From Kappaphycus alvarezii (lineage: Eukaryota > Rhodophyta > Florideophyceae > Gigartinales > Solieriaceae), in the NCBI GenBank assembly GCA_002205965.3, contig NADL03000638.1, forward strand, positions 310,001 to 374,000: DNA of 64,000 nt, read 5' to 3'. The notes under the pieces are model-generated. The model was not told the origin of the DNA and ran no database searches. It worked only from the letters and a program-made list of their open reading frames with translations. Within the stretch, counting starts at the first letter, position 1. Each line of letters starts with the position of its first letter. Of the stretch, positions 1-64,000 are shown in pieces. A program made the position numbers and the translations under genes.

Positions 1-3000
1 AAATTTTGTGGCGCATTCTGGTGTCCCCATCCGTTAGTACTACTCGAAAAGATCCCTTTACTGTTCTTTAAATCGTCAATGCGATCGTATCCTACTCACT
101 ATTTCCAAATATCTTCTACTTCAGATGTATCTTGAACTTATACCTAGCTTGATTTAGGCTATCTAATTTTTCTGTCTGCTTGTTGATCACTTTTTTAATT
201 GACTTTACACATTCAAGCTCTTGCGTAACATCTGAAGTAGACGGAAATCACTTTCAGACTCTTTTATGGTCTCAAACTGACCCTTGCTTTGTCTTTTCGT
301 TTCTAATAGTATGTCTTTGCATGCATCAATATATTACGAGAAATATATAGGCACAATCTCTATGCAGCTCTGCTCCTCGGGCACTCTATCATTTCCTTTC
401 CTCGCTTTGGCTCAGTTTGGCCTTGATCTACAAATGGGAGCTGATCCGCTACTTTCTATCTGCGCAATCCCCACAGGATAGTCAAATCAGTAGAATGCCC
501 TGATTACACCACCTCATTCTCATTTTTGTACGTTCCCTAGCTCTCCATAAATTATTTTTCAAATTAAGTTTGTTCTGCGAGAAAATCTGCTGCCTCAAAG
601 TTTTTGAACCGTCTCGAGAACTGGAATACTACATCCTTTCCCTTTGCCCCAGCTTTTTTTTGAACATTTTCATGGCTAAACAATCTATTTCTGGGTCATT
701 AGAATCTAAAGGCCTCTTGGTAAGTACTTTTGCCTTTCAGGCCAAGTAGATCTGGACATCGCGGGCCAATCTGCTCCAGTTGCTGCGCAAAGACTCGTTA
801 GCGCGGCCCATGCCACGCGATTCACTGCGTATACTCTTAAAGCCATTCCAGAAGGTCTTTCATTCTTTTTTGGCCCTTTCAATGTCTGCGCCACCCAAGC
901 TTTGGCCAGTTATAGAGATTCGTCCTCAGTAAAAGTTTTTCTGTTGCATTTGGGCTTCACGTCAGAGTTAGTTACTCCTTCTGCGTCGCTTACAGCCCTT
1001 GACAAAGAATTATTGCGATTTCTTTGGGCCTTCGGTGCGTCGATGTCTTTTGCGGTGCAAAGACGATGAGAAAGTAGGCCTAAGATTGGTAGGGGAAAGG
1101 GAGTCATCGTTAAAATCAGATTGAAGCTGGTTTGATTTCGTGGGGTTGGTTGTCAGTTGCAATGTAGAAATCCGTACGATCCTTTTTTCTCCATTTGGCG
1201 CGAATTAGGTAATAAGGGAATCTGTATCGTACGTTGAGGGGGCGAAGGTTGTGATTGTGACCTTTCAGGAGCAGAGTCATCTACAGGTAGCTCTAGAGAC
1301 AGGCGAAGGGTATTTTTTCTGGGTTCAGGGCTTGATAGAGTTCGCAAGTGCAGTTGGGATTAAACTGGGTGTGCAGAAAGATGAAAATCATCCTGACAAG
1401 AGCGTTACTTCATTGCTTCAGTTTGGTTGGTTGTTGAGTCGTGGATTACGCCACCTGATCACTCTACTTCGTTTCATGCCCGCCTTTTTGATCTTTTTCA
1501 ACGTATTGAGCAGTTAAAAATTCAGAATTAAAGCATCATCTACGCGATGCAGACTCGCATAGACGAGATCAAGGAGCTATTTTTTGATATTATGAAGGAG
1601 ACTACCATCGCTGGTGTGAACGACCCACTCATTTATTAATGGACTGGAGAGGGACCGATAGAGGAATGTGGAGGATATTTATATTTTCAAAGGGGTTTGC
1701 AGGAGATAATGAGCAGAGATTTTATGTCACGCTGTTTTATTTCCGCAATAATCTTGAGTCTTTCAGCATATTTAGAGCCCAAATTCAACGCCACAACCTT
1801 TGAATCATCAACCCTTTCCTTTTTACTATTCGCTGTGTGAGGAGACAACTGTAGTAGTACTAATTCCATACCAAATTGAAAGGATTATAGAAAGCTGCTC
1901 AAAGCAATTGTCGCCCAAATGCTGTGGTCAGCGTGGAATGGTAAGATGATTCGGGTACCGGAAGAATGTGATGCAGAAGAGTCGAGTGGCATCCATTTGC
2001 ACCATCATGATTATGTTCCCAGCCTTTTCGTTGCTTAAACGATATAATATAGGAGTTGAATGACAATCGTATCGCATCACAGGATCATCCGTTTGATGCG
2101 CAGTCTAAGGTAGAATTAAGTTTCAGTGATTATATTGTACTTTCTGGCTATAGTAGGATGAGTGTAACTGCGATGACCAAGTACAGAAGGATTAATAGAA
2201 GATGACTTACAGAAATGTATAGGATTTTTTCATATTACTGATATTGTAGTCAAGAATAGCAAGAAGCGTAAAATTAAGAAGCAGAAAAATGAAAGTACAT
2301 TATATGAGCGATGGAAGCGTTAAAGACGTAAAAAGAGACGTTGGGTCTACTTTGGATGTAAATATATTACAGACGGCTTTGATGAGCTTTACAACCGAAA
2401 GAAGAATGAAGCAAAATGTTCAGTATTTGAATATCGTTGCGTTTTTAATGCATGCATTGGATACATCATCTGATGAAACGATATAGACAAGCCTGCTACT
2501 TGAAGCTCTTTTGGTCCAAATAGTTCTCATATTTCTCTTCAGAATTATTATCAGCAGAACTTTTTTGCATGGATCATGGATAGAAACTGATCAGAAGATG
2601 TAGAAATTTTCAATCTTATAATCGAGAGATAGCCGTGATTTGGTGGTACCATATCGAAACGAGAATGGGACGAGATTCTTCTATTTTATGCGAGCGTTTC
2701 TTAGTTGTAGTTTTGTCATCATTTCCATAAAACCCCTAATTCATAGAGATCAAGATGGAATTGGAACTTTTTATTACCAGAATGTTTGATTAATCCCTGT
2801 TTTCGAGAAGTTTTAAATACATCACGCATGAGTTAAAAGATTACTAGCCGCATTATTTTTTCCAACTGATAAACATCTTTTATCCTCGATTGTCGGACAC
2901 TCTCTGATGGCATCCCTAGAGCTCAGGATAGAATGGAACAGACTTACAGTTTTGTAGCACAGATGGCTTGGAAATTTAAGTACCGCACACGATATGCTCG

Positions 3001-3826
3001 GTAGCTAACAGTACATATGGCTATTGTTTCATTTCGATGGCAACGAATCTTTCGATAATTTAATGAAATTCTGAATAGTAAAAGGTACGGTAGATTGCTT
3101 CCTACGTAAAAATAAACTTCCAAGTATGTCAGTTCAATAAGTAAATGTATTGTTTCTTACCTGCAATTGAACCGTGGTTACTACCGTTAGGAGCTTCAAA
3201 GGGAATCAATAGGCTGGTGGAGAGATAAGGGGCCCAGGTTGTGTAGGCTTTTTTAGATGATGGAGTTGAAATTTTGTGTGCTAATAGGACTGATGGTGCT
3301 GCAAACACGTCAACGAGATATCAGAACGATTTCTCGGCGGTATAAACGAAACATAAATTCCATAAACGAACTATACAATTGGATTGATTGGGTTGTCCCC
3401 GATATCAGAGATAAACTAATCCCTCCTATCCCTTTCACGGCCGATATCGTTAGTGGAGAAATAAGGTTGCTTAATTCATTTATTGTTGAGGAAATGCACT
3501 TCCCCTGATGCAGTAATTGGTGTGTCTCTGGCCTTGATATTGGGGTGGCGCGCGGGTAATGGCTAGTTGGAAAAACTCTCTGATATTCTGCATTGAGTTG
3601 GATTTTGTCGGTGGTGAGGATGATTTTTTCGTGGTGGTAAAAGGTGCTCCTGATTTTTCTGCACTTTTTAACTGGCACGCAAGCCTTGGGTAAAATGTAA
3701 GGGTTGTTTTACTGCGGGATATGCGTTTTATAGTACCTAACCAGCGTTAAAGAGGGATGTATTTAGTTCTAGGGCTGATAAATTTTTCTGTTATTGAACT
3801 ATCCTAGGCCTTAGTACCTTACTTTA
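1..3826. other. AT-rich gene-poor stretch
   Basis: No conserved gene or recognisable transposase was found here on either strand. Base composition is AT-rich and the open frames are short and look random. The one exception is an open frame at 710-1069, listed separately. The stretch is probably old, eroded repeat DNA like the rest of the first 11 kb. Confidence 0.6.
710..1069 (+). other. Open frame of 119 codons without an early ATG, unrecognised
   Basis: A stop-free frame runs from just after a TAA at 707-709 to a TGA at 1067-1069. It has more balanced base composition than the DNA around it. The translation is rich in Ala, Ser, Leu and Phe and contains a stretch reading AIPEGLSFFFGPFNVCATQAL. 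The only ATG in frame is near the 3' end. An ATG in another frame at 673 begins a short peptide that could join it through a frame break. I do not recognise a family; it may be a fragment of a transposon protein. Given the frame breaks elsewhere in this window, a longer original frame is possible. Confidence 0.25.
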
Positions 3827-4292
3827 TAGAGTATATCGGACCATTTGCCTCATATGAGGACGAATTGTAGGGCTAATATTTTAAGTAAAAATATTTTTTC
3901 TCCTTTTTGTGCAAACCTAGCTAATCTATAGTTCAAATAGTAGTGAAGCTCGATCAAAACAAATTTTTCGGTAATTTTAACGCTGATCCGGGTACGCCCC
4001 AATTTTTACCACTCCATTAATTTCGAAATGAGTGCTAATTTGCCAAATTTTACCCTTCCAGTACCTTGAGGTGATGCTTTAGCCAAAAAAGATGTAAAGC
4101 TCTAAGCTACTGAGCAACAGGTTACTGTAATTCTATAGTTTTAGAGTATCTTTACTGTAAATACTTACGGGCCCAAAAATTGCTGTCTAATCGCTCCAGT
4201 TACTATATATATTTGTACGACAAAGACATTTGTCCTCATATAAGATCAAATGTGCCTAATATGACGACAGCTCTATGGCAGATAGACATTAG
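3827..4292. mobile_element. Degenerate 466-bp MITE copy (same family as 34110-34576)
   Basis: The right end carries TGGCAGATAGACATTAG (4276-4292), preceded by TTGTCCTCATATAAG and CCTAATATGACGACA. The left end carries TATCGGACC followed by GCCTCATATGAGGACGAATT. Read inward, both ends match the ends of the cleaner copy at 34110-34576, where the terminal sequence is CTAGTGTCTAT followed by palindromic TCCTCATATGAGGA motifs. The two copies are almost the same length (466 and 467 bp). There is no coding capacity, so this is a non-autonomous element. The interior has diverged heavily. Confidence 0.6.
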
Positions 4293-7200
4293 AAAAATCT
4301 AAACGAAGTTCTGTCCCTGATCTACGATTATTTGTTACAAGGCACACTTGTTCGAGTCCCAATCGAGCAATACAATAGTATTGCAGTTCTATTTTTAAGT
4401 CACGAGTATACATTCGTTTTGAATGTTTGGCAAGGTATGCTAATAGAAAATATGTTTGTTCCAGTCAGCAGCCCTAAAAACTATCGTTGCAAATATTGAA
4501 AGATATCGTAATTCTCTATCCTAGTTCGCTGATCGATCTCAATGCCCGCCGCGGGGAGCTCATCGGAATTTATGCGCTTTTCTTCGCTATCCACAATACA
4601 CAGTGCATGGGGATATATGCATGGACCATACGGGGAGCTGCCACTAAAACTCGCAAATTCTTTTCCTTCCGAAGTTGTACCATACATTTATAACATCAGA
4701 GCATTAGAAATTTATATATGGAAACTTTAAAGACACTAATTTTATACCTTTCAGAATTTATTCAGCAAGCATTTAAAAATTGTAAAACGTACCTTTGAAA
4801 TAATATTTTCCATATATTTTTCAATGGTTTTGAAATTTTATAGAGAGTGATTTCTAGATTTATCAATTATTACATACAAATGGTATAATTCAAAACTTTT
4901 CGGCATCAATAGTCAATGTGAGGATATCGCGGTCAAAAAAATTAATGATTTCCAATTTCAACTTTTTCTACATTACGACTTTTGGAAGCTCCAAATTATA
5001 ACCTTTGGGCCATTCTGGAAGCAAAACTTTGAAATTTATTTTTTTAGAACTACGGCCTACTTAATTCCCCTTGCTGTGTTGATTTTAATCTGTTTGTGAT
5101 TAAATCGGACACCAATATCGCCAGTAGCATATTTTTCCTATGATTCAAGTACTCTCTTAATTAGTTGTAATCTCTAGAATATTAAAGGTTCGAAAACAGA
5201 GAAAAGGCTTTTTTGCCTACACTAAACTTATACTCGCCGGTAAGAAAGAATAGAGAATTTTTAGAAGAAAATCAGTGGGAGGTACAGGTTGTTTAGAAAG
5301 AGAAGCAATTTTCCGAATACCTGAAGCTCAAAAATGTTTCATGATTCTATAGTTCTATTCTGAGTTGTTGTCGTGTAAACTATAAATTTCTCAGCAATAC
5401 CAAGAGCTGCAAGGATTTACGGAGTGCTCTGTTAGTTTTTTTGAACTTTTATTTTGAAATTAGGACATGAAGCTGAATTATCCATGTTTAACCGCCACCG
5501 ACCACCTTTAATTTTATTAAAAGAAGATTTGAAGCTTTCTTCATTCTTTCTCAAAATATTCCCCAAAGGGAAATTTCTTATTCCGTATAGGACGTTACAA
5601 TTAAATTTTCCGTAATATTTTTTGAGGAGATTGAAGGTGGTTCGCAAAACATGCCCTTTCAGTAACATCGATCCATAGTTATGCTTAGTGGCTATACTCT
5701 CTTCTAGTATTTCTGTTTGAGTTACATATTTTTGAATATTCAAAAAAGAGTTAATCCAACAGTTCTATCGAATCAGTTATAATTTACTCACTCTTTTCTC
5801 CAAAAAGTTGTAAAGCTAGCGGAAACGAATAAAGAGAAGATTTCTTAAAAATAACTTATCTTCATATTTTCTGCCGTGACTTCCCTTTTGACGTATTCTT
5901 ACGCCTATTGGAATGTCTGAGCATGGTGATAACAAAGGAATCCAAGTACGAATGACTTCATCACAGCGCATAGTTTTGTGCAAAAAATTCTGCTACATTT
6001 GCTTCAAGCCGTTGGTACTACGTTGGTACTACCTGTTCGAATACAGTCATCGAAAATTCCTGCTCGACCTATATTCAATTTATTCGTAGTCTCATGCAAA
6101 AATTGCATGTGATTTTGTCGATTTTTCTTTTTAGTTACTGCATAGCCGATCGTACACTTCAAAGCCCTCTGTTTCGCCATCATTGAAATTTTTCCATCCA
6201 GAGGCAATAAATATCTTAACTTTATCTATGAAAACTACTATTCCATATTTATTACGGTGTAGGTTTGCTTTGAGTGTCGTCATTTCTATTTCTGAAAATA
6301 TTGAATTATTTTCGTACATGCTCGTACATGCAAACTACCACACAAGTTGACTGTGTATCAGCGAGAAAATCTTTTTCAGCGAATTAACCCCCCTTCCCCC
6401 TGTTTCTCATCTCCTACGTCCAAAGATCTATATTTATTGTACTACGAGCAGATATGAAAGGTGCATTGTCAATTACGAAAGAAAATTGTCGAGAAGAATT
6501 TTTCTACCACGTGTTGACTAAGCGATAATGCTTCTTTTCGTCCCTGTTGCAATTTAACTGCACTTTCAGCTAGCCTCAGTTTCTTCTGGAGTTCTTTACT
6601 CTTCAAGGCCAGTGATTTTCTCCTAAATAGTCTCCAGAGTTTTGGCTAGCCCTACTAGCTGATCTATAGATTTAAGCTACAGCTGTCATTGTAATTCTGA
6701 AATACTTGCTCCAACTTCCACCGCAGCAATGCGCCTAAAGCACAACAACTCGCCCCCACAGTAGCCTTTGAATGCGAATTAATGAAAATTCCTTCCATTT
6801 GGGCACTGTGATCGTAATCTCTATACCAGGTTATCAACAACTCACAATACTGTACTCTGAAGCAGTACAATCTGTACTGAACATAGAATGACCCAAAACT
6901 TGTAACTGCACGGCTCCAGTCCAAGTGTAATGTGGGTTCACCTAAACAGCTGAATTTCACTGGCATTGCTTGTTAAAGCCTTGTAAAATTCCAAATCAAG
7001 CTGCCAGACATGTCACTAAATATGCTTACAGTACACATTGTACTTTCTATTGTGACGCAGGATACACTCGAACCCATATTGATGTTGCCATATCAGTTTG
7101 TGCAACTCTCTCATATCTGTGTTTTGACTGTTATTTTGTGTTTTGATAGTGATTCGATGTCGTTATACTTATCAGTCTCAGTCTTGTCTCAGTCATTTGA

Positions 7201-8639
7201 TAATTATCCTTCTTAGAGTGTGATTTCAGCAGTCACGAGGTGCTGCAAGGTTTGGTTGCAGAAGGACAGTAACGAGGCTGTGGACAGGATTCGCTGAGCG
7301 TGAGTTGCGGAGAAGTTTTGTGGTCAGGACTGCCTCCTACCACGTTCGTGGCAGTTCGGGCCGTTTGGGTAACTCAGGTTAGGTAGGTTTACTGTGCTAC
7401 AACTCATGTGTTCTATCCGAGGATTGGGTATTTAATTCTAGTCTTGAGTAAAGTCTTGGGCGCAACTAGTAAGTCCAGCCAACGAACAAAAGAATCCAGC
7501 CCCAGACATCAAAGATTGACTCGCTCTGTAATTCAACAGTTTCAGAAATACGAATTCGAGGGTTTAATGTGATCAATCTGGAATACCAGCCTGGTTCAGG
7601 ATACCCTATGTTTTTTATTCCTTATACTCTAGCTCTAGGATAGCACTCTTTGTTACATATAGAAAATGCACTCAAAATATAGTGTCCAGTAGAGAACGGT
7701 CCTTCCAATAGTTTAAGCGATTGAAGAAAATCAACCGCAAATGGGACAATCTTGTTGTAAGCTTAATAGATACATGGGTTTTACTCTTCACAAAGTGGCT
7801 TTCTGCTATACATAAAATTTGAAAAGGAAGTTGCAGGTACGCTTTACTTTCCCCTCCAGAATTCTCCCTCTCCACCGTCTAAAGGGACTCAGGTGTTATC
7901 CACCGAGTGCTTCTGTTCATTTCTAACTCCAACATTACTCACCACAAAAAAATCTACAATTATGTAAATATCCAATCTTAATGTCCATGCGTTCCATACA
8001 AGGACTAAAATAAATGAATATATGGCGCTAAAATAAGTTCTATGTCAAGAAGAGACCTTTTTACAAAAAAAATACTGACATTCTCAGTAGTAAAATCTAG
8101 AGTCTATGATGAAAATTACAAGCGCAGGCAAGGTAGTAAAAGTTCTCTGTGACACCCCTTTGTAACACATAACTGGATTGAAAACAGCGTTCCAGTCTAA
8201 TTTACACAGTGGTGTGATAAAAAACTGTTAAAAAACAGTGTCCTATCGTTCTCCAACATACAGATATTTTTATTCCAACTGCCTTGAGTAGCAATCACTT
8301 TAATGAGGTTCTAAGTTCGTACAGTAGGACTCATACTGTAACCTTTGTAATATTCACAGTAGACCAACCCTATTAGCCCCCTTCGATGAGGACGTCGATC
8401 AAAGAAGTTGTTCTCGCAGGGGGTTGCTTCCTCTGTTGTGTGGTCGCTACCATTTACTCTAGCGAAGTCACACTAAGTTCCACACTTATTATCTAGTTTG
8501 ACGATGGATTACCACTACCGCCAGGCGGGAGGTCTCGTGCGTATAACTCCTGCTTCAGTAGTCTTGACAGCGCGCAAAGCTCTTCCGTCCTGTTCATCTG
8601 GTGCGACAGGTAGATGACAACTTATTGTCTCAAAAAAAC
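4293..8639. other. AT-rich gene-poor stretch with possible transposase relic
   Basis: No intact gene is visible. On the minus strand at about 6004-6319, two overlapping frames together read FIDKVKIFIASGW, DGETEGFEVYD and then a Lys-rich segment. This resembles the catalytic core of a DDE-type transposase broken by frame shifts, but the match is weak. The frames at 3310-3678 and 5432-5743 (minus) have no family features and look like chance openings in AT-rich DNA. Confidence 0.35.
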
Positions 8640-10043
8640 TTCACGAATGTAAATGAATAAGCACAATAACCACCTTGTGGTCCAATACAAGGCCATTTCT
8701 GTGCTGACTCGGCGGTTTCCGACAGGATAAACGCACATGCGAGACCCATGACAAATGCAGTACAACAGGTCACCTCTGCAGTATGATGAGGCACGTATGG
8801 ATGATTTTACGCACCAAAATATCGCATGCATAACGACAAGCATCTTGTCAAGTTACCAATTCCCATACCAAAAAACTGTGCAGGAGCAAATTGATCCTCA
8901 AGGATAGTTGGAACATTTCTTTGATGCGTCGTCACCTTCATGGAACCATTCCAGTTCCTTGGTTCCAGTAGACATTGGTTAGGAGAGAGAGCAGAAGGAA
9001 GTTTGAAGCAGAGCTCGGGCCCTTTTTGACTTGAATTGCCCCCGAATGTTGTTTCGTCCCTTGTGTTGGTTGAGATACCTTGACTGGTTACTGAGTTGTA
9101 GAGCATAATGTGGAGTAACAACATACTGACTCGAACTGTATCCTTCCACACTCAGATTCGTCGAAAGATATGTTTTCCATACCAATGCCTTATAGTTTGT
9201 GCTTACTTCCTGTTCACCCTCTTCGATTTCAAAGTTATCCGTCTTGATTTATGTTCCACGTATTGGCACAACCTTTGCTTCCCTAAGCTTGGATGCACCT
9301 AGAACAGGCCTCGGGAAGTCCTGTAAGGCTGATTCCCTCACTCCGTCTCCAACGCTTAGGCTCGCCCACTATTGCCCCAAGAAGTAGCCGCTCCACATCC
9401 CTAATCAGTTAAATATCCAAAACTCACCCCCTAGGAGTAGATGCCACAGAAGTGATTATTTAGTGCAATTGCCCAGGCTTAAAAAATCGCAGCATTACCG
9501 TCCCGTTTGCCGTGTCGCCTGTGGTATCTCACTACTATGGGCTCCTTCCTCGTGGATCACACAAATCACGACTTTTTTAAAGCCGATGTACATGTAGAAG
9601 CGCTGTAGTCTGGCGTATTCAACTCTTCCGACGTTTTTACACCACCTCCATCTGTACGAGGGCGTTAGGAAACAGGACAACCTAACTCACTGAGCATGTA
9701 CTGACAAATCATACGTGTACTTCACAGCAAAGGGCTGCTTTCAATTGAAACGTGTGTGCCGTTCATATTTGCCGGCAGGCTGTGGCGAGATGCAGCAGTA
9801 CCCGCAGGGAGCATGGCAAGCTCTAGCATAGGTATCAATAAACCTTATATTATGAAGAGTGGTTCCCTTCAGTCTGGTTCGGGAGGTTGTCGTAGCAGTA
9901 TGGCACATTGATGATGGCTCCGGTAGCCAGGATCGGACGCTTGTAATAATGCTATGACATAATTTTACCAGCATCTGTGCAAAAAGATTCAATCCTCTGT
10001 CAGTGATACCTATTACGATAGGAACAGGAAACCGCAGAGCCAT
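8640..10043 (-). pseudogene. Unrecognised broken coding region on the minus strand
   Basis: Several minus-strand frames follow one another: 9741-10043, 9495-9680, 8807-9151, then a continuation to about 8640 past one stop. They have higher GC and more protein-like composition than the DNA around them. Phrases such as EYARLQRFYMYIGFKKVVICV, ATGAIINVPYCYDNLPNQTEG and KVTTHQRNVPTILEDQF look like real protein and not noise. The first phrase is faintly like a glycosyltransferase entry strand, but I cannot assign a family. The region could be a decayed host gene, a gene with introns plus base errors, or a transposon gene. Confidence 0.25.
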
Positions 10044-11139
10044 GATGAAAGCTAATGTGGATGAGGGAAGAGCACACTCCGTGTAATAGATTCAGTGTAA
10101 ATTGGGGGAACACGGGGGTTCATTTACTGTAGCAGTAAAGATTTTGTGAAAACCAGTACAACAACATAGTAGCTTTTAGTGAGCCCCACATACTCATACC
10201 TTCCTACTTTCTTGCAAAGTTTCTTTCTCATTGAGATGAAAGTCAATGTTTGTTTCTTTGGATATGAAAGGACGACTTTAGGATGTTCCAAATAAGACCG
10301 TGTGGGTTTTGCAATATCGAATGTTCCCTTTACTTAATTTAGACGGAAATACGGCAATCTGGAGCCCCCGAACACAGCACATGATCGATTCAATACATCT
10401 AGTGCCACACGTTGCAGACACTGGAGAAAGACCTTCGTCTATTGTACATTATTCTGTTCTCATGACATAGTCTCGTCACTTGCTATAATGCTTCGATTGC
10501 AGTATGTTTGGTATGAGACCTTGGAAGTTCAGCCTGAATTGAATCGTGGATCTCTGCATTCTGGGCTGAAATAATGGATTTTTACTATGGAAGAAACGTT
10601 TGGGAGGTTTACCCAGTTTTCCTGAGAAGGGAGGTTGAACCGTTTGGGTTAACTTACTGCGAGTGGAACATAGGGTGAAATTCCTATTAGCCTGTGCAGT
10701 GCGGCGGCGGCGGAGAAAACACTAGGGTGTTTGAATATATTGTAAAGTTTTAGTTCCATTTCCTGACTGCAATCATCCATGTTGCTGTAAACCATACACA
10801 ACTGGCGTCGACGGGAAAATGACATCTCTCGGTTTACGTACGCCTCATTTTCAAATGCCTGATCGGGATTAGCCGAACCATCTGCTGCCCCAGAAGAGTT
10901 TTACTGCGTTTTCTGAAATCAAGGGGGGTTCTTGGGTTGAGGTTGTGGAACAAAGTGATTCCAAATCCCTAGTAATGACAAATTAGTGCACGGGTATACC
11001 TAATCTTGGATATTGGATTGCAATTGGGAGAGGAGCATCCTTTTACTGCGCTGTATTATCCAGGTAATCAGAATGTAGACCGTTTGCTTGAGTAAGATTT
11101 TCGATAGGGACGAATTTCTTCACTAGGGAGCATCTTCCA

Positions 11140-11181
11140 CATACCTGTTTCATTTTGAAACATACCTGTTTCATTTTGAAA
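11140..11181. repeat. Perfect 21-bp tandem duplication
   Basis: Two adjacent identical 21-bp units (11140-11160 and 11161-11181) read CATACCTGTTTCATTTTGAA plus A. It lies about 160 bp upstream of the first recognised copine exon and looks like a recent local duplication. Confidence 0.8.
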
Positions 11182-11340
11182 CGTAAAGCTGCCAGGCAAT
11201 ACCAGCCAACAACTGGTCCTCATGAATACTGTCTTCCATGCTCCGCATTTCCGACGCAAAACTCTGCGAAACTATTCTCTGATTCGGATGATTGATGACT
11301 CATTATTTTTGATGCATCACTTTTCCTCAACTAACAACAG

Positions 11341-12495
11341 GCATTAAGAAGCTGTGTGGGTAAATCCTTGATAGATTTGCTGGACATTATAAGAAGTCTC
11401 CCTGGAGAAGTAACAAAACAGCTATGTCGTCTGCAACTCGTCGACGATCCGAAAAGTTCCATTGTATCGATAGCAACGCTGAACATGGTAGAGGTGAGTG
11501 ATGAGCCCATTGGGGGGAAGATGGATATACAAATAGAAGCATGCAACCTCGCCAATATGGACGTCTTTTCACTCAGCGACCCCTTCGCCTTGCTGCAAGA
11601 GTGGTCAAATGGAGACTGGGTTGAGATTGGTACGTCAGGTCCTATCTTTTCATCCTCGCTTTTTAAGAGGGACTACTGTACGTGTTGCAAATCTCCCCTT
11701 TCCTCTAAAGGTTTCGACCCTAACCATTCACATAATTGCTTCGATTCCTGAATGTCAACATTATTAAGGGAGGACTGAGACAATTTGGGATGTCCTTAAT
11801 CCAAAATGGGTTCGCTGCTTTCAGTTGCCACCTGAAACCTCAAGGACTCACCGTCTCAAGGTTACAATTTACGACCGAGATTCGAAGACACAGGATCTTG
11901 AGAAACAAGAGATCATTGGGTCATGTCAATGCATTGTTCAGGATATTCTTGAGAAAAGAAGCAACGGCATGAAAATGGAACTTGAGAATGATCAATTGAA
12001 GCAGACTGGCACAGTGACTGTAGTTGGGGAGCTGCAGGACTCAACGACCATCCAACATGAGATTTTTTTGGGACATTGTAAGTTTAAAAATACTTCCTTG
12101 TTCGGAATGCTACTAATAAGACCGTATATCACGATATACAAGAGGCGACCGAACAATGAGTGGGCAGCGATATTCAGGTCAAAGGCGAAAAAAGAGGAGA
12201 AGATGCTGCATTTTCTAAGGATCTTTTGCACAGGGCTATCATTCGGACATCGGGTGGTGGAAATCCGGAAGAAACTCCGCTGCGAATTGAGTTGAGGTCT
12301 CATCGGTCCATCACAGAACATAAACTGATCGGGGCGGTGCAAATGTCCCTTGCTTCACTTCGTCGACAAGCAGTTGGGAAGAAAATCAGTCTCGGGCTTG
12401 CCGGGGAGTCTGTAGGGGAGCTTTACATAACTCGAGCGACACTTGATGGTGCATCAAGCAGTTTTGATTTTGAGGTTTCATTCTGTGCAAACTAA
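11341..12495 (+). CDS. Copine-like protein with two C2 domains and no von Willebrand A domain
   Basis: Copines are cytosolic proteins that bind phospholipid in a calcium-dependent way through tandem C2 domains, followed by a vWA domain. Here the first C2 has the family signature DVFSLSDPFALL, then EIG joined across an intron (11630-11768, GTACGT...TTAAG) to RTETIWDVLNPKW, and later TIYDRDS. The second C2 reads SLFGMLLIRPYITIYKRRP and later PLRIELRSHRS and HKLIGAVQMSL. A one-base loss in the A6 run near 12189 breaks the frame inside C2B; restoring it gives one continuous frame to the TAA at 12493. The SDPF-type and DxD calcium ligands are kept in C2A but lost in C2B (LIRPY, RSHRS). The first in-frame ATG is at 11485. 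However, the frame is open upstream to a good acceptor (CTAAC...AACAG, ending at 11340), so an upstream exon is likely. No vWA domain follows before 13 kb. Confidence 0.82.
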
Positions 12496-13133
12496 CCATT
12501 AGCACAATTAACGTCATTTTTAAGGACACAGATAAACCTTTGAACTGTGTCCTGGTCCGAAGGGTGCGTGAACTTCTGCCAAGAAAATGAATCCCCCCGA
12601 TCTAGGCATTGTTTTATTTTTTCATCCTGTGACACTCTCTCGGACAGGAATTCTTTTGAGATGCTTGGGCTCTCACTCTATTCGCCTTTGAGGGAGCAGC
12701 CTTGTTTCGTATTTTGGCATTTACCATGGCAATGGGAGAGAATATCGTAAAGATTAGGTTGTTCTATCGGTTCTGCCAGATATTACGTAAGCTGACGACG
12801 TCTACCCAAAATAGTTGGCTTTGAAAAGCGTGGATGGCGTCGCCATTTCCGTAGTGATAAGCAAAGAGGGCCACAGTTTGTGATGAAGAATCTAGTGCAT
12901 TGCCCATACGATACCTAGACATGCATAGTTATTGAGTGCCCAAGTGTTTCGGGGAGACTTGGGTCATGGACCTACGTCCCCGGCCAAGGTACGAGTGACA
13001 AGATGTTTCTCCGCTTTCGCAGCCATCCTTTCCCACCACGGCCAACTTTGGAAACACGCATATCTACATACCAAGGGAAGACGTGCTACGACCATGGGTG
13101 ACTTCAGATCACACAGTCGTCGAAAGGCATTTG
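12496..13133. other. Convergent intergenic spacer
   Basis: This spacer lies between the 3' ends of the copine-like gene and CDK5RAP3. No further C2 or vWA coding sequence, RNA gene or repeat was seen. Confidence 0.6.
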
Positions 13134-14730
13134 TCAGTCCACGGGAGGAAATACGTTATTAATCTCCCCCAATATATTCACAGTCCTCCCCTTGTACAAT
13201 GCGGATAGCGCATCCTCAGTTCTTCTCTTTATGTCTCTCGTAACCACGCCAAGTTTTTCGAGCTTTGGCAACTCGACCGCGAGGTCTTCCTGTGCTTTCA
13301 AGCGACGTTTGCGCAGCACGTCAATAGCGGTATGGGTTCTTTCTACGGCACGTTTCTTGTCAACAATTGTTTTTGCCACTCGCTCCAAGCGATTGGGATC
13401 AGACTGCAACGCAAGCATGCGGCGGGTATCCGCTGAATTAATGGCGCCTATTGCCGCCTCAACAGCCTCTTGCATCTGCTTTATCTTTTCCGTGTCAACG
13501 GCCTTGACACGGTCCGGGGCACCCTTGGCCTGTTGCATGATGACTCCAATGTCCGTATCACCCAAAAGAGACAACTCTGCTGCACGCTGTGCCAAAAAGG
13601 CGTCCAGCTCGATCAAATCGTTCATAAACATTTCACGAACCGCAGGATCCGCCAAAGTCAGCTCCTCAGGACCAACAGCATCACCGCGTACCTTTTCCCC
13701 CCCTTCTTCCCGTCCAACGTGTCCACAGTTTCATTGCTCTCAATACCCCCATCTCCCACAAGCAACTGTGCATTTCCCGCACCCTCCTCAACGCCGCCAT
13801 GCGCTTCATCCGCAGTGCCCGAGGCGTCGATCCCGCTTCCCCAATCGACCTGCGCATGCGCTGCATCCGCAGGGTCAGCGTCACGGTCCACATGAATATC
13901 CCAATTAACCGAGCCACCGCCCTTGACTACCACGCCTTCCCTCCTCAAAGGCCGAACAAGTTGATCGACATCACCCTCCATAACCCTTGTTACAGTGGCG
14001 CACAAATCAGCATCCACATCACCCCCACAAACATAAGCTGCAAACATGTGGTAATACCGCACAGCATCACCAAATCGGACCTGCTTGACACAGCGCACCG
14101 CTTCCCGCAACAACAACGGGACCCGTCGTTCAACTTCCTGTCCCAGGGCGCAAGAATAATCCATACCCTCCTCCTTTGCCAAATGAAACTGTTGACAAGC
14201 GGCATCGAACCTATCCCTCGCTTGCGCAGCGGCCGTCACCGCCGGGGCATCCCGTTTCGCCAACTCCGTGGCCTCCCGTTGCAACGCTGCAATAACATCC
14301 TTAAAAGCACGGGCGTCGACATCTGCATACCTAGTCAAGACCTGTGCACAATCGGCCAAATATACAAACTTTTGCTCAAACGCGGCGACCGCAGCCGCCC
14401 AAGCGCGCGAGGTAGGTTGTTTATAGCGGCCTACAAGATCCTTTTCAGGGCCTGCTTGCCACTCGGAGGGTATGTCAGGAGCGGTGAGAGCATGGAGGAT
14501 GTCGCGGGCGTGAAAGTAGGGGAGGGGGATGTGAGTGGGTCGGTGGAGGGGAGATTGAAGGCTGAGCGGGCGGCGGGGGGCGTGGTATTGATGGCATGGC
14601 GGAGGAGGGAGCGGGCCTTGTTGAGATGGGTGTGCCAGTCGCGTGGGATGCGACGACGGTCGATGAGCCAGGGGAGAAATTTGGCGTAGTCGATGTCGAT
14701 CGGGAGCTCTTCTGGTTGGGCTTGGACCAT
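13134..14730 (-). CDS. CDK5RAP3: CDK5RAP3 / C53 (LZAP), UFMylation and ER-phagy adaptor
   Basis: C53 works with the UFL1-DDRGK1 UFM1-ligase complex at the ER and links stalled-ribosome stress to autophagy. The N-terminus has IDIDYAKFLPWLIDRRR, the start of the helical domain (human IDIQTSKLLDWLVDRRH). YFHARDILHAL and GRYKQPTSRAWAAAV follow. The C-terminal helical domain has MNDLIELDAFLAQRAAEL, a coiled coil, and ends in YKGRTVNILGEIN. A disordered acidic linker between them carries VNWDI (about 13892-13909) and VDWGSGID (about 13826-13849), resembling the IDWG ATG8/UFM1-binding motifs of known C53. The reading frame breaks twice: at a C4 run before YFHAR (about 14525) and at a G7 run before EKVRGD (about 13697). 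One added base at each gives 532 residues, normal for the family (human 506). No intron is needed. Confidence 0.93.
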
Positions 14731-17307
14731 GGCCGGGGTTGGGAGAGGTGTCTGGTTGTGGCGGTGGTGGGGAGAGAAGAGTTTGGGGAGCTGGGGATTG
14801 ATGACTGCAAGGCAGCCAAAGAAGAAGGTGGGGGGCAGTGAATCAACTTGTACTCATCTGTAGAGCAATGTAGAAGTGTAAAGCTGTAAGCAACAGGAAA
14901 AAGTCTGCAAGGCTACCCAAAAATTACAGTGTTATACTGTACAGTACAGTACAGTACGTACGGCTGTAAATGAGCGTAGGCGAGGACACGGATGCTGTTG
15001 TGCATAACATGCATAATACAATTATGTCACATACAGCACAGTACAGTATTATGTGAATGAACTAGTTTGCGGATTGTGCGCATGAACGCGTACTGCAGAA
15101 GGTTGCGTGCCGGTGGCATGCAACAGTGAGACATAGCAACGCATCGCGCCGGAATAGGAGGAAGTCCGGATGGAAGGTTTGGGTGGCGTTCTACAAGGAA
15201 TGCGGCAACTGGCGGTACTGTAGAAGGGTACGGTAGTAGACATAACTGCTCGATAGGGGCTGGAGGGTGCATTAGTGGTGGTAAATCTTTACGAGTTGTA
15301 CAATACTGTATTGCGCAGAAGCTTGTGGAGGGTACTCAGAAATTAGAGTAGGTATCGAGGTGGCCGGGGATTGCGGCTGCGAACTGGTACGGTTTAAGCC
15401 GGTGGTACACCGCAGGAGTTGATACAGTGCACCCAGCAACTGTGGTGACGTGACTGGTTCTTCCTGAAACTATCGCAACTAGTGCACTGTACTGTACCAG
15501 CGCACAGGATATTTACAGCAGGACTCCCGTACACCTGCAGGGGCAGTACAGTACTTTGCAGTACGGTCTTCCTGACAGCAATGCGGTACAGTACCCTACG
15601 TACAGTACGGTACCAAAGAGAAGGAGAGGAGCGTAGGTATCCACGGTGATTGGAGAGTTGTGAGGAGCCAATGAGAAGGAGGCATTGAGGATGTCAATTA
15701 TACTGACCAATGGATGAGATTTGTACAAAATGAATGCATTTGATTGGCTGGTAATCCATACATTCCATAAACGAATATACAGTATCAGGAGCGGAGCGTG
15801 TATCTTGCGAGGAATACAGCATCGTTGATCAGCATACAGTTATGCACATGCAACGTAGAGTATACGAGTTCCGTCTCGATCAATGCAGTCAGTGCAGTCG
15901 GCCAAAGAAAATTGGAAACAAAGCATGAATCGGCGCTCATCTGCAGGAACAATGGCATTTATTACTTGGGCACACTCAATCCCTCGGATGAATCATGCAG
16001 TATGGATTGGTGGCCAGGTGGCGTCGATTCGGGACTTTGACACATGGAATTGCGCCCTCCTGTGACTCAGATCCGGCCGTGCAGAATATCAAAGCGACAA
16101 GCACAGCTGCGCTGTGCGTACCATCACATTCCATGGCAGCTCAATAGCGGCACGGATCCGACGAGAATATACACGGTATGTACACTAGTTGAAGGATCCT
16201 TCCGCACGTGCATCATCGAAAAACATCTGCAGTTCAAATCGCACCCAACATGTATGTAGATACTGTACTGTACAGTAGCAAAAGCAAACGGACCTGTTTC
16301 ACCTGCCACACTTTGCTCAACTCAGCAACATAGCCCACTTGGCGGTTTTTATTAGTCAGGAGTTTAAATAAATGTTCACCACACCACCCATCCACCACCC
16401 AAAACCCGCCCCACCCTTATAAAACCCCCGCTTATGCCCACAACTTTCCCCAAAAGCATTACCCCAACACCATCCACCAATCCTCCGACATCCGCCCCAT
16501 CAAACCACGACGCATTCCCACGAGTCGTGGACGCAGTGGCACGTTACGTGACCATCGCCCGCAATCAATCGCGACACTTCCACCAAATCCACACATGTGA
16601 GCAGGCAAGTGGTGCCGACGGGACCCCTGCCCCAATCGGACCATCACCACAAAGGCAACCCAAAGGCAAGCCAAAGGCAAACCACGCACACCATGACCCT
16701 GCTCGCCGCCCCCCGCAATAATATACCCGTGAATATGTACAGGTACAGTACGTTACTGTACCGGACACCAACGCCGACGCTTACTCTCCCCTTACCCAGC
16801 ACCGCATACCTCAGCCAAACGCACACCCACTGCAACCGCAACCGCAATCGCAACCGCAACCGCAACCGCAACAGCAACCGCAACCGCAACCGCAACCGCA
16901 ACCACAGCCGTGACGGTGTGACATTACATGACAGAAATACGCAAATTCCATACCTCCCCTTGACCAGCGCCAATCAAACCACGCCACGTTACAGTCACCA
17001 TGCATTGTCCCCCTCCGCCCCCCTCTCAACCCCCGCACAATACTTTAACCCCCCCATCCCCCGCAGTCACACAACACTGTCTTTTCATAACCCTCCCAAA
17101 AATTCCAACTAAAAGTCTTCCAACCCCCGCTCCCCACTCTCATCTCAAAATGCTCAAAACATTCAAACATTCTCAACCTCTACAAACCCGCCACCCACAA
17201 GACTTTACTCACAACAAACAAACAAAAAAACACCACGGCATCAACCGCCCATAAACCAACTCTAAAAACCACCCCTCTCCCACCATCCCAAACTCCCTCC
17301 AAACCCC
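14731..17307. other. Intergenic region rich in TACAGTA/GTAC palindromic repeats
   Basis: No conserved protein was recognised. The stretch holds repeated TACAGTA, GTACAGTAC and GTACTGTAC words, notably at 14935-14960, 15485-15620, 16262-16276 and 16738-16762. An AACCGC hexamer array is at 16833-16910. The modest open frames around 16434-17254 are Pro/Thr/His-rich because the plus strand is C-rich, and they have no domain features. The stretch may hold promoter and untranslated sequence for CDK5RAP3 at its left end and 3' sequence of the SAP30-like gene at its right end. Confidence 0.6.
16833..16910. repeat. Hexanucleotide tandem array (CAACCG)n, about 13 units
   Basis: Thirteen 6-bp units are nearly perfect CAACCG, with single variants CAATCG and CAACAG and a degenerate last unit. 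Read as protein the array gives Asn-Arg dipeptides. I see no conserved protein around it, so I treat it as a non-coding minisatellite. It is not a telomere repeat. Confidence 0.85.
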
Positions 17308-17750
17308 TTACCTCCCCGCCGCCGCAGGCGCCGCCGGTGGATCCACCGACGATTCCCCCGCCAACGACCGTTTCCCACGGATCGACCGCGCATAATTATG
17401 AAACTCAAGCGCCACATCCGCCTCACGAACAGGCATCGTCGCAAAGTGACGACCAACCGCCTCCAAAAGCTCCGTCTTGGAATCCGCCTTGACGTCCAAA
17501 TTAAAATGCTTCTTATACCGTTTCAAGCTCGTCTTCCGCAGCTTGGACAAATCCACATGCTACAAACCAAAAAGCCCCATACACAAACATCGCATCCATA
17601 CAAAATACACACACCGTCAGTATCCATACACAAACCTCCCACCCCCACAATCCCAACAACAACACATCCAACACATATTCTTACCGTCTTCACAGGCTTC
17701 ACCTCCTGCTTACCCCCCGTCTTACCCCCCGTCCGCTTTGAGCTCGTCAT
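17308..17750 (-). CDS. SAP30: SAP30-like Sin3-binding protein
   Basis: SAP30 family proteins bridge Sin3 to histone deacetylases in the nucleus. Exon 1 (17685-17750) encodes a basic start, MTSSKRTGGKTGGKQ. The intron (17560-17684) has a GTAAGA donor and a TTTGTAG acceptor. Exon 2 gives HVDLSKLRKTSLKRYKKHF, then SKTELLEAVGRHFA and EADVALEFHNYAR. That is the SAP30 Sin3-binding pattern: a leading VDLSKL, a basic YKKHF segment, then a helical VxxHF and E...F..Y segment. The tail is Ala/Pro-rich. The protein is 105 residues, close to the short plant and algal forms that lack the animal zinc-finger part. No frame break is needed. The plus strand here is strongly C-rich, so the coding strand is G-rich toward its 3' end. 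Confidence 0.83.
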
Positions 17751-19260
17751 CTCCCGACCCGAATATTCAAACACACACCCCTCAACTACTCTCTCTCACA
17801 CTCACAACAAGCAAACAAAAAAAAGGGAGCAACCACAAATACAAACGATCAACCGCCCTTGTTCAAAAACTCGTACACGCGCTAACCCCCCGATCAACAC
17901 ACACACACACACACAAACTGTCTTTCACGTATACCCCACGCTCACGTACGATCCACACGGTCCGCCTGCTACCTCGCTTGCTCGCACACACTGCAAACAA
18001 CGCACCGTGTGCGGAGTTTTGCAATCGGTTGTGTGGAGATGGAGTGTTTGGGGGGTAGGGGGGGGGGTGTGCGATCGCGGTGGCGTGAGGGTGGGGAGGG
18101 GAGGATGGGGGGAGTGGGGGTGTGAAAAGGGAAGATGTGTTTGTACGACGGCGGCGGTGAAAACCAGAACGTTGTATGTTATGAAGGGAGGGCGGGGGGT
18201 GGGATGGGTGTTTAGTGTGCGGTGTGTGATGGCAGAGGAGTGTGAGGGGGGGGTGGAGCGGTTGGGGTTTGGGGGGGGGGGGGGGAAGGGCGGGGTCGGG
18301 CGGCGGGATGTGACGGAGCGCGGGGTATGACCTCGTTTGTAGGCGGTGTGAACAGGGGGTTGTGATGGCTGATGTGTGGCCGGGCCCTAGGGGGGCGCGT
18401 TGGGCCGCCCCGGGGCGGACGGAACGCTGCTGAACGCCGACGGTCTTTCGCTCTCTCGCGTGTGATGCCGCCTGCGGTACAGACGGCGGAGGTTTTTTTT
18501 GGGTGCCTTTGGCGGTTATTTTTTTTTGGGGATTCGGTGTAGGGGTTGGGGGGATGGTGGAATTTGGTGGAATTTGGTGGAATGGGTTTTGGGCGGGTGT
18601 TTTTGCCTTGGCACTGGTGCTGGGTTGGGAGATTTTGCGGTTTGAACGAGGGTTTTTGGGAATTGTTTTTATGTTGAAATCAAGTGTAACTTTGCTTACA
18701 TGACATTCGGTGCTGTGCAAAGTGGACCTTGTGGATCATGCCACGCTGGACTGCGCTGTACAGTACTGTCTGTACTGGATTGTTCTGGACTGTACTGTAT
18801 TGTACCGTACATATTGTACAGTAATGCGTTGGCTGTAACGCGTACAATGCCCTGTGTGAGTTACAGTACAGCACCCTTTGCAAGAGAAGACAGTGCTGTA
18901 CTGCCGTAGGCGAATGGCAGACCAACTCTACCACAGGTGCATCATAGTACTGTACTGGCCGCCCAATTTATGGAACAGGCGGGAAATTCAAAACTATCCA
19001 AATCTAGATCTGCGCATAACTTCTTTGACCAAACCTCTTCATCTGCAGTCATCTACCGATGTCCAGATTCTCCCTCCTCAAAGCTACGGTGCTCGTCATA
19101 AATATACGTTCTGACGGTACTCGGCAACTCCACATCAGATTTAAATAAACTTTTGCCACATGTTGGATATTGATAAATTTAGCATGATGGCGCAATCAGA
19201 ATACAAAAAATAATACGTTTAAAAAGTTATGCCAAAATAACTGTTTCAGCTGCTTCATAA
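17751..19260. other. Intergenic, G-rich on the plus strand, then TACAGTA repeats
   Basis: From 18050 to 18600 the plus strand is very G-rich, with uninterrupted runs of G10 (18058-18067) and G15 (18271-18285). Long Pro/His-rich openings on the opposite strand (17863-18720) come from this skew and show no domain. From 18750 to 18960 there are dense GTACTGTAC and TACAGTA words. No gene was recognised. Confidence 0.6.
18271..18285 (+). repeat. Uninterrupted run of 15 G
   Basis: G15 lies within a stretch containing several shorter G tracts (18241-18310). It could form G-quadruplex DNA. Its exact length is doubtful, given the homopolymer errors found in the genes of this window. Confidence 0.7.
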
Positions 19261-20451
19261 ATATACGGTCAGGGGCAGAACAAGGCAAAATGGGAGTCAC
19301 AGTTGCGGTTTCCTCGCCAACTTTCTTTCAATGCGAGTTATAAAGGCCTTCTTTTGCTACAGAAGCAAAGGCCAGGCACCTAAAACACCCGCAACCATGC
19401 CTAGAGGAACCGAACTGACCGCAGAAGAGCGCAGGGCTATTTTAGCCGTTCGAGGGGAGAATCACTCCCACAAAGTGATCGCAAAGAAGCTAGGAAGATC
19501 TCCGGACGATGTAAGTAGGTTCTTAAGAGATCCCAACGGTTACAACACAAAAAAGGACGGGTAGGCCACCGAAATGTTCCGCCACAATTAAGCGGCGCAT
19601 TGCACGAGAAGCTGCGAAGACTGGACACGGCCAACAGCAGCTTAAAAAAGAAACTCAACTCACTGTTCCAAAGTCTACTTTATTGCGCATACTCAATGAA
19701 GACAGTAGAATAGTTTACAATTAGATGAAGTCCTCTTTTTTTCTCACAGCGGCTCATAAAGAGAGCTGAATGAACTGGAAAGAGGAGATGGGGCAGTGGG
19801 GGAAGAAAAGGGGAAAAAAGTCCTCTTTTTGTCTTTTTGGACGAAAAACAGTTTAATCTAGATGGCCCAGACGGTTGCGCTTGCTATTGACATAATTTGG
19901 GGACAGAAGAACGCATTTTTTCAAAAAAGGCAAGGTGGTGGAGCAAGTCGTATGGTATTGGGATGCTTTCCATTTCATGGTTCTTGTGATTTGGTGTTTT
20001 TGGAAGGAAGACAGAAACCCGAGAAGTACAAGAAGACAATGGACGACAATATGTTGCCTTGGGCTGCTATAACGCATGGAGAGAACTGGGTGTATCAGCA
20101 AGACAACTGTTCATACCATGTGTCAAGTGCTACGAGGGGTTGGTTTGAGGCGAATAATATCGATGTTTTAGAATGGCCGTCACGCGATCCCGACGTAAAA
20201 CCAAAAGAAAAAAATTGTGGACGGTCGTTCCTAGGGCTCTTTACAAGGATGCAAGGCAGTTTTGGTCTACTTCGGAGCTAAAACAGCGAATTGTAGAATG
20301 CTTGAGTAGCATTCCCGAAGAAGTGCTTCAAAAGCTGGCGTTGTCGATGGTTAGGCGTTGTTTAGCTGGTTTACGAAGCGAAGGAGCTAAAATTGCCTAT
20401 TAAAACGATGGCTCGTGAAGAAATAGCTCTATAACAAATTCTGACCGTATA
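19261..20451 (+). mobile_element. Tc1/mariner element A, about 1.19 kb
   Basis: Short terminal inverted repeats flank a transposase. TATACGGTCAG lies at 19262-19272 on the left and its complement CTGACCGTATA at 20441-20451 on the right; the TA at each end fits a TA target site. The inside holds a complete set of Tc1 transposase segments broken by frame shifts. Its size is close to that of a minimal Tc1 element. Confidence 0.75.
19397..20403 (+). pseudogene. Tc1-type (DD34E) transposase, frame-broken
   Basis: This is a cut-and-paste transposase. It starts at ATG 19397 with MPRGTELTAEERRAIL, a helix-turn-helix DNA-binding domain (HKVIAKKLGRSPDDVSRFL), and then GRPPKCS in a second frame. The catalytic core has VYQQDNCSYHVSS (second Asp) and EWPSRDPDVKPKE (Glu). 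These are 34 residues apart, which is the DD34E spacing. The tail in a third frame reads SELKQRIVECLSSIPEEVLQKL. The first catalytic Asp region (FSDE) is not visible in the expected place near 19740-19850, so a piece may be deleted. At least two frame breaks are present; some may be sequencing error. Confidence 0.8.
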
Positions 20452-23254
20452 CTGTTGAAACGACCAAAACACATTTTTTTAAAATAACTTCTTCAGAAGT
20501 AAAGATTTTATACTTTTTTTTGATTATGCTTTGGTCGTGATTCTGAACGACACTGTGAAGAGTTTGTTTAAATGTGACATATATTTGCTGTAATATACAA
20601 GAACGTATATTTATGACGCGCACTGTACTTAACTCAACCCAATGCCGACTTGCGGCGCTCTCAACCTCCTCAAACTCTCACCGAAATGCACTTTGTAGAC
20701 ATTCGCACCCCTGCCCGAAACGCAACTGTCACCACAAAGTTACGGGCACTTTCACGCGCCCGAATAGTTTTCCACACCACTCGTCATGGCTTTCAATTGC
20801 GCCTTGCAATTTCAAACTAGATTTCCAGTCAACTATTTTGTGTATTCCTGTGATGGCTGACTTTACAGTATGTCAAACTGAGATAAGTACAGCAGCAATT
20901 TTTTTCCTTGTAGTGGGTTGGTGAAGGTTTTGTTTGAATCCTGACTAAAAGCCGCCCTAAGGAATATGCTGTAGCAAGGTTTGCAAAGGGCGAATCGATG
21001 CCTACTCCAAAACAAAACAGTCATTGTCAGCAATTAGGGTTTAGGGGGTTTAAATCCCCTATAAATCCCCCAAGTCCCCTAATCGCAGCGTCACCAGATC
21101 TCCCCAAGGGTGCAATTCAGATCTATTTAAAATCAAAGCGATTCCCAAAGCAGGTTCAAACTGTGCGGAGGTTTGGCAAGTTGACATAATGCGACCAAAG
21201 ATGTCCCTTCCGGAACTCTTCTAAAGGGGGGAGTCATCATTAAATTATTTCCTCTTTTAATAATTTAAAGTAACAGCGAATGGACGTGGTTCCTTTCATG
21301 GTTGTGCATCAAAAACTGCCCGCCTATCTCTTACAAAAACTCATCTCAAATGGGACATGTCACAGTGGAAAAAGGTTGTGATCAGCTATGAGAAGAAGTT
21401 CAATTGAGATGACCCTGATTGGTTTGCAAGATATTGACACGATATATGCAAGGGTAAAAAGATTTTTACACGGCACCAGATGGGAAAGGGCTCGCTGATG
21501 CCATAACATTCGATGTCATACTACGGAATTTCTAATTTATGTGTGATTCATGGAAGAGTGAACTCTGAGATGTATTTCAGTTTATTAAGGGAGGAGCTGA
21601 AACCATTTGCAGCTGCAAATCTCGGAGAGGAATTGATACGCCAACAAGATAATGACGCGGTCCACACTTCTGAAGACAAGATAAACTAGCTGGAGGAAAA
21701 TAATGTATCTCTTCTACTTTTGCCTACCAAAAGCTCCGGTCTGAATATTATAGAGATATGTAGGGCATTATCGCGCGATGAATTTACGGCGGTGCGAAGC
21801 AGTTTGGCTCGGTGGAAGGTCTCCTAAATGCTATGAGCGAGGCTTAGGCTGAGATTGGACTAGAAGCCATTCATTCTCTTTATTCATCTATTTCGCGGCG
21901 CTTGATTTTAGTTCTGGAGAGAAATGATAGTACGAAAAAGTACTAGCTCAATAAAAATGCTACTATAAAGCTCCAGGACTATCTCCGAATCATATTTTGA
22001 ATGGTGTAATAATTTCGTAAAGGGTAATTTATGTTTTATTAAATTATTATACCAGGTTATACTTGGATTTAACGATGGAACACTGAAATTTTGTGTTTAG
22101 CACTCCTAAATTTGTAATCTCAAGGATCATATCGAGAAAATGGAGAGTTTTTGCTTAGATTTATTGTGAGCATAATTTAAGCTTAAGTATCTCCGGTAAA
22201 AGGGGCTGAAGCGAGATTTATTAATGCAATAAATGCTGGTCAATCAAATACGCTGTTTATCCGAGCCATTAGCGACATTAAACAATTACTATCGCGAACT
22301 GCTCAGTCAAGTTATACTCTCTGGAGACGGTGCAAACGCGAAGCACCCGATGTATTGTAGTCTATGCTTTGATTCATTTTTCAGGCTCGAGATAGATAGC
22401 ACTATAGAAAAATCGCAGCTATCGAGAAACGGGAGCTCATGAGCAGGACATTTTTAGTAAAAATTACCATTCGATGCAATTGGAAGTTTGGATTACGCAT
22501 TTAGGGATGAAATAAATAAACTCTGAAATGAGGAAACAGCTAAATACGAATCCGTAAGAAAATTCAAAGGCATCGTAGAAATGATTTTAGTAATCATAAT
22601 AGCGATAAAATACATAGCCTTGTAGCGAAATCTGTTGATCAAATTCGATTTATATCATTTAACTCTCACCTTGCGACTAGTTTGTCGGTTCTACCTAAAT
22701 TACTGGATAGAAAGTATCCAAAAGCTCAACTATGGCAATTTTTCAACTGGGAAGTGACTTTATTCACTTCTAGTCGTATATCATGCTCCGATCTGTTACT
22801 TATATGGACAGATAATGCTATGGCTTCTCTTTGTACCATTAGAAGACCGTCATATGTCTACAACATCATAGATAAATACTCTTCTGACACATTAGAATGG
22901 CTTAACACATGGGTATCACTTTGGTACTCAGCGTCTTCTCTCCTAGGAACATAGGCGACAATTAGCTTTATTTTTGCACCTTGAATTTGCTCTTAAATTA
23001 TAGCTATGTTTTCCCTTCTTGTTGCCCGTCAGTATCAGCATTGACATCGTCATACCCGATGTGTTGATTCGTTGAGCAGGAACTTAATTATTCATTACAT
23101 TTCACTAAAATACAATCCAATTTACTTCTAATCGGCCCTACTGACTTTCGGAGGTCTTGAAACTCTCACACACTTTAGAAGAATCCTTAGCCAACATTCA
23201 CTCTCAAAAAAGTTTCATTGATTTTGGCGGGTGTCACAGATATTACACGACTAT
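20452..23254. other. AT-rich transposon relic zone without a gene
   Basis: No intact coding region was found. Around 21040-21095 there is a small imperfect palindrome with GGGTTTAGGGGG and ATCCCCC tracts. The remaining open frames are short and in AT-rich DNA. Confidence 0.55.
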
Positions 23255-23329
23255 TTATTTTATCATAGATACGGTTATTGCTATGTTGTACAATCTATAA
23301 GAGCAAAACCTTCGATTCGAATAGTATTT

Positions 23330-25074
23330 TATCTTCTTGCAGATAGTAATGTATCCCCATTTTGATGTCAAGGGTGCCTTTTTAAATGCAAAGATTTTCA
23401 ATGAAGAAACAGTTTTAAGTCTTTCCACCATAAATTCTGAATCTTGCATCAAAAGAGTCAGGTCCCTCGGCTATGAAATTACTTCTATGGCTTTTTTCGT
23501 GGCAAAATTGGTCCTCTAAGAATGATTTGTTGACCTTTGTTTACAAAAGGAAAATTTACTTCCCATTCCTTTTTGAAAACGTAGCCCAAAGGTACTCCCC
23601 GTACCCACACCGAATTCACTGTGTACTTCTACTTTTATTTTATGTTTGAAGATTTTTTCCTCCTATTTGAGAAGGAAAAGCTTCTAATTCATGATAAATT
23701 CTTCCTCCAAATTAATTTCTATAATCTTTTTATTCAAATTTTTATCTCATGACCATAAATTTACGCAAATTCAAAACCAAAGCTCGGCCGACAAGGCCGT
23801 GAAATCCATCGAAGGCGTTCCCATATTTAATACTATATAGAAGCATCTTGAAGCATAACCCATGCAACCAATCGACCCACTAGCTACTCTACGCATTACC
23901 TTAATTTTCCATCAAAATGACAACTTACGCAAGTCCTTCATTGTAAAAAAACCAACCAGAGCCCAGTATCCCATCAAAGGCCTAGCATTAAAGGCTAGAC
24001 GTCCAATGGAACACGAAAAATACACCAGGATCCTAAATAAAGAAAGATTAATGGGTTTGGTTTTTCTTCAAATTGTGGAGAAAGAGGAGGATGAGGTGGA
24101 TGAGGGATGATCCAAAGATGAGGAGTTCTGAGTGGACCCTTACGAGCAATTAGAGTAAAGACAAATGGAAATTTATGTAGGAGACAAAAGAAAGAATGAA
24201 AGGGAGGGTGTGGTCGTAATCTAGGCCTCATCTGTTGGGTATGGAGAGGAGGTTGAGGATCATGAGAAAGTTTTGGAAGCTCTCGACATGTATGAGGAAG
24301 CATTTTACGATCTTGGGCCGTTCGAAGGAGCTTGTAAGTATTTTGTTGAAGATATGTATGTGTTGAATGAATGCTTTGGTTCTAACCACGAGGATGTTGA
24401 TTTTAAAAAGTAGTGATATAGATATTTATTTTGAATTTATCTTCTATTAATCTTTGTCCACAAGATTCCCTTGAATGAATTCTAGGGTATTTTGTACGTG
24501 TCTTTGACACTTAAGGGTTAGCCGAAACGTCTATCTAAGATTAATAAACTGCTTCGTCTAGGAGAAATGAGGAAATTTGGAAGACAACTTCATGCGCAGA
24601 CCCAAATAGTTGCGAAGTTTTCAACTTCTGACCTAAGAAGGGTTTCATTTAAGTTAGTGACTGAAGATGGATGGTACAAACCACCATTTTTATACTCTTT
24701 TACGGGTCCTTGCCCTGCGGCCGAACCCACTTCTTTGTGTTCCCACAAATATACTACAGTAGCACTTTTATCGCTTGCAAAAAATCATTCCTGGGATAGT
24801 TGATTCAGAAAATCTCATCCTCGCCGTTTTCTCCGTATCAGATTGAAAAAAGAAATAAATGTTCCAAATGCGGCATTTCGTTAAAAAATTTGTGCTTTAG
24901 GGATAACGAAACTTGATTGTGGGATATGTATATTTCCCAAATAATTTGGCGATATGCTTTTTGCATATTTTTTGGGTGTTTCTGTATGTTGACGACATTC
25001 TTTTGGCAACATTTTCCCTCGCAGCTGATGAAAGTGTCAGCAATGAAGTTTTACACTTCTTTGAAGTGTAAAAT
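23330..25074 (+). pseudogene. Copia-type reverse transcriptase relic
   Basis: Two separated pieces of a retrotransposon polymerase are visible. At about 23345-23425 the frame reads HFDVKGAFLNAKIFNEET, the first conserved Asp block of Copia RT. At about 24978-25073 another frame reads VFLYVDDILLATFSLAADES, the YVDD catalytic block. The roughly 1.5 kb between them is far longer than in an intact RT, so other DNA lies between. The end abuts an antisense Tc1 relic. Confidence 0.6.
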
Positions 25075-25075
25075 A

Positions 25076-25740
25076 TCAAGTCGCATTGTTCTTTGGCTTT
25101 GATTTCGTCTCGGATAATAGTGGGACAACTACAATGCCTCTTGTCATATTAGAGAGAATTAATTTTTTAAGGAATAATTTGATGCTCACAAATAAAAACG
25201 CATATGGAAAATGCGTCAAAAATTCCCATATGTCTTCCTTAGGGTTAAGGTCCGAAGATTGAGATGGCCAGCCTTTCAGCCGGATTTCCTTCGCCAAAAA
25301 AGTTCCTTTCCGGCATGCTGACTTGAATTGATGCATTGTCCTGCTGGTAAATCAGGGAAAGCGACACAATTTTATTCAAGAAACGGAAGTAAGAAATAAT
25401 CCAATACTTTGGTGCGGTATGACATGTTTTACCGCCCCCAATAGTAAATCTAAATCAGACCTCCCATTTAGGGCAACTGATTCCCGTACCATAATTACCT
25501 CCCCTCCATTCTGACTACGAGAAAAAACCAAGTCATATATCTATTTTTTGTGATACTAGTAATTAAAGCCTTCCGGGCTATCCATATCAAAGATCCTTCC
25601 GTCCAAAAAGACTGAACTAGACCACTTTTTGACAGTCCAAATAATTTGATTCCAGGTCCATACGAAGCTTCATTCTCTCTGCTGAGGATAAAGGGCGGGG
25701 CACTTTTTTCCTTTATACTCCTTAGTACCACACTATATTA
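25076..25740 (-). pseudogene. Tc1/mariner transposase relic, antisense
   Basis: Read on the minus strand, frame-broken pieces give FDMDSPEGFNY (first Asp block). FSRSQNGGEVIMVRESVALN and IYQQDNASIQVS (second Asp block) come next, then GWPSQSSDLNPKEDIWEFL (Glu block). Their order is right for a Tc1 transposase. The sequence is distinct from elements A and B, so this is a third family or an older copy. No terminal repeats were identified. Confidence 0.68.
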
Positions 25741-26067
25741 CATATCGCAAGGTTTACTATGTTTCGGTATGAGATCAAGCTCGCCGTTATAAATTAAACT
25801 TTTTAGTACAATTAAAATCAGTGCAGAGAAAGGGCTAGCCATCTCTGTTTTGAGGAGATGACGAAACATCAAGCCGCAATTTTTTCTTCATTTTTCATTC
25901 CATTAAGGGTTAAATATGATTTTGCGGCTCCCATCAATATCATGGGGCGCCATGCGATAAAAACGAAGTTACAGATTCACCAATAATAGAGCGAGTTCTT
26001 CGCTGAACTCAGAGCAAATTGAACATCAGGCTTCATTTCAGATTGAAAAAACTGAATTCTACTTTGG

Positions 26068-26601
26068 TCAGCAGCTACAGTGATACAGACTAGTGTTGTG
26101 ATGTTGATACAAGGAAGCCAACAGCTGGTCCCATGGGTTTAGCCAATGGATGACTGTCTTACAGGCTATCAAGAGAACTGAGGCAGAATATTTCGCCATA
26201 ATATAGACTGCAAAAATAGTGAAATTGGTATGTATCATCCTAACAGAACTGTACTTTCTGCAACCCGCTCCAACTGTGCTGCAACCAAATGGAGTAAAAA
26301 TGATGGGACTTAGAAGGTTGTTGAACTGTGACACAGTTTCGTATAAAAAGGAGGTACGTATTGGAGTAGATTCAGCCAATCTTTGCCCAACTGGAGACAT
26401 GCCTTCAGGTACGTGAAGTAATCCTTTACCAAGTTCTCGAGTGTGTGCAGGGTGGGAAGCTATTAATGATGTCCACATAGATTCATGCAATAAAAACTCT
26501 GTGAGGAGGATTTTTGGGATACCGAAACATATAATACAACAATTTTTCATTTCGATACATGTGCTTGGGTCGCACTTGCCTGTGTTTTGATTTAAAGACA
26601 A
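26068..26601 (-). other. Open frame of 177 codons, unrecognised
   Basis: ATG at 26601, stop at 26068. It is among the longest unexplained open frames in the transposon belt. The translation is rich in Cys, Ile, Leu and Ser, with no domain I recognise. It ends about 160 bp left of the Copia-1 LTR on the opposite strand. It may be chance or part of an unrecognised repeat. Confidence 0.2.
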
Positions 26602-26760
26602 TGGGATGATTATATACAGAACTTACTCCACACAAAATTACCAAGAAAATAATCTTTTAGAAAAAAGAAATGACGAATGACCACTAGAGGGCCAGATGAA
26701 ATGCAAAAAATGCAAATTCAGTGTTTGACATAACAGCATCATCGAAAATCAGATGGTCAA

Positions 26761-27087
26761 TGTGGAGTTACAGTACAGTATTCTCATACGCATTGTAATA
26801 GGGAATATAGTGCCCCCGTCTTGCTGCATATATATATCGGTCGGCCCTCGCCCGCTCACAATCTCCCTGGTCGGAGGTACAATCGAGAAGTTTAGCAGCG
26901 TCGACATTCAAATCCGTTGCCCAGCCGAATGGTGCAGTCCCAAACCTTCTCAATAAAAAATATTCCTTTATTTCTCTCTACGTCTATTTTAAAACTATCC
27001 CACCTACCCTGCCGTATCCCTACGCTATCGATACATACCCCTGATTGTACAAGGGTACGATAGCGAGCGCAATCATTGTAGTAAACA
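26761..27087 (+). repeat. Copia-1 5' LTR
   Basis: The boundary is set by TG at 26761 and by similarity to the 3' copy ending in GTAAACA. The 5' LTR is about 327 bp. It has a segment of about 125 bp between GCAGTCCCAAACC and GTAGTAAACA that the 3' LTR lacks. The exact right edge is uncertain. Confidence 0.65.
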
Positions 27088-27226
27088 CGAAAATCCGGAT
27101 TCGTTTGCTATTTTTCTGCGCCAACCAACTTGCTCTCCTACCCTTCGTTTCTCATCACCTTCGCTGTAGCTTCGAACCGAACCGTCGAGTATCTTGGAAT
27201 ATTGTGTGGCATTCAAAACAATCAGA

Positions 27227-27628
27227 ATGGCTCCGATCTCCCGCTCTCGTTTCAAGTTTACGTGCGATAAGATCATGAAGAAGATAAATACGTCTTCGCT
27301 CTCCGACCAACCGGCACTATCGATCTTGAATTACGCCAAGTCGGCTATAGAATTATTTTCCCCCTCGCCTGGACGGAGCGGCTCCATTATTGACGTGTCG
27401 TTTACTCCACCGAACCCCGAAGTCGCTACAGAGTATGTTATCGATTTGTTGCTGCCACAGAATCAAGTCTTCACGGAGGCTTTCTTTAATATGTCGATGT
27501 TCACTGTATCAGTTTTGCATGATATCGCGATTTTTTTTGGCTTTGATGAAATTCCGGTGCAGATCCCAATTCTAGTGTCCGCCGAGGACCCAGGAAAGAA
27601 GAACAAGCACTTATATACATTGGTATAG
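27227..27628 (+). pseudogene. Possible Copia-1 Gag N-terminal frame
   Basis: A 133-codon frame from ATG 27227 directly follows the 5' LTR, where Gag starts in Copia elements. The translation has a basic start (MAPISRSRFKFTCDKIMKK) and no recognisable zinc knuckle. The assignment rests on position. Confidence 0.4.
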
Positions 27629-28032
27629 CTCATTTATTTCATGGAAATAGACCCGGACTATGCTAGGAGTGTCGTGGACAAATTAAAAATAAGGTGTGGA
27701 TCTGCTAATCATTTGCTGGATTCAATTCATTATAGGGAAGGAATTTTAATCTCAAAATCTATACGAAAAGGTCGACAGGTATGCTGAATCTCCAGATAAA
27801 GCGAATAAATTGCTGAATTTGACGCCTACTTCACCGACCATGCTGATCCTTCAAGCAACCAATGTGAAGAATACGGAAAATCCCCGATCGAGACCGCTGA
27901 ACATGAAATTTTATTTAACTGCATTTTTTATGCGATGGGTGCTTATAATCAGGTGTCCTCTGATTTTCGTCTAGGCAACTAAATTTACAAGTAAGTTCTT
28001 GTCGCCTTAATAACAGCGAGAATACAGATTAC

Positions 28033-31000
28033 ATGAGTGAAAATTTCATGGGGAATATATATGTTGCAAAGATTGAAAAAGAATTCTCTCAACACCGCCC
28101 AATGGGTTTCCTATGCGATATTGGTGCACCTAAATATGTGGGCGGTCGCAGAGAAACAACTCGTATAAAGCACTCTCTTGGAATGCGAAGGAAGAAGGTC
28201 TTCCCATCCGTCAACAGATTCAGGTTCGCCGGTGCATCCTGTCCCAGCCTTGGTCTAGTTTCAGTCCCACTCGACAGGCCTTCCGGTATCCCAATTATTT
28301 ATGTCGATTTCGACATCGTGAAAGCAGACATACCCACGTTAATTGGAATTGACATATTAGAAAAGGAGTCTATTACACCTCGTAAAGTCTCAAACAGACT
28401 GATATAACGAGTCTAACAAGCTACTCCGAATAACACAGTGGTCTACACAGATTATTTGTACATAAAAATGATCAGATCAGAGTAATCACCTCTACGCACC
28501 TGTGTGGGCATCCTCTGATTTAAATCTTACGAGGTTGCAAATTTCGAAGTTATGCCGTTACTTTTTCCCACCCATCTGCCGTGAAGCTGTTCAACATGAT
28601 CAAACTCTCGCGGCCGGAGGACGCCACTTCAGAAACGATGAAGATCCTCAAGGACATTTCGAGGAAGTGTGATCCGTGCAAAAGAGCTCAAAAGGCACCA
28701 GGGTGGTTTCGAGTAACTCCAGGAGCCGAAAATGTTCGCTTCAACGAATTAATACTTCTAGACAAAATTTGCTTCGACGGGGCCCCGTTCTACACATTGT
28801 CGATGAAGATACGAAATTCAGAGCGGCACGATTCATCGAAGGAGTGTAAATTGAAGATGTATGGAAAGCAATAATTTATTCATGGGCTTCAATATACAAT
28901 GGGCTTCCGAACCGTATCTTAACTGATCAATGGTCACAGCTTGGCGATAAATTCATCCACCTCGCCCGTCTCTCCGATATAAAGGTCGAAAAATTGTTAT
29001 TGAGTCACAGTCAAGTCTGGGACTATGCGAGCGATATCATGAGCCCTTGAAACGAACTTATCAGTCATGATAACTCAACCCAAAATCGACAGTGATCTTG
29101 CATTAGCCTGCTATGTGAAGGCAATGAACAATACCCTCGGCCCAGAGGGACTTGTCCCTTCAGCACTCGTATTTGGAGGGTTTCTTCAGCTTTCTGTACC
29201 ACCTGACACTCACACAGCCCGTCTTACTTTGTTTGACGGCTGGAAAATCGCCGAAATGCAAGGCAGGAGATGCAAGTCCAAATATCAAAACTGAAACTAC
29301 AACGTGCTTTAAAACATATAGTCCTACTATCGACCAATCGCACCTATCAGCCCGGGGATCAAGTTCTTGTATGGCGTGAGAAAGTCGTCAGTGGTCGAAT
29401 GGGAGAATGGAAGGGAAATTTTCAAGTGTCTATCGTTGATATGGACAGAAAGTTGTTTCGTAGTATGTGTGAGGCTGCGATAATGGACAGCCGAAACCAT
29501 TCAGCATCGCTCAAGTCAAGCCCTATGTCACTCCCGAAATCTTCCCCTCCACATTTATTGCAGACATTACGGAATCCATGGCCCAGTTTAAGTCACATGA
29601 GGATGGCTTAAAATTGACGACAGAGGTATTTGACGAAAGCGAAGATGGAGCCAAAATCTCAAAAATAGACAATGCAAAGAAGCAAGAAATAAGAGCCCTA
29701 ATGAAACTTGGAAAATTCAAAGTAGTTCTTAAGGAAGAGGTTCCACCTGAACGTAACATTATACCCAGACGCTTAGTCCTGTCAATCAAGTCATATATGG
29801 GCGGGAAGATAAAACAAAAGGAACGTTACGTTATTGGAGGACATCGCAATAGGATGAAAAAAATCCTGGTACAAACATCCTCGACATTCCAGAAAAAATC
29901 CAAAAGACTGCTCTTAGTGCTGGCAGCAATGTTCGGATTCGATGTATGGACAGCAGATATAACCCAAGCTTATTTTCAATCATCAGAATAGCTCAAAAGG
30001 GATATATACATTAAAAAACACCTACTTGAACTCCAACTAGAACCGGGTCAGTGTCTCAAGTTGCTTCGACCCCTATACGGCCTATGGTACGAAGGAGGCT
30101 TATGGCACAAGACGATGGATAATCATCATCGCAAGGTAATGGAGATGGCACCACCTGGCATGGACCCTGCGCTCTACTTCCTACAGAGTAAAGTGGCGCT
30201 AAAGGGCCTGATTGGTAGTTACGTGGACGAAATGCTCCGTTGTACAGACAAAGACTTTCGAAAGCTCTCAATATTATTATCAATAGATTTAATATGAAAG
30301 AAAAGTATTCCTCATCGTCCAAATTCACCGGCTTCGTATTAGACAAGAACGAAGGTAACCTCTACATAGACCAAATTTCTTATTTGCGGAAACTAAAATG
30401 CCTACCCAAGGAAGCATCATCAAGAATTTTAGATCGATGCGCATGAAATTGGCGTGACCAGCAATTTCAAGACCCGACTGCCTCTTCGAAGTAGCGTAAC
30501 TGGCGCAGATTACGGAGAAGATGCACGGGAAAGATCATGGTAAAGTAGTGGGAAGAGTAAAAAAAGTGAACAAATACGCATTTGATGATTGCGCTTGTCT
30601 AAAAATTCCCAAACTAGGACTGGAAAATTGTCATTTTTTGCAGATTATTCCTTCAAAAACAACCAGGATTTCTCCGCTGAACTCGGTCACGTCATATTCA
30701 TCGCCGATGGAGACGAAAACGTAGCCCCAATATCGTTAAAGTGCTATAAGTTTCGAAGGATTACGCGTTCTGCGATTTCTGGAGAAGTTATCGACTTTAG
30801 CGACATGTCCGACATATTCATTGCGCTTTCAAAAGAATTAGAAGTGATTCTCAACAAGCTGGTACCCGTGCAACTGTTCACAGTTAGCAAAAGTCTGTTC
30901 GGCGTGATATTCAAAAGCTCAAGGACTTCTGAGAAACCCACAATGCTAGATATTACCACTGCCCAGGAAGCCTCTCGCGATGGAGTAATTTCTGACATCG

Positions 31001-31233
31001 CCTTTCTTAGAATTGAAAGTAATATTGCTGACGGACTTATTAAGTCCATGAGCCAAGAACTTCTTCGAAAGGTTATCACGACGGGAATCCTAAGCATTCA
31101 ACCGGACCAATGGATCATTACATCAACGGAAGTAACTTGGGTACGCTTTATTGAATGGAAAGTTCATATAATTCGGCCACGTGCAACTTCTCAGAGAAAG
31201 GATAGGCACAAAACCTCAAGGAATGGGGCTTAA
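28033..31233 (+). pseudogene. Copia-1 Pol: protease, integrase, RT, RNase H (broken)
   Basis: Domains appear in Copia order in successive frames. The retropepsin (28033-28407) has GFLCDIGAPKY, where the usual Asp-Thr/Ser-Gly is DIG, and ends ADIPTLIGIDILEKES. The integrase starts with CDPCKRAQKAPGWFR (28660-28720). It continues through GLPNRILTDQ and LSHSQVWDY near 28900-29030 and the GPEGLVPSALVFG C-terminal part (29130-29180). RT begins near 29680 with FKVVLKEEVPP, then FGFDVWTADITQAYFQS and SYVDEMLR, where the usual YVDD is YVDE. RNase H (30589-31200) has EVIDFSDMSD and ends NIADGLIKSMSQ. Changes at catalytic positions together with stops suggest a dead copy, although some frame breaks may be base errors. 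Confidence 0.82.
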
Positions 31234-31911
31234 TATCAACTGCAAACAGTTCTTCTGAATCCAAGAAAACTTTGCGTCAGAATTGATTACAACGCAGTGA
31301 TCTAAGCGAGAAACGCGCTTGCTTACTAAGCGACCAATCCAAATGCCGTTAGTGAATATCGAAATTAAACTGAAGGCGCCCACATACCGTAGCTCGCGAA
31401 GAAAAGAGCAGGATATAGGCTTAATGAAGATTAGTCGCATACCCAATTTGCGCACCATCTGGTTAGCATGCTTGAGATTGTAACAATGGACCGTACAAGC
31501 ACTCAATTTCTGCAAGGCCGACTTCGCTTCATGTTCACTCAGCAACTCAAAAATTCACCGACTCAGGAACAAAGTACAACTACTTGCTGGACAAAAATGA
31601 TCCCATCGCACCAGGGGTCCTATATTCGAGTACTTGACCGTCAATATCCCGGACCCCTGTGCCACCAGTGCAGAAGCACTTAACCTTGGCTAATATACGG
31701 GCACCTCTGTCTGTTCCATCAGTGCTTCGGGACTTTGAACCCACGTTAAAATATACGAGAATGCCTCGACCACTCTCCTTGATTATGATAGCCGCACGGA
31801 ACTCGAGAAAATTTCTTGCATGGCTGTGCATTTTTATGGACGATTCCACAACCTGGTGATACCCAGAGGGATCGTTGCAATTACCGGAGCTCCCGTAACA
31901 GCAAACTGCGA

Positions 31912-32545
31912 CTAAGATAAAGTCCCCACTTCAAAGCCGTCCCCAAACATCATGGCGTCAATTATCCGACCATCTGCAGCGTCCCTTACTGTATCCTCAC
32001 ATTCACCAACATCCACATCTTCACCCTCATCCACATCTTCACCCTTCATCCACATCTTCTCCCTCATCCATATACTCATCTTCATCCACATCTTCTCCCT
32101 CATCCACATCCTCACATTTATCCAGATCTTCACCCTCTTCCACATCCTCACCTTCATCCACATTCTCATCCCAGTCACTTTCACCCGCCTATTCTGAGCC
32201 ACTAGCAAAACCTTCTCCCTCACTTATCTCGCTCTTTCCCACGCTCCCCTCTCCCACCGCTTCAACCCTCTCCCTACTCTGCTCATTTATGCTGCTTTCC
32301 CCACTCTGCCCTTCACGATTATCTTCTAGGTCGCTGCCAAAACACCTGCCGCCCAATGTGCAGTACCACTGTCGTTCCCTTTTGCGTGGACCGCTTTCTC
32401 TTTCCAAGCCGCCCTTTTGGCTTCTCTCTGAACATTTGCTAGTTAGCAGGTGCAGGCATGCCGCGGAAGGATGGCCGCTAGCCGCTGTTGTTTCTGCAGT
32501 CGAGATCAGAAGGATTTGGGAGAAAAGATTCAAGTTAGTCGCCAT
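31912..32545 (-). other. Antisense acidic-repeat frame in the 3' part of Copia-1
   Basis: On the minus strand an ATG at 32545 opens a frame of 118 codons to a TAG at 32189-32191. The same frame continues past it, and after one shift runs to a stop at 31912. The first half is Ser/Glu/Arg-rich (KRERQWYCTLGGRCFG, then many Glu and Ser). The second half is a tandem acidic repeat of GEDVDE hexapeptides from an 18-bp DNA repeat. I do not recognise the product. It sits between the end of RNase H and the 3' LTR, where extra ORFs are known in some plant LTR elements. Confidence 0.4.
31995..32172. repeat. 18-bp tandem repeat (CATCCACATCTTCACCCT-like)
   Basis: About ten diverged units of CATCCACATCTTCACCCT run through this stretch. 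Read on the minus strand they encode the hexapeptide GEDVDE or close variants. The unit is a multiple of three, so repeat expansion keeps the antisense frame. Confidence 0.8.
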
Positions 32546-32879
32546 ATTGCTGCATCCGTTGGGATATTAGCACACTGCTGAGATTGGTTAAGACGTGGAT
32601 TATTACAGTTATATGATAGCCTGCATTAAAAATACCTCTTGTTGCGTCATTCGATTTTTTTGCATCAGCTTTCATGAAATTTTGATTTTTATAATTTTTC
32701 CATCCGCCATTTTGCTCGAGATCTCGAACTCTGAACCTCACTACACCCTCTTGATTTCACAGTACCATTTGTGCTCTAATTACCTCAGCACAACATAGGG
32801 CACGTGTTCCCTTTATCTGCGTGAAAATTACAGTACACCGTATACGCAATTATGAGCACGACGTCTGACAACAGAGTAA

Positions 32880-33076
32880 TGTCGAATTACAATACCATAT
32901 TGCCATGCGCATATTAATAGGGACTACAGAGCTCCCGTCGTGCTGCATATACACATCGGTCAGCCCTCGCCCGCCCACACTCTCCTAGTCGGGGATACAA
33001 TCGAGAAGTTTAGCAGCGTCGACATTCAAGTCCGTTGTCCAGCCGAATGATGCAGCCCCAGCACTTACAGTAAACA
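32880..33076 (+). repeat. Copia-1 3' LTR (internally shortened)
   Basis: It matches the 5' LTR from TG at 32880 to GTAAACA at about 33076. It is about 197 bp long, lacking roughly 125 bp present in the 5' LTR. Many substitutions separate the two LTRs, which points to an old insertion. Confidence 0.65.
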
Positions 33077-34109
33077 CGACATTCCAGCTCATATTTTTGT
33101 GTGAAAAATACTTTTTACACAGAAGCAACTCGTTATTGGGCTAACCACAACATACCTTTCCCAATAAACGGACAAGACTTCTGAGGTTTTGTCTGTGTGT
33201 TTTGTTGTTCTCATTGTCTCACTGGATCCCATGACTCGAAGGGAATCGAATTGCACTACAAGACAGTACGATGGAGTACAATTTTAAATTCCTGTTCATC
33301 TGAGACAGGGAAAACAGATGAAACACTGTATCGTGATCCCTCTCATTTAAAGGATGAAAAATTAATGTTCTCCAGCTAAAATATACCAGTAGGCGCAATT
33401 TCAGAACAATCCAAGTTGTTATTTTCTATTTCGTAAGAATTTTTGTAAGAGTTACATTAAGAGGAGGGATTGTTTCCATTTGCAAAATGAAGGAGAAAGA
33501 AAGGATTTTGCCATAATCATTTACTATGTACTCCAAGGCGTGCACTCACCCCCTCATTGAACAAAATAACGAGAAGGTAGGGAGTGTACAGTAGAGATAA
33601 TTTACCGACAGGAAAGGGTTGTCACATTTTTCTTCTAATCAGATGTACTACATGAGGAAAGACCTTTTCAAAAATCCTGAATCTCTGTTCATCGCTGTTA
33701 CTTTATCTATATTTTTTATGGAACATTATTACTTGAAGACTTCAACGAGTGTGTGCGGCAAACCCAAATGGACGGAATCGAGCTGAGTTTAGGTTTTAGC
33801 GCCTAAATTTCAGGTAAATTTGTGTCTGAATAGCGATTGATGATTGTATTGAATAATACTTCAAATCTAACCAATTTTTGTTGTTTATATACAGTGGAGT
33901 GCAAAATGTTCTTATTATTCGTACTCTATTGGATACAATAAAGATTTGTACAGCCTTTTTTGACCTGTGTATGAAGGAACCATTTTCCGGCTTCATTGCG
34001 TAAAGAACTTCCGGGTCTATATTTTTTTGTAGTTTTTGAGGGCAGATGATCGTTTCATTATTGATGCAAATTGGGTTGCAGTATCGTTTTGAAACGGTTG
34101 GCCGGACCC
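33077..34109. other. AT-rich spacer, nothing recognised
   Basis: No conserved coding sequence, RNA gene or repeat structure was recognised between the Copia-1 3' LTR and the MITE. Confidence 0.55.
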
Positions 34110-34576
34110 CTAGTGTCTATCCGACCACGCACTGTCCTCATATGAGGCACAATTTGTCCTCATATGAGGACAATTTCCGTTACATTTTGGAATGGAAAAT
34201 GTTTTGGAAGCCCGAAATTTTTACTGGAAAAAAGGTTTTTTATGTTTAGTTACAGTACAGTAATTTTTACTGTACATGCGCCCTCGTTTCTGAAACCCCC
34301 CACGACAATACGAACTATTTTACCTTCCAAAATGAAGTCGTTTTCACAACTTCTTGCGAAGAGCGGAAGCTGGTGAGGGAAAATTGGTCTAGCCTTCACC
34401 GAGGTCAACAATCTTGAAAAGTTTGTTTTGATCGGCCATCTACACTCATGAACTAATGCGGAGGGACAAGAAATGCGCTGAGGTAAAAATTTTTGTATTG
34501 AAAAAGAAGTGCTAAAAGTAGTCCTTATATGAGGACATTTGTCCTCATATGAGGACAACGGTCCAATAGACACTAG
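34110..34576. mobile_element. 467-bp MITE with palindromic subterminal repeats
   Basis: Terminal inverted repeats read CTAGTGTCTATCCGAC on the left (34110-34125), and GTCCAATAGACACTAG on the right (34561-34576). Inside each end are two copies of TCCTCATATGAGGA-type palindromes (34136-34172 and 34522-34559). The TIRs therefore extend to about 65 bp. If the TA inside the terminal CTAG is the target site, this would fit a Tc1/mariner-derived MITE; that is inference. There is no coding capacity. Confidence 0.75.
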
Positions 34577-36036
34577 CTTCTGAAAGCTAGCTACTGAAAG
34601 CAGCACAGTTGCCATACCGTTCATGCTTCAATAACGCGCTGTTTATTGAGGACTGGTCCTATTTTTCTTCGTGCGAAAAAAATTGGTGACAATGATAGAG
34701 GGGACTCACGTGTTCCACGGAGGGTGATTAAGCCTATTCAAGAACTTATTTACAGACAGTACATACATTGTGTACTGTACTGCAGTAGTCCCACAGTAAT
34801 GATCCTTTTTAATTCTTTTCAGACTTAACTCTGCTGTTGTCGCAGTCGACAACAGTTGGACGTTGGTTATAATTTTTTCGAGATCGTGCCGAGCTTCAGC
34901 AGTCGATGAGTTTGCTCGCATGACTCTGCCTGGACATTATTGTGTTGAAACCCTTCCGCAGCTAGTGAAAGTTGCACCACCGCCGCGAGACGCAGTAATC
35001 TTGCTCGCACTCTCTTCCATCCAGACATAAACATGATGTACAAGTGTGTGAACTTTGATTTTAGCATCAACGTGTTCACCCGTAAGCCGTCAGGTAGTCG
35101 AGGGGGAGTGGAAACCCGGTTACAGTAGGCGCGCAAGCGGGGCGGGTCGGTGGAACGGTCACATGAATTGCGCGACTGAATGCCTCAGCACGATGCAGTA
35201 TTATACCATACAGTACACGGCAGTACACGACTTGATGCACTCAACTTGTTGCGCATTGCACGCACAGGGCCCAGTCCACCACGGCACCCACCCCGCACGC
35301 CTCGACAAGTGTCAACCCTTCATGCCGCGTCACCACACCGCAGAAACACCGATGGCAAACTCTCAAACCCCCCGCCGCAGCTATGTCAAAAGCGTCCATC
35401 TCCCTCTTTGCATGCGCATTCCACAAGCCGATTCAGCGTCGCTACAGTCAGCACCGTGCGTGTGACGGCGACATGGATCACCACCCGATCGGGGCACTGT
35501 CACTTTGAATTAGCAGCTCGGTACAGATGGACTGGACGGGCTGCCGTCGGTCAAACACGTTGCGCACCCGCGTTGCACAAGTGCTGCTGCTGTATGCCGT
35601 GCTGTGCTGTACAGTATCAATACCGTAATTTTTCTATGGAGAAAAGATGCCGGGCACGGGAATACTCCCTCCCTTGCAACGCAATGACACGTACAGCGCG
35701 TCACTGTACGTGACTGAGTGCTTACAGAGCTGTACCTTGCTTTGTACCATACTTTGTACAGTACTTGCCTCTTCTCTTTTGCACCAGTTTCATGCGAAAC
35801 ACTATCACTTTCCCTCGACTGCACCAGTGCCCACGCTCCATAAAACACAACACACCCGTGACTAGGCCAGAAAGACAGACTGTCGTTTACTCAACTCTTT
35901 TCGACACCAACTGCGTACGATTCTCTTCACCATCACCAGCATCTCCCCCATTGGACGCTGTCGCAGTCCCGCCCGCCAGACACATTCCAACCACCCTCCC
36001 CTTGCCAGCACCCACCGCCGTCCTCACTCACCACCT
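34577..36036. other. Transition from repeat belt to gene island
   Basis: GC content rises to the right. TACAGTA and TGTACTGTAC words occur at 34766-34785, 35204-35225 and 35603-35620. Open frames on either strand here are short or reflect C-rich composition, and no conserved protein was found. Confidence 0.55.
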
Positions 36037-36661
36037 TCACTCCAGCCCCAGCTGCTTCGCACGCCGCCGACGCAGCACCTCAAACGGGTTACCCCCCTCC
36101 GCCGCCCGCCACCTAGCTCCACGCTCCACTTCCTCCAAAATATCCACAATCTTCAACCCCGCCGGTTCAATCTTCTGTTCAAACCCGTCCGCTACCCAAA
36201 CACCACACAAATACAACACACCATATCACCACAGTTAGTCTCCGTCCCCACTCACCCCCCACCACACACACAACCTCCCCAATTCACGTACCATATTCCA
36301 GCGTTATCAACGGCCGTCCATACTCCTCCACCAACGACAACTCCACCTTCAACCCCTTATTCGCCCTTTTCACCGTCGGCGCTCCAACCCGTCTTACAAA
36401 TTCACTGCCTCCACCAACCCAATCCCACCAATCCCCATCACACATCCCACAAAACACACGCAGTCCGAAACAAATATCACCATGTCAGAACACCCCGCCG
36501 TTCAACATCCCTGTATCCAACAGCGCGGAGGTGCACTTGCCGTACCGCGCCGTCGTAGACCGATGGTCAAACGGGTTCAGCTCGACCCGCACCGTACGCA
36601 GCGTTTTGAACAGCTCTGTCGCTTTACGAGATGCCGCTACCGCGCGAACCAGTTGACCCAT
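36037..36661 (-). CDS. MRPL53: Mitochondrial ribosomal protein mL53 (MRPL53), three exons
   Basis: mL53 is a small protein of the mitochondrial large ribosomal subunit with a thioredoxin-like fold. Exon 1 (36546-36661) starts MGQLVRAVAASRKATE and contains the family hallmark VRVELNPFD. Intron 1 (36405-36545) has GTACGG and GAGGCAG ends. Exon 2 (36292-36404) gives EFVRRVGAPTVKRANKG, then ELSLVEEYGRPLITLEY. Intron 2 (36192-36291) has GTACGT and GGGTAG ends. Exon 3 (36037-36191) gives DGFEQKIEPAGLKIVDILEE and a basic tail. The three exons join in frame to 127 residues, matching the family length, with no frame break needed. It is divergent from ALG10 with about 375 bp between start codons. In a three-exon gene none of the exons alone is conspicuous, so this gene is easy to miss. 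Confidence 0.85.
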
Positions 36662-37036
36662 GTTGAAACGTTGCCGCTGCGATACGTTGGAGGGTACGAC
36701 GAACGCCCGATCTGGCCACTATTCCCAAGATGTAGTACAGTAGCACACACCCTAGCTAGGAGCCCCCGTTTTAAAAAAATTTTGAAACAATTAAAATTCG
36801 CGCTGTGCCGTCGGCGACACCGTAGCCCATATCACCTCCGTCACCATCTGGCACACACCGTTTCACTTTCATCGTGCCGCTCCAACCGCAGCTGGGTTTC
36901 CGACCCGTACCAGCGGCCCGACTCACGCCCAGCCCTGCCCCCTCGCCCGCACAATGACGGCCACTCCCCTTACCACTCCCCACCGCGCCAGCATTCAACA
37001 CACATGAGCTACGCCACGTGCTCAACCGCACAAAAA

Positions 37037-38463
37037 ATGACGCACGCCCGCCTCATCACCCTACTCTCCTTCTCCGCCCTCCTCCTCGCACAAAAGTGGC
37101 TGTCTGTACGGCAACCACTGCCATATATGGACGAACTGTTCCACATTCCCAAGCACAGGCCTTGTGTTCCAGTTTACCATCCGGGTCCCTCCCGTCGTAT
37201 CATCCGGCCATCACGACGCCGCCCCTGCTTTACCTTCCCGTCCCCGTACTTTACACGCTTTCCTTTGGGCGTATTCCTTGCACGCCATTTGTTCTTCGTT
37301 TGCAGTCTGCGTTTTCATACGCTCTTACCATCCCCGTGTATACGCGGATCTTGGTGCGGCTTCATTGGTTGTTGCCGGGGCGTAAATCGCGGTTGCCTGT
37401 ATTTGTGGTTGCGATTGTTTTGTTTCTGCATCCGGTCTCGCTGTTTTATGCACACCTGTTTTATACAGACCCTCTTTGTCTTGTTCTGGTTGTTTTTTCA
37501 TATCTTCTCTACCTCGGTCGGCGCCCCGCGTTCTCTGCTTTAGCCTGCTTTCTCGCTTCACTCACACGCCAGACGTCCATCATTTGGCATTTTTTCATCT
37601 CCTTTCAAACCGTATGGGGCGAAATGGCGGATGTTTTGTTTCCCCGTTTGGTTGGCAATGTAGTCTCTCTCCTCCGCACCACACTGTGGCCACACATTCT
37701 CGGCGGCGTGCTCTATGTTCTGTTCCTTTACGTGAACAATGGTATCGCCCTCGGGGACCGGCAACACCATACCGCCATGATGCATTGGGCCATGGCCCCG
37801 TACTTTTTCGGCTTCCACGCGTTGTCTTACCTACCGTTCCAGCTTGCAACGCCACAACTGGTACTAGCTCAGTTGAAAGTGTTGCGTCGATTGCGATGGA
37901 TGATGATCAGTGGAGTAGTGGGGCTTATGTTTGGGGTATGTATATGGCAAACGGGAGACTATGCACACCCGTTTGCATTGTCGGATAACCGACACTATGT
38001 GTTTTACATGTACCGCAAATGGCTGCTCGTATCGCAATGGCGAAGGTTGGCACTAGTGCCGGTGTACACGTGGGGTGCGGTAAGCCCGTTGTTGGACTCG
38101 GAAGTGTGTGTGTTGAATGGAGATGGCAAGGAACAAGAGGAGAGGAGAAAGTGGACGAGGGAGGTGCAGTATGCGCGGCAGGAGATGGTCGGGGATTTGG
38201 TGTTGTCGGCGTGTGCGATGGCGAGTGTGGTGCCGGCGGGGCTGTTGGAGCCGAGGTACTTTTGCGTGGGGTCGACGATTTGGACATTGAGAAGGGTGGG
38301 GAGATGTAGACATGGTTGGTCTAGCAGGGTGTTGTGGATGATGGTTGGGATTTTGGTGGCGGTGAATGTGGCGCTGCTTTACTTGTTTGTGGAGATGCCG
38401 TTTGAGAGGGCTGTGGATGCGCATATGCCGGACGATTTGTCACCCGGTCGTTTTATGTTTTGA
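37037..38463 (+). CDS. ALG10: ALG10 / DIE2 alpha-1,2-glucosyltransferase
   Basis: ALG10 adds the last, alpha-1,2-linked glucose to the dolichol-linked oligosaccharide in the ER lumen, which makes the glycan a good substrate for oligosaccharyltransferase. The N-terminal signal-anchor (LITLLSFSALLLAQKWL) is followed by PYMDELFHIP, then in the next frame AQALCSS and HPAITTPPLLY. Those are the YMDE-FHIPQAQ and TTPP motifs of the family. Later come FYTDPLCLVLV, SLTRQTSIIWH and ALGDRQHHT. Many hydrophobic segments follow, as in this roughly 12-span membrane protein. The frame break lies in the CCC of ATTCCCAAGC near 37153; one more C restores FHIPQAQ and gives 475 residues (human 473). An upstream in-frame ATG at 37004 is an alternative start. 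The coding strand is C-rich at the 5' end and G-rich at the 3' end. Confidence 0.95.
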
Positions 38464-38871
38464 TGGTGGGAATGGGGCTATTGGGAGGCTATTGGTGCAG
38501 TGTGTTTACAGTTTTACAGTAAAGTTTACAGTAGTAGAGTGCAGAGATCGGGGGTTTGATCGGACACTGGTGCATGGTGTGTGGTGGGCGTTGATTGGAT
38601 GTATCTTTGGGGTTGGCAAAGTGACAAAGAGGGTGCTGAATTGCTGGATGTAGTGTAGGATTGGACTTGATATACCGTACTGTACAGTACGGTATGTATT
38701 ATGCGGTGAGGAGGGCAGTCGCAAATTGACAAGTGACATCTATAGGGCTAGGCGTGCAGTTTATATTATCGACACGGTATGCCCTGGTCCCTCCCATCAC
38801 TCCGTGACCGTATGTTATCACATCCCAATTCAACCTGCCGCGGCATAGATTACAGTCAACACGTCTTGTCC
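38464..38871. other. Convergent ALG10-FANCA spacer with palindromes
   Basis: Only 408 bp lie between the two stop codons. The spacer holds TACAGT/TACAGTA words at 38506-38534 and a perfect 24-bp palindrome (next entry). No gene was found. Confidence 0.6.
38672..38695. repeat. Perfect 24-bp palindrome
   Basis: The sequence ATACCGTACTGT is followed immediately by its exact reverse complement, ACAGTACGGTAT. It lies between two convergent genes and contains the GTACTGTAC core that recurs through the gene islands. It could form a cruciform or be a dyad protein-binding site. Confidence 0.9.
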
Positions 38872-41800
38872 TCACTCCCCTACCGTTTTCATATCCTCAG
38901 TCCGCAGACACCTACAGTACATCCTCACTTCCTCTGCGAATTCCTCAAATTCTACTAGTATTCGGTCCAGCCAATCACTCATCCCCATTTCCCTCCCGCT
39001 TGTTCCACCGCACCATGTTTTCACAAATCGCCCCACCACTTTCAACAGTTCCTTCCGCAGACCGTCGCGATACTCCACAACGCGTCCAAATGCCAATTTT
39101 GACATCTTGCCCCGCTCCTTCTCTCCCCACTCCCTCTGTAAAACTCTATAAACACCCAAAATGTTGCAAACCACCTTGTCCCGCAACCCCCCATCTTCCA
39201 TCTTGGAAACCACACCCCTGAATTCATCCTCTCCCAACTTTCCCAACCCCCAAACACCCTCCCAACGCACACACAAACGCACGCGCTCTCCCCAACCTCC
39301 CCACCCCCCTGCCCACTCCAAACCCCTCCCCCACAATCCCCCTGTAATCATCCTCCGCCACCACATCCCCGCCCAATCTTTCCCTCATCCAGTACGGCCC
39401 ACTCACCCCCACAACCGCACCCTCTCCTCCCACAAAACCCCATCATCCCATCCATACACTCCAACACCCCCTCATACTCCTCCCCCCCAACAAACCCGTA
39501 CAGAAACGGCCCCATCCCCGCCACATACATCCCCACATCAATCACATCCACCACACTTTCACCACCCGCACACCAACTCAACCCACCCACAACCCCCGAA
39601 AACCTCCTCACCGCACCTTCCACCCCCTCCACCCCATCCGCAACATCTCGACCGCACTGCAACACAACACCAATCCCCAACATTCTTGCATTCCCATCCA
39701 CCACACCACACACCAACTCACTCATCCCTACAGCCATCTGCGTCTCCCGCTCATGCCCCACCGCGCTCCATTCATCCAACGCACACATCGCCCGTTTCAC
39801 ATCCCGCGCCTGATCCACCAACCTCCGCACCGCACACACCCACACTGCCACTCTTCCCACATCCCCGCAAACGAATCCCATACCATGCAAATGTTGCACA
39901 CTAACAACACCTCGCTTGTACAACCCCTCTCCCCATCATTCCGTCTCCCCTCGCACCGTTCCAGACTTTGAAGCACGTATCGCAGACAATGCGCCGGCAG
40001 CGGCCACAACGTCGGCATCAAATACTCGGCAATATGCGAGTCTGCTTTGTCAAACCCCGCCCCTATTCCAAAGTACCACTGTCTCCGCATGGACAACGTC
40101 GACAACATTCGCAATGCCGCTTCCGCCCCATGACGTTGTATGCATGTCGCCACCATCTCTGCAAGTGTGCACGGGTTGTCCCCGATTCTCCATTCGTCGC
40201 CCTGTTCACAAGCGGCGTTGCGTCAGCGTACATGAGCAGCCTTGTAATATCCAATCCGCGTTTTGCCCTGAGGGTGTCGTCTCGACCGCCAGAAAGAGGC
40301 TGGCTTCGCCGATTATGGCGCTTGGGTCCATGCCGGAGCGTTGAAAAGAGGCAAGTACTTTACGTACGCTGTTTGGCCGGCCCCACCCGCATCGGTACTC
40401 TGTCTTGAGCCAATCGCGTAGGGACCGTCGCTCGTGCCCGTACAACTGATCAGAGGACAACATCAGGGCGGCAGTGCGCAGAATATCTGCCGCATCCTGC
40501 GTTACTTGTTCCGTAATGCTGTTCTTGAACTGAGCGGCTGTGTGCGCTAGTAATCTCCATGGCACGGTGACAACCCATTGTACCAAACTCAAAAGCGGCT
40601 TGGTGAGCAGTCGATAAAGAACGGAATCTGCTGCATGTTGTGCGCTTGAGTTGTGATCAGAGTAGTTGGCATCTTCCACACGATCATTAAGCAAGTATCC
40701 TTCATCTCTTGCTACTTTAAAAGAGCACAAACTATGGAGCGCAAATCGAACAGAATGTCTGACATTCTCCCCATCGCGCAGGGATAAACACTCGAAAATT
40801 GTCTTCACAAACAGGTGCTGCGTATCTGTGGAATTGGAGTATGGCAAGTAACATAGGTCTGCTAGGCACGACTCTCCGATCAAAAGGGAAACTACGGAAA
40901 TTATCTGCGCAAGGGCGACTCCGAAATCAGGAGTGACAGATGCCAACCGCATGCATACCAGAGCAAAGAGGTGGTGTTGGAGCTGCCGATGAAGTGAGCG
41001 CGAAACCTCACTACCGATCACTCTTGCGAAAAAAGTGCAAAGAACAGAACCGCATTGTCGCCACCATCTCCGATATGACCCCACGAGCCTCTCGTCGTCT
41101 TCGTTACCCTCCTCGCTATCGGTAGTATCATGTTGATAATCTGAGGTCAAGGCGTTCAACATTCCTTGCAAAGTTTCTGCCGCTAATGCTGCAGTAGCGT
41201 GGGGTTCCTTTCGTCGCTCGAGCTCCTCCTTAAATCTTTCCAACATGTTTGCAACTGCCGTTTCGCTCATGTCAGCGGAACTTCCGTTGGGCATGCCGCT
41301 CGCCTTTAGACACGTCCGCTGCTTCTGAAATGATCGTTTCAGCACAAACTCTACTGTGTAAGCAAAGTCCTGGTTCTCTTCGAGATCCGAGTTGTTGGGT
41401 CTGGACGGCGGTTCAACTTGGTCGTCAGTGTCTTTCTGTTTTACATTGCGACTAGATGCTTTGATCGCAGATATAGCCGTATGGGCTTCTTCCTTTGTAA
41501 CAGCATTGTCCCTTCGTTTGAAGGCCATGACTTTGATCAGATTGATTCGATGCTCATCAAAGGCTCTTTTGTCCATAAATGGATTCACCCCCGCCTCAGT
41601 TGTAGGGGTGAGATCAGGCCTTAGGAGAACAGGAAGAGTATTGCCTCGAAAGTGGTAACGATGAAAGTTCATCTGTCGTACTAGAGAGGTGGGAATCTTA
41701 CCACCTGATTGTGCAAATTCTGAAACAAACCGACTGACGTCAAGTTCAGCTTTTCGCCGGCTCTGTGACGCCGGCAGCTGGGTCCCATCACTGTTCAAGT

Positions 41801-43157
41801 TAATTCCATTGGAACCCGTCCTATGCATTGGATCTAGGTCACTGATCTTGGCGCGCACTTCAACGAGATAATCGCCAAACTGGCGAAGATGTTGCCTGTT
41901 TGCGGAGAGTACTCTATGGTTTGTTCTCAAATACTGCACCGGCTCTAATGAAACCAATTCACTCAGCGCGTTTACAATGGCCTTCACTACAGGACCATCA
42001 CTTGCACGGACAACGTTCTTCAGCCAGCGTTCATGCTCCACAAAGCCCTGCGCATCCTTCTCTCCCTCTGCTGTGAACCCTTTAGGATGAAACAAGTGCC
42101 TCGCAAGACATAACAAAGTGGCCATCACATACCCGTCTCCCTGCGCATGCACTGAGCTGAGCGCCGCTGTCACCGAACATTCCATGGTAGTCCTCGAAGT
42201 AGGAGCGACGTGCGAACTGCTGTGATCCAAAATGCGTTCGATCAATACACAAGTATATCCCAAACGACCCTTCACGATGACATGTCCCTTGCCATCCGCC
42301 AGTGTCACAACGACACGGACACCTTGACTAAACAACGCGACAGCCGCCTCCAGCGACACCCCCTGCACAACGCCAAGACCGCCTTCTCTTCGTCAACGCC
42401 ACCTTTCAAATACTCTGCCACCTTTCTCCCGTTGCCAAGCCACTCAGTTCCGGTGTCCACACACGAGATGGCCTTCCGCAGCTCCCCCCCCATGTTCCCG
42501 TTTTGGCAAAACGACATGGCGGGCCCATTCCTCCAAGAGTCCATCCGCGACACCTCCTTCGCCTGCTTCCTTCCTGATAACATCGACGACGATGCGGGCC
42601 AACTTAAACTTGAGAGGCAGGTCGACTCCCGCTTGGTCATCTCCGAATAGGGCGGCGATGAGCGCACCCAAGGTGCGCTCGCCTACCCTACCGAGGTCCA
42701 ATAAAACATGAAGCAAGGCTTCGATGCCTGGATATACGCCGCGACATGAGCATAATTCAGGATTGTCAAGCTCCAGGGTGGCCCTGACGAGGAGAGATTG
42801 GGATGGAATCTCGATGGGTCTTATGAGGCGATGGCGGATTAATACGGAAAGGGCGCATAGTGGAGGGAGAGTGTCTTGGTCGAAAAAGAGGGCGGAGATA
42901 AGTTCGGAGGGGGCGTGGAAACGGGATTGGAGATGGGATTGAAGGGTAGATAGCGGAGAAGGGTCGGCATGTTTGGATATGCATGTTAGAGAGTCACAGA
43001 GGGTGGAGAGGGTGGGAGGAAGGGAAGGGAGGGGGAGGTGGGAAATGGAAGGGATGGAGAGGGTGGAGTTTTGGGTGGGTGCGGGGAAACAGGAGAGGAT
43101 TTTGGAATGGAGGGAGGGGGAAAGCAGGCGCGTTTTCTTGGTAGGAGGGGGGATCAT
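38872..43157 (-). CDS. FANCA: FANCA-like Fanconi anaemia core-complex protein
   Basis: FANCA is a subunit of the Fanconi core complex, which ubiquitinates FANCD2-FANCI in interstrand crosslink repair. The strongest segment is the 720-codon frame at 40206-42368. LVSLEPVQYLRTNHRVL aligns with human VPFEPPLYLKVH. DVSRFVSEFAQSGGKIPTSLV then NFHRYHFRGNTLPVLLRPD aligns with human DVEKAIMVFEHTGNIP... and FRRPYYVSHFLPALLTPR. The order and spacing agree. The N-terminal part (42444-43157) is a helical, Leu/Pro-rich region starting MIPPPTKKTRLL, with a Lys/Arg nuclear-type motif. The C-terminal third (38872-40206) is spread over four or more frames, joined at G runs such as 40243, 40177 and 39927. Ten single-base additions make one frame of about 1,431 residues (human 1,455). 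Family assignment of the last 400 residues rests on continuity only. It is divergent from eRF3. Confidence 0.83.
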
Positions 43158-43985
43158 CGAGGTATCGGAGGAGGAAGAGGGAACATTTGGGCACTGTTGG
43201 GGTTGCGGTGGCTGTTGCCGCCTGCCTGTGAGACCGGTGATGGGTTGGCAGAGACGCGTTGCTCGCTCAAAGTTGGGGGGAAGCAGTCGGATCCGGATGA
43301 CGATCAGTTTGTCTTTCTACGATTACGCGCAATTCGAAATCGAGGAATTCTTTTTGTTTACAGCGCATTACAGTAATTGGAGAGTACAATTGTGATCAAT
43401 ACAGAAACTTGAGCTTACACTGTAAACAAAACACACAAAAAGCCCTCCAACTTGACAGACCTGTCTTATACTGTAGCTAACCTTACTACTTGGATTGAAT
43501 TTGTATCGAACCAAATTCAAGTACATATTGTACAGTACATGTGTATGGTTTTGACCCGTGTATAGTTTAAGGGCAAAATTTTGAGAAATAAAATTAAAGT
43601 TTTTATGTTTTCATGTTTTCCAAGGTTACACAACCCTGTACAAAGGGCTTTTAGTGGGCAGAAAGCTGAAATATTTGACAATATTTGCTGACAAATGACA
43701 GGATTAACATCCTGATCCCCTCTAGCTAGATCAGCACAGCCCATCGGCTAACAATTGGCTAGATGCGGTACAGTACTGTACAGCACCTTACCTGCGTGTC
43801 AACTTGACCCAGATGTTTCCTTTCAACTCTAAACAACACTGCTCCACGACGCCCGCTTCACCCTTGCCAGTTTCGCTCACGCACCACCCTCCACAGTGTA
43901 AATCCATACCCATCATCCCACCCTCCTCCCACCAACTCCAAACCGGCCTCTCCCCTTCCCTTCCCTTCCCCTGCACACCGCCACC
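43158..43985. promoter_or_regulatory. Divergent FANCA-eRF3 intergenic region
   Basis: This 828-bp spacer lies between two start codons facing away from each other and must hold both promoters. It contains the 12-bp palindrome TACAGTACTGTA at 43770-43781, shared with other island spacers. A pyrimidine-rich tract (CCTCTCCCCTTCCCTTCCCT) sits just before the eRF3 start. No TATA box is evident to me. Confidence 0.5.
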
Positions 43986-45636
43986 ATGAATCCGCAAGCC
44001 AGTGAATTCATCCCCTCGTGGCTCGCCCGTCCCGCCGCCTCCTCCGACGCCCCGACTCCCAACCTTCACCCCCTCAAGCATCATGGGAGGATGCCCACAC
44101 CGTGGACCCTGTATCTCCTGTCACTACTGCTGTTTCTGCCGTCAACATCTCTACCGATGCCGCCTCAAAAGACGTTGCAATGACACCTGCGCCGCAACCG
44201 CTGGTTGACGTCAAGCACGAGTCGAACGTCGCGCAACCGGAAGTGGAGGGTAAGGGGGATGTCGCGCCGTTTGATCCGAATGCTATGGACTTGGATGAGA
44301 AGAAGCCGTTGAATGTCGTGTTGTTGGGGCATGTCGATGCGGGCAAGAGTACTATTTCGGGGCATTTGTTGGTGCTGACGGGGAATGTTGATGATCGCAC
44401 TATGGAAAAGTATGAAAAGGAGGCAAAGGCTTTGAATCGGGAGAGTTGGAAGTTTGCATTTGCTTTGGATACTTCGGAGCAGGAACGTGCAAAGGGAAAG
44501 ACCGAGGAGTGTGGTCAGGCTAGTTTTACAACTGATACCAAACGGTTTACTATTTTGGACGCCCGGGTCATAAGAATTATGTACCGCATATGATTGGGGG
44601 GGCCTCTCAAGCTGATATTGGTATTTTGGTTATCTCGGCAAGGAAGGGAGAGTTTGAGACGGGATTCGAAAGGGGTGGCCAAACAAGGGAGCATGCAATG
44701 TTGGCAAAGACCTCCGGTGTGAGGCAGATGGTCATCGTTATCAACAAGCTTGATGATACTAGTGTATTGAATGTGGACGGCACGTGGAGTAAGGAACGCT
44801 TTGATGAATGCAAGACCAAACTAGAGCCGTATTTGAGGCAGGTCGGCTGGAATCCAAAGGGTCTTGTCTGGATCCCTGTGTCCGGTATCACCGGTCAGAA
44901 CTTGAAGGATAAGGTGGATCCTAGTGTGTGCGGTTGGTACAAGGGTGAGTCTTTGCTCGACACGTTGGAACATTTGCGCCCGCCAGAGCGTTTACTGTCA
45001 GGGCCTGTGAAAATGCCAATTTCAGAGAAACACAAGGAAATGGGGACTATGGTGATGGGGAAATTGGAATCTGGTGTGATTCAGGTGAATGACAAATTGG
45101 TGATGATGCCAAATCGAGTGGATATAATAGTAGACGCGTTGCAACTTGAGGGATCAACAGCGCAAGCGGCAGAGCCAGGGGATGTGGTGCGTCTACGATT
45201 GAAGGGCATCGAGGAGGAGGATGTACGTGTGGGATTTGTGCTGTGCTCACCGCGAGATCTGGTATCGTACACGCGGACATTTATCGCAAAGTTGGTAATC
45301 TTGGAGCACAAGAGCATTATCTGTGCAGGTTACTCTGCTGTGATTCATATTCATGCGGCTGTGGAAGAGTTTAAGGTGACGCGATTATTGGCTGAGCTGG
45401 ACAAGAAGACTGGAAAGGCAAAGCAAAAAAATCCAAAGTTTGTCAAGCCTGGGATGAGGTGTCTGGCTACATTGAGAACGTCGCAACCGATTTGTGTGGA
45501 GACGTATGAAGTGTTCCCACAATTGGGGCGTTTCATGATTCGCGACGAGGGAAAAACAGTCGCCGTAGGGACGGTTATGAGACTTTCGGAGGATAAGGAC
45601 GGGGATGCGAGGCAAGATGGATCAAGTCATGACTAA
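43986..45636 (+). CDS. GSPT1: Eukaryotic peptide chain release factor eRF3 (GSPT/SUP35)
   Basis: eRF3 is the GTPase that works with eRF1 in translation termination. The start MNPQASEFIPSWL is a PAM2-like poly(A)-binding-protein motif. A disordered linker is followed by the G domain: GHVDAGKSTISGHLL (P loop), DDRTMEKYEKEAKALNRESW, DTSEQERAKGKTEE (switch I), TILDA-PGHKNY (G3) and INKLDD (G4). The C-terminal beta-barrel domains follow, including GFVLCSPRD and the GxRCLATLRT region. FETGFERGGQTREHAMLAKT favours eRF3 over HBS1. Two frame breaks occur: a C4 run at about 44074 in the linker and a C3 run at about 44563, inside the DAPGHKN motif. One C at each restores 550 residues. The N-domain is short compared with yeast Sup35 and has no Gln/Asn-rich prion segment. 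Confidence 0.96.
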
Positions 45637-45936
45637 TGAGCGGGTTGAGGGATGTTAATTGCTAGGTGTTTTACTTTTTGTATCGCTGTGGGCGTTTGGA
45701 TCGAGTTTGGTCATGATGGAGAAACGGCATAGGAACAGAGGTAGGGGGTGGGACGGGTGTAGATCCAAAGAAGGTATGAAGAGGCTGGGTGAATGAAACG
45801 TGAGGGTAGATGGCCTTAATGCAAATGCCAGTACTAAGTAAATATGTTGTAGGAACGCAGCGAGCAGGCGTTATTGCAGGGCGAGAGTATGTCTTGCGAG
45901 AAGGGGATATGTAGTGAAGGTCCGTTCCCTTTTTGC
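45637..45936. other. Convergent eRF3-TRAPPC1 spacer
   Basis: About 300 bp between two stop codons. It should hold both 3' untranslated regions. Nothing else was recognised; the minus-strand opening through 45671-45946 has no family features. Confidence 0.6.
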
Positions 45937-46358
45937 TCAAAAGCATGGGAGTGCGCGAACGTAATTGTCGAGTTTTGTCATGAAAAACTCAGATTTGATT
46001 TCCTCCCCGCGAACATAGAGAGGATTTTTGCAACGTATTCGACATAAACGGAGTCGTATATTTCTTGAAGGGACTTTGAAATGTCGATGTTACCAAAGTT
46101 ACTACTCGTGGTGAGTACGAAACGCAGACCGGAGGGTGTTTCAAAGTAGTGCAGTGCGTAGACGTCGGTTACAAAGTGGGTGGGAACGCCTTTGGTGGGT
46201 CTGGGGACAATTTGATGGAAAAGTTGCGGAGGGCAAAAGCATGCCAAACATGTTCTTCTGGTCGTCGGAACGATCGAGAGGGGGCGTGTGCGCTGCCAGT
46301 CGCGGTAGCATAGGCAATTTCCTGTGCGATCGAAAAGGTAGAAACTGAAAACTGCCAT
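45937..46358 (-). CDS. TRAPPC1: TRAPPC1 / Bet5, TRAPP complex subunit
   Basis: TRAPPC1 is a longin-fold core subunit of the TRAPP tethering complexes, which act as nucleotide exchange factors for Rab1/Ypt1 in ER-Golgi traffic. The protein starts MAVFSFYLFDRTGNCLCYRDW, the family's typical N-terminus. SDDQKNMFGML then LRNFSIKLSP and THFVTDVYALHYFETPSGLRFVL follow, matching human YKLMYGMLF, IRSFVSKMSP and YKLHYYETPTGIKVVM. After VEYVAKNP comes SEFFMTKLDNYVRALPCF, like human SELFRSRLDSYVRSLPFF. Four one-base losses break the frame: at a C5 run (about 46285), a T4 run (about 46241), a C3 run (about 46183) and an A5 run (about 46031). Restoring all four gives 141 residues (human 145). The true stop is TGA at 45937-45939, beyond the first stop at 45978. 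It is convergent with eRF3 and divergent from the TPR gene. Confidence 0.93.
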
Positions 46359-46892
46359 CGGGGGCACTGGGGGGGAAGGGGTGATGGCGGAGGAGGATAG
46401 TGTCTCGTTGGGGCAAGATGGGGCATTATTGTCATTGCTGAAGAATGCAACGAGTTGCGATGGGTCAATGGATCAGGGGTTCACCTAATTGCCTTACAGT
46501 TCTGTAACAGTGCCTGTGTTACGGCGCCATCGAAATTACAGTGTTGTCCGTACTGTAAATTTATGGAGTATAATGCTTTGCTGTACACCACTTTTGCGAA
46601 CACACATACAGTAAAGTACAGTACTGTATGTGGCTCCCTCCCTGAGTGCAGCACTACTGTATTGATGGAACTCATCGAAGACGTTGCGATAAAACCGTCC
46701 GGCCTGGTAGCAGAGAAGACGTCAGAGTGCAGCAGTAGACAGGTCGTTAGCATTGCACCCGGGAATCCGTCCAACAACTTGACTTTCACTGACTCTTGTT
46801 GGTTTCAACTTCATTCGCACCGCACCACGTGCTCCGCATCCCACTCACTCGTCCATTCATTTCAACCACCGGCCAGCACAAGCAGCAATCAC
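46359..46892. promoter_or_regulatory. Divergent TRAPPC1-TPR intergenic region
   Basis: The 534 bp between opposing start codons should hold two promoters. It contains TACAGTACTGTA at 46617-46628, plus nearby TACAGT words at 46537-46556 and 46607-46616. The plus strand is G-rich next to TRAPPC1 and C-rich next to the TPR gene, so both nascent transcripts begin C-rich. Confidence 0.5.
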
Positions 46893-47635
46893 ATGGCAGA
46901 CAGCAACGCAACCGAGTGGGAGGTAGGCAGTGATGATCCCGCCGAAGAGCCCGCCGACTTTAGTGAGCTGGATTACGATTACAGTTCCGTACCAGAGAAA
47001 ATTGCCGCCGGTCTAAAAGAAAAGGCCAAAGGAAACGCGCTCTTTGCCAAGGGAGACTACGAGGCGGCATGGAAGCAGTACGATCGTTGCTTTGTTCATG
47101 TGTACACGTCCAAGGAGGAGTGGGAGGCAATCGGGAAGCAGGGACGGACTGATATTAACAACTTTAAAATGCCATGCCATTTGAATCGTGGGTTGTGTCG
47201 CTTGCGGACGCAGGATTTGGATAACGCCTTGTGGGACTTTTCGGAGGCTTTGCGCATTGATCCGAATAATCCAAAGGGCTTGTTAGAAGGGCTGTGGTTT
47301 TGATTAGCTTGGTGAAAAAGGATATGGCAAAGCAAGAGACGGATGAGTTGTGGGATTTGGATGTCGCTGAGGGAAAGGCAGATGATGCAAAAAAGGACCT
47401 TGTCAAGGCTGTCAGGCTTGCTCCTAACGATGTAGCCATCCGGAAAGCTCTTGACGACCTAAAGCAAGTCAGGGACCAGCTCGTTGAACATCGCAAGAAA
47501 TATCGCGCAGATCAGAAAAAGTTGTACTCGCGTCTCATCTCCAATCTTGACAAGGAGAACCAAAAGTTGAGGGAGGCTGAGGAGAAAGGTCTCTTCGCCG
47601 ACATGCCTCGTCTAGAAAGACTGCGGATAGATTAA
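46893..47635 (+). CDS. TPR-domain co-chaperone-like protein
   Basis: This is a predicted cytosolic tetratricopeptide-repeat protein of 247 residues, resembling the TPR half of FKBP52-type immunophilins and other Hsp90/Hsp70 adaptors. An acidic N-terminus starts at MADSNATEWEVGSDD. TPR 1 is LKEKAKGNALFAKGDYEAAWKQY. TPR 2 is PCHLNRGLCRLRTQDLDNALWDF, and TPR 3 begins at DPNNPKGLL and RAVVLISL. A charged C-terminal helix carries KKLYSRLISNLDKENQKL. The KGN, LNRG and KxLLxR positions fit a carboxylate clamp that binds EEVD tails; this is inferred from the pattern. No isomerase domain is present. A one-base loss near 47285 (TTAGAAGG) breaks TPR 3; restoring it joins the two frames. The start at 46893 is preferred because the upstream frame runs through the TACAGTA-rich promoter. 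Confidence 0.83.
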
Positions 47636-47964
47636 CCTCTTGCCGTAGTTTTCTTGTCTCTTACGCTGCTGTTTGTCCCAGCCCGTCGGACTATTACCGA
47701 GGCATTTTCGCTCAGTTATGCTTGGCATTGCACCATGTACCAAACGGTTTGAGATAATCTGCGGTAACTCGTTGGAAACCCCACATCGATTGGATAATTC
47801 GTTGTTCAGGACCACAGTACTGTCACCTGTGATACATGCGTAGCATCGTAATTGTGAGTCTGACTGCCGAATCTACATCTACAGGGAGCGCATGATAGGA
47901 TGTGTGCATAATGTACAACAGTCGTATGTCACAATAAAAGCACTAAACCGAACTGCTACTACCA

Positions 47965-48960
47965 TCACACCAGCACACTTGACCCCAGACTCGCCTCTGG
48001 ATTCCGACTATCAATATCCTGATGACCTGGAAATGGTCTCTTGACGACATCCGGTGAAAACTGAGGCATATCCTTCCGAAAAGTATCCAAAAAGAGTTCC
48101 GCAATCAGACGATTTCCATCTGCATTGAGATGTAACCCATCACACAAGAAGGTGTCAAGCCCCTCCTGCAGTTGCTCCTCGGTTTCCCATAGCGCTCGCA
48201 GACGGCCCATCATTTCCGAGTGAACATCGACCACGGGCACCCAAGCTCATGTGCCACCGTTACACACGCAGCGCATAATCGCGAGTCCTCGCCGGCAATC
48301 GTTTGGGGGCGCTTGTTGTTCCAGGGTAGCTTCACCGGCGGAGGTGTTACAAGGACAGGTTGAATGGGGTCTACCCTTCTGAAGCGACGCACGTATGTTA
48401 CCAGTTTTCGCAAGTTGGCAACGTACTCGTGGAGGGGTACATGCTGTCGCTCGGAATCGATTACAGCATCGTTTGCTCCGAAAAAAATAAAGACAATGCC
48501 GAGACGGGCCTTTCCGCTGCATTGTTCTAGAACGTGGGGGAATATGTGGCAAGCCCAGCGTGTGTTGTATCCACTGAACCCCTTACGAACAAATCGACCT
48601 TTCCGGAATAAACCTCCTGTAACCTGAGACTCCATCCCGGGGCATCATCGCCAGATGCGTGGGTACTGTATTCTGTGATGGAATCACCGAAAATAGGATG
48701 GCGGGTAGTGTGGCCTTTGCGGCAGGGAGGACGGAGCTTACTGCGGTTCGGGAGGCCTTCATTGCGTCGGACATGCGCGACGAAAATGAAGAGAAGATCG
48801 TGGAGAGAGAGTCGGCCTTTGTCGGAGGAGGTGGTTGTTGCAGGACGTCGCCATCGATGCCATCGACTATGGCAGGGGCGAAGAAGGGCTCGTCGGGAAG
48901 GGGAGAAGGGGGTTGAGGTGGGGCCGGAAGAATCTCTTCCTCAGCTGCGGCGGACATCAT
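47965..48960 (-). CDS. IAH1: IAH1-like GDSL (SGNH) esterase with N-terminal extension
   Basis: Isoamyl acetate-hydrolysing esterases are SGNH-fold hydrolases that cleave short-chain acetate esters. Block I reads FFGDSITEYSTHA (nucleophile Ser). GWSLRLQEVYSGKVDLFVRGFSGYNTRWA follows, then block III IFFGANDAV, YVANLRKLV, and block V DGLHLNADGNRL with the catalytic Asp and His. The order and spacing match human IAH1. Three one-base losses break the frame: a T4 run (about 48691, before FGDS), a G4 run (about 48581, before FSGYN) and a G3 run (about 48242, before VPVVDVH). With these, 332 residues are continuous from ATG 48960 to the stop at 47965. The extra 90 or so N-terminal residues are Pro/Ala/Glu-rich, not a clear signal peptide, and absent from human IAH1. 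It is convergent with the TPR gene. Confidence 0.92.
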
Positions 48961-49630
48961 TTTGATTTACGGACAGAGGACTTGAAACGGTGTGTGATTG
49001 CGGATGGGGTTTGTGAAGAGGTTGTTGGTGAGTGTGGAAGAGATGACGGTCGAGAGATGTGGCAGAGCTTTATCGGTCTGCAACTTGGCGGGGGCGCGCT
49101 GGAGGTGTAGCAGTCCAGGCCGCGGCATCCTCAACAGCGAGAGCATTGCTGTACAGTGTACAGTACTGTACTGTATTATACAGTACAAGTACCGTAATGT
49201 ACCGATTGATGCATGGGACACCCCCCGACTTCACATGTTTAAAGAAAAATTAAAAAATAATCTGCCCAGTCACCTTTTCTGGTGCAAGACGGTAAGCAAT
49301 GAACTTCTTTAGTAGAATTTACATTTAGGGTGTGACTTGTTAATTTGTTGAAAATAGGGCACAGGTTGGAGTATTATATCTACAGTTCTGTACACTTTAC
49401 AGCACAGTACAGTACAGTACACCAACATGGCAAAGGCACTTTACCATAGTCAGATAGTATTTGTAAGTGTAAGACGGCATCAGCCTTTATTGTTGACATG
49501 TTGATATTCTACAGTATACGGTATATATATAGAATATTAACATGTATATATATATATCTAATTTTATATATATACACTGGTGACTGATGCCATAGGACAC
49601 CCTCCTAATGAACTGGTTCACCATAATGCG
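48961..49630. other. Promoter side of the esterase, palindromes and solo TIR-like repeat
   Basis: TACAGTACTGTA lies at 49159-49170 among several TACAGTA words, with another cluster at 49400-49420. At about 49200-49300 a sequence with GATGCATGGGACACC and TTAAAAAATAATCTGCCC matches parts of the Tc1 element B terminal repeat, so it is a partial or solo copy. A TA-rich microsatellite spans 49541-49574. A further GACTGATGCCATAGGACACCC copy sits at 49582-49602, just left of element B. Confidence 0.6.
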
Positions 49631-51058
49631 TACAGCAAATTTAAAAATAATCTGCCCAAACCGCAGAACGCATAAAAGAAGGGCAAACACATGAACTGTT
49701 TTATAAAATGCATCTTTTTTGAACTTTTATTTATAAAAATGTACTTTCGGGGGTGATTGTTTTCATAGGACACCAAACTTTCCCGCTTTATCAAATCTCT
49801 TGTTGGGATTAAACATAGTAAATTTCCGCTAAACCTCATCCGAAAACCGCCCTCCTTAAACTCAGCAGCAAAAACAATGCCGAGAGGTAGTCAATTCAAT
49901 GAATCCGAGCGTTCTCAAGCATCCGCTCTTAAACAGGCAGGTCACTCCCTTTCCACAATTTCAAAACAGCTCCATCGTTCGCGAAATGTCATTTGATCCT
50001 TCCTTGCCAATCTCTCAGCCTATGCGACCAGAAACAAGCGAACAAACCGACGAAAAATCACTCTCCGAGACGAGCGTAGGCTGATGCGAGCAGCATCAAA
50101 TTCAACCAAAAATGCTAGAGTCCTCTGCAGCGAGCTTCAGTTGCCCATTTCTACCAGCCGCACCCGCGCACATCTTACCGGTAGCGTTAATTTGCGTTAT
50201 AAACGCGTAAAATGTCAGCAGTCTCTGAATAAGAGTCATCGAGAAGCTCGTGTCGAGTGGGAAAGGAGACACGCAATGAAAAGGTATGGCTGGTGGGACG
50301 CCTGGTGTTTAGTGACGAGAAGAGGTTTAATTGTGATAGCCCGGATGGTTTAAGGAGTTACTGGCATGATCTCAGGAAAAAGAAGTTGGTGGTTTCTAAG
50401 CGTCAACACGGTGGTAACGGAATCATGGTTTGGGCAGCGTTTTGCGGTTTTGGTAGGACTAAATTAGTTCAAGTAAGGTGCCGCCTAAATGGACAGGAGT
50501 ATGTGAAGATATTAGAGAAGGAGCTACTTCCGTGGGGAGATGACAATTTGCCAGTTGATTGGGTCTACCAGCAGGATAATGCACCTGCACATGCTTCCTC
50601 GTTCGCAAAAGACTGGTTTAAATCTCAAGGAATCAGGGTTACAAAGTGGCCCGCGAGGTCTTCAGACCTCAATCCTATAGAGAATTTATGGTGTTTACTG
50701 GCTCGGACAGTCTACGCTGATAATCACCAGTTTAAATCTACCTCTGAATTAATGAACTGTATCAACGACTGTCGGAGCTCAATCGATGAAACAACCACTC
50801 AGAGACTCATTTCATTTATGCATAAGCGTTGTTAAGATGTCATTTCTATGCAGGGAGGGGTTATTGGTTATTAGTTTTATGTCAGATGCTTTTTGTCCTA
50901 GTAAAACCACTAAGTGTCCTATGGCAACAATCAGTCTCAAAAATACACTTTTGGGTTTAATTTCTGGGAATGTCTGTTTCGTATAAAATAGTTCACCAAT
51001 TTACTCTTTGTTTTATACGTTCTCTCGATTGGGCAGATTTGTTTTTAATTTTACTGTA
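49631..51058 (+). mobile_element. Tc1/mariner element B with about 145-bp inverted repeats
   Basis: The left terminal repeat (49631-49774) starts TACAGCAAATTTAAAAATAA, has TCTGCCCAA, and ends TTTCATAGGACACC. The right repeat (50912-51058), read in reverse, starts TACAGTAAAATTAAAAACAA, has the same TCTGCCCAA, and ends TTGCCATAGGACACTT. TA at both ends fits a TA target site. A transposase lies between. Total length is about 1.43 kb. Confidence 0.82.
49877..50835 (+). pseudogene. Tc1 (DD34E) transposase of element B, frame-broken
   Basis: It starts MPRGSQFNESERSQASALK with a helix-turn-helix region (HSLSTISKQLHRSRNV), then shifts frame to FLANLSAYATRNKRT and the second DNA-binding segment. After another shift near 50290 the catalytic core is open to the stop at 50833. 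FSDEKRFNCD carries the first Asp. GGNGIMVWAAFCGFG is followed by VYQQDNAPAHASSF with the second Asp and SSDLNPIENLWCLL with the Glu, 34 residues after the second Asp. The core is well preserved and the two shifts may be base errors, so the element may be younger than its frames suggest. Confidence 0.85.
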
Positions 51059-51248
51059 CACATATGGGCTCTCTCTCTCAATTACCATTATTTCGGACCG
51101 AGACGCTGCGACAAACCTGCCGAAGCTGAATATTTCCAAATAATATATTCATTGGCGGCGCCGCATTCACGCTTTTATCCGTCGCAACGATTTCGAACTC
51201 GTATGTCTTTCGGAGGAACCTGTCAATGCGTCCGCATCTGTCTGGAAG

Positions 51249-51870
51249 ATGTGGTTGGAGGCCATGATAAAGGCCATGTCGGTAATTTTTCTCAGCCTTG
51301 GCTCGGGCCCTTTGGCCCGAAAGGGTTCGGCTATCGATGATGATGAAAGAAATCCCAAGGAGTCGTGGGAACGTATTTCCAGGCTGTATAAGACTTCGAG
51401 TGTCCAAGCAATTTTGAATTATGAAAACGTGATGGAGTCTCTCCGCTTCAAGGAGGGGTACATTTGGGAAGAATATTTGGATGTTTTTCATGAAATATCT
51501 GGCAAATTTACTTCGTATGACTCTCCTTCCAAGGAAGAAGATAATGCCTCGAAAATTTTACGCACTTTGCCTGAATCGTTTGTCCAGCTTGCCAAGGCGA
51601 CCCAGACAAGTGAATTGTCTTTGGAAGGAGTTTTCATTGCTGTCAAAGGAGAATAGTCTCGCCGTCGTGGTAAGATGGATGTTGATGTCAAAAATGTCAA
51701 AAATGATGCTGCGATCAAGGCCATTGTTGCTAATCGTACTAAAGGTGACAGTTCGGTTGTTAAGGAAGAATTTATGGATAAGAAGAAGCATCTTCAGAAC
51801 ATTAAGTGCTTTGTTTGTGGAAAAGAATGGGCACTACACGAAGGACTACTGGCACAAGCAGAATGAGCAA
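51249..51870 (+). pseudogene. Copia-2 Gag with zinc knuckle
   Basis: The frame includes ESWERISRLYKTSSVQAILN, ESLRFKEGYIWEEYLDVFHEI and ASKILRTLPESF, typical of Copia Gag (UBN2-type). It stops at 51654. The same gene resumes as DVDVKNVKNDAAIKAIV and reaches CFVCGK. One frame over, GHYTKDYWHK completes a CCHC-type zinc knuckle whose last Cys is replaced by Tyr or Trp. The stop and shift may be decay or base error. Confidence 0.75.
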
Positions 51871-52806
51871 GAACGTTGATTCTTTCGTGGAAGAGGCTGT
51901 GGTTCTTGATTTGGCCGAGGTAGTCTTGGCCGTGGACGTAGAAGATTTTTTGGTAGAGGTGGCTTTAGAAGATGCTAGGAAGGGGCATACCAAGCTATCC
52001 TCTATATCAACCCATGTCAAAAGGAAAATTTGACAACCCCGTTTCAGATGCCTTGCCCCCAATGGGCCGAGGAGCACATGAAATGGACGCACAAGCCAAC
52101 ATGTACAATCATCCCAACAATGGCCATAGCACTGGAGCCTATGCTCCGAAAAATACTATGGATTCATGGCGGGAATTAAGTTTCGGAGGTCAATTTTCAC
52201 TCGTGAGGAAAGAAAGATTAATTTTGCTTCGGTGGACTTTGATGGCTCATACAACTTCGACTACAGTAAAAACTCTTTATAGAATATGAGCCTATCGAGA
52301 AGTAAGAAGTACTCTCCGCGTCAGGAACTTCAGTAATCGTTCTAAAAGGTGTTTATTTCTTTCCATTTGATGGTTGCATGTACTTGGAAGCTTATCATGC
52401 CCCGAGTTCTCAACAAATATTTTGTCAGTCGGCAAATATCTCAATTATTTTCTGTGATGTTTATTGCTGACCCATCAGCTCTTCATGATGTCAGCACAAG
52501 TTTTATCATAAGGAGGTCATTCAGATATTTTGTTTCTCAAATCCCAATTCAGAATGTATCGTACATAATCAAGCTTAAAATCTCGATGGTGCATCAACTG
52601 TAGTCTCTTCTCTATTTCCGAGCACGGTTGCTGATTCTGGAATAAATAAGGGAAAAATGGGCGTTTCTTTGTATTTGCATGTCCGTACAAGATACGCAAG
52701 CGCTGAGAGATAATTGAATTTGTCTTAGGTCATTCCAAGTGTACCCAATTTCAGCATCGATATTCTGCGCCAGCTACTATGTATCCGTTGTTCTATTTAA
52801 AGGACA

Positions 52807-53262
52807 ATGAGAGCCCCAATTTCTGGAGTCCCAAGTACGACTAAGAGACCGATGGAACTGGTTCATGTGTACATCTTAGATCCGATAACACCTACCTCCA
52901 TTTCAGGCAACAGGTATGCGATGGGTGTCGTCGATGACTACACTGCAAAAAATGATTTTTTTTTCTTCAAGGAGAAGAAGCAATTGACGGATCAAACTTT
53001 TTCATATCAAGCTCGAGGTGAAAGGGTGACAAGCTCTCTTCTTCGGAACATACGCTTGGATGGTGCTGACGAGAACAAAAGTGAAGTAATTGACAACCAT
53101 GCTCGATTTTCGGGAATCAATCTTGAATACTCACCGACCTACGCCCCACAGAGCAATGGAATTGTGGATCTCTTTATGAAGGAACTTTGTTTGCGTGGCC
53201 ACTTTTTATTCGGGGTTCTAATTTGGACAAGACAATTTGGGAAAAAGTTATGCAACATGTAA
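52807..53262 (+). pseudogene. Copia-2 integrase core
   Basis: This frame gives PMELVHVYILDPITPTSISGN then YAMGVVDDYTAKNDFFFF, the first Asp region of the rve core, where the usual DI/DxxGP reads YILDP. YSPTYAPQSNGIVDLFMKEL is the Glu region, where the usual NGxxER is NGIVDL. Both changes suggest loss of activity. Confidence 0.78.
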
Positions 53263-53859
53263 ATTGGCCACGGAAACGGCTTCTATTGAGCAGAATTGAT
53301 GGTCATATCTCGATATTAGAATGGAAACTGAACAGGAAGATTGTCTTTGAAGGCATGCCAACTTTTAGTAAAAATTATTTTGCCTTTCAATACACCTTTT
53401 CAACCAAGCCGGAAAAAATGATGGTCTGATGTGTGTCCGATTATTTCGTTGGAGGTCATAGTGATGAAAGCCTATTAAAAGTGTATATTACAGAGACAAG
53501 AAATGTCATTCTCGTTCGAAGGGCCGACTTGAAGCCGATTGGATCTTAAACATTGCCAGGGATTGAGTCTCTTTTGAACGAATTGTCTCAACAATCATTG
53601 GTAGAAGTTGAAAAGATGAATAAAGGTCAGGCAGAGTAGGGGCTTCAGCAAGCACTTTAAGTGGAACATGCTGTCATGCATTTCTTTGCAACGCGCAAGC
53701 GCAATTTGTTTGGTGTTTACACTTAAATTTCAATTTAAGATGCAACTTTCCACAATCCTTGGCGAGAAGTCATCGACCGATAATACAATGCACTTGTTGC
53801 AAGAAATTTTCGGCGATACATTCCCTGAACCAACAACATGAACTACACTTGGGTCTCAG

Positions 53860-55245
53860 GCTGAAGCCGTTCGATGCAAATGGACAAGAGTGTCTTCACT
53901 AGTCCAGATGTTGTGTACAAAGCGATCTTCAGGATCCCACATTCGACTTTGATCAAATCTCTCTATATGCCCCTCTGGCCTCGCATGAGTCGATTCGGCT
54001 CTTTTTGCGCTAGCAGAACAAGACCGCTTGATCGTCGAAGGAGAAGATGTTGCCAATGCGTATTTTGACGGCAAGATTGATTTCCCCGTGGTCATGTAAC
54101 GACCAACAAACTCAAGTGGAAAAGAAAGCACAGCCAGGACAAGTGTGCGAATTACTTCGATCGAAGTATGGGCTAAGGCAGGCTGGGAAAATAGAGGGGT
54201 CTCTATTTTGCGAAACATTTATTAGCTGGGGACTCACATAGTCGACCACTGACCCAGAGTATTCTTCAAGACTTTGAATTGCGAATTCATTGCGATTCTC
54301 ATCGTCGTTGATGATATGAACCTCGCATCAAATTCTACTTGTCTATTGGATCACTTCAAGTCGCGACTCAAGGCGACTTTAGATGTGAAGATATTTGGAA
54401 ACTTACGGAATTTCTTTGGTTAGGAAATAGAACAAGGAAGTTTTGGAATTATTATTACGCAGTTAGGGTACACTCGGGAACTCCTGAGCAACTACCACAT
54501 GCAACAATGAAATGTAGTTTGGTCACTGCTTTCAGTTGAAGCTAATATTGAGCCAAACCATAGCAGGGAAGACCGCTGTCATCAAGTGGTCATTCTTTCT
54601 TCAGAACGGCAATTGGTGAACTTTCATACTTGAAAGTCTGCTGGCGACCGGATATCTCCTTTGCAGTAGCTGCACCAGTGCGAAGTCTTCATGCGCCAAC
54701 TCATCGTCACATGACACATCTTAAACGCATCATCCGTTACCTTCCGGTCAGTCGTGATTGGGGGATCATTTAAAAAACATTTCAATCCGTCCGAAGTTGG
54801 CCTTCAAGCATATGGAGATTCAGATTGGGCAGGCTGTAAGAGCACCAGGAATTCAACGACTATTTTTGTGATAACACTGGATGTTGTGCTGTAAAGTTGG
54901 AAAAGTATCAAGCAAACTGTGGTTTCTTTATCTTCCGCTGAAGCGTAGACCTGTTCAAAGAACTAGCTTGGTTCCGGCTACTATTTGTGAAATGACAAAC
55001 CGATTGTCGTACACTTAATATTTCAAGCTCCCAACCAATAAGGTTTTTATTGACAACACGCCAGCTATTGCAACGGAAAATCAAGGTTATAATTCTGCAC
55101 GCGAAGCAAGCATGTAGATGTCAAGTACCACCACGTTCGTCATTTGATTCAAGTTGGGATCATTGCTCTGATTCATGTTCCCACTACGGAACAACCGGCT
55201 GACATTTTGACAAAGGCAGTTCTTTTTCATGTTCTGTTGCAGCAC
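53860..55245 (+). pseudogene. Copia-2 reverse transcriptase and RNase H remnants
   Basis: RT pieces include EGEDVANAYFDGKIDFPVV near 54029-54095 (first RT Asp block) and LLRSKYGLRQAGK (54150-54188). The RNase H end reads HVDVKYHHVRHLIQVG and VPTTEQPADILTKAV (55105-55220). Frames change several times and stops occur between the blocks. This is the 3' part of the same element. Confidence 0.72.
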
Positions 55246-55260
55246 TGAGGAAGATTGATG

Positions 55261-56040
55261 GCAAGCGTAAATGGAAAATAACAACAGTAATGATTAATGC
55301 GAGCGTTGCGTCGACGATAAAATGGAAATAAGAACAAGTGGCAGAACAGCTAAAGCAAAATAACTCATATTGAGTTAATTTTTCGTCTTAATATCTCATA
55401 ACTACCATTCATCGAACTCGAACCTTTAGGGACACGGTAGCAACCACCTGAATCATTTATTGTTTGGCCCTTCTCCGGCTATGATCACGGTTGGAGTACG
55501 AGACAGCGGTCCAGAATATGGCAAGGAACACGCGACGCTTTGCGATGTATGATTACTTGAAGTATTTATGTCCACATTAATTGGATATAACGCAAGATGA
55601 CGATGGTGCCATGACGAAACGAATTGCATTTGGAGCAGAATGTCTGATTCTTGGGCTATGGAGGGCACTTTGGGATGCGAGTGGAATTGCTGGCATTGAA
55701 TGTAAAATTGCGATTAAAATTAGCGATTTGCATGTGAAACAGTTGAAATAAGCGACGATACGCAACTATTGAGACAATGAAGTTTTGAGTTCGATGCTGA
55801 TGCCGAGGAGGGGTGTCAGATAATGTTAAGTATAAGGCTGCGTCACTAATAAAAATGATTTCCGATCCGGAGCTTTCAATTTTTTTTGAAATTCTTAAAT
55901 TAATTATCTCAAAGTTGAGGACAAGTTTCCTGAACGAAACAGTTTATATGGGACTGAAATACTGTAAAATAATTCTGCAACTGCTCAAGGAACCCTGAAA
56001 TTCCTGGAAAACTAGAACCTATCAGAGGGGATCCAAAAAA
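55261..56040. other. AT-rich spacer, nothing recognised
   Basis: No conserved coding sequence or structured repeat was found between the end of Copia-2 and the GC-rich block starting near 56050. Confidence 0.55.
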
Positions 56041-56840
56041 ATTTGTGTTGGGAGTATGATATGCCACAGAGCAGTATTCTCACCACCAGCCCCAACACTC
56101 ACCGTCTCCATTATGCCAACGTGGACATATGCGGCGATCGATCCGGTGATCTCGCCCGCAAGCGTTTTCTCCGTCCGCGCCGCTTCCGTTCCCGATCTCT
56201 CATCCGTCGCCACAGCCCCAGAAGGAGCCCTGACTTTGGCGGCTGCCGACGCCATCTTGGCTGACCTAGCCCGCCGTTCTGATCCACGTCGAAAACGGGA
56301 AGAGCGCATCACCGCCTGCGTTCGGCGCTTCAAACCCTCTGCCACAGCATCAGACTCCTCCCAACTCCTCTCAACGCAATAATTGCCATTTGAAATCGCC
56401 CCGTCCGCCGAGCCCTACAGCGTGTTCCAGTCGCACGGCCACGCCTAGGACTCCCTCCTGGCGGCTTCCGACACTGCCGGCTGCATCATGCCCCCCACGT
56501 TTTCCTCCCCTGTTTCGACCGACGAACATATGTGTTCATCCACAAACCCGCTCTAGTTCAGTTCTCGCACAGCGCTGCTCACTTTCACCATACTTTCGGC
56601 TGAGCTCTATGTTCCGGCCGCGCCGCCCACGATCAATCCCCCAAGAACCCCTCTCCCTCAGCTGAAGCACTGCTCACCTCCGCGCCTCAAGGCACGGCTG
56701 CTACCGCAATCTCTCCAGCCCTCCTAACCCCCCTTCCCATCCAAGGACCGCCCCGCTCTCCCACACAATCCTCGAAACTACCGAACACCTCCTGTTCGAT
56801 TGCTAGAGGACTAGCGCTCAGGAAGAGAAACATTCCACAT
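56041..56840 (+). other. GC-rich block, possible 5' piece of a retroelement
   Basis: Composition changes abruptly from AT-rich to C-rich at about 56050 and back at about 56850. A plus-strand frame (56056-56382) reads APEGALTLAAADAILADLARR and RREERITACVRRF-like sequence; further Pro/Ser-rich frames follow. Codon and base use resemble the RT element at 60780-63070 and not the DNA between them. It may be the N-terminal part of that element, separated by later insertions; this is inference. Confidence 0.35.
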
Positions 56841-57559
56841 CGTTACCTTAGCTTTCGACTCGTTGGGACTGCCATCGGTGCCCTGAGGACTTGCAGAGTG
56901 TTGGTAAAGCTCTAAGAATAGCTTAACAGACGATTTATTAATGTTTTTCTAATACAGCTCTGGTGCAATGGAAATTCTGATGCCACCCCGTCCTGCCGAA
57001 TTGCGTCGACATTATTTTGCACTCAGTGGATGGGTCTCGGAGGTCTTTAAAGTTTCTTTTTCTTGACGATTGCCAAAAGCATACATCTTTTCTAGTCTTC
57101 CACCTTGACACCTCCTTTTGACTTAAATTGAAGCACAGTCAGCTTCTCAAGCACCTTCTAATTTCGTGATACCAATGAGAACCATGCTTGTATATAATTT
57201 CCATTTCACTGGTGGTGCGCGGGTGAGTACTGATTCTCCTAGTGTTTATGATGAAGTTGTAGAGCTTCATTGCCACGCGGATCACCATCTAAATTTTCAA
57301 AACAGAGTACCACAAGGGCTTTTGCATTATTGCCCATTTCTTAACTAGCATACCAAAATCCTGCTCGACATTAATTGGCAAAGACGACAAGAAAAATTTA
57401 AGGGATCCTGCCATTCATCTGTTTCTGATGCCGGGATGGGGGTAATTAGATATGGACTTGGTTTATACTCCTTATTTTCAACTATCTAAAACGGAGTTGT
57501 AAGTTTTCCTTATTCCAAAAATTGAGCAGTACTCGAGATCGCAAATGCAAGAGAATCAT
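56841..57559. other. AT-rich spacer, nothing recognised
   Basis: No conserved coding sequence was found. The short frame at 57166-57348 has no family features that I recognise. Confidence 0.5.
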
Positions 57560-58236
57560 CTATAGAACCCACACAACGTCCAGAAAAATATAAAAAGCGA
57601 TAGTCAGAATCAACAACAGGTGGCGTAGGGAAGGGATAACACCTTTCCGGTTGTATACGAGCTTGGTTGCGTATCGGCGTGCAGCTTCAGAATGCGCACA
57701 GCGGTTCCATTTAAATATCCCATACATCCATCTAAAGGGCATAATGATTTCCGTGACGTTTTAAATCGCATCGAGCAGTCCATCAGAATCTCCTTTTTTC
57801 TTGTGCAATCCGAGAAGAAGAAAATATTCATTCTGGTGTAGTAACCATTCTGTTTTTTCAAAACTTTGGGGCACAGTTTTTTCTTTCATTCCGTAGCACG
57901 CTGCAATGTACCCTTCGGGTCCCTTTGCCAGCTTACGGGGCGTAATAGCCAGCTTGACCTCTGTGGGGATCATCTTAGAAGTAGAACCTAGTCGAGCGCT
58001 AGTATTGCCATTGAGCTGGCCATTTAATATAGATATCAGTTTCGCCATTTTTCTCTCTCCATCCGAAACATGGTGGAAAAATCTTGTTCAGTAAGGTTAT
58101 CAGTCACCGCTTGCAGCGATCGGTATGTTCGGAGCGGCTTTTTCAGTGAATCTCTTTTTTTAGCTCTCAGTTGTATCCATCTCATAGAGAGTATTTGGTA
58201 CCTCAAAACCGCCGCTTTTGCTGCCGGCGAACGCAT
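57560..58236 (-). pseudogene. Harbinger-like (PIF/DDE_4) transposase relic
   Basis: On the minus strand, NLTEQDFSTMFRMEREKW is followed one frame over by KMAKLISILNGQLNGNTSARL. Next comes MIPTEVKLAITPRKLAKGPEG, and later CMGYLNGTAVRIL or the equivalent in other frames. The FRMxxxxF...L and STEVKLAITLRxLAxG segments are typical of the N-terminal half of PIF/Harbinger-type transposases. The first shift sits in the A5 run at about 58044. The catalytic C-terminal half is not visible, so this is a truncated copy. Confidence 0.6.
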
Positions 58237-59150
58237 AGCGGGAGAAATACGAATGAAAGTTGTCAGTGCGCAGTCAGAATGATAGCAGCAGTAAAATCAT
58301 ATCCATGGGATGGTGATGAATCGAAAACTTCCACGACTTAAAACCTTCCGAACACCTTGCAGCGACGAGTTAGTGACTTACAGGTACCTTTGGGGAAGTG
58401 GATAGTCCGTAGCATAGATAGCTCCGTGCTTTAAACTGTTCTAAACTATAGTCCGGAGCCATAAAACCTCTTGAGAGGGGTTTTAAAGTCCTTACTGATT
58501 GAGGGTGAACATTTCATGTAGATAACAGCACACTGACACACCATCACCAACTCTGGGACGAGTCACTGTTCCCTCATTGTGCCCGCTCCGAGTGGTTCTT
58601 TCAGCACCTGCCCGCGTCCAGCTCGGCGCGCCGGTCCCGATGGGCTGAAGTGCTTAGGCGGACGCCTGAAACGGGAAGTCCATGGAATCACTTTGCAGTA
58701 ATCGGCTTGCGGATATGAATGACCCTCACACCATCCAGCAGATCATAACTCTTCACCTACAGCCTGTACGCCTGGCATCCCAGCCAACCCCAGTCAAAAA
58801 TTATTCCCAAATTGAAATATTTAAATAATTCCTTTGAAACTCAATAAAAATCCCGTATTGTCAGAAAAATTATTCATTTTCGTGCGACCAAGAGAGAATT
58901 TTCTTCTTAAGACGCTAATTATTTCAGATATTTTAACGATATGATAGATTTTTGACGGACTGTCATTCTTGACATTAGATCCTGGATGGTCAATGTACTG
59001 GCTCCCGCATCGATCATGTGGCCCTAGATCGTCAACGCAACCCAGCAGGATCGGGCGATTGGATGCATAACGGGCTTAATTCTCCAAGCAAAGGGCATCC
59101 TTTGCTCATCACTATGAACGCGCAACCTTCTTTCGCTTAATAGTCAGATC
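58237..59150. other. Spacer, nothing recognised
   Basis: No gene was recognised. A moderately GC-rich patch at 58590-58690 and AT-rich DNA at 58780-58960 are present. The left end of the hAT element should lie here, but I could not define its terminal repeat. Confidence 0.5.
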
Positions 59151-59189
59151 GTCTCTGCCTGCTGTAAGCAGCAGCAAGTCGACCTCCCA

Positions 59190-60720
59190 AGTGGCTGTGT
59201 AAGTGCGGCAAAGTGGTAAAACGAAAAGGCACTGGTTACAACAATCTGTTATCCAACATTACCCGTCACCAATCTTAGCATAAGCAGATCGGATACACCA
59301 CCAGTGCTCCATCCATTAATCAATTATCAGATCTCCGCTACTAAAAAAAGGTTCAAGCAATGTTTGCTTGGCTTCAGATCGTCATAATCGGTCTTCTCCC
59401 GTTCTTCACATGCAAAGATAGGGTGCTTCGGCGACATGTGAAGGTAGAACCGATCTCTATCATTAGTTTTTTGAATTAACTGTCTGAGCTTGTGGAAAAA
59501 GTTGAAGCAAAAATTTCTGCTTTACTGCCGGACAAATTTGGACTCATGTTTGACTGTTGGAATGAAGGCGATACCGACTTCATTGCTATTTTCGCATCAA
59601 TTCCTGATAGTAAGAACGCCTCTGTATTTCGGATACTATTGACTTTTTCGCCAATGGGTGAAGAAGAATCATTAGACGCGAACGATCACTATCGCTTCTT
59701 TTGCTTCATTTTAGAGTTGTACTCTAAAACATGGGCAAATGTAGCTGCGTTAGCTGGAGACAAATGTGCGACAAACAAGGCGCCTGCAGGGAAAGAAGGG
59801 ATCCGTTTTATTGTTTGCGTAAGCCATCGCTTCAATCTTGCGGTCCAGAACTATTTGCCAGGCTATGCAGAAATCATTGGCCAGAATCATGGGGTTATGA
59901 TGAAGTTGAAGAATCTCATTCCTGTCGCTAAGATACGTAAAATGACGCCCGTTCGAGTGAAAACGGCCAATAAGACGCAGTGGAGGTCAACACACGATAT
60001 CTTGGTTCGATATCAGGAAATCAAGGCTCTACTGCCGCAGTTGGGATTGAAGGAAATTGATGAGCTTTTACTAAACACAGTTCAAAATCGTCACGTTGAC
60101 AAAGTATTTGGGGAGTTGAGGAGTTTAACTCGGTTAAAAAACGCTGGAGAGGGACAATATTACACTTGCTGACGTAAGATTTGTTTTTGATACTGTGTTG
60201 GAGAACTTCGACTGGGAAGGTATAAATTACCGCCTTGGTCCAGACGCCTCTTTGGTTCACGATCTGAATTTTGAATCTGCAACTGTGTCAGTGCAGGACG
60301 GTAATTCTCATACGTTGTCGGGTGAACAGAAATTATCCTTGGCTCATGTAAAACTGGAAGCTGATGTGACAGACAGTTCTGATGATATGGTTGTAGCGTC
60401 ACTGGCTGACAGAGCTTTGAAGTGTCGTCGTTTGTCGCAGTTGGGGGGAGAAGGAATATCCTGACCTGCAATATTTGTTACCTATTTCAAATATTGTCGG
60501 GCGCCTTTTTTCAAAGGCCGGTTATGCCTTTGGGGAAATAAGGCGAGGGGTTCTGCCAGGGAACTTGAAGCCCAAATGTTTCTACATTTTAACTCAGAGT
60601 TATGAGGAATAGATGTCATTGCTAAGTTGGTCGGGAATAACACGAATAATTCTGAGGAATAAGTATTCTGCCTGGGTAGAGAAAAATTAAATGAATGTCC
60701 AGGCGTAGAATAAAAAATAT
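59190..60720 (+). pseudogene. hAT-family transposase with BED zinc finger, broken
   Basis: hAT transposases have a BED finger, an RNase H-like core and a C-terminal dimerisation region. The BED part reads CKCGKVVKRKGTGYNNLLSN followed by ITRH (about 59200-59272). The core (59492-60172) has KFGLMFDCWNEGDTDF, where FDGW/TDG-type residues are usual, then NVAALAGDKCATNKA and CVSHRFNLAVQNYL. The C-terminal hAT signature is split by shifts: RLFSKAGYAFGEIRRGVLPGN (60510-60570) and then, one frame over, EAQMFLHFNSEL with a stop where Trp is expected. One of the shifts is a lost G in TTGAAGCC near 60568. Terminal repeats were not defined. Confidence 0.78.
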
Positions 60721-60779
60721 TTTATTGCCGTCATGGAGAGGAGGAAGCTAATTTAAATGTATTTTTGAGGGGGTTCGAT

Positions 60780-63063
60780 CCCACCTCCCTGATGAAGAAC
60801 TGCCGCCTTCCCTCTCCGACATGATGGATGCCTGTGAATGGACTCAAGGTCCTGGACGCAAGCCGGTCCGCTGGCTTCACATCCTCGTGCAGACATTCGT
60901 CAGTCCCGAGGCGGTTTTCACCGTCAAAGACGTCCTGGATCAGCTGGCCTCGTGGATATTGCAGGGGAACCTCACGGAATCGGTCCTTCCCCTACCGGCA
61001 GCCGCCATCCTGCTCTCACTACAGCCCCGTGCCATCAAGATACTTCCAATAGCGGTTGGAACATCCATCTGCCGCATCGTCACAAAGACGCGACTACCAG
61101 CCGCTATCGATGACTCTGGTGAATTCCTCGTTCCATAAAAACGGCGAATAGCATCAATTTTGGGGTGATCGCGATCACTTACGACACGCTTATGCTGTCG
61201 GCACGGTTCTCGCGGAGTTCAAACATCTCCATTGTCCGCATTGACGCGAACAATGCCTTCTACAGAGTTGAATGACAGTCAATGTCAGCTTGGCTCCCTT
61301 CTCTCGTCTTTCGCCTCTCACGTACCGTGAACATGGTGTATGGACGCATGCCACCACAGCTTATCGTCCCTGAACGATACCAAACGATGCTTTCGAGTGC
61401 ATAGGGGACGAAGAAAGGTGATTCGGACAGGATTCTGTCTTTCTCTCTCAAATTGGAGCCGCTCGTACGGCAGACTGCCGAGGAAACGGACATCACCTTC
61501 ATCCAGTGGTACGCAGATCATGGTAACCCTATGGGGCCCCCCTAACCCTATGGGCCCCCACTCGACGGCCTCTGCGGGGCGCTGAGCCTCCTCCGTGATG
61601 AAGGTCCCGCATACAGATTATACCTGAACAAAGAAAAATCCATAATCTACTGGCCAACGGCGCCCAAGCCGGACAAGGATGTATTTCGAGAAGTTTCAAC
61701 GTCACTGAATGCTGCAAGTCGCAGGAGGATTGGTCGCTAGCTTTCGACCTCCTAGGCGTCCCGCTTGGAAATAGGGCCTTCATTGACGGGTCACTCTGGG
61801 AAAAAGTGGAGAGCTTTCTCCTTACCCTGCAACTCTTTCGAGAATTCCGTGGCCCTCGGGCCCGGCTACACACGAACTGGCTCTGTGCTTAGGCATGCCT
61901 ATTAAACCATACGTTCAAGTTTGCCGAAACCCGTTACGCCCTCGCCGACGAGGGAGAGTTCGACGAGATGAAGCGATCATCTTACACCGCGCTCCACGAA
62001 GTGGCCCTCACAGACGATGCCTGGACCCAGGTGGCCTTTCCCATCCTCCACAGCGGCTCGGACTTCACCCTCCTTGCCCTGTTCCTCCGTGGCGATGCGG
62101 TAGCTAGCATTACTGAATCAGCTCATGAGAGCCCCAAGACCATCGCTTTCAGTGGTCCCTGCTCTTCAGCGATCGCTGGGAATCGCAATCGCTGCGACCG
62201 TACATTCCTCCTACGCCAAGCAGAATAAAACATGAGAGAGTTCTTCCTCCGCATCTCCAAGCGCCCCTACTCCGTGACAGTTGCCTTCTTCGACCTGATC
62301 CCCATCACATTACAAACCCGCATTCAAACCTTCCTGAGGGGGCTGCAGCAGGGGGCCCTCGCCAAGGACTTCACGCAAGACGACTCGTGGGTGAGCCATC
62401 TACCACAGCCCCGACCACCACAGCCCAGAGGAAGTACGGCATCGGATTCTCGGACTGGTCTTTCGCCATAGCTGCGTCTCCGGTTTCCTCTTCGCCCACC
62501 CCATCACCGCTACGCATGTTTCCGCTGAGCACTGGCAAGTCATGCTCCGCTACAAACCAGGGCTCCCGGTCGATGATGACTGGCTCGCTCTCCGCTGTGA
62601 GCACTGCGAGCGCCCAAAGAACGTATATGGTGACCACTTCGCGGACCTCTGCCCTGCAGGGTTTGATCGAGCGCACCGTCGCAACCCGCTTCGCAATCTT
62701 ATTTCCTACCGCGTCGCCCGCGCAGCTGGACTATACTGCTAATAAAAGGTGACTTTCCTCGTCCTCGGCCCAGAACTCAGTTCAGCTGACATACTGGTGC
62801 ACCCGCCCACTGCTCCCGACGGCTCCACACTGTGTGCGATTGCGTGTAACATCGCAGTCGCTTCCCCCATTAAAACGCCACCCGCGCCAAGGCCACACAG
62901 GTCGCGGTTGGGGCAGCCAAGGCTTCTCATTGAGACAAGATAACGACCTCGCAGTGAAACCTGTCTCGGCGCATCCCTCCCCTTCCGAGAACCCGAACCT
63001 CGCACCGCGATTCGACTTACAGCCTGTGGCGTTCGACTCCCTTGGTGTGGTCTCGATGGGGTA
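60780..63063 (+). pseudogene. Non-LTR-type reverse transcriptase element, broken
   Basis: An RT reading across several frames includes WTQGPGRKPVRWLHILVQTF, then ILPIAVGTSICRIV (the xRPIAVGxxLRR region before RT). IVRIDANNAFYRVE (61238-61275) is the first Asp block. LEPLVRQTAEETDITF-type sequence follows, then QWYADHGN near 61505, where the catalytic YADD is YADH. The C-terminal part has LRCEHCERPKNVYGDHFADLC (62588-62655), a Cys-His zinc-binding segment, and SADILVHPP (62783-62809). That order, RT then CxxC...H...C then ADI, is seen in RT elements whose C-terminus resembles a restriction-type endonuclease. The changed catalytic residue and the stops suggest a dead copy. Confidence 0.68.
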
Positions 63064-64000
63064 AGTTAAGGTCCCCCATTTCTTTTAAACTATAAATGGA
63101 GAGAATTTAGTGGAGAAGCCCCTGTTTTGAGACGGAGGCGGGGTGCTCCGAGCTAACTTAGACGTATATAAGGGAGTAGCTTATGAGTAAACGAAGAGTT
63201 AGTATGTGAAGAAGAAAGTAAGTAGGGATGTGTAGGGTGTAGGTGAAGTTTTTCGATGGGTGCTGGGAGTCCCGGAGGAACTGTAATGGACTCTCTCACT
63301 CAAGGGAGGTAATGAAAAGCCCCGGGGTGGTTTTTCGAGATTAGAGCTGCTAAGCAATAATTCAGCAAACAATAATTCCGCAGAACCGGCTTTACGTTGT
63401 GTCGCCGTGTGGACGGCAGCGTAGTGGGAGGCCGAGTCAAGTAGGGCGTGGAGGTCCTAGAGCTATACCATAAGGATGCAGAAAATCCAAGAGATTATTC
63501 TAATGGTCGTGAGCCCTAGCTTGAGATTGCGTTGGGAACAGAAAGAGTGTTTTTTTATGGGGCTTAGGCATGTCAACGTCCTGGGTAGGCCGGCGAAGTT
63601 TAGCTGACAGGGGGGGATACGGAGAAGTTTTAGTGGGGAAGAGACAGTAAAAAAGAGATGTTATCAATAATTTGCAAATTGTAGTGAACAACTTGATGTC
63701 TTTTTATCACTGACATCCCTTTTCGTGCCAATCTGCAACCGCCCCATTCGCCGCTCTCCAATGTTCCTTCACAGCCGACCATATCACCCCACCGATATGC
63801 TGTACATTGATCGACGTTAGTTTAGTAAACTCCCTATTCTCCGGATCCGAGCGCTGCCTAGTCTGAGTACGGGGAGCTTACAGACAACCACTAACGCTAG
63901 ACAAACAAGGACGACACGCCTCGATCTGCCTCGATGGCGTCGGCTCTTTTTTCGCTCTAAAACACACCGAAAGTTGTCGCAAGTGTCTTTGGCTGTCCAA
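63064..64000. other. Right edge, nothing recognised
   Basis: No conserved gene, tRNA or repeat was recognised. The minus-strand opening at 63500-63691 looks random. The first part may be the 3' tail of the RT element. Confidence 0.5.

Follow-up and report, generated by a model that had tools for sequence, protein, structure and literature searches.

The window studied here, a stretch of 64,000 nucleotides (contig C634, positions 310001-374000) in a Kappaphycus alvarezii assembly of 336,021,096 bases and 884 contigs, carries conserved genes with interrupted reading frames, and we consider it very probable (roughly 0.96) that these frame breaks stem from consensus errors in a poorly polished long-read assembly and reflect no biological feature. 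The errors would mostly be one-base undercalls that become commoner with longer homopolymer runs, and in the organism itself the underlying genes would be ordinary and intact. The locus seems to have been assembled three times, on C634, as a near-identical copy on contig C9 and as a more divergent copy on C16 that probably is the other haplotype, each version with errors of its own. An unpolished long-read consensus had already been proposed by a sequence-only reading of this DNA, and the comparison of window, C9 and C16 supports this view because the redundant copies show an excess of indels that rises with run length and because each copy has open frames at places where another is broken.

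Pfam profiles match CDK5RAP3, DIE2_ALG10, the domains of EF-Tu/eRF3, Sybindin, TPR, a GDSL lipase and a C2 domain (the latter in the copine candidate), and matches to solved structures in the PDB comprise eRF3a, CDK5RAP3 (8ohd_B), TRAPPC1/BET5 (7b6d_C and 2j3t_C) and IAH1 (3mil). The gene names given earlier thus hold for CDK5RAP3, ALG10, eRF3, TRAPPC1, the TPR gene and IAH1, with ALG10 and the TPR protein identified by Pfam alone. Copine remains a likely identity based on its C2 domain (PF00168, 28 bits; best PDB match Munc13-1 at E 0.0068, BONZAI1 at E 0.027), and that of FANCA is weakly supported by a match to PF24781 at 23.2 bits, below the 28-bit cut-off of this profile. The FANCA candidate found no match in the PDB at E 0.01, and its other pieces that were compared with Pfam gave no Pfam match.

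Frame switches were read from the coordinates of stop-to-stop ORFs, with the sign -1 denoting one lost base, and those of TRAPPC1 from frame-aware alignment to homologues in which losses and gains were penalized equally. By ORF coordinates and signs, all eight genes named as broken contain at least one switch, and outside FANCA the sign is -1 in 11 of 12 switches across seven genes. The copine-like gene (11768-12492, plus strand) has one -1 switch within 12160-12292 (ORFs 11768-12292 and 12160-12492); the twelfth switch, upstream in the same gene, is +1 and probably an intron because the ca. 140 extra bases start with GT and end with AG. CDK5RAP3 (13137-14853, minus strand) carries two -1 switches, within 14434-14842 and 13661-13730, and its PF05600 match is split over two ORFs (profile positions 60-304 and 340-502). 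In ALG10 (36239-38460, plus strand; PF04922 at 201.9 bits), one -1 switch lies within 36958-37192, and the downstream 501-codon frame is uninterrupted in the window but fragmented in C9. The -1 switch of eRF3 (44006-45633, plus strand; EF-Tu Pfam profile and eRF3a in the PDB) is found near 44563, with the EF-Tu profile divided at 76/77 between two ORFs. Downstream of 44563, the three-copy alignment shows no break in the window, two in C9 and five in C16, all of them losses and in other places, and the window's own break sits just upstream of this open part. A pattern search for relatives of eRF3 gave no match in viral contigs and 20 matches in genome contigs of which none was confirmed.

In TRAPPC1/BET5 (45837-46472, minus strand; PF04099), three -1 switches fall within ca. 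330 bases, with three losses and no gains against each of the two solved homologues, and a fourth break becomes visible on comparison with C9. The TPR gene (46680-47632, plus strand; Pfam TPR_1) has one -1 switch within 47270-47300 that among the three copies is confined to the window; a 222-codon frame of C9 spans this point. The IAH1-like GDSL esterase (47968-48966, minus strand; PF13472 and 3mil) lies in pieces in the window, with two -1 switches, and in C9 forms a single open 335-codon frame. In the FANCA candidate (38875-43316, minus strand), an open 728-codon frame (40209-42392) is flanked by more pieces on either side and is broken inside in C9; the four switches of this candidate are two -1 and two +1 by ORF signs and by a parse of codon usage. 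The same codon-usage parse is silent on copine and TRAPPC1, and on IAH1 at two of three penalties, and gives mixed signs in FANCA. At the lowest penalty, homologue alignment also placed a loss in IAH1 and, in CDK5RAP3 and copine, additional shifts of either sign; all of these disappeared at a higher penalty and were left uncounted.

Long stretches are unbroken in the window, namely eRF3 from 44563 to 45601 and the ORFs 36958-38460 and 40209-42392. The earlier argument that added bases repair every break is uninformative, since any shift at all can be repaired with one or two of them; the informative test is the count of -1 against +1 signs. By this count the claim of net one-base losses stands outside FANCA, but half of the switches in FANCA are +1 and the genome-wide sample described below is mixed as well, so that one-base deletions predominate without being universal.

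Comparison with further copies of the locus is a test that the consensus-error reading could have failed. The duplicated stretch (6342-49177, no strand assigned) matches C9 at 99.3% with 192 indels and 48 mismatches, and parts of it match C16 at 82-97%; the stretch 43900-48966 is present three times in the assembly, in the window, in C9 (99%) and in C16 (97%). Over 42,921 aligned columns between window and C9, 158 of the 192 indel events are one-base indels, with the base absent from the window in 45 and from C9 in 113. Once the divergent end is left out (6342-46500), 146 one-base indels face 18 mismatches, a ratio of indels to substitutions far above that of other stretches. The error rate grows with homopolymer length, from 0.0014 indels per run at length 1 over 0.0056, 0.017, 0.046, 0.13 and 0.16 to 0.23 at length 7. 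Runs of at least three bases make up 20.4% of the sequence and contain 33 of the 45 window losses (p about 4e-14) as well as 62 of the 113 C9 losses. The proposed location in homopolymers is thus right for most losses of the window, but 12 of the 45 fall in runs of one or two bases. No clear deficit of long runs was seen when the homopolymer length distribution of the window was set against a first-order expectation.

Coding sequence is not spared by these indels. Between window and C9 (6342-46500), 21 one-base indels fall in 7194 bp of coding sequence and 125 in 32,965 bp elsewhere, i.e., 2.92 vs 3.79 per kb (Fisher p 0.33), for coding segments that were chosen by hand for being open in the window, a choice that reduces the number of coding indels. 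None of the 23 coding indels has a length divisible by three, and there is a single coding mismatch beside the 21 one-base coding indels. For substitutions in genes between window and C16, 68 of 126 are at the third position, and 64 are synonymous and 62 not; this modest bias lends weaker support to purifying selection than expected, though substitution errors in the C16 consensus would blur it.

To assess the polarity of the differences, 7660 bp of window frames that are open and have family support served as the reference, relative to which C9 has 17 one-base losses and seven extras and C16 has 41 losses and nine extras. Unlike those of the window, the C16 losses lie largely in runs of one or two bases (33 of 41), so the dependence on run length is less clear in this copy, and C16 alignments to homologues of TRAPPC1 and IAH1 include gains too. 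In a three-way alignment of 22,439 columns (chunk 18490-19080 left out), private one-base losses number 13 in the window, 49 in C9 and 129 in C16, and private one-base extras 24, 16 and 38, where an extra in one copy may also stem from a loss common to the other two. C16 also carries 736 private substitutions over these columns, which indicates real divergence as well.

Within 12 of 16 break intervals, which were set by hand and several of which are wide, another copy has a base that is absent from the window. The remaining four, i.e., those of copine, the second of CDK5RAP3, the first of TRAPPC1 and the first of FANCA, have no extra base in any copy. At copine, the missing base is found in no copy of the locus, but the run length varies among copies, with a run of six in the window and one base fewer in C16, which is a sign of a miscalled run. 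Systematic miscalling would be the likely explanation for all four; such miscalls, which the Homopolish paper describes for nanopore consensus (PMC8011154), should produce breaks common to all copies. While redundancy, indel excess, run-length dependence, unspared coding sequence and copy-specific breaks are direct observations, we infer that sequencing or polishing rather than mutation would be their cause.

Elsewhere in the genome, copine, TCP1, HSP70 and adaptin together show 43 one-base losses vs 11 shifts of the other sign (p 1.4e-5). This count covers contiguous shifts after six nested pieces, all of them losses, had been dropped by hand (49 vs 11 before), and it leaves out seven losses, six shifts of the other sign and three same-frame gaps with a possible intron or insert; with possible-intron rows and nested pieces included, the numbers are 56 vs 17. 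A TCP1 copy on contig C36 goes against the trend, with the other sign in four of five shifts. Each of the six matches to HSP90 lies in one uninterrupted frame of 777 to 905 amino acids, and such clean loci in the same assembly argue for an uneven fault and not a trait of the organism. We further compared 14 contig pairs, picked from 35 rows without overlapping loci of one contig or repeat pairs, and determined the number of one-base indels per mismatch, which was 0.04-0.13 for seven pairs and 0.19-0.33 for another five, with single pairs at 0.61 and 4.25. The pair at 4.25, C749/C28, is a second near-identical pair and repeats the pattern of window and C9, with 17 one-base indels beside four mismatches. 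The fault varies along the genome, and an uneven consensus quality fits this better than a heritable trait.

Pseudogenization, with the copies as decaying duplicates that underwent reciprocal gene loss, would account for three versions of the locus with broken genes in each and for the weak bias toward third positions in substitutions between window and C16. Ordinary decay does not look like 18 mismatches beside 146 one-base indels, however, and substitutions have not accumulated along with the indels (one coding mismatch vs 21 one-base coding indels between window and C9). Moreover, all three copies have a broken eRF3, at differing places, and this factor is essential in known eukaryotes, so we regard such decay as very improbable. 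Even less credit is due to a natural mutator that has lost mismatch repair and acquires one-base indels at a very high rate. Microsatellite instability shows a bias that depends on run length, similar to the one seen here, but seven of the 14 other contig pairs in this genome are at only 0.04-0.13 one-base indels per mismatch, HSP90 is open in six of six matches, and 63 of the 158 one-base events between window and C9 fall in runs of one or two bases with coding sequence unspared.

The predominance of -1 breaks and the four intervals without the extra base in any copy could also be read as programmed -1 ribosomal frameshifting or transcriptional slippage that restores the frame at the breaks. 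Near-identical copies nevertheless differ in the other intervals, where one of them has the same gene open, indels are similarly dense in noncoding DNA, and three shifts crowd into ca. 330 bases of TRAPPC1, all of which make recoding of this kind a highly implausible explanation. A mixed case, in which the run is really short and -1 frameshifting operates at copine, the second CDK5RAP3 break and the first TRAPPC1 break amid otherwise ordinary consensus errors, appears similarly remote to us.

Consensus error of a long-read assembly would have known parallels. The Homopolish paper describes frame-shifting homopolymer indels as residual error of nanopore consensus that survives polishing with reads wherever the correct allele is in the minority (PMC8011154). 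The likeness to our case lies in indels that are mainly found in homopolymers and shift reading frames; here, by contrast, the errors are known from redundant copies within one eukaryotic assembly, and runs of one or two bases are affected too, chiefly in C16. Similarly, the Kastor paper reports that a few errors of long-read assemblies inflate the number of apparent pseudogenes (PMC12007338), which resembles the fragmentation of genes seen here, though that work treats small genomes with references and ours an assembly of 336 Mb that contains redundant contigs.

More generally, redundant contigs within one assembly offer an estimate of consensus error without any reads, through the number of indels per mismatch, the run-length curve and the densities of indels in coding and noncoding sequence. 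For this alga, gene models from the window stretch are unreliable, and claims of gene loss, pseudogenes or frameshifting that draw on poorly polished stretches of the assembly would be wrong.

Pairwise alignment places the end of the near-identity between the window and contig C9, which carries a further copy of this region, at window position 49177 (region of note, 49178-52365), while the window and its more divergent third copy on C16 stay collinear past this point up to ca. 51169. Beyond the breakpoint, C9 has different sequence, which shares 85% to 88% similarity with portions of the repeats in the window and may reflect an insertion or a misjoin. Mobile-element pieces in the window include three of Tc1/Tc3-like transposases (19241-19561, 21510-21764, and 49883-50751), with HTH_Tnp_Tc3_1 and DDE_3 domains across them, and Copia-type retrotransposon pieces at 29473-29988 and 51213-54516 with RVT_2 (below its cut-off in the first) and Retrotran_gag_2. 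Within the copine-like gene, 11630-11768 starts with GT, finishes with AG, and separates two open reading frame pieces that together resemble a single C2 domain, so that it possibly represents an intron.

The density of frame-breaking consensus errors does not simply depend on contig number because HSP90 on low-numbered contig C24 (292126-293598) has an entirely open frame, which could be explained by uneven depth or by polishing with expressed sequence. Error density is higher in several of C9, C28, C16, C27, C36, and C43. C9 and C28 are almost exact duplicates of other contigs of the assembly, and C27, C36, and C43 match others at ca. 95% to 97% where compared and C16 at 82% to 97%. All six are likely redundant haplotigs, which would inflate the assembly.
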